A stretch of DNA of 64,000 nucleotides from positions 558,001-622,000 of the forward strand of contig NW_004457703.1 in the NCBI RefSeq assembly GCF_000203815.1, read 5' to 3'. Under the pieces are notes generated by a model that ran no database searches, had not been told where the DNA came from, and worked only from the letters and a program-made list of their open reading frames with translations. This DNA is from Cavenderia fasciculata. Its lineage: Eukaryota > Evosea > Eumycetozoa > Acytosteliales > Cavenderiaceae. Of this stretch, positions 1-64,000 are shown piece by piece (position 1 is the first letter of the stretch; every line of letters starts with the position of its first letter). A program made the translations under genes and the position numbers.

Positions 1-1710
1 AATAATTTAAAAGAACAATAATAAATCCCAAAACCATATTAACATTACAACCAATCAACTATATATTATTATACCAGATTTGATTTGATTGATCAATCAA
101 TCAAAGTTGATCCAAAAAAAAAAAAAAACAGAGTTTAAATGCTAATTGTTGAGATTGATAAGATATAGATTAGTTCATCTATTTTGACAAACAAGTGGAG
201 TGAAGATCTTTAAAAAAAAATTTTGATTGTAAATAATAATAATAATAATATTGTTTATATTTAATTTTTGTTTTAGATCAAAAATAGTCAAAATATTTAA
301 TTGATCTTGACCTATAATATTATCTAATTTGATTAAATAAAATAGATATAATGATATACTTACTGTCTGTCATATCACATGACATACCAATATTAAAACG
401 AAACGACTTGCCTTCTAATTTGACCTAACATTTTAGTGATTGATGGTTTGACTTTTTTGTTTGTTGTTGGAATATAGGTTGACAAACCCCACCATCAAAG
501 TGAAAGTGTGGTGTGATGCAGATATATTAATTAGTGAACCACTTAACACTAAACACTACACTATTCCAGTATAAAGATTGTTTGAAAATACGTTTGTTGT
601 AAATTACACATTCTGGCTCGTTAGATGATAAAGAGTTTGCCGATATCCAATCACAAGCTTTGTTTTATGAATCATATTATCGGATGTGGATTAGTCATAC
701 ATGGCAATCAATCTTGTTTCCACTTATATAAACTTTAAATAAAGAGGAATGTGTTACTTCTTTATCTTCTGATCAGTTAGTGATGGGCGTTAAAATAATT
801 TGTTTGTTCAAATTTTGTTATAATCCTTCATACATACATATATAGTTGGTTAGCGTTTGGTTCATCTTTATATAGATTTATCTATAATTGCCAATTAATT
901 ATATATTGTTAATTTCGATCGTTTACCACTAGAACCCTTCAAACGTTTAATGTATCAACGAATCTGTAGAATTAAAATAAATCAACCGGTGATAGTAAAT
1001 GTGTGTATTTTAAATTAAAGAGATCATAAATATACTATTCAATATGTCTTACTTGTCTACGTAGTTACCACCTCAACAACCAAGTGACCAAGTGTGTGTC
1101 GATTAATTCCAACTGTTTGTTGTTATTGTATATGACGCAAATATTAAATATGATAAAAATTATGTGTGCGTGTGTGTGCGATGTATACTACTACAACAAC
1201 AACAACAACAACAACAACAATAACAATAAAGTTATTTGATGCAGCCGATGGTTATAAATACAAGAGGATTTGGAGTCCTTTTAGTTTGGATTCCAACCAA
1301 CCATCATTTAGTTTTCCAAATTACCAAATTTTTAACCTTATCCTGGAACATATATATATATATATTTATATTCATATCCATATATATAAAAATAAAGATT
1401 CTTAATCTAAGATTGATATTAATATTATAATTATAATTGCCATTTATATATATATCCATCTATATTTATATCCTTATCTATATTCAATAATCTCTATCTT
1501 ACCTATTCCAAGACTTTTGCTTGTTATAAATTTCTTGCTTGCTTGCTGCTGCTGCTGCTGTACTTTTGGATAATACTATAGTTCAACCAAACCAAATCAA
1601 ATCAACTATCCAACCAATCCAATTCAATCCAATTCAATCCAACAATCAACTATATCCAACCAAATACCAAATACCAAAACCAAAAATCAAAACTATAATT
1701 TCCTTTTTCC
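1..1710. other. intergenic region, no gene seen
   Basis: AT-rich sequence with poly-A/T tracts, a short (ACA)n run near 1192-1220 and TA repeats near 1350-1400. No reading frame with coding-like composition is seen on either strand. The part nearest 1710 should hold the promoter and 5' UTR of the next gene, but no specific element is recognised. Confidence 0.6.
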
Positions 1711-2226
1711 ATGATGAGACAAGTACTACTTTATCATTATTCATATATAATTATTACTATACTATTATTTATGGCCAACAACAAATTGTTGTTGGCACGT
1801 AGCCAAGACTATTATTTACCATTTACCAAATTTTCCATTACCAGACAAGAGACTGCACGTGATAGGGTTCTGTCGTTTGAAATTGACCTCGATCGTCATG
1901 AGATTATCGTGTCGAGTGACGAAGGAGAGTATCTTGAAATCGGTATTCCAGAGACTACATACCACGAGATTGCCCAAACCATCCTTTCGATCGACCAAGA
2001 GACCACCAACGTTCGTCCCGACGACTACTTTTGCCAGTCCTCTAATCCGACCCTATCCATGACTCTCACCATCAATCCACATGCACAGAACCAACATCAT
2101 CAACAACAACAAGAGTCTACACAGAACCAACAACAACAACAACAGTCAGTTCAATGGGACCATCCACTATGCTCCAACAAACCACACTTTATTGATGCTA
2201 TCGAAGCATTAATCGATCAAATCTAA
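1711..2226 (+). CDS. unknown protein, possibly secreted, Gln-rich C-terminal half
   Basis: Single-exon frame of 171 codons. The first ATG pair (1711/1714) is followed by a hydrophobic stretch (YIIITILLF, residues 12-20) and a second ATG at residue 21 (MANNKLLLARS), so it may start with a signal peptide or use the internal start. Residues 30-105 are rich in charged and beta-type residues with no motif I recognise. Residues 109-140 are a His/Gln/Asn tract, and two Cys lie in the second half. No family is recognised. Mixed codon composition and a clean stop followed by T-rich 3' sequence support a real gene. Confidence 0.6.
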   Translation: MMRQVLLYHYSYIIITILLFMANNKLLLARSQDYYLPFTKFSITRQETARDRVLSFEIDLDRHEIIVSSDEGEYLEIGIPETTYHEIAQTILSIDQETTNVRPDDYFCQSSNPTLSMTLTINPHAQNQHHQQQQESTQNQQQQQQSVQWDHPLCSNKPHFIDAIEALIDQI

Positions 2227-2438
2227 ATATATATACATACATACATCACATACATATATACACACGCATTCTATACGCAATAAAAAAAATATTAACAAAA
2301 TAGAGTTCGAGGAAATTTGAATTTTTCCCTCCCTTTTTGTTTTTTAATTTCTTTTAACTTTTGTATTGAAAGTTTGAACAATCTTTGTATCTGTGCATGC
2401 CTATAGAACTTATAATATACTATAATAATAATAATATA

Positions 2439-2777
2439 ATGGCTGATCAACAACAACAACAACAACCATACGAGAAAAGAGTATCACCTGAACAATCAAC
2501 ATCAACATTTGTTAGAATCGAACCACAATTGATAGACCCATGCATAGATGCTGGTATCTTTAATGTTGTCATTGTAGGCAAGATTTACAGTTACGATAAC
2601 GCCACTAACAAAATGGTACTTGGAGTCAGTGATGAAAACCAGATCACCGGTCATGTTAATAATCAAAAGTATAAAGATATGTGCAAGAGAGCCTACGACG
2701 AAGGTCATGTTGTACAAGTATTTTTCTTACTCAAACAGGGTGATGTAACTCATGAGGTTTGTATTACAAAAAATATT

Positions 2778-2812
<35 letters not shown>

Positions 2813-3101
2813 CACACAAATATTTATATACTAATACTAGATCATTTGATTTGATTTGATTGTCTTTTATAGATTCTAGGAGCACATGACTTTGGACAAA
2901 ATTTTGGTATGTTGTTATAATTAATTAATTAATTACAAATTATTCTAGTACTTTTTCGAATTGTATTTTATTAACTCTTTCTTCTACTTCTCTCAATTAA
3001 CAGATTTAGGTTTATATCATTCATGGATTGAATTGGCAACTTCACATTTTAGACCAGATAAAAGAGAAATTAATGAAGGTTTCATTCCACTTTTCCCATA
3101 G
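2439..3101 (+). CDS. rpa3: replication protein A small subunit (RPA3/RPA14-like, OB fold)
   Basis: Three exons (2439-2756, 2873-2906, 3004-3101) give a 149-residue protein; introns are GTTTGT..TAG and GTATGT..CAG. After a short Gln run (residues 4-9) comes one OB-fold: residues about 29-60 (DAGIFNVVIVGKIYSYD) fit strand 1-2 of the RPA3 family. The third exon supplies the diagnostic end FDLGLYHSWIELA, matching the FDLGLYNEA helix of RPA14, then closes with a short IPLFP tail. RPA3 is the structural subunit of the heterotrimeric single-strand DNA binding complex in nuclear replication and repair. The ATG at 2439 is preferred: it follows an AT-rich leader and no ATG-started upstream extension gives conserved sequence. 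The family assignment rests on the C-terminal helix and length; an unrelated small OB protein is the alternative. Confidence 0.75.
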
Positions 3102-3351
3102 ACTATATTAATAATAATAATAATAATACCCCTTTTATAAATAATAATAATAATAAAAATAATAATTAAGTTTGTTGTATATATTAATTAAATTAATCCC
3201 CATTTCCGGTACAGACGACTTGTGATGCTGAATTTTGATTTGGTTCTTTTTTTTTTCTCACAAGTATGTAGAAACAAACAATGACACAACCATCTATGAT
3301 CATAGATATCATATCAATGGATGATTGATAGTTAGAAAGAAAGAAAAAGAT

Positions 3352-5024
3352 ATGTCAACAGAGACTATAACAACACCATCAATGGTTGATATAACGCTAC
3401 TACAAGACAACAATGAAGAATCAACTCTGACAGAGCCTGTCAAAGTTCTTGAAGACAGTAGTGGTAGTAGTAGTAGTGAGTTTGATCTAAATGTACTTGA
3501 AGAATTACAATCTATTATCAAAGGTATCATTGTCAAGCATCTATCTTCTGTCACCATTACAACTACAACAAATGAACAACATGATGATAAAGAAAAAGAA
3601 GATGATGGTGAAAAAGAAATCAAAGCAAATGGTGACCAAGAAGAACAAAAACAAGAACGGTTGCAAGATACACACTCTAATATAGTGGTTTATCCTTTTG
3701 GTAAGAGATAGACAGACATAATCAAAAGGATATATAAATATATATATTAACGACTAGTTCTATTCTATAATAGATCATTTGAGCCAAGATGAATTGAAAC
3801 AATTGATTGGAGACGATGAACAACCTACACTATTTCTCGATCCTCTGCAAGCTACCAAGTTCAACTATGACAATCAATTGGATTATTTAATGTTGTTAAA
3901 GAATAACAAGTTGTATTATCCTTCTAAACCATATCACAAACATGTATGTAGTTAGGTTAGTTATTGGTATACATCTCCGATGATATATATATATTAATCC
4001 AAATATTATTATTTTAGGTTGGTATTGTATTGTATGCCTGGGGTGCATTACAAAGGTTTCCAGTTAGTTTTAATCAACTTTATGGTTTAAATGAAACTGT
4101 CATTGTTAAAGATACCATTGATAATAATAATAACGTCAAACAAGAAGGAGAAGAAAGAGAATCATCTACATCTACATCTACTACGAAATCGGTTGATGAA
4201 AATAATACTACTTCATTAAATTCACCTGAATCATCAACCTCTACGACGACTAGTACGACAACACCACCTCCTCCAATTACAATTCAAATTAATCAATTAA
4301 CAAATCAAACCAATACAGATAGATTGGTTCGTTTAATTTCAAATTGGAAGAACGATATGATAAAAGACAAGGAAGAACAAGTTTATCAATTTTTAAAACC
4401 TCTTACCATGAGATGTATATTAACCATGTTTGGAGTAAGAAAAACTTTGGGTTCTGTAGATACCTATTTTCCACCTGGGTATGTTAAACTATGAAAAGCT
4501 GTATTATTATTACACCTTTACTTATATTGTTCTCTTTCTTTAGACCAATTAAACTTATAAATACAAGTAACCAATTACATTCACCAAAGAGTGCATCTAA
4601 ATTGACAGTATCATCAAGAGCTTTATGTAAACATGGTATAAGATCAGAGAATTCATTTTGGGGTTCTGGAAAAGGACCTGAACCAATTAAAAATCTAAGG
4701 GCTGAGAAAGTAATGGTATCCATTCTATCTGATCCCACTTGGATCAATATTCATTTATTACCTGTAAGTATTGTTGAGGAGTCAATGACAAAATACTAAT
4801 TAATATTAATATCTTTCTTTCTCATAAGCATAATATAACTATCATTGAAATTAGAAATTATCTTGGTTATGGATTAAGATGGGATGCATCGGGTGAATCA
4901 TTTAGAGGCTATTTAGAACCACAAATGGAAGGTATTTAAAACTAAAAACATCCGATATGCATGTACATATATTAATATTCAAATCTTTAATATAGATGGA
5001 CATGAAAAAGGATGGAAACATTAA
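3352..5024 (+). CDS. conserved protein of unknown function, 443 aa, GYGLRW/FRGYLEP/GHxxGWKH C-terminus
   Basis: Six exons in consistent phase: 3352-3700, 3774-3943, 4018-4478, 4544-4763, 4829-4931, 4996-5024. Start is ATG at 3352 (MSTETITTPSM). Residues 1-115 are acidic and low complexity. Residues about 120-180 (LSQDELKQLIGDDE..YDNQLDYLMLLKNNKLYYP) look folded. A Ser/Thr/Asn linker follows, then a helical stretch ending in TYFPPG. The last 100 residues (SKLTVSSRALCKHG..NSFWGSGKGPE..NYLGYGLRWDASG..FRGYLEPQMEDGHEKGWKH) are compact and motif-rich, suggesting a conserved eukaryotic domain. The final 10-codon exon still carries part of the motif, which supports the gene model. I do not recognise an enzyme family and assign no function. 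Confidence 0.7.
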
Positions 5025-5465
5025 ATTTAAAGAAAGACTCTTCGGCCATAGAGACATATATGAATTCCGCCGGCGTCGATAAATCTTTGTCGGCTCATTA
5101 AAAATGATGTTGATGTTGACGACATGTAAATACAAGATTTAATTTTAATTGTACAATATATAGAATGACCAAAAGTCAGAAATACAATCTGTTGTTGGTA
5201 AAGTTATTGTTGATGTTGTCATCAACTTTCAAATCTTTAATTTTATACGATGATCAAGTTTAGTGGAAGATTTTCCACTCCACACACATTTATCTACTTT
5301 AATGCCAATATGTCCTATATCTTTAATGTATGTTAAATTGATCAATAATTGTGATAGGCAGGATGAATAATTAATTATTTAAAATGGAATTTCATTCATC
5401 AAAGAAGCCAACCAACCAACCAATACTAGTCCTTAACCCCTACCACCTCCAATTGAATACCACAT

Positions 5466-5485
5466 ACTATAGATCGATCTATAGT
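5466..5485. repeat. perfect 20-bp palindrome
   Basis: ACTATAGATCGATCTATAGT reads identically on both strands and does not extend further. It sits just 5' of the CA-rich blocks. It could be a dimeric factor site or chance. Confidence 0.6.
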
Positions 5486-5500
5486 GATTTGACCATTATA

Positions 5501-5700
5501 TCCACACCCACGCACACACACAAAACCATCCTCAAAAATGATAGGGATACAAAAAAATATGAACCCAATCAAAATGATCTGATCACCCCACCCACCACAC
5601 ACACAATTGGATTGATGGGTGGTGGGTTTTAAAAGAGTGGGTGATGTTGTGGTAACTACAATGAGTACCAATCAAACACCCACACACCCCACCCCCGCTC
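5501..5700. promoter_or_regulatory. cluster of CA/GT-rich G-box-like blocks
   Basis: Three dense C/A blocks lie within 200 bp (5501-5525, 5583-5606, 5677-5700) plus a G/T block at 5617-5643 (GGGTGGTGGGTT). Dictyostelium G-box binding factor recognises CA/GT-rich elements of this type in postaggregative promoters. The clustering is visible; regulatory use is inference. Confidence 0.3.
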
Positions 5701-7684
5701 TACAACTCTGTATTAAAGAGTGGTCTACGATTGTAAACAGACATGAAGAGGGACTGAGAGGTTGGTGATGGGCTCATCTGATGATCACTACTTGTTTATC
5801 TTTGGAAAACAACCACTCAACACACCCTCACAACACACAACATTCTATGTACAAATATATTTGGTACTATCTGCCAAGGTGAGGACAGAGCAGCCCTCAT
5901 CAGCAGCCGGTTCAAAGTAGGGTTACGATAAAAATAGAAGTTGTTTCTTTTTCTCTCTTTTTAAAAAAACATTAAAATACAATTTAAAATATATATCGCT
6001 ATCGATCCATCCCATCCATTGTTAGCAAAAGAGAAAAAAAAAAACAAGGTGAGAGACTTTTGAAAAATCACCAGTAGCAACAGGATTAAGGATATCTTAT
6101 CTTACCTACCCAAAAGAAAAGAAACACTATTTAGCCAATAATCCAACAACAAACCATCAACAAGCCAATTATAATTGATCAAAAGTTGGTCACACAAGAA
6201 CAATTGGGATTCATTTTCCATTCTTGAATAGATACATACATAGATAGATACATCCAGTACTTCATTTTAGTAGTATATATATTTTTTTATAAAACCTTCC
6301 CATTTTTGTACAAAGTCTCTTTTTCCAATTTATATAAACATTTAATTTAATATTTTTTCTCTATTCCACAACACCAACAAAATAGGCACCTCTCCATCTT
6401 CATCTTCCTTTTCTTCTTCCTCTACTTATTCTCTTACTCCTCTCACACCAAATAAAACACATCACCAAATTTGTTATTTTTTTGGTTCATTCATCCATCT
6501 ATCCATCCAGTACCAAAGGAAATACGATAGGAGGTCTCGTTAGAATCATCAACAATACCCTCTAGTCTATTTTTATAACTACTACTACTTGCATTGTTGG
6601 GAACCAAGATCTTTTTTTTTTTCATTTCAGTTTCGATCGCTGCAATTCGATTGTGCACCCATTTAAAAAAAAAAATCAATTTAAAATTAATTTTGTTGAT
6701 TTTTTAAAATTGGAATCACTACTGACAACGACGGCTTTAGATATCTAGTTGTATATCTAATTTTCAGTTTATTGTTGTTGGCGCCGGTTTTTAAAAAGTT
6801 TAAAATTGGATACCTTCCATCATCCAGCTTTGAATGTAAGTTAAAAGACTCTCTCTTTATATATTTAAATTTATATAAAATCTTATTTATTTGTTGTACG
6901 AACAACACACACACACACATATATATATATGCAGGTGGCTCACTACAACAATTGTATATATCTGTTTTGTTTGGATTTTTGTTTTAATGTGTTGTGGTTA
7001 GGGTTAGAGTACTCTAACTACTACCAACCACAAACAGTTGTGCCTTCCCCCCTTTCCATCCACCCACACCACCACATTTAATCCATCAACTTTGACCATG
7101 CCCATGGTGGGCTCACTCAACCCTTCCCAACCCATCCCAACACAACACAACACAACACCATCAACAAAACATAACACCATTTCCATCACTATATAGTTAG
7201 TTAGTACTTACTTTACTTGCTTGGAGGAGGGAAGGGAATTCAACAAATCAAATAATCACACACACACACCTTCTCTCTCACCACCATCAAAAATGGTTTA
7301 AATTGTGAAACAAACAAATACAACAATTCAATTGTGTTATATGTTTTGTTTAATGGTTGGAACCCAACTCTCTTCCTCTCTTTCATTCTAAATTCTTCTC
7401 CTTATCAATTTTAATCATCCATCCATCTCACTCAGTCAGCCAGCGTCACATAATTAATGTCCTCCACACTCCTTTATCAATATTAAATTTCCATCATCAC
7501 CAAAGAACAAGTACAACAACAAGAAGAAGAAGAAGAGGAAGAAGAAGTAGTAGGTGCATATACTTTGACTGATTGATTGATTGAATTGGTTGATATCATT
7601 ATTATTATTGCTACACTGTACTATTACTGCTGTACTACTCTTACTCTTGTTGATTCAACTGCAGTAGTAAGATATCTTTCTTCT

Positions 7685-7697
7685 TCATCATCATCAT

Positions 7698-7746
<49 letters not shown>
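7685..7746 (+). repeat. (ATC)n trinucleotide microsatellite
   Basis: About 60 bp of nearly uninterrupted CAT/ATC repeats in the presumed 5' region of the gene starting at 8427; not inside a supported coding frame. Confidence 0.9.
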
Positions 7747-8426
7747 GCAGTTCTTTGGATTAATTGGTCAGTGGGAATAGAAACACTGATCATTCAGTCA
7801 GCCAGTCTAGCCTGTATGACACACAACACAAACAGCAACAATCATCTTTCTTTGTAAGATTGATTTCGTCACGATATATTCCGTTGACCCAACGAGACGT
7901 TGAACGTTTGTGATTGATAGATAAGATATAGATATAGATATATCAGTCAGTTGAATCGTTATTCATTCATTCATTCATTATCTCTATCTCTTACAACGAC
8001 GATCTTGTAATAATAATAATAATAATAATATTAAATAATAATAGTGAACAAACTCTAGTCTTCTTCTTTGTCAGTCTCACCCTCATTAAAGACTGCAGTC
8101 GCCCATTCAATTTATTATTTATTTTATTTGTTTTAATTCTTTTCATTCCTATAATTAAATTTTATTGGTTAGTTTTTTATTTTTAAAATCCAATGCGATG
8201 ATTTTGATTCAATATTGAATATATATATATTTATTCTACACTCTCTCTCTCTCTCTCTCTCTCATTTTTTTAGAATCTTGTACAGTACCGTATTTATTAA
8301 CGTACTTCTTTTGTTTTTTTTTATTTCCTTTTTCAGCTTTGCGCAAACAATCAAATAAAAAATTAATTAAATAATAATAGTAGTAATAATAATATAATAA
8401 TCGATTATTGTAATATTTGACCAAAA

Positions 8427-11400
8427 ATGTATCAAATACAAAATGAAGATTTGAATAATGGTAAGAATAGAATAGAATAGAATAGAATAGAGAGAACTAG
8501 TTAGTTTAGATAGACCTATATTTATATATTTATAATTTAATATTTCATTGGTTGTATTTTATTATTAACAACAATTACTCATACTTTCCATTCACTCATT
8601 CATTACACTACTTGATACATGTATCATCATCATCATCATAAATAATATAATATACATTTCTAAATTATAGATTATTTCTTAAAAATGTTAACAACGCCAC
8701 AACAACAAAATACTAATAATATTAATAATAACAATAATAATATCAACAATAATAATGGTTCGGTTGGTGCACAGACACCATATTTTATTGATATGAATCA
8801 ATCGCAAATGCAAACACCACAACATATAACCAATCCTCAAATGAGAAATAATAATAATGGCGCGCCACAGGTACAAATGATATCTATCAATTCAACTGTT
8901 GATGGAATGGACAATCATCAACAGCAACAACAATTACATATGATCCACAAACCAATCGATCTACCACCTCCAACTATTACAACGTCGTCGACCTCTGGAA
9001 AATCTTCAACTTCCAAACCAAAGAAACCAGCTGGTGGATCAGGTGCATCATCCTCTACTACCACTGCAAAGAGGACCCAAAAGAAACAACCTACTACCAA
9101 TATTCCAACCACAATAGCCATCACTACCATTCCACAACAACCAACCTCTGTAAATACAACCTCTGCAAATAATACCCCAAATATCAATTCCAACAATATC
9201 ATTACTCCATCATCGATCGTTGGTGGTGGTGATTTGAACAACTTTTGTACTAGCAATAGTAATAGTAGCATGAACCTAATATCAAATACTCCGCCAACCT
9301 ATCCATACGATTTTGATGGACAGTCTTCCAAATCAGTGATGATGCAACCGACAACCTCTGGATCGACTCCCATCTCGAGTGGAGGATGCGACCCATCTTC
9401 ATTTCAAATGATGGATATGATGAATGCAAGCTCACCCATCTTGACAATGCCACAGTACGAAAAGGAAGAATTGGTGGGATATTACAATCCTCAACCAATG
9501 ACGGTGGGACAACCGTCGTCATCGGATCATCAACAACAAAATACATTTAATCTTCAACATCAATTGCTCGTGCACAACCAATTGCAACAACAAAACTCCC
9601 AAATGATGTTGACTGATTACCCCGTGCCAAATTCTGCCAATAGTTCGCCAAACTCTTTTCCCGATGACAGAATATCTCCCTCCATCCCAATGCATCATCA
9701 ACAACTAATCTCTCAACAAACTCCTCAACAATCAATGTGTGATTTTCAATCAAATCAACAATTTCAACAACACCATCAACAAAATCAACATCAACAACAG
9801 CAACATCAACAGCATCAACAACAAATGCAACAACAAATGCAACAACAGCAACAAATGCAACAACAACTTTCATTTATTCCCGAACCATTACAAATGAATA
9901 GTTCACCACAAAACAACAACAATAACAATCAAATGACAATGACCGATTACAACCGACAAGCATTACATATGTCTTCCAATCTTGTTTTACCATCAAACAA
10001 TAATAATAATATTAATATTAATAATAATAACACCGAATTATCATCTTTACAACCTCCCCATCAGACGACACCATCACAACTATTACAACAACAACAACAA
10101 TCTGTATTAAATCTTCAACCACCTCCATCTCTTTCATCGTCATCTCCACCCAACACCATGACAATACCTTCTTCGCTTTCATCATCGACAGGATCGATCT
10201 CTAGTCCAAAGAAAAAGGCACCAGCCAAGAAAAGAAAGCAGACCAAAGATGACAAGTTCAATCCTCCTCCACTCACCTCATCTCTCAGCCAACCACTTTT
10301 GATGGTTTCCCTCAAAGATGATCCCATGATCAGCTCTCCACTCCACTCGAGCCAAAAATCCGTTCCCATCTCCAACCAGGTCGTTGGAGCTGGTGCTTTG
10401 AACAGTTCAACCAATGATTTTGCATTGGGTCCACCAAACGCTGAAAATGCATTCTCTCGATTCCTCCGTATCGCAAACGAGTTACCACAACATGAACTAC
10501 AAAGATTTTGTTCAATGGTTTATCAATTTTCTATTTATCATCTTTCACAATTACAACAACAACCTCAGCAACCTCAACAACAACAACAATCTCAACAGCA
10601 GCAACAATATTCTACACCACCTCATCAACAACAACCAAACTATCAACAACAACAAAATTCTCAACCACCTTTAAACCAACAAATCCAACAACAACAACAT
10701 TTCAATAATAATAATATTAATACTAATACAAATAATAATAATAACAATAATAGTATTAATAATTTTTCAAATTATAATTATCAACAATTGTCATCTTCTC
10801 CACCACAACAACAACAACAAATTCAACAACAACAATATTATCCAAATAATCAACAACATGCACTACCAATGAATCATATGATGCACCAACAACAACAACC
10901 AATGATTCAACAACAACCACCACCACCAATGATGCAATCTCAAATTCAATCATCTACACCTTCATCATCATATTCGTCGCCACTCAGTAGTGATCAACAT
11001 GCTCACCCATTGTCATCATCTGGAATGTTGAGTTCTTCCTCAAATACCATTATTGCTCCAAGTGGTACCAAAAAATCAAAATCAACCAAACCCAAAGACA
11101 GCAAACCAAAAAGATCAACTTCTAAATCAAAAAAGAAGACTCCAGAGAATGATACCACTTCAAGAGATTTTATCACCTCTAAATGTTCTCCATTGGCAAA
11201 TCTAAATGTAAAGGTATGTATTTATTACAATAACAATCTATTCTTCTATGTAAAATAATAATATTAATTTTCCTATTAATATCAAATTTAAAGGAAATAA
11301 TTAACAAAGATATTTTAAAAGTATTAGATGCCAATCAAAGAGAAGAATTACAAAAATTACTACCAAATTGTGACAATGTAGATTCCATTTTTGATCACAT

Positions 11401-11479
11401 CATTTTTGAAGAAAGTATAGAAAAGTACAGAAAGGATTTACAAGCAGGTGCATTGGAATCCCTACAAGATGGTTGGTAG
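8427..11479 (+). CDS. Gln/Asn-rich nuclear protein with DEUBAD/ASXH-like C-terminus, 920 aa
   Basis: Three exons: 8427-8460 (MYQIQNEDLNN plus one base), 8671-11213, 11294-11479. The body is dominated by Gln, Asn, Ser and Pro runs with basic Ser/Lys patches resembling nuclear localisation signals (SPKKKAPAKKRKQTK near residue 510; KPKRSTSKSKKK near 825). Two segments look folded. The first, about residues 590-625, reads NAFSRFLRIANELPQHEL then QRFCSMVYQFSIYHLSQ. The second, the last 80 residues, reads INKDILKVLDANQREELQKL-LP, then FDHIIFEESIEKYRKDLQ. The order 'hydrophobic helix, LLP turn, second helix ending in YRKDLQAG' resembles the DEUBAD/ASXH domain of Asx-type chromatin proteins. This suggests a transcription or chromatin cofactor; the assignment is by pattern only. 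The first exon is required because the second opens in phase 1 after a TTATAG acceptor. Confidence 0.75.
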
Positions 11480-11577
11480 TAAATCAAAACAAAAAAACTT
11501 AAATATTTATAGGATCAATGATTCAAAAAAAACCATTAATCCAAAAATACCTGAAAATAAATTATTATATATAATAA

Positions 11578-11632
11578 ATAACACCGACCAAAAAAAAAGA
11601 CATCATATATAATTGTCAAAGCTCGGTGTTAT
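11578..11632 (+). other. 10-bp inverted repeat (hairpin) between convergent genes
   Basis: ATAACACCGA at 11578-11587 pairs perfectly with TCGGTGTTAT at 11623-11632 across a 35-nt A-rich loop. It lies in the 240-bp gap between two convergent genes. Possible 3'-end signal or small structured RNA. The overall size is in the range of dictyostelid Class I RNAs, but I do not see that class's conserved internal box. Confidence 0.45.
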
Positions 11633-11720
11633 AAACTAATCCAAACCAACATATTTCCATTCTATTCTATTCTATTCTATTCTATATACAACATTGATTT
11701 TATTATTATTATTATTAGTA

Positions 11721-11744
11721 TTATTGAGGTGGTTGTTGAGGTGG

Positions 11745-11794
<50 letters not shown>

Positions 11795-12584
11795 GAGGTG
11801 GTGTAGATACTGATTGAGGTTCAATTGGTCTTGGAAACTAAATTAAAAATAATAATTAACAATGTTTAAAATTAATGAGTTATTATTATTATTATTATTT
11901 GCTCTTACCTTGTTAAATAAAGAATCAACAACTAAACCTAATCTTTTTGTATCTTCAATTTGTTTGATTGTATAGGCAGCTATTTTGAGTTTATCTTGAT
12001 GTGCATTGGGATCGAAATTGATAGAGTAACCATTGACAATATCCCAGTTGACGATTGACCCAATCTTATCAAAAGCTTGACGTAGATGATACAATGATTG
12101 TGTAAGACGAGATGTCAACACTGCCTTTAGATCAGGTGCTTGATAGATACTACCATTGATGATATAGTACAATGTTTGAACCTTTACATCACCAGGTGAT
12201 TCTCTATATTGTCTTGCTATTAAAAATAATGATGGTTCTTGATAATTTATAACTTGATATTCTATTCCTACCATTGTTCTAAAAAGAAAAATATAAATAA
12301 TATAAAACATTAGTTATCTTTCTCTCTTTCTTTCTTCTATCTCTATCTCTATGTCTCTCTTACTTTAAAGCTGAAGGATCTAATCTTTGCATTTTAAGTA
12401 TTTCATTATTACATTGTTTATCGTAGAACTGAGACATTGAAAAGTAAGTCAATACTGTCATTTGATTCAACGGGAACATTTGTAACCATAACGGATCCCT
12501 CCACATGATTTGAGTGAGATCTTCAACCTCACCCTCACGAGCTGATCCTTCAAACAAAGGAGAGTTTATTGATCCTACATTCAT
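11721..12584 (-). CDS. med6: Mediator of RNA polymerase II transcription subunit 6
   Basis: Three exons on the minus strand (12584-12364, 12278-11909, 11837-11721) encode 235 residues. The N-terminus carries the Med6 signature: ITQ-type segment [20 protein letters not shown], then [20 protein letters not shown]. Exon 2 continues with [20 protein letters not shown] and [32 protein letters not shown], all typical family blocks. The last exon is a Pro/Gln tail ([13 protein letters not shown] then poly-Gln). Med6 is a head-module subunit of the nuclear Mediator complex linking activators to RNA polymerase II. It runs convergently into the Gln/Asn-rich gene. Intron ends are GTAAGAG..TTTTTAG and GTAAGAG..TTTAG and the phases agree. 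Confidence 0.93.
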
Positions 12585-12886
12585 TAGAACTCTCTTTTCT
12601 TATCTCTATCTATCTAAACTATCTGATCAGATAACAAACTAAAAACAAAAAACAACTACACAACAACTTGAAGTTTGACCTCCAAAGTTTGTTTTTTTGA
12701 TTCATTTAATATTTACAAAAAAGGGAAGGAATTGATTAATAATTTTATTTATTAATAAGATGGTTATTAATTAAATGTAATATAATGTTGAACCATGACG
12801 TGACGTAGTTGGTTATATAATAATATATATATAAGGATGTTTTGGAGGATAAATTAACAAATTAATTGATTTGTTTGTTGGTTGGT
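12585..12886. other. short intergenic gap (302 bp)
   Basis: Lies between the start of the Mediator subunit 6 gene and the stop of the next minus-strand gene. It holds T-rich sequence and a TA repeat near 12825; no coding frame. Presumably the Mediator subunit 6 promoter and the 3' UTR of the neighbour. Confidence 0.5.
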
Positions 12887-13576
12887 TTAATCAATAAGTT
12901 TGGATTTTTCGGAAACCTTTTGGTCTTGCTCTTGTTGGATAACAGCGTCTATGGTTGGACCTTGTTGGTATTGTGGTGGTTGTTGTTGTGGTTGCTGTTG
13001 TTGGGTGGTGTATGATTGGTATGGTTGTGGGGCACCGCCAGCAGTGGTGTTGTAGCCAGCTGGAGCATAGTAGCCTTGTGGGGCGTAACCTGGTTGTGGA
13101 GCGTAACCTTGTTGTGGGGCATAACCTTGTGGGGCATAACCTTGTTGTTGGTAGCCGTTTGGAATGACGACAACCTCTGGAGTGACAATGACGGCTTGTG
13201 GAAGATTGACAAAGACTACACGGTCTCTGTAGCCGAGCCAGAATCCGAGGAAAATGATTGGGATCAAGACCAAGGCAAATAGACCAAAGAAGAGACCCAA
13301 GAGGAAAAAGAGGATAAAGAGGAGGACGTATCCAACAGTGACCTTTGGCTTACAGTCAATATGCTTACCAGTCTCGACATTGATGCCGTTAAAGTATAGT
13401 TGTAAGTCAAATCCTAGTGAACGGGTGGTTCCACCAGTGACGACCCATTTGCCATCGACTGTGTAAAAGCACATCTGCTTTCCTTCCTTGACCATTGGAA
13501 TAACAATACCATTAATCTTCATCTCACATCCATGAACATGGACTTCTCTATCTGGGAATATAAATGTTTTTTTCAT
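12887..13576 (-). CDS. membrane protein with GYAPQ repeats, 229 aa
   Basis: Single exon. Residues 1-75 form a beta-type soluble segment (KKTFIFPDREVHVHGCEMKI..MCFYTVDGKWVVTGG). Residues 82-118 are a long hydrophobic hairpin (GYVLLFILFFLLGLFFGLFALVLIPIIFLGFWLGY), most simply two membrane helices with a short turn. Then comes a short soluble stretch and a Tyr/Gln/Pro/Gly region with six to seven GYAPQ-type units (residues about 147-178) and a Gln tail. Such GYxPQ repeats occur in many dictyostelid membrane and vesicle proteins and suggest a flexible cytosolic interaction tail. Family not recognised. The ATG at 13576 is the only start before an in-frame stop. Confidence 0.8.
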   Translation of the reverse strand: MKKTFIFPDREVHVHGCEMKINGIVIPMVKEGKQMCFYTVDGKWVVTGGTTRSLGFDLQLYFNGINVETGKHIDCKPKVTVGYVLLFILFFLLGLFFGLFALVLIPIIFLGFWLGYRDRVVFVNLPQAVIVTPEVVVIPNGYQQQGYAPQGYAPQQGYAPQPGYAPQGYYAPAGYNTTAGGAPQPYQSYTTQQQQPQQQPPQYQQGPTIDAVIQQEQDQKVSEKSKLID

Positions 13577-14500
13577 TCTCTCTCTTTAAAAGTATTTATA
13601 TATATATGTATACAAATAAATATGTATTATTAATAACTGTTTAAGAAACACATTAAAGTGTGTTTAGTAGATGTGAGGCTAGCAGGGAGAGGTCTTCGAT
13701 TTTTTTTGTTTTCGACGAATCATTGAAACGAAATCTTTCGAATCCAGGACACCTCACTCAGAGGAGCTAGTGCCAGCTCACCCATGATCTTTTCCCACCT
13801 CATCAATCCTTAACTTTTCTCAATTATTACAGAGAACTATTACTATTATTTCTTTGATGAATGAGAAGAGATTCTCTCTCTTTTTGTTTTGAAAGCGATG
13901 TTATGTTTTGAAACCAAAGAGCAAGAGTTAGCAATCGCATCGATGGTACCAAAAGCCAAACGACGAATCATCCGTTGTTGTGATGATAAACCATTTGCAC
14001 ATTTTTTGTTTACACGGTTTTGTGTACTTACAAACACAAATAGCTTTATTTATATTTATTTAACATTGATCGCTCGAATGAACCATACGAGAGATATTAT
14101 GATTTTGAAACGAATGTAAGGCGGAGTGTCTTCATACCCCACATGTGATCTCCTCTTCATTGTCTCTCTCTCTCTCTCTCTACTCGTTACTCAACAACCC
14201 TGTCACCACCTCTAACTCTAGAGAGAAAGAACAAGAACACCCCCCTCCCCACACACATACACATAGCAGCATTGTGTTCTTAGTGATTACGAAACAAACA
14301 CATACACACAAACATAATTTATAGTTATTCTCACCTCACATCCTTTTTTAAACCAAATTATTCTTCTCTACTTTACTTTTTATAAATAGAGTTTGTTTAA
14401 AGAATATATATATTTATATTTATAACAGACAGGAAGGAAGGAAGGGATCAACTTTGTTTGTTGGCTGTCATGATGCGTAGAGGAACCCTGATGAAAACGA
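13577..14500. other. divergent promoter region
   Basis: About 920 bp between two divergently transcribed genes. It contains a (CT)n run near 14163-14180, C-rich blocks (14238-14250, CCCCCCTCCCC) and a purine-rich GGAAGGAAGG run just before the downstream gene. Short frames at 13846-14119 lack coding character. Confidence 0.5.
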
Positions 14501-14508
14501 ATGAATGA
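14470..14508 (+). promoter_or_regulatory. upstream ORF overlapping the next start codon
   Basis: ATG ATG at 14470 opens a 12-codon frame ending in TGA at 14506-14508, overlapping the main ATG (14501) in another frame. If the transcript begins upstream, this would force leaky scanning or reinitiation. Visible in sequence; the regulatory effect is inference. Confidence 0.35.
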
Positions 14509-15304
14509 CAGACCTAACTATTTTTCAACAACAACGCTAGAACAACAACAAAATAATAATAATAATAATAATAATAATACATATAATAGTATACAACAAC
14601 AACAAATAAGATTTGGTAAATGTTCAATAAGAGAGGATCAAAGTGATGCATCGTATATATCGTTTCCGGATGAATGCCCAGTTGAGGTGATCCATTTAAT
14701 TTCAGCGCAAGAACATTCTCATAATATCGAGTTGATCAATAACCTGACAATCAATTATCGTGTACGCAAAATAGTCTATATCCCATTGATTATCATTTGT
14801 TTTTGTTTTATAGCCATCTTTGAATCCATTGGCAACACTGGAAACCGAAAAAAGGATAAAATATATTATCAGATTCCAGTCATCTTGATCATTGTTCTTT
14901 CCTTTATCATAGTTGCCATTATTCATAAAAATCAAATTAAAAAGGTAATTACTAAATAACAAAACAAAAGAGATAGGAACTAGTTAATATTAATATTAAT
15001 TTATATATTATTTATTATTTTTAAATAGTTAAAGAAAAAAGTAAAGAAATTAATAGTTGTAATTAATACAAATATTAGTAGTAGTAATGGTAGCGATCCA
15101 TTTAAAAAATTATTAAAATATTCTTTTCATGAATTGGATTCTGATAATTATCTTATCATTGATTATCCAATAATCCCCAACAATAATAATAGTATTAATA
15201 ATAATAACAATTACAACAACAATGATGATAATCGTAGCAATATTATAAATAATAATATTGGCATTAATCAACAATACCAACAACACCAACAAGAACACGT
15301 ATAA
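14501..15304 (+). CDS. unknown two-TM membrane protein, 239 aa
   Basis: Two exons (14501-14944, 15029-15304; GTAATT..AATAG intron). Residues 1-35 are Gln/Asn rich. Residues 40-85 are an acidic soluble stretch. Two membrane helices follow, at about residues 91-111 (IVYIPLIIICFCFIAIFES) and 124-143 (IPVILIIVLSFIIVAIIH), with a short basic loop between. Exon 2 adds a Lys-rich juxtamembrane segment and a long Asn/Gln tail ending HQQEHV. No family recognised. Low-complexity tails flank a short membrane hairpin, so topology is probably N-in/C-in. Confidence 0.7.
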
Positions 15305-15516
15305 TAAACATATGATATGATATGATATGATAGTTACAAAACAAAACTATTGTTTTAATAATAATAATAATATAAATGGAAATCATCATTATTGAATATT
15401 GGGGTTTGATCAAAAATACCAATATAATATGTAATATATGTAAATAATAATTGATTTTTAAAGATTGAATATTATTATTTATTTATTTGGTGTATAAATA
15501 ATATCATACTCGCACT

Positions 15517-15675
15517 AAAAATGGAGATAATTTTAATCTATTAGATTTCTTGAATAGAATTGCTCGTTGGTTTACTTGGTCTCTCGCTCCAACCTATTCC
15601 AATGAACTTTTTGGTACTTTTGAGGTTTATACAATTAATAAGACCAATGACAATTGGACCAATACCTATAAATAG
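15517..15675 (+). pseudogene. orphan exon-like fragment, no start codon
   Basis: A 52-codon frame with strong coding character (LLDFLNRIARWFTWSLAP, then TYSNELFGTFEVYTINKT, ending DNWTNTYK and a stop). It has no in-frame ATG, and an in-frame TAA lies a few codons upstream. No good acceptor site precedes it, so it is not an obvious terminal exon of the upstream gene. Best read as a gene remnant; a missed upstream exon is the alternative. Confidence 0.45.
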
Positions 15676-15778
15676 TCTGAAATAATCATTCAATTAAATA
15701 TCAAAACAAACAAACAATCAAATTAACAAACTATTTAGCTAAATTCCTAAACAAGAACTGTCTCTTTCAAAAAAAAAA

Positions 15779-16180
15779 ATGATGATGAAATCAATTACTC
15801 TTTTCTGTGCTATGCTCCTTTGCATTTCCTTTGTAGCTGCTCATTACCCAACTTATCCAGTTTCCATTGACCACAAGTTAATTGGAACATGGCAAGATGG
15901 TTCCAGAGGTGGACAAACCTTTTCACAATTCGATATTGTATTGACCAACCATGCCACCAAGAACATCAAACAAATTGTCATTGGTACTGATGCCACTTGC
16001 AGACTCAGAGACAATAACTCTATCTGGAATGTAAAGGTCATTGATACTTCATCTTTTGTTGATTTCCTCATCCTCCCATCTTACCAAGACATCAACGCTG
16101 GTGCCTCTTACACTTTTGGTTACATCATCCATGGTACCTCCAAGGCTAACCTCTTTGTCAAGAATGTTATCTATGCTTAA
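15779..16180 (+). CDS. secreted CBM49-type cellulose-binding protein, 133 aa
   Basis: Starts MMMKSITLFCAMLLCISFVAA, a clear cleavable signal peptide (residues 1-21). The mature part (about 110 residues) is one carbohydrate-binding module of the CBM49 type: ISQ-like start (VSIDHKLIGTWQDGSRGGQT), then FDIVLTNHATKNIKQIVIGT, a central SIWNVKVID, and the typical end INAGASYTFGYIIHG. Aromatic residues Trp, Phe and Tyr sit at the usual spacing. In dictyostelids such proteins bind the cellulose of stalk, slime sheath or spore coat. The transcript leader ends in a poly-A run directly before ATG, typical of highly expressed dictyostelid genes. Single exon, monocistronic. Confidence 0.82.
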   Translation: MMMKSITLFCAMLLCISFVAAHYPTYPVSIDHKLIGTWQDGSRGGQTFSQFDIVLTNHATKNIKQIVIGTDATCRLRDNNSIWNVKVIDTSSFVDFLILPSYQDINAGASYTFGYIIHGTSKANLFVKNVIYA

Positions 16181-16456
16181 AAAAAAGTAAAAGCAAAACA
16201 TCTCTGTCAAATGTCAATCCAAACATACCAAAATAATAATAATAATCTGATTCCTTTTTTTCTATGTTGTATCTAATCCTACAATATAATAAAAATGGTT
16301 TATACTCTTTATATCTACAAATTGGTTCTTTCTGTTATTGTTCAAGAATTCTTCATTTTATTCTTGTTGTGGTCTCTCTAGAGTATTCTAGAGTAGTAGG
16401 ATGGATTGGGTAATAATTATTGGTTATCTATAGCTATATTCTTTTCTATTCTATTT

Positions 16457-16635
16457 CTATTTGCTAATTTTTTCCCATTCCATTTTAATCATATCTATAA
16501 ATTCCAAGCAAGATATACCAAAGTAATCATGATCGAATGCCATTTTAGAAGATTTGTCGTGAGCTTCAAAGAATGAAAATAAATCTTCAGACTCTTTGAG
16601 GAAGAATAGTAATTTGTTGTTGTTGTTGGCTGTTA

Positions 16636-16715
<80 letters not shown>

Positions 16716-19700
16716 GTATTGCTGCTAGTTGTCGATGATGTACTGGTTGTTGAAGTGGTTGTCGTCGTAGTACTACTACTTGATTGTTGTTGTGGATTTG
16801 GTGATAATAATGGTGAGGTTGGAGTTGATGGTGCGGCGGCAGTAGTTGAAGAAGAAATGGTAGTAGGTAAAGATGTAGAGGATGTATTAATTGATGAACC
16901 TTTTCCTTGATTTGAAGAATACAACTCTTTTCTTAATGATTTCAATTGTTCACGTTTTAAATAAAACCCTTTAGCATGACAAAATGATGTACATTTTAAA
17001 CTAAACAATAATGAAATATAAATATTAATATATTATACATGGGTATTAACTTTTAACTTTTCAATTTACATACAATAATAAAGAAGCTTGTTCATGTTTA
17101 AAAGAAGAGGATAATTTTGAAGTAAATGAAAAGAATACACCAGCATCATAGAAATAGCTTGTTGTTTTACTGGTCGAGTCGACTTCCATCATTAGATGAG
17201 CTGCATGAATATATTTGAATCCAACTTGTAGATAGACTTCCAAACATTCGACTTCGTTGAGAGTTTGTAATTCGCGTGCCGACTTTTTCAATCGCTTTGA
17301 CTCTTCTTTGAGAGTTTCAATTTCCGCTCGAATAATCTTTTCTTCAGACTTTGATTTTTTGGCTCTAAAAGGATCGTCCAATAGTTCAATCTTGCTATTC
17401 TCTGCATCACGTTTGTTCTTGTCTCTTGTTTCTCTTTCCTTTTCATTTCGGTCTGATCTGTCTCTGTCGCCGCCGCGGTCTCTATCTCTATCTCTGTCGC
17501 GGTCTCTGTCACGGTCACGATCTCTATCTCTATCACGATCACTTCTTCTCTCTCTGTCGCGGTCACGGTCACCTCCTCTATCGCGATCTCTGTCTCTATC
17601 ACGATCTCTGTCTCTGTCACGGTCTCTATCGCGGTCTCTGTCACGGTCACGATCTCTGTCTCTGTCACGTGTGTCTTTTTCCTTTTCTTCAGTTCTCGAT
17701 TTACTTCTACCACTTTCTTTTCCACTTCCACTGCCGCCGCCACCTACTTCCTTTTGTACACCTTCTCTTGGTGGTGATTTTCTCTTTTCAATTTCCTTTT
17801 TTTCTTGATCCGTTACCATGAATGGATCCTTATCCTTTTTACCAGTCGATGATGATGATGGAGGTGGTGGAGGTGGTGCATGAGGTGGTGGAGGTGGAGG
17901 AGGTGGAGGTGATAGATTTTCAACAGACGATGAATTGGATGATGAATTTGATGATGAATTTGATGAGGATTTCTTTTCAATTTTATCATTATTTTCTTCT
18001 TTTTTAGATTTTGCAATTTTTGTATCCTTTTCATCTCTTTCTCTTTCTTTTCCTGTTGTTTCTTTTCTTTTTTTGTTGTTGGTATTTCTTTTACTTTTAG
18101 TTCCTTTTTACTTGAAAGTTCTCTTTGAGTTTGTTTTTCTTTTTCTTTTTCTTTTTCTCTTTCTCTTTCTTTTGGTTTCAAATCTCTTTCTCTTTCCTTT
18201 TCTTTGTTGTTGTTGTCCTCTCTACTACTGTTACTACTACCACCTCCAACATTTTCCTTGTTTGATTTGTAGTCTCTTTCAGCGCTGACAATATTTTCTT
18301 TTCTCTTTGATGATGACGATGATGCATTCTTTTTAAGAGATGATGGTGGTCCATGTTCTCTTTTAGACTTTTTATGTGATCTTTCAGGTTCCTCATCTTC
18401 TGATGATAAATCCATTGGTTGTTGTTGTTGTTCAACAACCATCGACGTCGATGATGATGATGATGGTTGTATTGGTGGTTTCTCTTGTTCAACAGGTAGT
18501 TGTCGGTGTGTTTGTTGTTGCTGTTGTTGTTGTTTAATCCTTTGTAATTCCTCTTCTTGATCGGAATCATAATACTCTTCTGATTCAGAGTCTGACAGTA
18601 TTTGATCTTTTGTTGATTTCTTATTTTTGTAATCATCTGTTGATTTTCTCTTTGACAATAAAGTATCATCTTGTTTCTTTGAGTTGTTGGAAGAAGAGGA
18701 AAGAGTATCCCTTTTATCAACCATTTTAACATCCTTGTCAAGTACTTCTTTTTTAACATCACCAGATGCATTATTGACAGCAACCTGCGCAGGCTTTGTT
18801 GTTGTTGTTGTTGTTGTATCTGCTGGTTCTTTGTCTTGATCTTTAGCAACAGCAGAGGCAGTAGTGTCGTTACTACTACTACTACTTTTCGCAACCTTGT
18901 CTTCCTTTTTTGATAATTTGATAGTAATCTTCATTGCCTTTTTATCTTGTTTTTCTTTTTTTGGTTGTTCTACATCTCCTGCTACGGTTGCTGTCGCATG
19001 ATCTTGATCTACTTTACTTTTACTATTTACATTGTTGTTATTATTATTGTTATTATTGGTGGTTGATTTGGATTGATGATGTTGAGAGTTGTTGTTGTTG
19101 TTGTTATTTTGTACATTGTCATCTACATAGTCTTCTTTTTTAATGGTTTGATGATTGTGGTTGTGATGATGATTAGAATTCCCATTCATCCTAGGTGATT
19201 TGTCATATTGTTGTTGTTTCATCATAGAAGAAGAGGAAGAGGAAGAGGGAAAATTGATGTCTATATTAGTTTGACCAAGAGGAGGTGACATTAATGGTGT
19301 GATTGTCATTGATTGGAATATAGTTGATGGATTCTTTTTTGGTTGTGATTTGGCGATAGTATAGTTTGCAGCACTACTGCCACTACTCACACCGCCACTG
19401 CCACTTCCACCGATCAAAGATGATGCAGTTCCACTACCTCCACCACTACCTCTAGTAGTAGCCGAACGTTTACCATGTTGTTCTTGCTTTAAATCAATGA
19501 GTGCAGGTTGATTATATGTTATACTGCTGCTACTTCCACTGGTACCACTACTACTACTACTACTCTTACTATTATTATTATTATTATTATTATTGCTAAG
19601 ATTGATTTAATTTAGTGACTTTTGATCAAATGATGATGCTATCTTTTTCCTATTCTTGAATACACATACCTATGACCATTACGATGTTGATCATTTAATG

Positions 19701-19941
19701 AAGATGCTGTCGACATGTTACTACCGATATAACCGTCACTTGGGAGACGTAGAGGAAGAAAGGAGCCGTGTTGCCCCTTGCCCTTGTCAAGATCAAATGT
19801 TGGTTTCAATCGACTGATCTTTTGGTCGATGATTGATTTCTCCTCTCCCTCTTCTGGCTCTTCATCATTGAATGAAGAAGAGTTGCTTTGGTTGGTACTC
19901 GATGATGGCGAAGAATCCATTTGTATTGATTTTTCAATCAT
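16457..19941 (-). CDS. AF4/FMR2-like scaffold protein (candidate super elongation complex subunit), about 1,092 aa
   Basis: Minus-strand gene with exons 19941-19670, 19595-18112, 18052-17074 and 17000-16457. The N-terminal 700 residues are disordered: Ser/Asn runs, an acidic Ser block (SDSESEEYYDSDQEEE), Lys/Glu/Arg runs, a poly-Pro patch, then a long Arg-Asp dipeptide tract (about 17450-17680). The final 300 residues are folded: ESKRLKKSARELQTLNEVEC then LEVYLQVGFKYIHAAHLMME, FYDAGVFFSFTSKLSSSF, a helix FLKCTSFCHAKGFYLKREQL, a poly-Asn insert (16637-16713), and CLEFIDMIKMEWEKISK. The order and spacing match the C-terminal homology domain of AF4/FMR2 proteins, which mediates AFF dimerisation in the super elongation complex. 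The 18111-18053 junction is uncertain: two frames must be joined there, either by a 59-nt A-rich intron (GTAAAAAG..ACAACAG) or through an indel in an A-run. Function is inferred from domain resemblance. Confidence 0.65.
16637..16713 (-). repeat. poly-Asn (AAT)n tract inside coding sequence
   Basis: An almost pure AAT run (TTA on the plus strand) encoding about 25 Asn, inserted between two helical parts of the C-terminal domain of the AF4/FMR2-like gene. Likely length-polymorphic. Confidence 0.9.
17450..17680 (-). repeat. Arg-Asp dipeptide repeat tract inside coding sequence
   Basis: Imperfect CGN-GAY hexanucleotide repeats encode a long run of alternating Arg and Asp with occasional Gly/Glu/Arg breaks. 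Such RD/RE tracts are found in RNA-processing and elongation factors. Synonymous codon variation shows selection or age rather than fresh slippage. Confidence 0.85.
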
Positions 19942-20455
19942 CGTACTGTACAGTAATATATAATATAAATAATATAAAGATTTCTTTCTAATACACACTA
20001 TATATATGTTTGTAAGATATGATGAGATATTAACATCTATAGATATTATCTTTTTCAAATTCTGCAAGTATCTGATCTGCTTGTTTGCTTGCTCTACTCT
20101 ACCTACACAATCAAAAGAATGAAATGAACTTAAATACTACTAGCTAACTAGAGGTCTTTCTATCTATCTATCGTATTTATGATATATACTATCTATACTA
20201 TCTATCTATCTACAGATATCATAAAAAGAAAAAGAAAGATGATTGATTGATTGATCTGATTATTAATAATAAACCTCAGAATGAATGGGTTGCTGATGAA
20301 GTTGGGAATGAGGGTGTTGGGTGATAAAAAATAGATTTGAGCAAAATTAAGGTTTGGTTTTTTGCATGATTCTTGAGTATTTGGACAAGAAAAGTAGTAA
20401 ACATTCATTCATGTTTAGTATTTCCTTTAGAATAGATTTCTATTTATTTATTTAT
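19942..20455. other. intergenic region, no gene seen
   Basis: AT-rich with ATCT repeats (20160-20215) and a TTTA run (20440-20460). No coding-like frame. Holds the 5' region of the AF4/FMR2-like gene and the 3' UTR of the next minus-strand gene. Confidence 0.5.
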
Positions 20456-21704
20456 TTATTTCTTTGACATTATGACCAATGATTGGATAAATGATTTTCC
20501 TTGGACCCTTCGGATATCTTCTATTTTTAGGTCACAATTCCTAGCCAATTCTTCAAATTGTTGGACTGTTCTCTCAGCTCCATTAAATACTTGAAACATA
20601 TCTAGATAGATTATGGAAGGGATTACATGTTTTAGTAATATGGTTTGAATTGAATATTACATTGATTTTTGTGTCTTACGAATATCATATAGTGAAATTG
20701 CTTGATCAATATTTTGATCACCAGAGAAAACATAATCATAAATATAAATTTTAGAATCTTGGTCACATGATTTTGTGATGGTATTTAGAATTTGACATGA
20801 ATGTTTATCATCCCAATCATGAAGAATACTTTTTAAAATATAGAGATTAGCTTTTGGAACACTTTCAAAAAAGCTTCCTGGATGATTAACATATCTTTTC
20901 AGGTCATGTTGATTATTATCATTATTAGAATGATTATCCAATACTTGTTTCAAATCAAAATTAATTCCTTTTTCAACTGATGGATTATTTTTTAATATTT
21001 TATCCAAAAATCTAAATAAATAAATAATATATTAAAAAATAATTAATATTTAATAATAAATCAATTTCCTTTTTTGATTTGATACATTACAAACCATGAG
21101 AGCCACCAATATCAGCAATAATTTTAAATTTTGAATAATCTCCCAATTCTAATAAAGGATCGATTGTTGATTGTGTGTATCCCATTATCCCATTTTTAAA
21201 TAGGGAATTGGTTTCTGGTACAGATTTACATATTTCCCAAAAATCTTTACCTTGAAGTCCTTGGGGATAGGTAGAATGTCCTTTTTCAATAGAGTCACCA
21301 ACTCCTTTCCATATATCATAATAAACATCACTTGTTCTTAGTTCAGACAAATTTCTTCTTTTTTCATCCAACAATAATAATGATAACTCTGAATGTTTGA
21401 ATTTTGTTTTTTCAAACGATGATCCTTCTTGATTGACCATTTCAAATAAACCAAATAAACTTGACATTCTAAGTAACCTAAACAATGATTTACAATCAAC
21501 ATTACATTGATTTGACAATTCCCTAGCTGTCTTTGATTCGGTCATTGTATCTCCAATCAACATTGGAATATTTAATTTAATAATAGTTTGTAAACATCTT
21601 GATCTAATGAACCCAGTTTCCAAAAAATATAATTCTTTATCTAATTGATCATAGTTTTTTGAACTACTGCAATACTTTTGTTGATTATCTATTTTTGGAT
21701 TCAT
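20456..21704 (-). CDS. SAM-dependent O-methyltransferase, plant COMT-type, 363 aa
   Basis: Three exons on the minus strand (21704-21091, 21011-20680, 20601-20456). The N-terminal 100 residues form the helical dimerisation domain (FIRSRCLQTIIKLNIPMLIG, ARELSNQCNVDCKSLFRLLR). The methyltransferase domain has the SAM-binding glycine motif IIADIGGSHGLFLDKIL across the first intron, FDL as motif II, and the helix LYILKSILHDWDDKHSCQIL. The catalytic-base region LHDWDD and the C-terminal FNGAERTVQQFEELARNC are typical. Size fits the family (about 360). Dictyostelids use relatives to methylate polyketide signals such as DIF-1, but the substrate here cannot be inferred. Donor GTAATG after TCTCATGGTTT is chosen because it alone keeps phase and completes the glycine motif. 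Confidence 0.9.
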
Positions 21705-22230
21705 AATTTTTTATAAAATAGGTGAAGATGATGGGTGAAGGTGAAGGAGAAACCAATATAAAAATATAAATTTTATATAAATACAAAAAAAAAAAAAAAA
21801 AAAGTAAAATAATAAATGACATGTTCTTCTTTTTAATTATATCCCAATTTATTTTTATTTTTATTTTTATTTTTATTTTTATTTTTATTTTTATTTGTCT
21901 AATCAAATACAAGGCAAGTCAGGGGGTGAATGAAGAAAGTATACTTTCATACGTAAATACATACATTCACGTAAAATCTATGGAGGGTGAGGTGAGAAGG
22001 GATGGGAGTGTGTGTTGTGTGGATCATGATATTTTCAAACCCAAACCAAAAAATAGTATTTTTGGTTCTTGCATATAGTAGGTTTGTGGAAATCGAATCT
22101 ATCTATCTTTCTATCTATCTTTATGATCTGAAGTTAGATTAATTAATTGTCAATTATTATTATAAATATCTATATAGATGATGGGTGTTTTATTAAGTAT
22201 TATTATTATTATTAAGTATTATTAGAATTA
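21705..22230. other. intergenic region, no gene seen
   Basis: Contains a long A-run (21785-21803) and a TTTTTA repeat (21851-21895), both in the 5' region of the O-methyltransferase. No coding frame stands out. Confidence 0.5.
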
Positions 22231-23445
22231 TTATTTTTCAGCAGTAGAAGCAGATTTATATTTTTCGAGTGCAAGGAGAGCAGCACCCTTTCCACTATCA
22301 CAACTTGGGAATACTGGTTTGGCATTTGGTAGTATTTTAGCAATAGATGCTTTCAATTGATTGCTGTACAAACACTCCCTCTCGATATTACCTCCTGCCA
22401 ATACTAATGGAACCGATTCGCTTTCCTTGTCCAATCCAAGCTTGACAAATACACTTTGAATATATTCCTATACATACATAACATACATACATATGATATG
22501 ATATTAATTAGTATCTATCTTGAACCATTCATGAAAATTGTCAATCTATCATTCAATCTATCATTCGAATTCTATTCTATTTAATTAATTTTCATTAATT
22601 AATGTTAATGTTAATTTAAATTACATACAACCATAGCTTGAACATTTTTGTCTAATACTTGTTGAGCTGCAACGTCACCGGCCAAAGCACACTCTGTGGC
22701 GATGGGTGCAAGTTGAGCAAACTTTTGCCAACCTTGATTTTTGGGGTCGTATGCCCAGGTGATCAGTTCATCCTCTGACTTCATACATAATTGCGTCAAT
22801 ACCTTGTCAGTCATCAGTGTCTTTGGTCTCGTCTCATCCTTTGCGCTGACAATTGCTTTCAACATATCGAATCCAACTTGGTATCCTGCTCCTTCATCTC
22901 CCAACAATGGTCTACACAAATTGATATAAATGTTATTAGTTTAGTTTAAGTTATAATATATGTATGATTGATTGATTGATTTGTGTTGTTTTGTGTGTAT
23001 GTACATACCCCCAACCAGCAGATCTAGTTGATTTGCCTTGACGATTGAAACCATATGCAATACAACCAGTACCACTGATAATGACACAACCGTATAGTTT
23101 TCCCATTGTACCACTTGCGAGGGCAATGACAGCATCGTTGCTAACATCGTATGTGACGGATGGGAGGATATCGTTCATCCAAGTACCAACCAGTACTTGA
23201 TCTTCGGGTCTATCGATACCACTGATACCAAGACATACACGTGCAACATCTGATAGTGAACCTCCAGCCTTCTTTACAGTCTCTTTAATACCTTCAAAGA
23301 TAGCTTCTCTTGCCAACTCTTCACCTACACTATGATGATTACTTCCTCCAGAGTGGTGTCTACCCAACTCATTACCTTGTTCATCAATCACCACTGTCAA
23401 TGTCTTTGTACCTCCACCATCAACTCCAATAAATAGTTTAGTCAT
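22231..23445 (-). CDS. nagk: N-acetylglucosamine kinase (BadF/BcrA ATPase family), 318 aa
   Basis: Three exons on the minus strand (23445-23009, 22911-22629, 22467-22231). The actin-like ATPase fold is evident: phosphate-1 loop LFIGVDGGGTKTLTVVID at the N-terminus; GRHHSGGSNHHSVG, the GlcNAc-binding loop typical of NAGK; VCLGISGIDRP; phosphate-2 segment VIISGTGCIAYGFN; the SAGWGPLLGDEGAGYQVG signature spanning the first intron; and adenosine motif VLAGGNIERE. The C-terminus ends PVFPSCDSGKGAALLALEKY. Human NAGK is 344 residues, so this is full length. It phosphorylates salvaged GlcNAc to GlcNAc-6-phosphate in the cytosol. Intron ends GTATGT..GTGTAG and GTATGT..TATAG agree in phase. Confidence 0.93.
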
Positions 23446-23923
23446 TCTATCTCTAATAATAATAATACAAATTTAAATAAATAAATAAATAAAAGATTAC
23501 TATCTATTTATGCTTTTGCTCAACTTTATATTAGTGAAGATATCCGCGCTTCATCCCCGATGATCAGAAATTTAATTAAATTTATTTTTATTGCTCACCC
23601 TCTGCTCAGTCGAACTTGAGTGTATATCATTCATTTCATTTTTGTTACATCTAGAGATAGAGATAGAGATAGAGATAAAATACAATCAATGACTAATAAT
23701 AATATTAAACAAATGCCTCCCAGGCTAAACATAGAGATTGAACTATAGTTTATTCGCAGCAACGATGAGATTTTCAACTTTTTAACCTGTGCGCGAATGT
23801 CTTTGACCAGCCATTCCAATGAATGTCACATCAAACTCAAAGTCGTTCATTCATTCATTCAACCGTCGTTCATCTATCTATCTATCTATCTTTGTATATA
23901 TATATTTATAGAGAAAAGAAAAG
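23446..23923. promoter_or_regulatory. divergent promoter region at the edge of the surface-protein array
   Basis: 478 bp between the N-acetylglucosamine kinase start and the first array gene. Contains GATAGA repeats (23650-23675) and two copies of GTCGTTCAT (near 23840 and 23866), the reverse complement of the GAACGAC-type motif seen before other array genes. Promoter role is inference. Confidence 0.35.
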
Positions 23924-26900
23924 ATGAAAGCACTGATATTATTATCATTGCTATCGAGTGTGATGAGTGTCACCATTATTATGGCTCAACCAGAGGTCAT
24001 TTATACCGAATCAACCATTCAAAAGAACTTTGTTGTTATGAGTGTCTATGCAAATAGTGCTTGTAGTGTTGGTGGTACTCCAACAGGTCTGCCTGAAAAG
24101 ATTGTTTCGTTTATGCCAAATACTTGTTACAACTATCCCACGTTTAGTGTCAATGTCTCTGTTTCAACAACCAACCAATATTCATACCAATTCTACACAC
24201 TACTAGGTTGTTATCCACAATCTGCAAGCAGTATAGCAATCCCTACCATGCCATCAAAATGTATTATCACCGATAACACTGGTACCACCCCTTCACCTCC
24301 ATGGATGACCTTTTACCTTGGTCCTCCACCCATTCCAACGTTGACAGGGCTATCATCAAGTTTATATTATGAACGTTTATCAACTACCATTTCGTATGTC
24401 TTCTCTCCCCTATATATATATATATATAAATGTTAACAGTCAACAACTACTCGCACTAATATAATATCTTTGATTATTATTTATTTTATTATTTAGTACT
24501 TGTAATATTACAAATATAAATAATTATCAAAATCAAAGAGTTGTTATTTTACCAAATACATGTACTTTTAGTGATATGCGATCCGGGTCTATCAAGTCGC
24601 TAGATGGAACAGCATCGAGCATTCAACTGGATACCAATTGTGCTGGAGGATCACCTGTTACCTATCAAAGTCAATGTCCACCGACGTTGGATGGTCAAAG
24701 GATTATGAGTGCCTTTAAAAATGGGTTGATTTCAACTTCCAATCCAATCCCATCCGTTACATCCTACACTACTGTAGGTGTGTCTAATCTGAACTTTGGG
24801 TATCCTTTGGGTACAACCATTTTTGCAAATGTGACTTGGTTGTCATCCAATGGATCATCATGGAATCAACAACCAGGTTACATCTATAAAATGTCCGATC
24901 AAATGTATTTCCCTTCTCCACACGTTAATTTCACAGGTTACCTTTTGTTTGTTCAAAATGGTTTAAATTATGTCCTCAACAAACCAAATTCAATTGAATT
25001 TAAAACTTCACAATTTCATATCCCTCCTTGTAAGTAAATTAAAAAATATATTTATTTATATATATATATATTTATTTATTTTATTTATTTATTTAATAGA
25101 TCCAAAAATGAAGAGTATTTCAACTACATTGATAACTACAAGAAAAATAGAATTTAATTATCAATCAGAGGGAGGATTTGTTGGTCAAAACTTGTATGGA
25201 ATTGTAGTAGTAGTGTTTCCTGGTGGTGTGGTTGGTGGAGTATATGATCAATCTACTTGTCCACCAGTTGGTTGTGTACTGAATGATTTACCAGCTGGAT
25301 CAGGCATCTCTATCAAGGTAACGGTCAACAATACGTTTGCGACTAATTTGATGCAGAAAGATGTTATGCTTGCACTGCCAATCGAAACATTTGATTTTAC
25401 ATTGACTATTGTATCAGATACCGTCGAGATTGGTTTCGTCTACTTGGGATATGGGTATGGTCCAAGCACCAGTGGCCTCTTGATTGAATCTAATGGTGTC
25501 AAGTTGGTAGACATCTCTTCTATCCTCACTGCCTCTTACATCTATTCGTACAGTTCAACTACCCCCACCATATTCACGGTCACTTGTAATGGTACCAATG
25601 ATGGAACTACTTTGAATGCTCCATCACAACAATTTATATCAAAAGGAGGTACGTAAAGTTTATCAATCTTATTATTAATATATTTAATTTAATTTTTAAT
25701 TAATTTTTTTTATTCTTTTAGATTTTAAATTAAATAATGTTACGATTGAATGGGTTGGTCTTACAAGAGCAATGGTTTCATTTGGAGCAGAGGGTTTAAA
25801 CCCTAATTATACTTTGTATATTGATTCAATGGATGGTTCTTCTTGGACTGAAAAGAATTCATTACAATACCTCATTACACCATTAGTTGCTTCAACATAC
25901 TACCAGTTTGAGGCCTATATTGAAGACACTGTGACCACCCTCAGAACTGATTCAATTATTTTCAACTTGACCACTGTTGTCAGTTACCCACCCATTACCA
26001 ACTTTACAATCACACCTTTCCAGTGATTAAATTCAAATGGGACAAACAATGCCGAATTTACATTCTTTTCTCTTGGAGGAGAACCAAATGCAACCATTTA
26101 TACATGGACTACTGATTATCCAGTTGTAACGGATAACTATCAAAATAACATTTACACTATATACAATCCCATCATTCCTAGTGGTCCCTTTAATATGGAT
26201 GGGTATGCTGATAGTGTTCCCTATTCAGAAAAAACAAATTTAATCTTTTCATTATACAATTGTATGTACTCATATAGAATAATAATTTAAATCAAAATTA
26301 TATAAATAATATTAATTAATATTATTTTTATAGTCCCATCTTTAGAGGCAAATGTATCAGCTGAATATGAATCTGTTTTAATTCAGTGGAATAGTACTGG
26401 TGGTGTACCTGGTAATATTACCTATCAAGTATCAAGTATTCCCTCTGACACCAGAAATTCGCCGTATGTATGGTGCAGTGGAATGAATATTAATTCATGT
26501 CTCATCACTGGATTGGTATCACAAACAAATTATTCATTTGAAATTCAAATGTCATCAGTTCAATTTGATCCATTTGTTAAAATAATTAACACTCAAACAA
26601 AACAATGTATGTTTTATATTTTTATATTTTATTCATTAAATGTTAACCTTTTTTATTTATTATTAATAGATCCAAATAATGTAACATGTGTTGATTATAA
26701 TAATGGAAATAGTCAAGTTGATTGTAATGGTCATGGTGAATGTATTGACAGTACTTGTTTATGTGATGATTCAAGAACTGGTATTTATTGTGAAATCGTT
26801 ATTCCAGGTGGAAATGGAAATGGAACAAATGGTGGTGGTGGAGGAGGATCAACAATTGATCCAATCTGTTGGCATTGCAACTCTGATGTTTCCATTAAAA

Positions 26901-26950
26901 TTAATAATTTTTTTTTTTTTCATCAAAAGCACAACCCAGATATACACTGA
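23924..26950 (+). pseudogene. ComC-like surface protein, copy 1, truncated with internal stop
   Basis: Follows the array's six-exon plan: 23924-24393, 24497-25029, 25100-25648, 25722-26261, 26334-26606, 26670 onward. Exon 1 gives a signal peptide (MKALILLSLLSSVMSVTIIM) and the Cys-rich head motif PEKIVSFMPNTCYNY. The following beta-sandwich modules and the EGF module (CVDYNNGNSQVDCNGHGECI) are well preserved. Two lesions are visible. A TGA at 26024-26026 interrupts exon 4 in frame. From about 26864, directly after the EGF linker GGGGGGSTIDP, the sequence stops resembling its paralogues and the frame ends at 26950, so the supersandwich domain and TM helix are absent. All phases otherwise agree. 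It is nearly identical to copy 7 (53111-56835) through exon 5 and the EGF, indicating a recent duplication or conversion. Confidence 0.8.
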
Positions 26951-27198
26951 GACTTTTGTTCATTATATTTTATTATTTCCATTTAGATTTATATCTCAGT
27001 GCATCCATCGAGGGAGAATTATCAAGATGGCTTTGATCATCCCTCCCACTTGAGGTTCCTTCTAAAAGAGGGGAGACTGATATAACATAAAAAGATGTAC
27101 AATATGATCACATTGTGTTCATTCGTATTATACTATTCAATTTGTTGTTGTTATATCTTGATGTATATATATAAATATATATAAACAACCACACAAGT
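26865..27198 (+). other. unmatched insertion/breakpoint segment, possible retroelement remnant
   Basis: Sequence replacing the expected 3' half of copy 1. It begins TGTTGGCATTGC right after GATCCAATC, includes a T-run, and has a polypurine tract AAAAGAGGGGAGA (27063-27075) followed by CTGATATAACA, reminiscent of an LTR retroelement end. No matching target-site duplication was found and no coding domain is visible. It may instead be ordinary intergenic DNA brought in by deletion. Confidence 0.3.
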
Positions 27199-29899
27199 AT
27201 GAATAATAATAATAATCATCATTGTATAAATAGATTACTAGTACTATTAGTAGCGCTAGTTGTAATAAACAACAACATTAGTCACAATACTATTGGAGTA
27301 GAAGCGCAATCAAGAAAGTAGCCGTACCGCTCCCCTCTTTTTTTTTTTTTAAATAGTACTATTTATCAAATGTCTTGATGACTAATGTAACTACTTTCTT
27401 TTTAAATAGAAGGTCCGATTTATATTACAGCCAAACGACTCGTAAATTACAACACTATCAATGTGTCTTGGGTAATTGATCCACCTGGTCATGGTCCAAT
27501 CACCGTCCTTTTCAATGTTTCACAATCAAACTTGAGCAATGTCACTCGCGATACCTTCACTGATAACAGGTCTTGGGTCAATTTTCCGGTTGGCCTAGAT
27601 CCTGCCAATTATACTTTTCATATTACAGCTGTGAATGAAGGAACAACTAGATCAAACTCTCTTTTGGTCCGATGGCTTGGTCGTATGTATTTTCTATAGA
27701 TTAAAAAAAGATATTTAATAATTAATAATTAATTAAATTTATTCTTTTTTTTTTTTTTTTTTTTTTGAAAGCATTGATAATTAGTCATTCAGAAATTACA
27801 AAAACTACTACAAATAAGATTCAAGTTACATTGGAAGTGGTTGGAAGTGATGTCCATTATTTTAAATTAAATATTACCGTAAATAATATGATGACAACAA
27901 CAAATTTTCCAGTGATCATGGAAGGGCCAGATTTCTTTGTTGTTCAAATTGAAATGCCAGAGAGTGCAACGACCCCTGTCAGTATAGTTGCTTTCGATGA
28001 TGATGGCCGTGTTTCCAACACTGTATATTTCGACGCGACAACCTACCCAGTCATCTCGAATCTCTCGTTGCAAGTTCTTCAAGTGTACGACGCTGGGTAT
28101 TTTATAGTGACGGCACACCATGATGGAGGTGTACCAGGTGATACTTATTATACATTTGGCTTTCGATACTCATCCCAGACACCCGAAAAACAGAAACACA
28201 ACTCTACACTCTATATCTTACCAGATGACCTCACTGTCTCTTACCCAATTAACATTACAATTGATAATGATCTAAAAGTATTATTTATCTCTACTGTAGA
28301 GACCGAAATTACCTTTTATAATTGTAAATATAAAAAAAAGAAAAAAAAGAAAAAGAAAATGAATATCTTAATTAATTAATTTCTTTTATTTATATTCATG
28401 ATTTAGTTCCAACTATAAATTCAACCAATTCAACAAGTGATTATGAATCAATTTATTTGACATGGATTAGTGATGGTGGAATGCCAGGTAATATTACTTA
28501 TCAAGTATCTGTATCTAATCCAAAATCAACGATTCAAGTACCATTGATTTGGTGTTTAGGTTCGAATATTAGTTCATGTCTCATCACTGGATTGACTTCA
28601 AATACTGAATATTCTATTGAAGTTCAAATGTCATCTGTTCAATTCTTACCAATTAATCAAACTATTTTTGTTTCAACTTTACAATGTATGTTAAGAACAA
28701 ATCAAATTAATTAATTATTTAATTAAATATTAATTGGTTATTGTATTTAATTTAGATCCAAATAATTATACATGTATTGATCGTCAAGGAATTAATAACT
28801 CAGTTGAATGTAATGGATTTGGTGAATGTATAAATGGAATATGTCGATGTGTGAATAATAGAGTTGGCATTTATTGTGGCACAGTTCTACCTTTTTGTGG
28901 TGGAAATGGTGATGGTGGAGAAGAGGTAGCAGATTATCGGGTAAACAGTCACGTCGAACCATCACCAAACAAACCCAAAGCAGTTGTCAACAATGCAGAT
29001 ATATTTTATCAATTTGTTGTTTCACAAATTAGAGAATTAGATATTGACCAAAATATTATCAAGTCATTGGATTTAACAACTCTCAACTGGACAATGACAA
29101 ATCAAACCAATCAACCAACATATCACCTTTAATTTTACTTAATAATTGGTTTTATTCAACATATAGTAATAGTAATAGTAATAGTATTTATAGAACAATT
29201 AAAATTACATTTTTACAATATGTACAACAAGATGAAGAAGAAGAAACAACTCCAACTTCAACTCCAAAAGACATTCCAGTTACATTTGCAGGTCAATTAT
29301 TTTATGTTACAGTTGGATCGATTAAATATACAATTGATATTGAAGGTTGGAATTTTGGTAGTCAATTAAATACTCTTGAATTGGTTACCAATATCACTCA
29401 ACCATACAATGATAAAGATCAAGACACGACCATCGTCAACAACAATATAGTATCAACCAACTCTACCGATTTCACATCGTTTGTAATTGGAACCGATCAA
29501 TTAGTTTTAGGTAAATTAATTAATCGTGCATTATTGGATGATATTCCTCGAAAGGTATCGAATCGAATTGTTTCAGTACCACTATCACCCTCCAGTTCCT
29601 CATCCTCTTCTGAATCTCAACAACAAATGTTATACAGTATTATTACAACGATACCATACTTTAATCTCAATGCTGTATTTGATCCAGAGCTTCAATTATT
29701 GGTCAAACCAAATGACCGTTCGTCATCATCATCTTCATCAAACTCATGGAAGATTGTTGTTGGTGTAGTAGTTGGTTTTGTTGTTGTGGCTGCAGTCTCT
29801 GTGGCCACTATATTCTACAGAATCAAAATGAATACTCAAAGACGAGATTCTATTAGCAGGCAAGAAAGGTTCAGAGCATTTAGCATAAACAACAACTAA
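27199..29899 (+). pseudogene. ComC-like surface protein, copy 2, internally deleted and frameshifted
   Basis: ATG at 27199 opens a signal peptide (INRLLVLLVALVVINNNISH) that stops at TAG 27319-27321 after GVEAQSRK. The sequence then resumes in the middle of what is exon 3 in the paralogues (27411-27682), followed by exons 27772-28323, 28407-28685 and 28756-29899. The whole Cys-rich head and first sandwich module are missing, and no phase-correct splice joins the signal peptide to 27411. The EGF and linker are intact. At about 29120, 5 nt are missing relative to copies 8 and 9 (CCAACATATCACC against CCAACAAATATATCACC), shifting frame and giving TAA at 29130. The supersandwich domain, TM helix (IVVGVVVGFVVVAAVSVATI) and basic tail persist downstream in frame. 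Confidence 0.8.
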
Positions 29900-30170
29900 T
29901 AGCTTCCCGTTCAACCAATTCCGAATTGAAGCCGTCGATGACGTCCTGCTCTTGACGCCTCGCGCCCTTTTTCAATAAAAAATTAATTTTAATCGAAAAA
30001 ATCTCAGTTGCGTAGAACATTTCGAATGGCTTTGAGAACGAACGACTTTCTCTCGAGTGATCGACACTGGGTCTCAAAACTAAAACGAGTCCTCATATTA
30101 AAAAAAAAAGACAATCATTTATTTATAATATTTCTATGTCTATGTATAAGTAGACACCACACACACACAC
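29900..30170. promoter_or_regulatory. short G+C-richer upstream region of copy 3
   Basis: Unusually G+C-rich for the window, including GAGAACGAACGACTTTC (CGAACGA at 30039-30045), 126 bp before the next ATG. The same heptamer precedes other array genes. No coding frame is convincing. Confidence 0.4.
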
Positions 30171-33100
30171 ATGTATTATAATACTCAAAATAGAAGAATA
30201 CTTTATATTACAAGTATAGTAGTTTGTATTTTAATTAATTTCAGTTTACTATGGGACTCGGTCGGTGTGATGGTAGTGGAGGCTCAGCAGCAGCCCACAT
30301 ACACCCCAACCCCTAAATACAGTCTTGCTACCACCCCATACCCTGTCACTTTCAAACATTATAGCACTCTAGGATGCACTGGAACCCCTATGAAGGTAGT
30401 TTCATTGTACCCAGGTGAATGCATGCCTTATTACAATAATTTTTTTGTGACACTCATCGATGTGGGTGGGTTACTCGGTGACGAGTGATTGCATCATTCC
30501 CATCTTTTCAAGGCCAAAACCGCTAGTTTGCACATTTTGGTCTGAAATGGATGCCTATGTCATGGCGACTACTGATGTTCCCATCATGCCCGTTCCATCA
30601 GATACAGTTGGTTATTTATACTATGAAAAATATTCAAATCAATCGTATGTTTAAATTAATATAATTGAAAAGAAATCATTGAAATAATAATATTAATATT
30701 TAATTAATTAATATTTGTTTTTAGATGTAATATTGATACAGATATGACACTTAAATATTCGAGGACAGTTGTAACACAAAACTTATGTGTTTCGGATGAT
30801 GTTGGATCAAAGGTTAGAGCACTTGGAGGAACCAGTTCATCGATCCAGTTAAATATGACAGCATCACTTGATTGCGTGACGTCATCTGATACACGAACCT
30901 ATACAACTGGATGTCCAGTGACACCAGACTCTTATCAAATAGTCAATGCCTTTGCATCAAAGAGTGCATATACTAAAGTGAACCCTACCATCACAGTCAT
31001 TGGATACAAAGATATACTCATTGAAAACGGATCGTTTGGAACAGAGCCAGCATCAGTCTTCGCATTCATCTTATGGTTTAATTCACAGATGATACAGATT
31101 GGATCAGATTCCAGTATTTACAAGATGAGCAGTCAAATGGTTGTCTCTATCGGTGGATTCCCAGCTGCCACTCCAATGTACATTAAATTAAAGTCCTATG
31201 GTATGGACTTCTCCGGTGCTCCAATAGAAATTATCTCACAATCTTTAATTCAATTTCCAGATGGTAAGTAACTGTGTAAAACAAATCAAATCAAAAAAAA
31301 TCAAAACAAACAAACAAACAAACAAACAAACAAACAAACAAACAAACAAACAAACAAACAAACAAACAAACAAACAAACAAACAAACAAACAAACAAACA
31401 AACAAACAAACAAACAAACAAACAAACAAACAAACAAACAAATAATAATTAATTTTTTTTTAAATTATATTTATAGTACCAACCATTTCACAGTTAACTC
31501 CAAGTTTAATAACTACTAGAAGTTTTACAGTCACATCAACTTTACAAGGTGGATTTATCGGAGAGAATGTTTTTAAAGTAACAACTTCGTATTTAGGTAC
31601 CATTTTTAGTCCGAGTTGTAATACGACCAATATTTGTACATTGAGTGGGTTCCCACCGGGTGTTGATGTCAGTCTCACGGTTAGAGTTACCAACAGAGGA
31701 CGAGCGGCTACTTCTAGTCTTTTAGTTCCCCTCATGGAACCAATCACCAATTTAGAGATTGACAGTGTAGTTCGCATTCCAGCTGGTATGAATATTTCTT
31801 ACTCTCTATCTGGTGGAATAGGAACCTACTACCTAATCTCTATTACCAATTTAAGTACCACTGGTGGTAATCCAGTCACATTCAATACAACCAATTCATA
31901 CTTGCTATACAATACTACAATCACTGCCAATTATTCAATCGTCGTTGATGCTTTCGATGATGGAACTCATCTATCAACTCAAACTACCTATGAATATAAT
32001 TATAGTATGTAAAAAACATAAACAGAAAACATCCATTAAATGAATGAATCATTTTAAATTAACTAATTGTTTTTTTATTTTCTTTTAGATTTAAAAATGG
32101 AAATTCAAATTATTGATATTAGAACTACAAAAGTATACTTATTGCCAATTGTTAAAGGAGTGATACCAAACGTTTCAACTAATTTTACGGTTAGTTTGAA
32201 TGGTATTGCTGATCCAATTGATTATACCGATTTTGTAGAGTTTTCGTTATCTACGCTACCAGACACACTCAACAAAGTTTGTATGTTTGCAGTTGACGCC
32301 AATCTTAGAAGTTCACCTAGTACATGTATCCAATTCAACTCGTATCCAACTATTGGCGATCCGTCGGCCATTTATACGCAGAGAATGAATCTGTCCAACG
32401 CTCCACAATTCTATTCAAATGGATGTCAATACTACTGGAGGTGTTCCAAATAATTCAACCTATACTCCCACTTTTACTTTCCTAGGTAAAGTTGTCAGTC
32501 CCCCAACATCCAGTAGTATCCTACTCAATGGAATAACAATTGCATCCAATACCTTTAATATCAATGTAACCATTGTAAATGATATTACAACTTTATTATT
32601 TCAATCTTCATTTAAACTTTATTCATGTAAGATAATCAAAATTAATTATAAATATTTAATGACGAATATATTTATTAATCTTTATTCTATTCTTTATTTA
32701 TTTTTTAGTCCCAGGAATTATTGAATTCAAAAATATTGTAGATTATGAAACTGTTAATTTAACATGGGTGGGAATGGGAGGTATGCCAGGTAATATCACA
32801 TACCAAGTATCTATATTCAACCCAAATGCAACTGGTCCACAACTCGTATCAAATGTTGTTTGTAATGGACTAGGTATTTCAAAATGTAGTGTCACTCGAC
32901 TGACTTCAAATTCATACTATGGTTTCACTCTTAAAATGTCGTCTGTTCAATTTGATCCAATTGAATCAACTATTTATGTTCATACCTTAACTTGTAAGTA
33001 AATTAAAAAAAAATATAAATATTTAAATATTAATTTATTTTATTGTTCTTTTTATAGATCCAAATAATTATACATGTATTGATCATCAAGGTATAAATAA

Positions 33101-34154
33101 TACAGTTGAATGTAATGGATTTGGTCAATGTATAAATGGTACATGTTTATGTGTGAATAATAGAATTGGAATTTATTGTGAAACTCCAACAACTGATCAA
33201 GGAGGAAACAGTGGTAATGGAACCAATGTAGATCCAAACCCATCGGTTCCAGAGATTGTTATTACCAACTCGAATATATTCTATCAATTTGTAGTCTCTC
33301 AAATCAGAGAGGTCGATGTTGACGATCATGTTATCACCAACTTGGATCTAACCACTTTAAATTGGACTTTAAAAAATGAAACGACTACTCTTAATAACTT
33401 GGTTACAAGTTTTTGGAATTATTCATCAGTTGCAACCAACACAAGTATAAAGTATTTAAATGCCATTCATATCAACTTTATACAAATTAAATATCAAGAT
33501 GACACAAATATTAATGGAGAAGAATCAAAGATACCATTAACATTTGCAGGTCAATTATTTTATATTGATGTTGGAGCTATCAAATATACAATTGAAATTG
33601 ATGGTTGGCATTTTAATGGTAGATTAAATACACTTCAATTGGTAACAAATGTAACTCAACCAGAGCAAGTTGATGAATGTGGTGATGGTAGTGGAAGTGT
33701 TGACTCTGCCGACTTGGATATTCAATTTAATGGAAACATTGTAACAAACTCTACGGAATTTACATCATTCTTTGTTGGAAAGGATCAAATGATTTTGGGT
33801 AAATTATTGAATCGTGCACTATTGGATGATATCCCAAGAAAGATTGGATACACAGTTGCACCATATACCAACCCATCCAACCAACAACAGATGCTCAGTA
33901 TTGTAACACTCATCCCTTACTTTACATCCAATGCTGTCATGGATCCAGATCTCTCTCTTTTAATCAATGTCGACAGTGGAAAGAATGAATGTTCTTCACC
34001 GTCGTCCAACACTTGGAAGATTGCTGTCGGTGTGGTTGTTGGTGGTGTTGCTGCTATTACCATTGCTACAGCATCTATCATGTATTACAGAAAGAAAATG
34101 ACCTATGTAAAGAATCAAAAAAAGATGGAAGCAAAATTAAAAAATTTCAATTAG
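30171..34154 (+). CDS. ComC-like surface protein, copy 3, two frame breaks
   Basis: Six exons: 30171-30644, 30725-31263, 31477-32004, 32089-32626, 32709-32993, 33058-34154. A signal-anchor-like start (ITSIVVCILINFSLLWDSVG) precedes the Cys-rich head. Sandwich modules are followed by the EGF (ECNGFGQCINGTCLC), a GNSGNGTNVDPNPS linker, the supersandwich domain (IPLTFAGQLFYIDVGAIKYT, ..GKLLNRALLDDIPRKIGY), a TM helix near the end (WKIAVGVVVGGVAAITIATA) and a Lys-rich tail. Two positions need a one-base correction to keep homology: about 30465-30478 in exon 1 and about 32400-32418 in exon 4. All splice phases otherwise agree. Whether these are true mutations or assembly errors cannot be told here. 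The predicted product is a type I membrane protein with many N-glycosylation sequons. Confidence 0.75.
31304..31440 (+). repeat. (CAAA)n tetranucleotide microsatellite in intron 2 of copy 3
   Basis: More than thirty nearly perfect CAAA units between the GTAAGT donor (31264) and the TTTATAG acceptor (31476). The repeat makes this intron about twice the usual size. Open frames across it (KQTN, FVCL) are repeat artefacts. Confidence 0.95.
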
Positions 34155-34291
34155 ACGGAAAGAAATAAACAAAAGAAATAGAATATCTAGGATTTATCGA
34201 ATTATTTAAATAGGAAAAGAAAAATGTAGAATAACGGACTAATAGTTTCCATTTTACTAATATTTCTAAATTGTTGGAATCCCAGTGGCAT

Positions 34292-34514
34292 TTAATACCC
34301 ATATAAATAATCATCTTCATCGTCTGGTTCATTCATGATTGAGATTAGTTGGTCAGTTAGACCAGCTTTTTTGGTGTACTCATAGAAACAACGGAGCATA
34401 TGTACAGGAAATATGATTTCGTTTTCACAAAACGATTCACCACACAATGGACAAGTATGATTGAATCTATTAAATTCTCTTGTTACTCTAAATTTGATTA
34501 AATTTGATTCCATT
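34292..34514 (-). CDS. small putative zinc-binding protein (CPLC..HxxxC), 73 aa
   Basis: Minus-strand single exon with ATG at 34514 (MESNLIKFRV). The core HTCPLCGESFCENEIIFP followed by VHMLRCFYEY has the ligand set C-x2-C...H-x3-C, a C2HC zinc knuckle or UBZ-like arrangement, then an acidic tail (EPDDEDDYLYGY). A T-rich acceptor-like sequence (TTCTCTTTAG) lies just upstream, so a 5' UTR intron is possible. It sits between two surface-protein genes on the opposite strand and is unrelated to them. Partner and role unknown. Confidence 0.6.
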
Positions 34515-35103
34515 GACAAACTCTAGATTCTAAAGAGAATGATTAGTAAAAGATATCTTTTAATAATTCCATATTTATATATATATCTTACTCTTCTTAT
34601 TTATTGGTATTAATTGTTGTTAACTAATGAGAATAACCATAACATAAGTATATAAAAATTTAAAGGCAAAAATAAGAGAAAGAGAAAATCTCTTATAATC
34701 TTTTGAATTATATTCTTTAGATGTTTACCTGAAGATCTGGCTAACTGTACAGGAGGTGGATGATTTATTAGCGTCCCTATAAAGATAATGGGAATCGATC
34801 CATATACACCATATTGTACAATTATTTTGAAGATAATGTATGTACAGATGATTGTATATTTTATAACTATAGACCTGGTCAGAATGATCATTAGATTAGT
34901 AAATATCTTTTTTGATTTCTAAAAATATCTTGTAAAACTTTTTACACGAACGGCGAGAATCGATGAAAATATCATCTGTTTTTGTCTTGGATAGGTAGGT
35001 CGGGCTGTTGTTGTGTATCACAACAGATGATATAGATTCTTATCACTTTTTCATTATTTATTTATTTATTTATCTATATACAAGAGAGAAAGAGATAACA
35101 GCA
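34515..35103. other. intergenic region
   Basis: No convincing coding frame. The hydrophobic minus-strand frame at 34610-34891 lacks homology or good context. Contains CGAACGG at 34947-34953, 151 bp before the start of copy 4, related to the CGAACGA motif of other array genes. Confidence 0.45.
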
Positions 35104-38100
35104 ATGATAACAACAACACACAGAAGCTGTACCAGCAGTACTGTGAAAAGTCATCATCATTTTATTTTAATTTTTTATTTATATTTTTGTGTGGTTGGTG
35201 TGGTAGTGTAACTTCACAGCCAACGTTTGTTGAAACTAGTAGCATACTAACAGCAGAGTATGTAAACGTAGCAATCTATCAACAACTAGATTGTAGTGCG
35301 TCGGGTCAACCCAAGGCTGCATCAGTCCCACAAAAGGTCGTCTCCTTCTTACCCGATCAATGTTACCAATACGATGTAAAGAGTGTCAAGGTGTCAGTAT
35401 CGGCTAATAAACCATACATGATCACATACAACATCTACAGTACATCCGACTGTTCTCTCGCACCTCTTGCCACAAACTACAATGATGGCGTGTGTGCTGC
35501 CCCGTACCAAGGTGTTGGCAAATGGGCTTATTTCAAGGTCGGTCCACCTCAATCAGCTTCGTCTAAAGGTTCAACTCCTCCTTTTCTCTATTTTGAAAAG
35601 ATTGCTACTACTTCGTATGTACATTTGTATTAAGTTATAAAGAGAGAGAGAGAGAGAGAGAGAGAGGATGAGAGGATATAGAGTAGATATATTAACTTTT
35701 TGATTTACTTTATATAGTGTTTGTGAAGGAATAAGTAATAAGACATATTATAATGCAAGAACTATGTTGTCGATTGGTCAATGCACTTATAATGACTATA
35801 GTGATTTCGTTGTACAAGGAGTTAGTGGTGATGCAACCTCTATCACCTTTGCAAATGATGTGTCTATTTGTACGGGTGCTGCAACTATGTATTACGGTGG
35901 ATGTAATATATTGGGTCCGCATCGTATTGCAAATGCATTCCTAACTGCTACTACGCCGACCACCAACGAAGGCTACGTCGAAGCAGTATCGTACACGGCA
36001 ATCAATCTGACCAACCTCGACTTTGGATACAATCTTCACAGCAAGTCGTTTGGATCGATTGTCCTCGTACCATCGGTTGGCTCACCCGTTGACTACAAGC
36101 CAGGCTACTCATTTATCATCTCCAAAGATATGACATTTATCAACTTGCCAAACCCCTTTCAAGGTCTCATTAGAGTATACCAAGATTCATTTGATTATAT
36201 CAAAAATACCTCTATCCCATTTATTAAAACAAATTCTTTTTCAATGCCTCTATGTATGTACACATAACAACTAAAAGTATTTATTTATATTGTTATTAAT
36301 TAATATTTATTATTTATTTATTTATATTATTTAATATTTTAGATCCAACAATAAATCAATTTGATATAGTTTCGGTGACAACTGATACAATTCAAATTAA
36401 TTTTACATCGATTGGAGGATTTAATACGGATGGTGGTAATGTGTATCAAGTGACTACTCAATCACCGGGATCGCAAACATGGGAGTGTTTGCCTGCCACT
36501 GTGTGTACTTTGGACGGGTTGCCAATTGGGGCAATGGTCTATGTCACTGTCAAGGTTACCAATTTCGGCCAGTCCCAAGCTAAAATACAACAGGTCCAAT
36601 TAAAGTCAATCATTAGTAACTTGGGCTTTGACCTCGTTCCCTCGTACAAGGCCATCAATATTTCATTCACTCTGGGGTCAATAGGAGAAGGACCAGTTAC
36701 CTATACAGCAGATATCACAGATCTAACTACCTCGACTACTCGATCATCAACAACATCTACACAATCCTATATTGTATTCCCAGCTTCATCAACACCAACC
36801 AATTATACAATTAAAACATCTGCTACCAATAGTGGAACAATACTTAATTATTCAAGAAATTTTATTTGGTTAGGAGGTAAACATTTAAAAAAAACAAAAT
36901 ATTAATATTTATTATTAATATTTAATATTTATTAATTTTAATTTCTTTTCTATTTTTTTTTTTTTTAGATATTAAATTAAATACAACATTCAATCCAAAT
37001 ACAGTTGCAATTAAATCACTTACAGTATATAATAATGTTAGCAATCTTGCCAATTCAACTTCATATGTTGCTTATTTTTATGATGGTGATGTGCTTGTTT
37101 ACAATGTTACCAACAAAACTGCATATTTAAAGATTGATAATTTACGAGCAGACACAAATTATAATCTTTCATCGTTTATCGTTGACCCATTGACATCTCG
37201 TCGTTCCAATATCGAGTACGTCGTATTCAAAACCTATGCCAACTTGTCCAACTTTGAAGTTGCGGTCACACAACGAAAGAATGAAACTGATGCAACCAAA
37301 ATTTCATATACCTTTGTCATGACTTGGTTAGGTGGATCGCCACTGCTTTCTTTTGCTCATCCCTCCATGAATTACTTCCCCGGTACTGGTGGGGCTCTAC
37401 TCAATACCAATGTTAGTAATATAGTGATTGGAGTTAATATCCCCTTTCCATTTGCTGATAACCTATATTATGCTGCTCTCACAACTGCTCAAGATAATAT
37501 CCGTCTCGATAAAAAGGTATTCATAAATTATTTCCCTTGTAAGTTAAATAGTAAAAAGAAAAAATTTAAAAATTATAAAAAAAGTACTTATTAACTAATC
37601 AAAATAATAATATTATTATTATCTATTATAGTCCCAAATATTACATCTTTGGATTTTACAACAGGACATGATACTGTAAATTTCACATGGGCAGGTATTA
37701 ATGGTGTCCCAGGTAATATTACCTATGGATTATCGATTTTTAACCCTCTTACTCCACAAGTAGCTCCATACACCTTTTGCATTGCATTGAATCTTGGTTT
37801 TTGTAATGTGTCTGGTTTGATTCCAAGCACCGATTACTCATTTACATTAACAATGAAATCTGATCAATTTGATCCTGTGACTCGTTCAGTCTCTGTTCAA
37901 ACTATTCAAAGTAGGCATATAAAAATATTAAATAATCAAAATAATTAAATATTAATTTATTTCTTATTATTTAGGTCCAATTAGTCCATGTATGGATTTA
38001 AAGCTTGGAGCTAATAATACAATTGATTGTAATGGATTTGGTCAATGTTTGAATGGTACATGTTTATGTGTGAATAATAGAGTTGGTATTTATTGTGAAA

Positions 38101-39056
38101 CTCCAACTACCGACCAAGGTGGAAACAGTGGAAATGGAACCAATGTAGATCCAAACCCATCGGTTCCAGAGATTATAATCAACAACAAAAACATATTTTA
38201 TGAATTTGTTATTTCACAAATAAGAGAGGTTGATATTGAAGACAACACTGTAAAGATGGTGGACTTGACAACACTCAACTGGACACTTTCCAACCAAACA
38301 TCAATCTACAACACTTCATTTATTCAAAGTAATTGGATTTATATGACCTCGAATAATAGTTATTTCAATTCAGTCAATATTACCTTTTTACAATTTAAAT
38401 CAACCTCAGACAGCCAATCACAGTCAAAGATACCATTGACATTTGCAGGTCAATTATTTTATCTGGATGTCGGTTCGATGAAATATACTATCGATATTGA
38501 TGGTTGGGAATTTGATAGTAGATTAAATACACTTGAATTAATAACCAATATCACTCAACCACAAAGAAATGATGGATGTGGAGAATTAGATATAGATTTT
38601 AATAATAATAATATAGTCACCAATTCAACAGAGTTTACATCAGTCTATGTTGGAGAGGATCAAGCTGTTGTTGGCAAATTAATCAATCGTGCATTATTGG
38701 ATAATGTACCAAGAAGAATATCATATAAAGTACAACCATACCAATCAACAGATAATAACAACAATCAAGACAGCGATACACCAAAACAAATACTCAGTAT
38801 CATTACACTCATCCCCAACTTTAATTACAAAGCAACACTTGATCCTCAGTTTGACCTTTTAATCAATTCAGATCCAGAGGATAATTGTGCATCTTCATCA
38901 AATTCTTGGAAGATTATCGTTGGTGCTGTAGTTGGTGGCATTGGTTTGATGGCTGTTGGTGCTGGTGTTACCATACATCAAAGAATGCAATTAAAGAAAA
39001 AACAATACAACCTAAAATTAAAAAAGGTATCAATGGAGATGAATAATGGTAATTAA
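35104..39056 (+). CDS. ComC-like surface protein, copy 4, frame break in signal peptide
   Basis: Six exons: 35104-35614, 35718-36253, 36343-36876, 36969-37538, 37632-37910, 37975-39056. From ATG 35104 the frame reads a signal peptide (HHHFILIFYLYFCVVGVVV) but ends at TAA 35209-35211. The mature chain (TSQPTFVETSSILTAEYVNV) lies in a frame needing one extra base near 35190-35205. From there everything is open: Cys-rich head, four sandwich-type modules, EGF (DCNGFGQCLNGTCLC), GNSGNGTNVDPNPS linker, supersandwich domain, TM helix (WKIIVGAVVGGIGLMAVGAG) and basic tail. The C-terminal third is almost identical in DNA to copy 5 (41247-45169), while the N-terminal modules are strongly diverged. A single-base loss or a sequence error in a T-run explains the break equally well. 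Confidence 0.78.
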
Positions 39057-39369
39057 ATTAAATAAAAAATATCTCTGTAATTTTCGTTTATCTTTAATTA
39101 TGATGATGATGTCAAATGACGGTTCATGACAAATTCACAAAAATATCCTAGCTGCCTCGGAATGTTTCGTTTCAAAAAATCAGAAAGAGGAGCTTTGAAT
39201 TTTAAAGATTTTTCTCTATACGGATTCGATTTTTATAAAATGATTTCACAGTCTCAATTTATAGAATAGAATATTTATTTAAATAATATTCGATACCCTG
39301 TATTTAAGGAAAAACTCTTTGATTTAACCATTGTAAAAGTTTAGTAAGACATTCTCTTTTCAGTCAAAG
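39057..39369. other. intergenic region
   Basis: 313 bp with no coding frame. Holds the 3' UTR of copy 4 and the promoter of the following secreted-protein gene. A TCGGAATGTTTCGTTTC stretch gives locally raised G+C, as in other upstream regions of this array, but lacks the exact CGAACGA heptamer. Confidence 0.45.
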
Positions 39370-40589
39370 ATGAAATTAATTATTTTATCAACTCTACTCC
39401 TATTATTTTGCCTTGGTAGCATAGTATGTATAAAACTTAAGTTGATAAGAAAATATATAGTTTCTAGATTGTATTGATTATTCAATTTTATTATTGTACT
39501 ATTTTAGAATGGTCAATCTTCACCGATGATGATTTTCAATCAACAACCCGATATGAACATTGAATATCTTGAAATTGATATTTATTCTGGCCAAGTTTTA
39601 AAAAACCAATCAATTGTCAACAATGCTGGTGTTAAAATCCTCAAGTACTTACAAGTTGTTGATCCATTTGTTACATTCTTTACCACCAATGGTACAAATT
39701 ATCAAATTTATTCTTTCAATGTCAATGTATGTATTTGTTTAAATTTATTACCCATATATTATTTATTTATTAATATTAATATTTATTATTTAGACCAATG
39801 AATTTATCAACACATTTAATTCAACAACCAACTTTTTAAATGAGCCAACATTCTCTGATCAACCATACGGATATTTCTCGCAACAAACCAAGACTGCTTA
39901 CTTTCCAGGTTTGGCCGGAACTGGATTTGAAACTGTTGCTTTACTTCCATATAGTTTCAGCACTGACTATCCATCCAAGTATGTATAGTTTTTTAAAAAT
40001 ATACAACTATTAATTATATTTCCAATAAATAAATCAATAAATACTAATCTATTTCCATTTCTCTTTTAATTAAAATAGGACACCAATTGCATTAGGACCA
40101 ACACAATTAAATCGTTCTTCTCAATTCAACTCTGTGCCAACCTGTGCATTTGATGGAATTGATTACTTTTATGTCTACTTTTCGATTGGTGAATACACTG
40201 GGATTAGCGAGTTTTCTCTTTTGGGAAGTACCGCTAAACAAGTGATCCTTTCCACTAAAGGTCGTCAAATCCAAGGTACCGAACAACTCTTTATGGTGTA
40301 TGGTCAACTCTACTATTGTGTCTTGGAGAATGGTGTAGGTGTTACAGTGTCTCTCTTGAACCTTGATAATGGAGAGGTAGATATCATCTACAAAGATCTC
40401 AACCCAGAGTACCAAAATACATTCCAACCATTTGTACTCAACAAGATTGCTGGATCCATCACCATCCTTGTTAAAACCAGTGATAACAAGATCCTCTCCA
40501 CCATTATCTTTTCTAACCAATCTACCAAGCAATTCACTTTCGATAATGTTATTCCTGTCAATTCCAATATTATTATCCCAGGTTTCTAA
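39370..40589 (+). CDS. secreted protein of unknown family, 322 aa
   Basis: Four exons (39370-39423, 39508-39726, 39794-39978, 40079-40589). Exon 1 encodes only the signal peptide (MKLIILSTLLLLFCLGSI), split cleanly from the mature chain, which begins NGQSSPMMIFNQQPD. The mature protein is beta-rich with regular aromatic/hydrophobic alternation and repeated short units (YLEIDIYSGQVL, FYVYFSIGEYTGISEFSL, LYYCVLENGVGVTVSLLNLD, ITILVKTSDNKILSTIIF). This is compatible with a propeller-like or sandwich fold. It has no TM helix or anchor. It does not share the array's exon plan or Cys-rich head. No family recognised. Confidence 0.78.
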
Positions 40590-41246
40590 GAACCTTTCTG
40601 TTAAACCACAAACAAACAAATAAATAAATAAATAAATAAATAACCAAACCAACTTTTCAAACGATGATCATTATAATGATTCATCAAAAAGTAAAGTTCA
40701 CTTAATCTTGTTTCTTCTTATGAATCTATTGTCTCTCTGATCTCTGTCTAATCGATCCACATCCTACATACTCTTCTAACTCATCGTGATAGTGATTGTG
40801 CTATAGTACACATGCAATTAAACATAATGATAATAGTGTGACTATGATGATCGCTAACTAGCCGAGTTACAATCAACAACAGTTTTGCATTGATCTATTA
40901 CTGTTGATGATTGTTAACATTCAATCTATCCTCCAATATAATTCGTTGAACAAATATGTTGAAGATGAAAACTAAAGATAAAGGGTAACCAATAAATAAT
41001 ATTATTGTTTGTTTGTTTGTTTAGACATAAAAAGGAAAAAAAAAAAACACCAAGTCATCAAAAATGAACAAAAGGTTTGGTTTAAATCTTCATTGTTTTA
41101 GTTAGATATTTATCGGAACTAAATAATATTATAATGATGAGCGTCTATTATAAAGATGGCAGCTATCTATCATCTTCATCAACATTATCTTCTTAGAGAT
41201 ACATGTACATATAGCGCTCCTCACAATCTATCATTCATCAGTTGCA
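40590..41246. other. intergenic region, no gene seen
   Basis: About 650 bp; contains a TAAA repeat (40620-40642), a TTTG repeat (41008-41023) and AT-rich sequence. No coding frame. Unlike the upstream regions of copies 3, 4, 6 and 7, no CGAACG motif is seen. Confidence 0.45.
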
Positions 41247-44200
41247 ATGTTGTACACCAACAAATCATCATCACCATTATTTATATATGTATATATCATC
41301 ACGATCATCATACTCGTGATTATCAGTAGCAGAGATAATAATAATAATAATGTATTACTAGTATCAGGACAAGTAAACTATAGTTATACAGCGTCACCTA
41401 GGGTATCATCAGGTTCAAATGCACTATTTATCAATATGCTTGTATACAATCCTGCAGACTGCCCAATGAACCAAAGTCCGACAGGCAAGCCCGAAAAGGT
41501 TGTTTCATTCTTGCCAGGCCAATGTTACAACTATCCCAACCACACAAGCGTTGCAATGTACATTGTAAACAGTCTATTGTTTAGTTACAACGAGTATGCT
41601 AGTTGGAACTGTCTCAACCTCGTCACTACCTTTCAATTCACATACAACCCTGGTGTGTACTGCACCACCAACCCCAACCAACTCATCCCAAAGAACTATG
41701 TATTCAACATAGGTCCTCCTCAACTACCCATCACCAATTCACCTCCCTACCTCTACTATGAAAACATTCCTTCTACTTTTTCAAATGGTGATCCGTATGT
41801 ATAATATATATATATCATACAAATGATGATGATCATCATTACTTACTTTATATTTGTATTTGTATTAGAACATGCGGTTCTATTTTGAATGATAATGGAT
41901 CGTTTGGAGTATCGAGAACGGTGGTGTTACCAAATACATGTACATTTGGTGATACGGAATACACCAGCTTGTTGTCTGGTGATGGCACATTGTCGTCGAT
42001 TCAATTGGCCTACAATGCATCACAGTGTATGATGAGTAAATCAACGACGTGGACTGTAGCATGTCCGGTCGACACACCCGAGCCCGTCAAGATTTTGAGC
42101 GCATTCAAGGGTAATGCGACTGTCCCTCTACCTGTCCCTGCCATCCCCAATGTCATTGTCCTAGGGTACGATGCTATTCGACTCCAATTTATCGACTTTG
42201 TATTCCCATACCAACAACAATCAACCCAATACATAGCAGTGGCCATGCAAGACATCAACGGTACATTTTTCAACACAAACTATGTGTACAAGCTCGATCA
42301 AAATGTCACCATCACAGGACTCAATGCAAACTTTACTGGACGTTGTCTCATCAGTGCTCATGGAAGTGACCATGTCAACGGATTAATAGGTCCTTCTACA
42401 AACACTGCCAATTTTAATATTCCTGCCTGTATGTATATCAAAATATAAATTATTATTATTATTATTATTGTATTTAATATTAATTGTTTGATTGATTTAC
42501 TTTTTTAAATTTTAGATCCAAAGATTGCAACTATAAAGAGAAGTGTGACAACTACAACGATGAATTTAACGTATACTACAGTTGGTGGATTCGATAATTT
42601 GAATGTATATCAAATTGTGACATCGATCACACCGTCTACGACAACCACACATTATCAATGCAACTATACAACAACATGTGTTATTGGTGGGTTTCCACCT
42701 GGTTCGATTGTCAGTCTTACCGTTGGAGTGACTAATTTCGGAAAGACTAATTTATTTGGTCCGTATCCCGTCGAATTGTTGCTGCCCATTGCCAACCTAA
42801 CAATGACAGGTCAAGCAGTGTCTGGAGGCATTTCGTATCATTACACGGTTGCTGGTATGGGGTCTGGACCAACCACCTATTCACTTAACGTGCACAACCA
42901 CCTACTACTTAACACAACCACCTACACCGCCTTGCCATTCACCAATTCTATCACAGTTCGACTATACCAACCTGGCAACTACACAATCTTGGGGTTTGCT
43001 GAAAACGATGGAACTCGTTTAGAAGTAGGTCCAACCACTATTTATTATCAAGGAGGTATGTTACATACATTGTTCAACAAAACAATTAATTAAATTACAA
43101 AATATATTAATAATATCTAATATCTAATTATTAATATTTTATTTTTCAATTTTAGATTTAAAGATTGAAAAAGTTATTTTTGTAAAAGTTGGTATTGATA
43201 TATTTATTGGATCAATCTTTGCGAGCAATGTTCATAATATGTCAAATGTTAAAGTAATGATTCAACCTTTTAACGAATGGATATCCCCTAGCTTTTCGAT
43301 TCAACCTTTACAACCAGCCACCCAATACAATTGGACGGTACAGATTTTCGAAGACTTGCGAATCTCTAACACCATGCCATTCAGTTTTACCACATATCCA
43401 CTAGTCTCTTTGCTGTCGCCAAGGGCTACCCAACGAAAAGATTCCTATGGTACTGCCACTTTACAAATCGAAGCCTTTTCAGAGGGTGGTATACCAAACT
43501 CGTCATTTTACTTTTTCACCACAGAATTCCCTTATTCTTCTTCCATAAACAAAAACAACACGATCATTGGATATAATCTAACTTATCCAAGTGGTCCATA
43601 CCAAGTTCCAATCAAGGTTGTAAATGATGTTTCAATTGACACTCGAGTATATAATTTTAAACTTTATAATTGTAAGTATCAAATCAATCAATTAATTAAT
43701 TCAATATTAAAATATTAAAATATTAATTTAATTTAAATTTATTATAGTTCCATTAATTGATAATGTAATTGTTAATAGCGATTATGAAACCATTGATTTG
43801 AAATGGAGTGGTAGTGGTGGTATGCCTGGTAACATACTATATACAGTTACAGTATTTAATCCTAATCAAGGAGGAGGAGGAGGAGCAAGTGGTGTACAAT
43901 GGTGTAGGAGTCCTAACATAACAGAATGTCTTGTTACTGGTTTGACATCAAATACTTTTTACGGATTCAACATTACAATGTATTCAACTCAATTTGATCC
44001 ATTCACATTTACATTATTTAATTCAACTTTAACATGTATGTATTATTATTATTTAAATCTATTTATTTAAAAGAATTTATTTATTTATTTATTTATTTAT
44101 TTTAATTTTAGATCCAAATAGTTTAACTTGTATTGATATGAATGGAGTAAATAATACAATTGATTGTAATGGATTTGGTCAATGTTTGAATGGCACATGC

Positions 44201-45169
44201 TTATGTGATAAAAATAGAATTGGTATTTATTGCCAAAATCAAACAACTGATCAAGGTGGAAACAGTGGTAATGGAACCAATGTAGATCCAAACCCATCAA
44301 AACCAGAGATTATAATCAACAACAAAAACATATTTTATGAATTTGTTATTTCACAAATCAGAGAGGTTGATATTGGCGACAACGTAGTAAAGATGGTGGA
44401 TTTGACAACACTCAACTGGACACTTTCCAACCAAACATCAATCTACAACACTTCATTTATTCAAAGTAATTGGATTTATATGACCTCGAATAATAGTTAT
44501 TTCAATTCAGTCAATATTACATTTTTACAATTTAAATCAACATCAGACAGCCAATCACAGTCAAAGATACCATTGACATTTGCAGGTCAATTATTTTATT
44601 TAGATGTTGGTTCGATGAAATATACAATTGATATTGATGGTTGGGAATTTGATAGTAGATTAAATACACTTGAATTAATAACAAATATCACACAACCACA
44701 ACGAAATGATGGATGTGGAGAATTGATTGATTTTAATAATATAGTCACCAATTCAACAGAGTTTACATCAGTCTATGTTGGAGAGGATCAATTTGTAGTT
44801 GGTAAATTAATTAATCGTGCATTATTGGATGAACTACCAAGAAAGATTTCATATAAAGTACAACTTTCAACAGATAATAATAATAACAATAATTCAACCA
44901 CACCAAAACAAATACTCAGTATCATTACACTCATCCCCAACTTTAATTACAAAGCAACACTCGACCCACAATTTGACCTTTTAATCAATTCAGATCCAGA
45001 GGGTGACTGCTCACCCAAATCCAATACGTGGAAGATCATTGTAGGTGTTGTTATTGGTGGCGTGGTTGCAATTGCAATCGCAACAACTTCTATCATATTA
45101 TTCAAAAAGAAATCGTCTGCAAAGCTTTACCAAGCCAAATTAAAAAGAATATCAGATAAACAAATATAA
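41247..45169 (+). CDS. ComC-like EGF/supersandwich surface protein, copy 5, intact, 1,169 aa
   Basis: Six exons, all phases agreeing: 41247-41794, 41869-42428, 42516-43055, 43156-43671, 43748-44035, 44112-45169. Residues 16-31 are the signal hydrophobic core (YVYIITIIILVIISS). The Cys-rich head carries PTGKPEKVVSFLPGQCYNY. Residues 183-815 are repeated beta-sandwich modules whose boundaries coincide with introns. The EGF module starts near residue 827 (DCNGFGQCLNGTCLC..NRIGIYC). The supersandwich-type domain spans about 880-1090 with IPLTFAGQLFYLDVGSMKYT and GKLINRALLDELPRKISYKV. TM helix near 1124-1146 (WKIIVGVVIGGVVAIAIATT) and a Lys-rich cytosolic tail. D. discoideum ComC has this architecture and acts in cell communication and spore maturation. 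The ligand is unknown. Heavily N-glycosylated by sequon count. Confidence 0.88.
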
Positions 45170-45491
45170 ATCAAATCATTATTATCAACGTATATTACCA
45201 CTCACAGGGTTGTTGTTGTTGCTATATATTCTAGAAAACAGACTTAATCATTCACAGATAAATATATTTATTAATGTTCGAAGGTCCCCATAACCCATCT
45301 GAGACGAACGAAGTTGCACCAAGATATTTTTATAAAAAAAAAAATCTTCAATGACTTTAGATATTTAAATGATTTGAACATTCTACACGAGATGATGTCA
45401 AACAGATCATGAATGAATGAGCTAGAACAAATCATTCGTTCATTCATTCATTCAGTTACTGTATTTATATAAAAAAAGAGATAGGGATAGG
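45170..45491. promoter_or_regulatory. promoter region of copy 6
   Basis: Contains GAGACGAACGAAGTTGC with CGAACGA at 45305-45311 (181 bp before ATG) and ATTCGTTCATT near 45437. No coding frame. Confidence 0.4.
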
Positions 45492-48400
45492 ATGATAATA
45501 AGTTCAAGATTTAGTCATTATACAGTGATAGTTGCAATTATACAGATAGTATTTATTATTCTATGTAGTTTTAACAGTGTGGTAATGGCAGCAGGCCCAT
45601 TAGTAGAGACACCAAAGATACTACTTTCAAATTACACGTTTGCAAATCTAAAGGTTTATTCATCGAGTGGATGTGCACTTAGTCAAGTCCCCACTGATAA
45701 GCCCGAAAAAGTAGTCTCTTTTATGCCCAATTATTGCTACCCATACGACCAAAACAGCTTGAGAATCTCTTTGATTAGTCCCACCGCTCTCTCTCACGGC
45801 TTGCACGCTCTTGACACAACGTGTCAGTCACCAGCAGGCCCTTTCATCATGTTCAACCCAACTCAGGTCACTTGCTCCACCAGATCCACCAATGCACCAA
45901 ACTTAAAGTATATCATCTACCAAATGGGCCTCCCACAAATCCCCATTGATGATATAAATACTCTCTATTTTGAAAAGTTTCCATTGTATGTATAAATATT
46001 AAAAAAAAAGTCATCAAAAGATATCAAATGATAAATATTAATTATTTTATTTTATTTTATAATTATTTTTAGTTCATGTAATGCAGATTTACCAAATGTT
46101 TATGTTAATTCAAGAAATATAGTTAGAACTAATATTTGTGCAGCGGATGACTATTCATTGTATGCTGGGTTTATGACGGGTAGTGGTACTGCCACATCTG
46201 CTCAGTTGAGCATGACTGGTACCGACCAATGTACATCCACGGTATTCACAAACTATCCATCTGGATGTCCAGGCTTTTACGATGGATACAGAATATCAAG
46301 AGCTTTTAGAGCCGGTGGTCCAGTCCCCAAGATACCAATTGTCACTCCAGTCACCTACGACACGATCAATATCACCAACATTGATTTTGGATACCAAACC
46401 AAATCAACCGACTATGTTCAATTTGAATTTTACGTTGCAATCAATGGGAGTACATACACTCACAATCCAACCTATGTCTACCAAATCCGAGACACTGTCG
46501 TATTGACAGGTGTACCCAACAACCTACAATTTAAACTTACCATCAAATGGATGGGGTATGATTATATCAACAATATTGCTCCTACTCCAATCCAATCTGA
46601 TTTCTATACAATCCCTGTTTGTATGTATCTCCTCTATCTCAAAATAATAATTAGTGTCATTATTAATTAATATTAATATTTTTGTTATTTAATATTGAAT
46701 ATTTTAGATCCAACAATATCTAGTGTAAATGTTGTTAGCAAGACTACATCTACTATAACTATTTCATACTCTTCGATTGGAGGGTATACAGATACAACTG
46801 GAAATACCTATACTGTCACCTCAACATCGCCATCGACTGCGATGGCTAGTTATCCAGAATGTGCAACCACTACAACTTGTGTGTTGAAAACAAACAACCC
46901 AGGCTCTACAATAACTTATTCAGTGTTGGTTAACAGCCGTGGCTACAGCTCACCAGCCAACGCGGCTACCGTCAACCTCTTGCCTCAAATTAATTTTATA
47001 TCTGGAAAAGCTTTGATCGTCCAAAATGGTGTCAATATTACCTATCGCGTTGGAACCGGTGGCTATGGTCCAACTACATTCAACGTAACCATCACTAATA
47101 ATCAAACCTCGGCAGTAGTGAGCACCTTTACAAACCTCCCATCGTCACCAGGGTACCTTATATTGCCTTTGGTTGCGATTGGAACTTATCGAGTAGATTT
47201 TGTAGCAATGAACGATGTTATCTATTTAACTACTCTAATTTATTTTGATTGGCTTGGAGGTATGTACCAAAAAAAACAAACAAACAAACAAATATATTTA
47301 TATTAATATTCCTTCTTCTTCTTCTTCTTCTTCTTCTTTACTAGCTATTACAATTAGTAGTTGTGTAGTAGAAGCGATTAAAACAAAAACTGCTACTTTA
47401 GCAATCGAGGCAATTGGAATATATCCTACAGAGGGATACCAAGTCAATGTATATCCAAGTCTCGAATCGACACTTTTCGACACCTATACTACATTGACCA
47501 GTATCATCACACTTCCCAACCCACCAGGTTCAATTCAAAACATCAAAGTACAAATCGTTCAAGGTGATCGTCGATCAGCATTTTCTACACTGCAATTCCA
47601 GTCCTATGTCACTATTTCCAATTTGAGATTTGCTCCTATTCAGAGAAGGAATGAATCAGATCAATCTCAATCAATCCTATACATTTCAGTTCAAACTGAT
47701 GATGGTGTCCCAAACGATACAAAATACTATGTTCAATACAGTGGTTTTGGTAACATTATGACAAATATCAACATCAATTACATCGTAATTGATAATGTTG
47801 TCATTTCACCAAATCCATCGATTTTAAATATTACAATTGAAAATGATGGAACTATACTTTCATCAATTAGAAACATAACAATTTATGAGTGTAAGTAGTG
47901 TAGAAAAAAATTACAACACGCAAGAATTATTTTAATTTCAAATTTTATTGATATATATATATTTTTAATGTAGATCCATTAATTAATGAATTAAACATTC
48001 AACAAGGATATGAAAATTTATATGTGACTTGGAATTCAAGTGGAGGTATGCCTGGATCTATCCAATTCCAAGTATCTTTGGATAATGCAGATGAACAACA
48101 ATCTGTTGTTTGTGTAACCAATAATTCATATTGTAATATAACTGGTCTCATCCCAGACTCTAGTTATACAGTTAGATTAACAATGAAATCTGTTCAATTT
48201 GATGATATTTTTAAAATTAATCAAACTCAAACTTTAAAGTGCAAGTCAAAATTAAATTCCCTAATCAAATAGATTTATATTTATTATTTATTAATATTTA
48301 TTATTATTTTTAATTTTATAGATACTGAAAATGAAACATGTATTGATCCAAAAGGAGTAAATTTAAATGTATTTTGTAATGGATTTGGTCAATGCTTGAA

Positions 48401-49415
48401 TGGAACATGTTTATGTGTTGGTAATAGAGTTGGTATTTATTGTGAAACGGAAAAGAATCCTGGAGGTGGTGGAAATAATGGTACCAATAATGGTGGCAAC
48501 ATTGAACCAAATCCAACCAACCCTTATATAATTATTGTAGAACAAGATGTATCGTATCAATTTACATTTTGGCAAATTAGAGAGGTTGATTTGGACGACC
48601 AAATTGTAAAGACTTTGGATTTGACAGCCATGAATTGGACTCTTGACAACCAGACCAATCAAGATACACCAGTATCACCATCAATCATATTGAATCAATG
48701 GAAATACAATAATAATAATAGTTTGGAGTATTTCGATAAGATGGGTATCACATTTACTCAATACCAACAAAGACCTGGCTCGACAACCAACAACACGACT
48801 GACCAACCAAAAATACCAGTGTTGTTTGCAAACCAAACCTTTTATATTGATGTTGGATCACTCAAATATACAGTCAATATTGAAGGATGGAATTTCAACA
48901 GTCGATTAAATACTCTTCAAATCCTGACCAACATTACTCAACCTAAAAGTGACAGTGGATGTGGTGATGACGAGTCACTAGAAAACACAGTCACAAATTC
49001 AGCCGAATATACTTCATTCTATCTTGGAAAAAAGTCAGCAGTATTGGGTAAATTCATCAATCGTGCATTATTGGATGAAATACCAAGACGTATTAAATTT
49101 GCCATTGAAAATAGCAATAACACCCAAAGTGACAATAGGAATACACAAACATTGACATTCGTAACTTTAGTTCCTTATTTTCAATATTCAGCCACTCTCG
49201 ATCCTGATCTCCAACTTTTGATCAGTCCCACCCAAGATGAACATTGTAACTCAAATTCCAATACATGGAGGATCGCAGTTGGCGTGGTTGTTGGTGGTGT
49301 TGCAGCCGCTGCCATTGTCACAACATCTATTGTGTTGTACAAAAAGAAACTGATTGCTAAAAATTTAAACAAAAAATTTGCAAACAAATTAAAGGTGTTT
49401 AATGAAAATGAATAA
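45492..49415 (+). CDS. ComC-like EGF/supersandwich surface protein, copy 6, intact, 1,166 aa
   Basis: Six exons: 45492-45985, 46073-46620, 46708-47259, 47345-47890, 47974-48240, 48322-49415. The start (MIISSRFSHYTVIVAIIQIV) is a signal peptide; the Cys-rich head has PTDKPEKVVSFMPNYCYPY. Sandwich modules, the EGF (CNGFGQCLNGTCLC..NRVGIYC), a Gly/Asn linker, the supersandwich domain (IPVLFANQTFYIDVGSLKYT), a TM helix (WRIAVGVVVGGVAAAAIVTT) and a Lys/Asn tail are complete. The fifth intron is only phase-consistent with a GC donor (T|GCAAGT at 48241) and a TTTATAG acceptor. Its 3' end overlaps, on the other strand, the last codons of the LRR/TIG gene. With copy 5 it is one of two copies with no frame break, so it is probably functional. 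Confidence 0.87.
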
Positions 49416-52357
49416 AACAATATTTATGATATTATTTATTTTATAAACCGCTCCAACAACTACTCCAACTATAATTTTCCATTTGTTTTTGTCTGATCCT
49501 GATCCTGATCCAGAATCATTATTTGATGTTTGTGGATATGGAATGAATAATAATGATGACGATGAATAATTTCCATTTGTAACTGATACAGAGATGGTTG
49601 CAGGACCACTGATTAGTATTTGATCGAGTGTACAATTAATAAATGTCAGTGTTGTTGTTGCAATGACACAATTGATTGTATTATTGATCAATACACTTCC
49701 ACCGGTTGAATTGTTTCCAAAATATCCAAATAATAAAAGTGTTTGATTTGATTGTAAATTAGCTGATGTTATAATAGTATCTATAAAATGGAGGGTGAGA
49801 ATTAGGGAAAAAAGTCAAAAGATGATTGATGAATAATTGATATATATTACTTACCTTTGATAATAATGATACTAGAATCAACAAAGGATTGTGATTGTAA
49901 TGAGGTAAAGAAATTGATATCCATCATTGTATCAAAATTAAATGGTGATGGAATAGTATATATTGCTTGGCATCCTGTGAAACAATATTTTGAATTGATT
50001 GATTGTAGAGATTGTAAACTATTTCCAACATTTACATTTGGTGGATATTTTGGAGTAGCATAATCATAATTTACAATCATCTCTTGATTGGTTTGAAGAT
50101 CCAATGTAACATTATTGACTGAAAAATCAATACATGTTACATTCACCGGTGCCCAAATATTTGGACGAACTGAAAATACAACTTGTACATATTGAGTAGT
50201 TCCTCTTGGAATTTTAAAATGATTTCCTCTATAGAAATAATACAATAATGAATATCACAAGAAAGAAAAATCAATGAACAAACATTGTTTATCTCGAAAT
50301 AATTACACTACTATTCTATTGGCCACTACAAGATCTAGATAAAAATCACCCCAACCTATATTATTACCAACAATCGTTACACTTTGATTGACTGAAAATA
50401 GTTCAGTACTTTTCAATTGAGGACCTATAAATATATATATATATATTTAGATGATTTCGATTAGATTTTGATATAATATTTTTTAAAGACATCATGATCT
50501 TACCAGGACAGTCAATGGATGAAGGTTTGGTAAGGGATGTTGCGAAATTTTTGTTCTTTATACCATCGTAAAAACACCACCAGCAATCTGGAACTGAACT
50601 AATACTAGTGTTTGTAATAGACAAAATATTGACATGACATGATTCCTCTCCAATAATACCTTGAATGAATGGATTATATGCCACTGCAAATTCTCTAATA
50701 TTTGGATTCATTGCAAAGAAATTAGATGGAATAGTCCCTGAAAAATTATTATTAAAATATAAACCTTGTCTAGAAGTAAAGAAAGGTAAATAAATAAATA
50801 ATAACTTATAAAAAACAATGGATAAACAATACTAAATATGATAAATTTGTTGGGAGAGGTTTATCAAATGGAAGGGTTCCGCTCCCGTCATACATTAAGC
50901 TAAAATAAATTAAATAATGATTATTTTCTATCCTTTTGCAGAAAAGAAGATTAAAGAACTTCATCAACTTACAGACTTTCTAAATTTTTCATTTCTCCAA
51001 AAATACTATCTAATGAAAGGAGGGGGATGTAGCCATACTAATAGTTCTAAAAGTAATTGGATAATTAATTTGGTAAGTATAGATAAATAAATATTCATTT
51101 TTTTCCAACAAGAATGTATTTACAGTGATTTAATCGAGTTTGGGTATGAGAATATAGGATTGATAAAACCACCAGATGGTTCTCCACTATTCCAATTATC
51201 AGAATAGATATCATCATCTGTTGGGTCACTGTCAGAGTAGATTTTTGTATGCGATAAGCTAATGAGTGGGGAATCAACTTGAATGGTTAGGACTTGGTTT
51301 GGACTAATGCTCAATGATAATATTGTCCTAAAAGTAAGAAAATGAATAAATAAATGAATATTGGTTTGTTGGTTGGATGGTTGGGGATGGATTTGATAAA
51401 AAGATAATTACAAATTTTGAAGATTTGGAAATTGTTGTTGACTAAATTGATAGGTAATGTTTGATTGGTATTGATAGAATTAGTTCGACACACGAACTGG
51501 AAGAGATTACAGAATCTATTAGTTTTGGCGATGTCAATGTAAGAGATTGTAAAGTAGGGGAATTGAAAAATACTGGAATCGATGTCAGGTTGTAACACTC
51601 TTGACATCTCCTAAAATATAATGAATGAAGAATGATCATTGGTTTGTTGTTAATAAAGAAATTTTTGTTGGTGGAATTAATCAACATACAAAGTTTTGAG
51701 ATTTGGAAATGCTTGATTGAAATAGACTGGAATTTCAGTAACTCTATTATCGTTCCAAAATACTAGACTTGTACATTTTGGATAAGTACTATTGAAATAA
51801 TCTAATGGATTGATACCTGGATTACGAGTGGCTGGGGCTCCGCCTCCAATAAAAATACTTGTTACTTCAGGGAATATAAATTGAGTGATTGATGAGTTTA
51901 AAGTCTGAACATTATAATTTGCCCATAAATTCCTATTATAAAACGACACTTAATTATTAATAACAGAAAATAATTGATTGGTTCTATTCAATTGTTATAC
52001 TTTAGTATGATTGTTGCACAATCTTACAATTTTGTTATATGTTTTTCAGATCCTATTACTGAGCATTGAAACCCTAGCGAAGTAGTGCTACAAACATTAT
52101 TTTCATTTGTCACAGCTGGTTTCAATTGATAAAATTGACTTAACCATATTGCTGAATTCACTATGAGTACAAAGAAAGTAATAAGATAAGATGATTTAAT
52201 TTATGTTTAATATCAGTATATCAGATATTTACAACATACGTTGATCGATTGGGAGTGTCTGACCATCAACTAAATAGTGTTTACTAGAGTAATGTGATGT
52301 CATCACAAATGAAATCAACACCAAGGTGCTTGATAATAAATATTGAAAGAGTTTCAT
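49389..52357 (-). pseudogene. LRR and TIG-domain membrane protein gene, decaying
   Basis: Eleven exon-like segments on the minus strand: 52357-52240, 52160-52028, 51932-51690, 51610-51412, 51327-51124, 51046-50973, 50899-50833, 50769-50504, 50424-50307, 50228-49855, 49780-49389. Exon 1 is a signal peptide (MKLFQYLLSSTLVLISFVMT). Exon 2 is an LRR N-cap (NENNVCSTTSLGFQCSVIGS). Exons 3-8 are leucine-rich repeats with phase-2 introns at each repeat (TEIPVYFNQAFPNLKTL; NNNFSGTIPSNFFAMNPNI). Exons 9-11 look like TIG-type sandwiches (SVTIVGNNIGWGDF) followed by a Ser/Gly linker and the start of a TM helix (KWKIIVGVVVGAV) that breaks off into unrelated sequence. Frame conflicts in exons 4 and 6 and a misplaced donor after exon 7 argue for a pseudogene. 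The architecture resembles Dictyostelium adhesion proteins. Confidence 0.65.
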
Positions 52358-53029
52358 ACAAATAACAACAATATTATTGGTAGAGAGGATTGATAAATAG
52401 AATAGCACAAACAAAATAATGGTCATCATTGTCTTGTGTTTGTGATTTATCTTTTGAAATTTCAAAATGTTTTTAGGGAACATTGCCCATTATGAATGAT
52501 AGTCATCATCATTTTCTATATATGGCAAAACAGTGAACTGAGTTTGATCCATAAAATATCTCAAAAAATATCATGAGAAAATGATTCTTTTTTAATCTTC
52601 CAAATTTATTTTCTTGTTCTGACAATGATAACATTGTTACTTTAGTTTCCTAAATTTAAAAAACTTTGAGATGAATAATAATGATCTATTCCATGGTTGT
52701 TGAATTGGTGTTTGTTAGTTTAACTATTAAACAACTAAATTGGACCAGATCTCAATTCTCCCCCAATCTTTTGCATTTTTTACACGTATTAAATCAATAA
52801 AATAAATCTATCAACAATAGAGATAATAGAATATTATTTACTTCACCGTTTAAAAGGTGATGAATTTCATTGTTCGTGATCATGAATGTCTCAGGGGTTT
52901 TCCCGGATTTGAAAAAATTAAAATTTTAATTGTTTTTTTATTCGTCGCCGTTTCGAAAAACGCTGAGATTTATCTCAATGCAATTGGACGAACGAAATTT
53001 TAGTTGATGAACCATTCTATCTATCACTA

Positions 53030-53064
<35 letters not shown>

Positions 53065-53110
53065 CTTTGTTCGTCTTTGTATCTCTCCTCTATCTCAATC
53101 CTTATTCAAG
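52358..53110. promoter_or_regulatory. divergent upstream region of the LRR/TIG gene and copy 7
   Basis: 753 bp. Holds a G+C-richer block at 52880-53000 with TGGACGAACGAAATTTT (CGAACGA at 52989-52995, 116 bp before ATG) and a (CA)n run at 53031-53060. The minus-strand hydrophobic frame at 52357-52483 could extend the LRR signal peptide, but the ATG at 52357 is the better start. Confidence 0.4.
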
Positions 53111-56100
53111 ATGGAGAATAAAATGTTTTACAAAAACAATGCAATCGCAGTAGCAGTATTATTTTTAATGTTTATATTATCAATAATATCTAATCATCGA
53201 GTAGCAGCACAAGAAACAGTACTATCAACCCAAACAAAGGATTTTGTGACAATGATAATCTATGCAAACACTGATTGTTCATTGGGTGGACTTCCCACAC
53301 AACCTCCACTCAAAGTAGTTTCATTCAGTTTCAACACTTGTTACAGCTACGGAACATTCAGTGTACAGATACAAAATATTCAACCTTATTTCTACACTAC
53401 CTACGATCAAATCAATTGTGGTGGTGCCATTGATAACATTGCTTTTGACCAATCGACAGGTAAATGTATCAAATCTGACGCATCTGCTACACCATATTGG
53501 TTGGTTTTTAAAATCGGGCAACCTCAAACACCATACATCTTATCATCATCCTATTTATACTACCAAAGAGTCCCCACTACAGTTCTGTATGTTTAAACTA
53601 TACCATCAAAAAAAACTGGATTTATATTTATATAATTTTAAATTTCTTTTCTAATCTATCATTTATTCTACTCTTACATACTAAATATATAGTACATGTA
53701 ATATGGCAGTGACTACCAATTACGACTATCAAAGAGTTGTTGCCAAACCTAGTAGTTGTATGATGAATGACTACCCAACAAGAACTATGTTAACCAATAC
53801 TGGAACGGTTTCACGAGTCACTCTAACACACAATCCAACAGGTTGTACTGGAGGTACCAGCTCTAATTATGGGTCATTTTGTGCAGCACTTGATTCATCT
53901 CGTATCGCCAATGGAATGGTGACTTTTTCGTCGCCATTGCCTGATCCCTCAGTAAATGTAGTCACCTTTGGCCGTATATCAATCTTGGAACCTGCTTATG
54001 GTTTAACAAACGTTGCATTGTATGCACATGCATCTTGGCAAGCTGCCAATGGTACATCCTGGGATCACAAACCTGGATATGTATTCATGTTGGACAACAA
54101 TATGTATTTCAATGCTCCAATGAATTTCACAGGTCATTTTATCTTGACAATCGATGGATACAATTATATTCAAGATAAAAATATAACTACTCTTGTATCA
54201 TCTGAATTTTATTCACCTGATTGTAAGTCCTGCAAAATATTATAAATTATCCGATATTAATATTAATATATTTTATTTCAAATTTAGATCCAAAAATTCA
54301 ATCTATAAATATAATAGATGTAACAACAAAGAGAATTGAATTCAGTTATGACCCAACTGGTGGATTCCCAAATCCCCTATTTGATATTGAATTGTTGGAT
54401 GACCAAGGTACTATTTTGATGTTTGATACCGGTTCAAATTGTCCACCTGTATATTGTGTATTTGATATGTTACCAAAAGGCATAAATGTGACAATCAAAG
54501 TAGAAATGACTGATATAGCAGGTTTTGTCGACACATTGTCAGTAACGGTCAACCTAGTAGATCCAATATCAGCATTCAATTTTACTCTGACTCCTCAATC
54601 ATCTCCTTATCCTTCTGTCAACATTTCATTCCAATACACTGGAACTGGTTTTGGAGGATGCACAACATGTCTTTCAATTATAGACACTCGAACCAATACT
54701 CAACAATTCACATCCTCGTCCCTCTCAACCTCATCCTATCTCTTTGGACTCTTGTCACCATCACCAACCATTTACAACTTTACTGCCAACGGTACAAATG
54801 ATGAATTAACTCTTTATCCACCTTCTCAACTTTATACTTTTATTGGTTGTATGTATTATTTGTCATTTTTTTAATTAATTAATTAATTAATTATATTTTC
54901 TTACTGTCTCTCTTTATAGTGAATTTTGGTATAAAAAATGTTACTATTCAATCAATAGAGATTACATCGGCATCAGTTTTATTTGGAGTTAATGATATCA
55001 ACCCAACTTTTTCTTTAATTATTACCGATCTGGATTCAACCATTTCAGTACAATCTTCAAATACTTTAGAGTATAATTTCACAGAATCCCTATAAGCAGG
55101 TGCTACTAATCGATTTAGTGCACTCTTGAGGGACACCTTTACAAATGTTGAATCAAGTCTATTTTATTTCAATATGACCACCTATCCTCTATTGTCGGAT
55201 TTTACAATCACTGTATCCCAAAAAATCAATTCATCCGATCCTAATAGTAACTATTTAGAGATTAGATTCGATTCGATTGGAGGTGCTCCCAATGCAACCA
55301 ATTATGGGTACACTTCAGACTATCCTAAAATTTTAAAAGGAAATTATTCTGAATTGGGAGTATTTACAGATGCCAACCCTATTCTTCCCAGCGGACCTTA
55401 TTCCATTACAGGTCAAGCCAATAATACTCAATCCATTCTAACAACAACCACAATATTCTCTTTATATAATTGTAAGTATATAAATCAACAAGAAAAAAAG
55501 AGGTTAATTAAAATGAAGATTTATTAATCTTTTATTTTATATTTATAGTCCCTTTAATCAATGTAACAGGATCAACTGAATTTGAAACAGCCCTTATTGA
55601 GTGGAATAGTACTGGTGGTGTACCTGGTAATATTACCTATCAAGTATCGAGTATTCCCTCTGACACTAGAAATTCGCCGTATGTATGGTGCAGTGGAATG
55701 AATATTAATTCATGTCTCATCACTGGATTGGTATCACAAACAAATTATTCATTTGAAATTCAAATGCTATCCCCAATATTTGATCCAGTTGTTTTAAATA
55801 TCGACTTGCAAACTAAAAAATGTAAGATTAAACTGTTAAGTTTTAAAATAATAATAATAATAGCTAATTAATTATTTGATTGATTTATTGTTAATCCTAT
55901 TCCTTTTTTATTTATTATTAATAGATCCATATAATGTAACATGTGTTGATTATAATAATGGAAATAGTCAAGTTGATTGTAATGGTCATGGTCAATGTAT
56001 TGACAGTACTTGTTTATGTGATGATTCAAGAACTGGTATCTATTGTGAAATCGTTATTCCAGGTGGAAATGGAAATGGAACAAATGGTGGTGGTGGTGGA

Positions 56101-56835
56101 GGATCAACAATTGATCCAAATCCAGGGATCCCAGAAATTATAATCACCAATGACAATTCATATTATAAATTTGTTATATCACAAATTAGAGAGGTCGATA
56201 TTGATGATCAAATAATTAAACTGATCGACCTAACATCATTCAATTGGACACTGTCCAATCAAAGCAATCAAGCAACATCAATATCACCATCAATTGTTGT
56301 TAATTATTGGAATTATTGAACATTACCAAAAGTAAACACCAACTTTAATTCAATCAATATTACATTTTTACAATTCAATAATACTAAAGATATTAATCAA
56401 GGAGATAAGAAGATTCCAATCACATTTGCAAGTCAAACATTTTATATTGATATTGGATTACTCAAATATACAATCGATATTGATGGTTGGGAATTTAATA
56501 GTAGATTAAATACTCTTCAATTGGTCACCAACGTATCTCAACCAATTATTGATTATGGAGAGTGTAGTGATAAAGAAAATGATGATGGATCTTTTAATAA
56601 TATTATCAACAATGCCACTGAATTTACCTCATTCTATCTTGGTAAAGATTCAGCAGTATTGGGTAAATTAATTAATCGTGCATTATTGGATGATATTCCA
56701 AGAAAGATATCTTATAGAGTTGAACAAATTCAAGTTACTGGAGAAGAAGAACAATTGAGTGTCATCACACTTGTTCCCAATTTCAACAGTCGAGCCACCC
56801 TCGATCCAGACATGCAATTGTTGGTAAAGAGATAA
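53111..56835 (+). pseudogene. ComC-like surface protein, copy 7, two nonsense codons and lost TM
   Basis: All six exons in phase: 53111-53586, 53693-54222, 54288-54848, 54920-55471, 55549-55821, 55925-56835. Signal peptide (NNAIAVAVLFLMFILSIISN), Cys-rich head, sandwich modules and the EGF (DCNGHGQCIDSTCLCDDS) are recognisable. A TAA at 55093-55095 (exon 4) and a TGA at 56317-56319 (exon 6) interrupt an otherwise perfect frame. The chain then ends at MQLLVKR-stop (56833-56835), just before where paralogues have the TM helix, so even without the stops it would not be anchored. Nearly identical to copy 1 over exon 5 and the EGF/linker. Substitution-type stops with intact phase suggest fairly recent inactivation. 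Confidence 0.82.
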
Positions 56836-57239
56836 TAGAAACAAAGAAAAAGAGGATGATAAACATGATGACAACTATGATACCATTCAAAAGAAAGTAG
56901 ATAGCCAGTAGTGATGGTGGTGGTGGTGTATTTACTTTTACAGCTACAACAATAAATACTCCTAATTAAATTAATAAATTGGACCATCGTTTGTTAGAAC
57001 TATATATGCATGTGTTAATATACTATAGTAATTCAATTTTTCTATGTGTCAACTCATCAATGGTTTTTCTATTTCTTTTTAACAAAAAATGAATGCGATT
57101 GTATTTATTTAATATTTAAACGATGATTGTATGTTATGTCATAAAGTACTTGATTATTGTTGAAAAAAAAAACCACAGTAGGTGAAAAAAAACAATATCA
57201 CTAGTAGAAATAAATGGAATGGAAGCTAATTCTTGTGAT

Positions 57240-57612
57240 TTAAGTATTTGGGGGATTTTGAGCAGCTAAAAAAGCTTGAAGTTGAGTTCTGAGATCTTCA
57301 ATCACTTTTTGTTGTTGTTCTCTTAACTGTCTTTCCTGAGCCAAGGCATCCCTGATTGCTTGGTTTTCCTGGCGGAGGGCTCTGACTGTGTTGTTTGTCT
57401 GGGCGGAGGTCATTGCTGAGGTTTAGGTTTATAAAAGGAAGGAATGATAAAAGAAAACAAAATGATGATGAAAAAAAAAGGGGACTATTAGTAATAAAAT
57501 AAAAAATTATTATTATTGGATTTCTTTTTTATTTTAAACATACATGAGGGTTCTCCCCACTCTGGGAATTCGAATTCCCTCCAGGATTTAAAATTTTTGA
57601 ATTGGTTGACAT
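57240..57612 (-). CDS. small coiled-coil protein, possibly transposon-derived
   Basis: The clear part is a 57-codon minus-strand frame from ATG 57413: MTSAQTNNTVRALRQENQ then AIRDALAQERQLREQQQKVI, ending FLAAQNPPNT. It is an amphipathic heptad coiled coil with unusually G+C-rich codons for this window. An upstream ATG at 57612 (MSTNSKILNPGGNSNSQSGE) followed by NPHV could be a first exon joined by an intron (57561-57416, donor T|GTTTAA, acceptor CTCAG), giving about 80 residues. Codon use unlike its neighbours and adjacent gene relics suggest a gag-like or other mobile-element fragment. The single-exon model is the safer one. Confidence 0.45.
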
Positions 57613-57924
57613 CTCTTTTGGATAAAATATAATTTGTTCGATAAGATAAGATTGAATTGTATTATTTATTAAATATTTAATTAAAAATTAAGATAAGATA
57701 ATGAAGAATGGAATGATGAGAATGTTGAAATTCAATTCAAGGTTTAAATGGAGAAAAATAGTTGGTAAACTTTCTTTGACTTTTAAATTAAACCTTTTTC
57801 TTCCATCAATAGGTTATCAACCCCTACCCTGTATCCTCTATATATACTACTCTCTATCCCTCTATCTCTCTATCCCTCTTCCCCCCTCTCATATATTTCA
57901 GAAGACAAAGATGAGTGGTCATAT

Positions 57925-58308
57925 TTCCATATTTGCTAATTTAAAATGTCCAATGATTATAATCATTGGATCATCTGTTAAACAAATCTGTAGAGGTGAT
58001 GGGGGTGTACCAACACCATTGGATATTATGACATCATCCCGCTTGGGTACCTAAAAAGGTATTACCAGCCAGTGTGACATTTGGTGTTTGTCTCAATAAA
58101 AGGTCCACAAATCCTCCTGACTGGTAGTTTAGAAAAAAAGAATGTTAATTTAATGTTTGACAAAAAACAATTTTAATAGGAAGTTATAAACTGGTATGAT
58201 GAATGGTAGAGAGAGAGAGAGAGAGAGAGTTGATTGAGTAATCTAAACTAAACAAGTAGATTCTCCCTGATGTTGTTCTTTCCCCAACAAGTTTTGCTCA
58301 GATGGTTC
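57925..58308 (-). pseudogene. exon-like relics of an unidentified gene
   Basis: Minus-strand coding-like patches: PSEQNLLGKEQHQGEST (58306-58256) after a TTTTTAG acceptor; SGGFVDLLLRQTPNVTLAGN (58121-58062) after CTACCAG; and, in another frame, RDDVIISNGVGTPPSPLQIC (58044-57985) continuing as LTDDPMIIIIGHFKLANMEI. The frames conflict and there is no start. A (GA)n run (58208-58230) lies between two of them. Family unknown. Confidence 0.3.
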
Positions 58309-58423
58309 TAAAAAGCAAAAAATTGAGAACAATAAATAAATAAATAAATCTATCAATATATGATTATTTTCTAACATTTTTCTTTTTTATTTAATTAATT
58401 GTACAATGATTTAATGGAATATT

Positions 58424-60839
58424 TTAACACTTTTGGAGGATTTTTTGGCTGTATCTTCTTGATAATTCTAGTAACTTTAACCTTAATTGTAAACGAGCCT
58501 TGTACTTTTTTTCTTTATCCATTTTGATTTTATAGATAATAGTGGCAATCGAAATTGAAATCAAAGTAGCAACACCAATGACTACACCAACAATAATCTT
58601 CCATTTTTTTGATGGTGTTGTCAAAAATTGGTTAATGGTATCAACATTGATCATCAATTGAAGATCTGGATCAAATACAGCATTAAGATTAAAGTATGGT
58701 ATCGTTGTAATAAAACTGTAGGACATGTGTTGTTGAGATTTTTCTTAGAGTATTCAATTCGATTTGATATCTTTCGAGGGATATCATCCAATAATGCACG
58801 GCTAATTAGTTTGACCAATATAAATTGATCATTTCCAATTAAAAATGATGTGAATTCTGTAGAGTTGGTTGATAATATATTATTGTTGTAATCTTCTTGT
58901 CCACATTTATAGTTGTATGGTTGAGTTATATTGGTAACCAATTCAAGAGTATTTAATCTATTACCAAAACTCCAACCTTCAATTTCAATTGTATATTTAA
59001 TCGATCCAACTGCCAAATAAAATAATTGACCTGCAAATGTAACTCGAATGTCTTTTGGAGTTGTTTCCTCTTCTTCTTCATCATCCTCCTCTTCTTGTTG
59101 TTGTACATATTGTGAAAATGTAATTTTAATAGTATTGTAGAAAGAACCATCACTATTTGTTGAATATATCCAATTATTAAGTAAAATTAAAGGTGATATG
59201 TTGGTTGGTTGATTGGTTTGATTTGTCATTTCCCAGTTGAGAGTTGTTAAATCCAATGACTTGATAATATTTTGGTCAACATCGAGTTCTCTAATTTGTG
59301 AAACTACAAATTGATAAAATATATCTGCATTGTTGGTGACTATTTTTGGGTTGTTTAGTGATGGTTCGACGTGACTATCCCAATCCCTTCCACCATCACC
59401 ATTTCCACCACCACCACCAGGTTTTACAGTACCACAATAAAGTCCAACTCTATTATTCACACATCGACATGTTCTATTCAAACATTCACCAAATCCATTA
59501 CATTCAATTGTATTATTAATTCCTTGGCGATCAATACATGTATAATTATTTGGATCTAAATTAAATACAATAATTAATTATTAGTCATTGATTTTTAATC
59601 AAATTTGATTTTTGTTATTTTGCTATTTTTTTTAATTTACTTCATACGTTGTAAAGTTGAAACTAAAATAGTTTGATTGATTGGTAAGAATTGAATAGAT
59701 GACATTTTAATATCCACAGAATATTCAGTATTTGAAGTCAATCCAGTGATAAGACATGAATTAATATTGGCACCTGAACACCAAACCAACGGTACTTGAA
59801 TCGATGATTTTGGATTGGATACAGATACTTGATAAGTAATATTACCTGGCATTCCACCATCACTAATCCATGTCAAATAAATTGATTCATAATCACTTGT
59901 TGAATTGGTTGAATTTATAGTTGGAACTAAATAAATAATTAGAAAATGAAAGAAATAGAATATAGCTCTTCTTCCTATTCTTTTTTTTTCTATTTACTTA
60001 CAATAATAAAAGGTAATTTGAGTATAAAGGGTTAAATCGGTACCATCATTATTAACCATCAAGGATAAATTTTGAGGATCAGTGACAAAATCTGGCATGT
60101 AATAGATGATACTGCCGTTATACATTGTCCTTGGTAGATAATTGATTGTAGACCATAATGAATAATTCGAATCACCTGGTACACCTCCATCTGAGTGCCG
60201 TCAATTCAAGATACCAATCATTGGGATCGTTGGTTGAAAGGTCGTATGCTTGAAGAACCTGCTTTGTGAGATTCGAGATGACTGGATAGGTTGTCACTTT
60301 GAAATATAAAGTGTTGGAAACACCATAAAAATCATAAGCAACTAGCCCAACATTTGTTGTTGTCCCAGATGGTAGATTAATTGAAATTAATCGATTTGTC
60401 ACGTCACTAAACCTAACTTCGGTGTAGGTCATTGTATTATTTAAAGAAATGTTACAAAATACCATGCCATTCTCGCTTGGCACTGAAAATGTAAAATCAA
60501 CAATCTTTGTCTTGATGTTTAAAATTTTTGGATCACTAATAATTAAAGCTAAACAAAAAACAAATACAATAGTATTAGATGAAAGATAATGAATAAATGG
60601 ACCAGTTCATTGATTCTAATAGTAATACCTACGGTCTAAATATTTATCAAATCAAGTTTGAATAAGAGGTGAACCAATATATAGCCAACATTTTGATTTG
60701 AAGATTAGAATCTACATTGTAACATACCTGTAGGAATTTGAGTTTGTCCGAATCCAAAACTATTGAGATGATTGTTGACTATTACTAGAACTAATATTCC
60801 AAATAATATTCGAAGTATATAAATAATACTGTTATTCAT
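58424..60839 (-). pseudogene. ComC-like surface protein, copy 8, exons 2-3 deleted, frameshifted
   Basis: Minus strand. Signal peptide exon 60839-60728 (IIYILRILFGILVLVIVNNH..GQTQIPT) ends in G|GTATGT. The next recognisable exon, 60548-60002, corresponds to exon 4 of the paralogues, so the Cys-rich head and the first two sandwich exons are gone. The splice remains in phase (G|CT). Exons 59926-59648 and 59555-58424 follow. Exon 4 loses frame near 60190-60205 (ELTAL..DGGVPGDS) and exon 6 near 58742 in an A-run (before SQQHMSYSFITTIPYFNLN). The EGF (ECNGFGECLNRTCRC), supersandwich domain and TM helix (WKIIVGVVIGVATLISISIA) are otherwise preserved. Confidence 0.8.
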
Positions 60840-61050
60840 ACTTGTATTTGTTTTATAATATATATATTTATATAAAAGTAAAAGATAAAAAATAACCTTT
60901 GTGTGTTGGTTTTGAGGAAGGGGAAGGGATGATCGTCGGGGACATCCATCTTGATCATGTAAACAAACGACACAATTTGAATTTGGCTTTGGTTTGGTGG
61001 TACTAATTATAATTAATTTTGATGGGTATTTTTTTTTCACCTCTACCCTT
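60840..61050. other. short gap between copies 8 and 9
   Basis: About 210 bp of 5' sequence for copy 8 and 3' UTR for copy 9. A TA-rich core lies next to the ATG. No CGAACGA motif is seen here. Confidence 0.4.
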
Positions 61051-64000
61051 TTAATTATTATTATTTATTTCTTGAAATCTTTCTTGTAAACGGACATTGT
61101 ACTGCTTTCGAGTATTCATTTTGATTTTATAAATAATAGTGGCTACAGAGACTGCAACCACAGCAGCAAAACCAACTACTACACCAACAACAATCTTCCA
61201 TGAGTTTGATGGTGATGACAAACATTGGTCAATAGCATCGACATTGATCAACAATTGAAGATCTGGATCAAATACAGCATTAAGATTAAAGTATGGTATA
61301 GATGTAATAATACTATATAACATTTGTTGTTGAGATTCAGAAGAGGAGGATGAAGATGAGTCTGAATCTGATAACACAACTGATACTATTCGATTTGATA
61401 CCTTTCGAGGAATATCATCCAATAATGCACGATTGATTAATTTGCCTAAAACCAATTGATCATTTCCAATTAAAAATGAAGTGAATTCTGTAGAGTTGGT
61501 TGATACCATATCGTTGATGGGATCTTCTTTTCCACATTTATCGTTGTATGGTTGAGTGATATTTGTAACCAATTCAAGAGTATTTAATTGACTATTGAAA
61601 TTCCAACCTTCAATATCAATTGTATATTTAATCGATCCAACTGCAACATAAAATAATTGACCTGCAAATGTAACTGGAATGTCTTTTATAGTTGCTTCCT
61701 CCTCTTCTTGTTGTTGTACATATTGTAAAAATGTAATTTTAATTGCTCTATAGGTTGAATCTTTTGAACGACTATATGTTGAATAAATCCAATTATTAAG
61801 TAAAATCAAAGGTGATATGTTGGTTGGTTGATTGGTTTGATTTGTCATTGTCCAGTTGAGAGTTGTTAAATCTACAGATTTGATAATAGTGTCGTCAATA
61901 TCTAATTCTCTGATTTTGTGAAACGACAAATTGATAAAATATATCTGCATTGTTGATTATGACTTTTGGGTTGTTTGGTGATGGATCAATATGACTTCCT
62001 CCTCCTCCACCATCACCATTTCCACCACCAGGTTTTACAGTACCACAATAAAGTCCAACTCTACCATTCACACATAAACATGTTCCATTCAAACATTCAC
62101 CAAATCCATTACATTCAATTTTATTACTCATTCCTTGACGATCAATACATGTATAATTATTTGGATCTAAAAATAAATAAATAAATAAATAATTAATATT
62201 AATAAATTAAATTGAGATTTGTTTTTTTAATTTTCTACATACATTGTAAAGTTGAAACTAAAATAGTTTTGTTGATTGGTAAGAATTGAACAGATGACAT
62301 TTTAATATCCACAGAATATTCAGTATTTGAAGTCAATCCAGTGATGAGACATGAACTAATGTTTGAACCTAAACACCAAACCAACGGTACTTGAATAGAT
62401 GATTTTGGATTAGAGACTGATACTTGATATGTAATATTACCTGGCATTCCACCATCACTAATCCATGTCAAATAAATTGATTCATAATCACTTGTTGAAT
62501 TGGTTGAATTTATCGTTGGAACTAAATTAAAAAAAAAAAGAATTCTTAATTAATTATTATTATTATTTTTTTGTCTATTTACTTACAATAATAAAGGGTA
62601 ATTTCAGTATTAAGAGATAATGTTGTTTGATCATTTTCAAGTGTAATGGTCATTGGTTGAGGGATAGTGGTGATAAAGGTTGGCATGTAATAGGTGATTG
62701 AGTTGCCCTGTTTGCTGGTCGATTGTGATACGATAGGAGTCGAGTATGCATATGTAGAATCACCTGGTACACCTCCACTCGACAGTGTTGTCACTAAAAG
62801 ATACCAATCATTTGGATCATTGACAGTCAAGAGGTCGTATGCTTGAAGAACCTGCATTGAGATATTCGAGATGACTGGATAGGTTGTCACGTTGAGATAT
62901 ACAGTGTTGGACACACGACCAACGTTATCGTAAGCAATAAAACCAACGGTCGATGTTGTTCCAGATGGCACGCCAATTGTATATCCAGACCCTTCGGTAT
63001 AAGGAACCCCTGTATGAAGAATTTCATGATTTAGCGTAAAATTTAAAAGCACAGGACCATTATCTCCAGACAATGTAAATGTAAAAACAACACTCTTTGT
63101 AAGAGAAGACATTATTTTTGTATTACTTACAAATAATGCTTATAAAAATAAAAATAAAATAAAAAAGAAAGTTAAATTAATAAATTAATATTAAATTAAT
63201 TAAATAAGTATACATACAACCAAGCCATTGAAATGTAGAAGAGGTAGATTTAGTTGTACCATCATTTATAGCTGTTAAATGAAAAGTATAATTGTCGGGA
63301 TTTTGACCAACTGGAAATTCAAACCAAGTGATGTTTTTGTCAGTGAAGGAATGGAAAGTGAAATTACTAGAGGTTGTTTGTGATACATTGACAAGGACGG
63401 CGGTTACACCGTAACCAGGTGGATCGATTACCCAAGACACATTGATAGAGTTGTAAAGTGGTGTGGTTTTAAAGCTTGCTATGTCAATTGGAGGTAGCAA
63501 TGTAAATGGTTGTATATTTGTTGAACTTTGACCACGGTTGGTAACTCCAACAGACACAGAGATTATAGCTCCCACTGGCAAGTCATTCATGATACAAGTA
63601 GTGGTATACTGACACTCGGGATAATTGTATCTTCCAGGTCCCAAAGATCCAAACACAACATAAGTATTGGCATTTGGTGGATCATATCCACCCGATACAA
63701 CATAACTAATATTTAATGAACTAGTCGTTTTAGAATTTAAAATAATACTATCAATTATTGGTGCTAAAAAAATAATCAATCAATAAATAAATGAAATTAA
63801 TATATATTCTATTTCTATCTCTATTCTTTTTAGTTTAGCTTTGTACGTACTTGATGGAAGTATAAATGAATTTGATTTTAATGAAACCATTGTTGCATTT
63901 AATATATAGTCTGCTCCAAAAGGGTTGGCATAGATAGTCAAGTTTCCAGTGTATGGTATTTGATTGATGATCATGGCAACGCCCGTTGTTTTGTATATTT
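61051..64000 (-). CDS. ComC-like surface protein, copy 9, 5' end beyond window
   Basis: Minus strand; exons 62166-61051, 62521-62243, 63138-62587, 63763-63228, and the 3' part of exon 2 (from beyond 64000 to 63851). The N-terminal signal peptide and head lie outside the window. Visible: the end of the first sandwich module (GNLTIYANPFGADYILN), further modules, EGF (ECNGFGECLNGTCLC), Gly-rich linker, supersandwich domain (IPVTFAGQLFYVAVGSIKYT, GKLINRALLDDIPRKVSNRI), TM helix (WKIVVGVVVGFAAVVAVSVA) and tail. One extra A in the A-run at 61914-61917 (VSQ-IRELD) shifts frame relative to all paralogues; it may be real or an assembly error. Very close in sequence to copies 2 and 8. Confidence 0.8.

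Follow-up and report, generated by a model that had tools for sequence, protein, structure and literature searches.

A tandem array of ComC-like type I receptor genes in Cavenderia fasciculata, with birth-and-death turnover and probable conversion of the last exon

This study examined a 64,000-nucleotide stretch of the Cavenderia fasciculata genome (the window), in which nine copies of one gene type (g1-g9) form a tandem array running from position 23,924 to about 64,950. The outer exons of these genes are strongly diverged, while the exons of the membrane end carry mosaic tracts common to several copies. The account that we hold to be probable, if only slightly, is that of a tandem array of type I receptor genes in birth-and-death turnover, with gene conversion of the last exon, and with a role of the receptors in recognition that is plausible.

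Extent of the array and plan of its genes

Exon-by-exon modelling of g1-g9 bore out a preliminary description of this DNA as carrying nine copies of one gene type, and its start at 23,924 stands. The array does not stop at 64,000, since the last copy (g9) begins past the window end, near 64,950; the contig (C13) stops about 7.4 kb beyond the window. Copies g1-g7 lie on the plus strand, and g8 and g9 are inverted. Non-array genes are interspersed at 39,326-40,700 and about 49,390-52,490, and pieces of an LRR-like membrane gene are located within the array. The features are as follows.

23924..26926, plus strand: g1, exons 1-5 plus the EGF portion of exon 6; SSD and TM absent; exon 4 interrupted by TGA at 26024
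26412..26851, plus strand: patches of g1 exons 5-6 homogenised with g7 (55627-56106)
27448..29899, plus strand: g2, part of exon 3 and exons 4-6; exons 1-2 absent; frame shifted near 29109
30201..34154, plus strand: g3, six exons; breaks near 30468 (exon 1) and 32415 (exon 4)
35104..39056, plus strand: g4, all six exons; no interruption between signal-peptide frame and stop; 5' limit approximate
38017..38916, plus strand: tract of g4 exon 6 homogenised with g5 (44154-45038)
39326..40700, plus strand: neighbour gene, duplicated along with g5 to contig C14
41247..45171, plus strand: g5, all six exons; open throughout, ATG to stop
45492..49415, plus strand: g6, all six exons; fully open provided that intron 5 (48241-48321) is GC-AG
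53111..56826, plus strand: g7, exons 1-5 and the greater part of exon 6; TM absent; TAA at 55093, TGA at 56317
58424..60550, minus strand: g8, part of exon 4 and exons 5-6; lacks exons 1-3; 5' limit approximate
61051..64000, minus strand: g9, six exons; 5' end at about 64950, outside the window; frameshift within four consecutive A at about 61915

The common plan begins with a signal peptide and two N-terminal exons and continues with FN3-type modules in exons 3 and 5; the last exon encodes a putative EGF module, Pfam ComC_SSD, a TM segment and a short tail of some 25 residues. Signal peptide, TM and tail were assigned by reading the sequence, with no predictor. Seven copies have the six-exon architecture described earlier in full or almost in full, though exon 6 is cut in g1 and g7; of the other two, g2 lacks exons 1-2 and part of exon 3, and g8 lacks exons 1-3 and part of exon 4. 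The exon coordinates of g5 and g6 place introns 2-5 in phase 1, so that exons 3, 4 and 5 are flanked by phase-1 introns and recombinable without loss of frame.

The designation 'ComC-like' was confirmed by the Pfam ComC_SSD domain, which in the two copies scanned singly scored 40.5 bits (g4 exon 6) and 40.2 bits (the copy of g5 on contig C14) against a cut-off of 24. EGF_2 scores (cut-off 22.1) were below threshold in g4 (16.4) and the C14 copy (21.9), and above it in locus L019 of another array (22.5). What had been called 'sandwich modules' can be typed as FN3 in exons 3 and 5, exon 4 giving, among five members, a single weak Fn3-like Pfam match (E 0.024). For exon 5, Pfam fn3 matched 8 of 9 members (best E 4.4e-5), member 1 scoring 21.8 bits, below the cut-off of 25. 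The FN3 fold of exon 3, where the Pfam scan gave no fn3, is predicted from a structure model (pLDDT 89.1) whose best PDB matches were tandem FN3 domains; its profile matched only interleukin-31 receptor chains in the PDB (E 0.014-0.021). The exon-2 model was too poor for use (mean pLDDT 56.8), exon 1 matched no Pfam family in four copies scanned, g4 exon 6 gave nothing convincing against the PDB, and a Pfam scan of one exon of the neighbour gene at 39,326-40,700 matched nothing.

At least 113 loci of this receptor type are present in the genome. Their outer modules may differ in kind, with FN3 in this array and TIG joined to SSD elsewhere.

Divergent outer exons and a homogenised membrane end

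The N-terminal exons are strongly diverged, as had been noted, with mean pairwise identities among the array copies of 30, 26, 28 and 24% for exons 1-4, compared to 49 and 54% for exons 5 and 6. The EGF-to-TM end is indeed more alike, but the earlier reading that it is simply conserved did not hold, as synonymous sites reveal homogenisation between copies. All 23 exact tracts of at least 30 nt between non-sister array copies fell in exons 5-6, and the same confinement was seen at 24, 40 and 60 nt with three dispersed copies included and the g2/g8/g9 and g5/C14 pairs left out. (Six dispersed loci were fetched; three, on contig C5, were unusable as models because their outer parts were too unlike the queries, and were excluded from all exon counts.) The longest exact runs were 119 nt (g4/g5) and 99 nt (g1/g7). 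Synonymous differences between g4 and g5 dropped from 0.72 (0.67-0.77) in exons 1-4 to 0.30 (0.23-0.36) in exon 6, and those between g1 and g7 from 0.68 (0.64-0.73) to 0.20 (0.10-0.31), whereas no jump occurred in the dispersed pair C18/C1 (0.60, 0.63) or in g5/C14 (0.29, 0.26).

Between 38017 and 38916, 12 of 15 sixty-column windows of g4 were 0.85-1.00 identical to g5, with flanks at about 0.4-0.6; in g1, five windows 0.97-1.00 identical to g7 were interrupted by diverged windows, and identity ended near 26864. Tree reconstructions agreed with a mosaic history of g4, which grouped with C18 and C1 in exons 1-4 (10 rows; AU p 0.0445 against g4+g5+C14) and with g5 and C14 in exon 6 (9 rows; AU p 0.0285 against g4+C18+C1), although both AU values are near 0.05, and the g4+C18+C1 branch has support of 85/88 in the exon 1-4 tree, which has long branches. 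The conserved end is recombined as well as constrained.

Base composition calls for caution. GC3 was 0.08-0.28 in exons 5-6 and 0.23-0.46 in exons 1-4, lower in most copies (C1 being little changed), which is opposite to the sign of conversion used for fugu protocadherins (PMC1852091). It also lowers the ceiling of the synonymous difference in exon 6, so that, although intervals are separated in 36 of 66 pairs, only the strongest cases count as recombination.

The pattern is not confined to this locus. An array at 2.09-2.10 Mb of C14 likewise shows, clearly at the nucleotide level, a diverged 5' part and a homogenised 3' part, and one at 0.20-0.24 Mb of C17 shows a similar pattern, less completely tested (5/9 loci); locus L021, whose longest frame is short, did not enter the C17 dS count for that reason. 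An apparent homogenised 3' flank in the C17 loci was rejected, these loci being in contig orientation and the common block being the last exon.

In the favoured reading, the array would expand by duplication, be rearranged by inversion and contract by deletion, with broken copies as the residue. Gene conversion (or unequal exchange) would spread the final exon, or the final two (EGF-SSD-TM), among copies, rendering the membrane end more uniform as the outer modules drift apart. In recognition or adhesion, the outer modules may bind variable partners on other cells; the uniform end may serve a common stalk or partner.

Lesions, selection and competing explanations

Birth-and-death evolution, as first proposed, is supported by truncations, nonsense codons, inverted copies and the segmental copy of g5 and its neighbour gene on C14. 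Four copies (g1, g2, g7 and g8) are truncated, g8 also having frameshifts near 60195 and 58737, while small frameshifts are the sole lesions in g3 and g9 and may possibly be assembly errors. The g3 break near 30468 is either a frame break or an unrecognised small intron in exon 1, that near 32415 is a shift in exon 4, and its start codon was not located. Two copies had been described as fully open and the rest as damaged: g5 is open, and g6 is so on condition that intron 5 uses the candidate GC-AG site (AAGT|GCAAGT), which accounts for a frameshift called at first and since withdrawn. Damage holds for g1, g2, g3, g7, g8 and g9, but not for g4, which is lesion-free from the signal-peptide frame to the stop. 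No in-frame ATG was found in g4, hence its approximate 5' limit, and a small additional 5' exon is possible.

Outside the array, the C14 copy of g5 has one frame break, and the gene models of C18 and C1 are lesion-free across the modelled part; their apparent lesions were an artefact of lax alignment, and vanished with leave-one-out profiles and higher penalties. SSD matches with stops or splits occurred at 3 of 8 loci in this array, 6 of 57 in other clusters and 2 of 48 solitary loci (post hoc p 0.030 for this array versus all other loci; p 0.11 for clustered versus solitary loci). With lesions so common, many copies may make no protein.

Selection was assessed on g5 and its C14 copy, the nearest pair in which one gene is intact, for which dN/dS over exons 1-6 was 0.16, 0.27, 0.32, 0.51, 0.61 and 0.16. 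All point values are below 1, the exon 5 interval reaching 1.48, and the head exon is among the most constrained. This shows purifying, not positive, selection, in a single paralogue pair rather than polymorphism data, and with a frame break in the C14 member. The preliminary description had named low polymorphism together with purifying selection on the ectodomains as a refutation, and the second of these was seen in this pair.

It is possible, though in our view somewhat improbable, that function resides in g5, g6, perhaps g4, and the dispersed C18 and C1, the broken copies being neutral by-products. The four truncations, the interrupted SSD matches and the clean C18 and C1 models fit such an explanation, as do the g2/g8 dN/dS ratios, which were 1.01 for exon 4 and 0.73 for exon 6. 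Taken alone, it leaves the exon 5-6 exchange involving broken copies unexplained.

Another explanation, which seems unlikely, is that these are feeding receptors, with outer modules that bind bacteria or their glycans and with a diversity that tracks prey, not kin. FN3, EGF and a short tail would suit adhesion to any surface, and the LRR-like pieces lie inside the same array. However, Pfam searches of exons 1-5 found no lectin or known pattern-receptor domain, and D. discoideum comC is listed as a developmentally essential gene in PMC4931340.

That the lesions are sequencing or assembly errors is quite improbable: the g9 shift within four A, the g3 exon-1 break adjoining a G run and the single break in the otherwise constrained C14 copy could be of this type, but truncation of four copies and the g1 and g7 nonsense codons, which involve no frame change, count against it, and C18 and C1 were clean by the same method. 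Purifying selection as the sole cause of EGF-to-TM similarity is hardly tenable, for in spite of low exon 6 dN/dS (g5/C14 as above; g4/g5 0.28), the common synonymous sites and long exact runs contradict it for g4/g5 and g1/g7.

Comparison with known systems

The favoured reading, an array turning over by birth and death with conversion of the last exon, can be set beside three systems. D. discoideum comC has a developmental role in cell communication. By the Pfam domain PF22933 (ComC_SSD), the array genes are like it in having a putative EGF-like stretch followed by ComC_SSD; unlike it, they are in tandem and carry FN3-type outer modules. A table in PMC4931340 has comC, as a developmentally essential gene, confined to group 4. 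Within the set of papers searched, none linked supersandwich with Dictyostelium, or comC with lagC/lagD.

The earlier comparison with the tgr locus holds for locus behaviour but not for protein family. The Tgr (Tiger) family and tgrBC locus likewise have membrane receptors, many pseudogenes, local rearrangement and mosaic members, whereas recombination in tgrB1/C1 spanned the gene length and exchange in the array lies in exons 5-6. Membership of the Tgr family was rejected: TIG was absent from the Pfam scans of array exons 1-5, and none of the 150 TIG matches scored, of 449 candidates, lay at C13:580-623 kb, although TIG copies too weak for these searches may be present.

Should recognition be the task of the outer modules, the array would represent a second sequence-defined family beside Tgr, and the question becomes how aggregating amoebae diversify recognition yet keep a working receptor; the strategy would be to hold one end uniform via conversion and leave the other free to vary. 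Since one or more other arrays in this genome show the pattern too, this is testable at once with other isolates. A wider and more doubtful proposal is that the repertoire of at least 113 loci forms a Tgr-independent dictyostelid recognition system, in which continuing conversion would keep the anchor exon (EGF-SSD-TM) near-uniform within arrays, varied outer modules would diversify freely and broken copies would act as donors, much as in clustered protocadherins or a silent-cassette archive.

Diverged outer parts with a copied membrane-end exon would correspond to a pattern known from cell-recognition gene families. In fugu, according to PMC1852091, protocadherin paralogues have low similarity at the 5' end and high similarity at the 3' end. 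Since the likeness extends to synonymous sites, it was attributed to regional gene conversion, with higher GC3 as a further sign. The array resembles clustered protocadherins in its diverged 5' part and a 3' part homogenised at synonymous sites, and differs from the fugu genes, as described there, in that GC3 falls, not rises, in the homogenised part. Protocadherins have cadherin repeats, with constant exons spliced on in some clusters, while the array consists of whole genes with FN3, EGF and SSD.

Family membership and protein architecture

The window spans positions 558,001-622,000 of contig C13. The genome (31.0 Mb, 21 contigs) was searched with the last exon of g4, one of the nine array copies (g1 to g9), and at least 115 matches were found at E ≤ 0.001, a lower bound, as 115 of 307 candidates were scored. 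Once fragments were merged, at least 113 loci remained, named SSD loci here after the Pfam ComC_SSD domain (SSD) of that exon, 65 of them in 15 clusters. The cluster studied here comprises eight SSD loci and g1, which has lost its SSD, confirming the nine copies counted in the preliminary description; it ends at about 64,950, with the contig end about 6.5 kb further on. Exon 3 of g5, used as a query with a limit of E ≤ 0.001, matched at least 10 places in the genome; six lie in this array, and the total is a lower bound because g7 was missed. Beyond the window, near the contig end (L031 5400-8417), lie a palindrome around 'tagctatcgactac' and two pairs of repeats that have diverged to 79-82% identity.

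Other genes and frames in and beside the array
21087-23445 (-), left of the array: O-methyltransferase dimerisation domain and BadF/BadG-type ATPase domain
39326-40700 (+): gene with no Pfam match in the exon scanned; 12 matches genome-wide
49389-52489 (-), between g6 and g7 within the array: frames that match LRR weakly, and one whose membrane motif closely resembles that of the SSD genes

The last exon (exon 6) encodes an EGF-like stretch and the SSD, followed, as read from the sequence, by one hydrophobic segment that leads into a short tail. Exon 5 specifies an FN3-type domain according to Pfam: all 9 members match Tissue_fac, and 8 of the 9 match fn3. Exon 3 gave no fn3 match in the Pfam scan; the best PDB matches of its AlphaFold model (pLDDT 89.1, from seven window sequences) were tandem FN3 domains, such as those of neogenin and pikachurin, with TM-scores of 0.38-0.60, normalised to query length, among the 50 matches listed. 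For exon 4, a single weak Fn3-like match was seen among five members. None of the 150 TIG matches scored (of 449 candidates) fell in the array. Elsewhere in the genome, TIG modules occur shortly before SSD exons at three places or more, and so the SSD combines with TIG as well as FN3-type modules.

TIG modules shortly before an SSD exon
C5:1,635,641-1,639,390: TIG and SSD in one open frame
C5:828613-831405
C4:143765-145873

Given the presence of ComC_SSD and FN3-type modules, and that the scored TIG matches all lie elsewhere, the array is best filed as ComC_SSD family with FN3-type outer modules, rather than as a Tgr cluster.

Gene models and lesions

Genes were modelled by our own spliced alignment against leave-one-out family profiles, with frameshifts and stops heavily penalised. 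Copy g5 is free of lesions from ATG to stop, as is g6 provided that intron 5 (48241-48321), likely a GC-AG intron, is spliced as such. The initial view that two copies are open and the rest damaged thus holds for g5 and, conditionally, g6, but g4 is also clean from its signal-peptide frame onward; an in-frame ATG for g4 was looked for and not found unless a further small exon is assumed. Four copies are truncated, with additional nonsense codons (g1 and g7) or frameshifts (g2 and g8), while g3 and g9 show small frameshifts only. Among dispersed relatives, the C18 and C1 copies, modelled in the same way, were clean across the modelled part and the C14 copy had one frame break; these three make up the dispersed set, three C5 loci having given no usable model.

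Homogenisation of exons 5 and 6

Mean pairwise identity between array copies was 24-30% in exons 1-4 and reached 49% for exon 5 and 54% for exon 6. The 3' exons, originally described as conserved, are indeed more alike, but synonymous sites indicate more than conservation: synonymous difference was 0.72 in exons 1-4 versus 0.30 in exon 6 for g4/g5, and 0.68 versus 0.20 for g1/g7. No such jump was found in the C18/C1 and g5/C14 pairs. In sixty-column windows, g4/g5 identity was about 0.4-0.6, climbed to mostly 0.85-1.0 just within exon 6, and dropped again at the TM segment. Exact tracts of ≥30 nt were confined to exons 5-6, both in non-sister array pairs (23 of 23) and in the g2/g8/g9 group (28 of 28), two of whose members, g2 and g8, are missing portions of exons 1-4; more bases were compared in exons 1-4 (16,164) than in exons 5-6 (11,386). 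The result was unchanged at 24, 30, 40 and 60 nt with the three dispersed copies included and g2/g8/g9 and g5/C14 pairs excluded. Copy g4 took different positions in the tree built from exons 1-4 and the tree built from exon 6, each modestly rejecting the other's grouping (p 0.0445 for exons 1-4, 0.0285 for exon 6). GC3 was lower in exons 5-6 for most copies, which means that GC-biased conversion is not supported and that synonymous saturation sets in earlier there; for this reason, the claim of recombination is based on the exact tracts and the most extreme pairs, and the 36 of 66 pairs whose intervals are separated are not counted towards it.

The 5'-diverged, 3'-alike pattern reaches beyond this array. 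In another SSD gene cluster, on C14, four of six units were taken (with less upstream sequence for the first) and three pairs compared in sliding windows. Identity within the SSD exon was 0.85-0.99 in all three, then fell at the gene end; more than about 350 nt upstream it was 0.17-0.63 in two pairs, while units 2 and 3 were similar there too (mostly 0.6-0.96), like sisters. Exact tracts of ≥40 nt all began ≤218 nt before the SSD match in 5 of 6 pairs. A cluster on C17 showed dS of 0.19-0.26 in the last exon of 4 of 9 members, and similarity ahead of that exon in patches only, mostly 74-80% across 137-400 nt, but is weaker evidence since dS there covers the last exon alone.

Selection and a possible mode of action

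Copy g5 and its neighbour gene (39,326-40,700) were duplicated together onto C14. The per-exon dN/dS comparison initially proposed was run on paralogue pairs, and for g5 and its C14 copy gave 0.16, 0.27, 0.32, 0.51, 0.61 and 0.16 for exons 1-6 (Nei-Gojobori counts); all point values are below 1, with the exon 5 interval reaching 1.48, and the middle exons evolve fastest, not the head. In exon 4, g2/g8 and g2/g9 gave values close to 1, which is what decayed copies should show. Per-exon dN/dS of these three pairs therefore gave no sign of positive selection. Parts of the tgr study (PMC12324515) likewise describe strong evidence of positive selection as absent at the full-gene level, and recombination as interfering with tests for it.

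With its modular outer part and short tail, a type I surface receptor of this kind would suit adhesion or presentation to a putative partner, be it kin, mate or prey, probably in preference to signalling alone. Phase-1 introns flanking exons 3-5 could allow in-frame exchange of modules. Conversion may hold the anchor uniform, and the outer modules, having diverged, would lose pairing and drift further. A 5'-variable, 3'-uniform layout like that of the array genes is described for the fugu protocadherins in part of PMC1852091.
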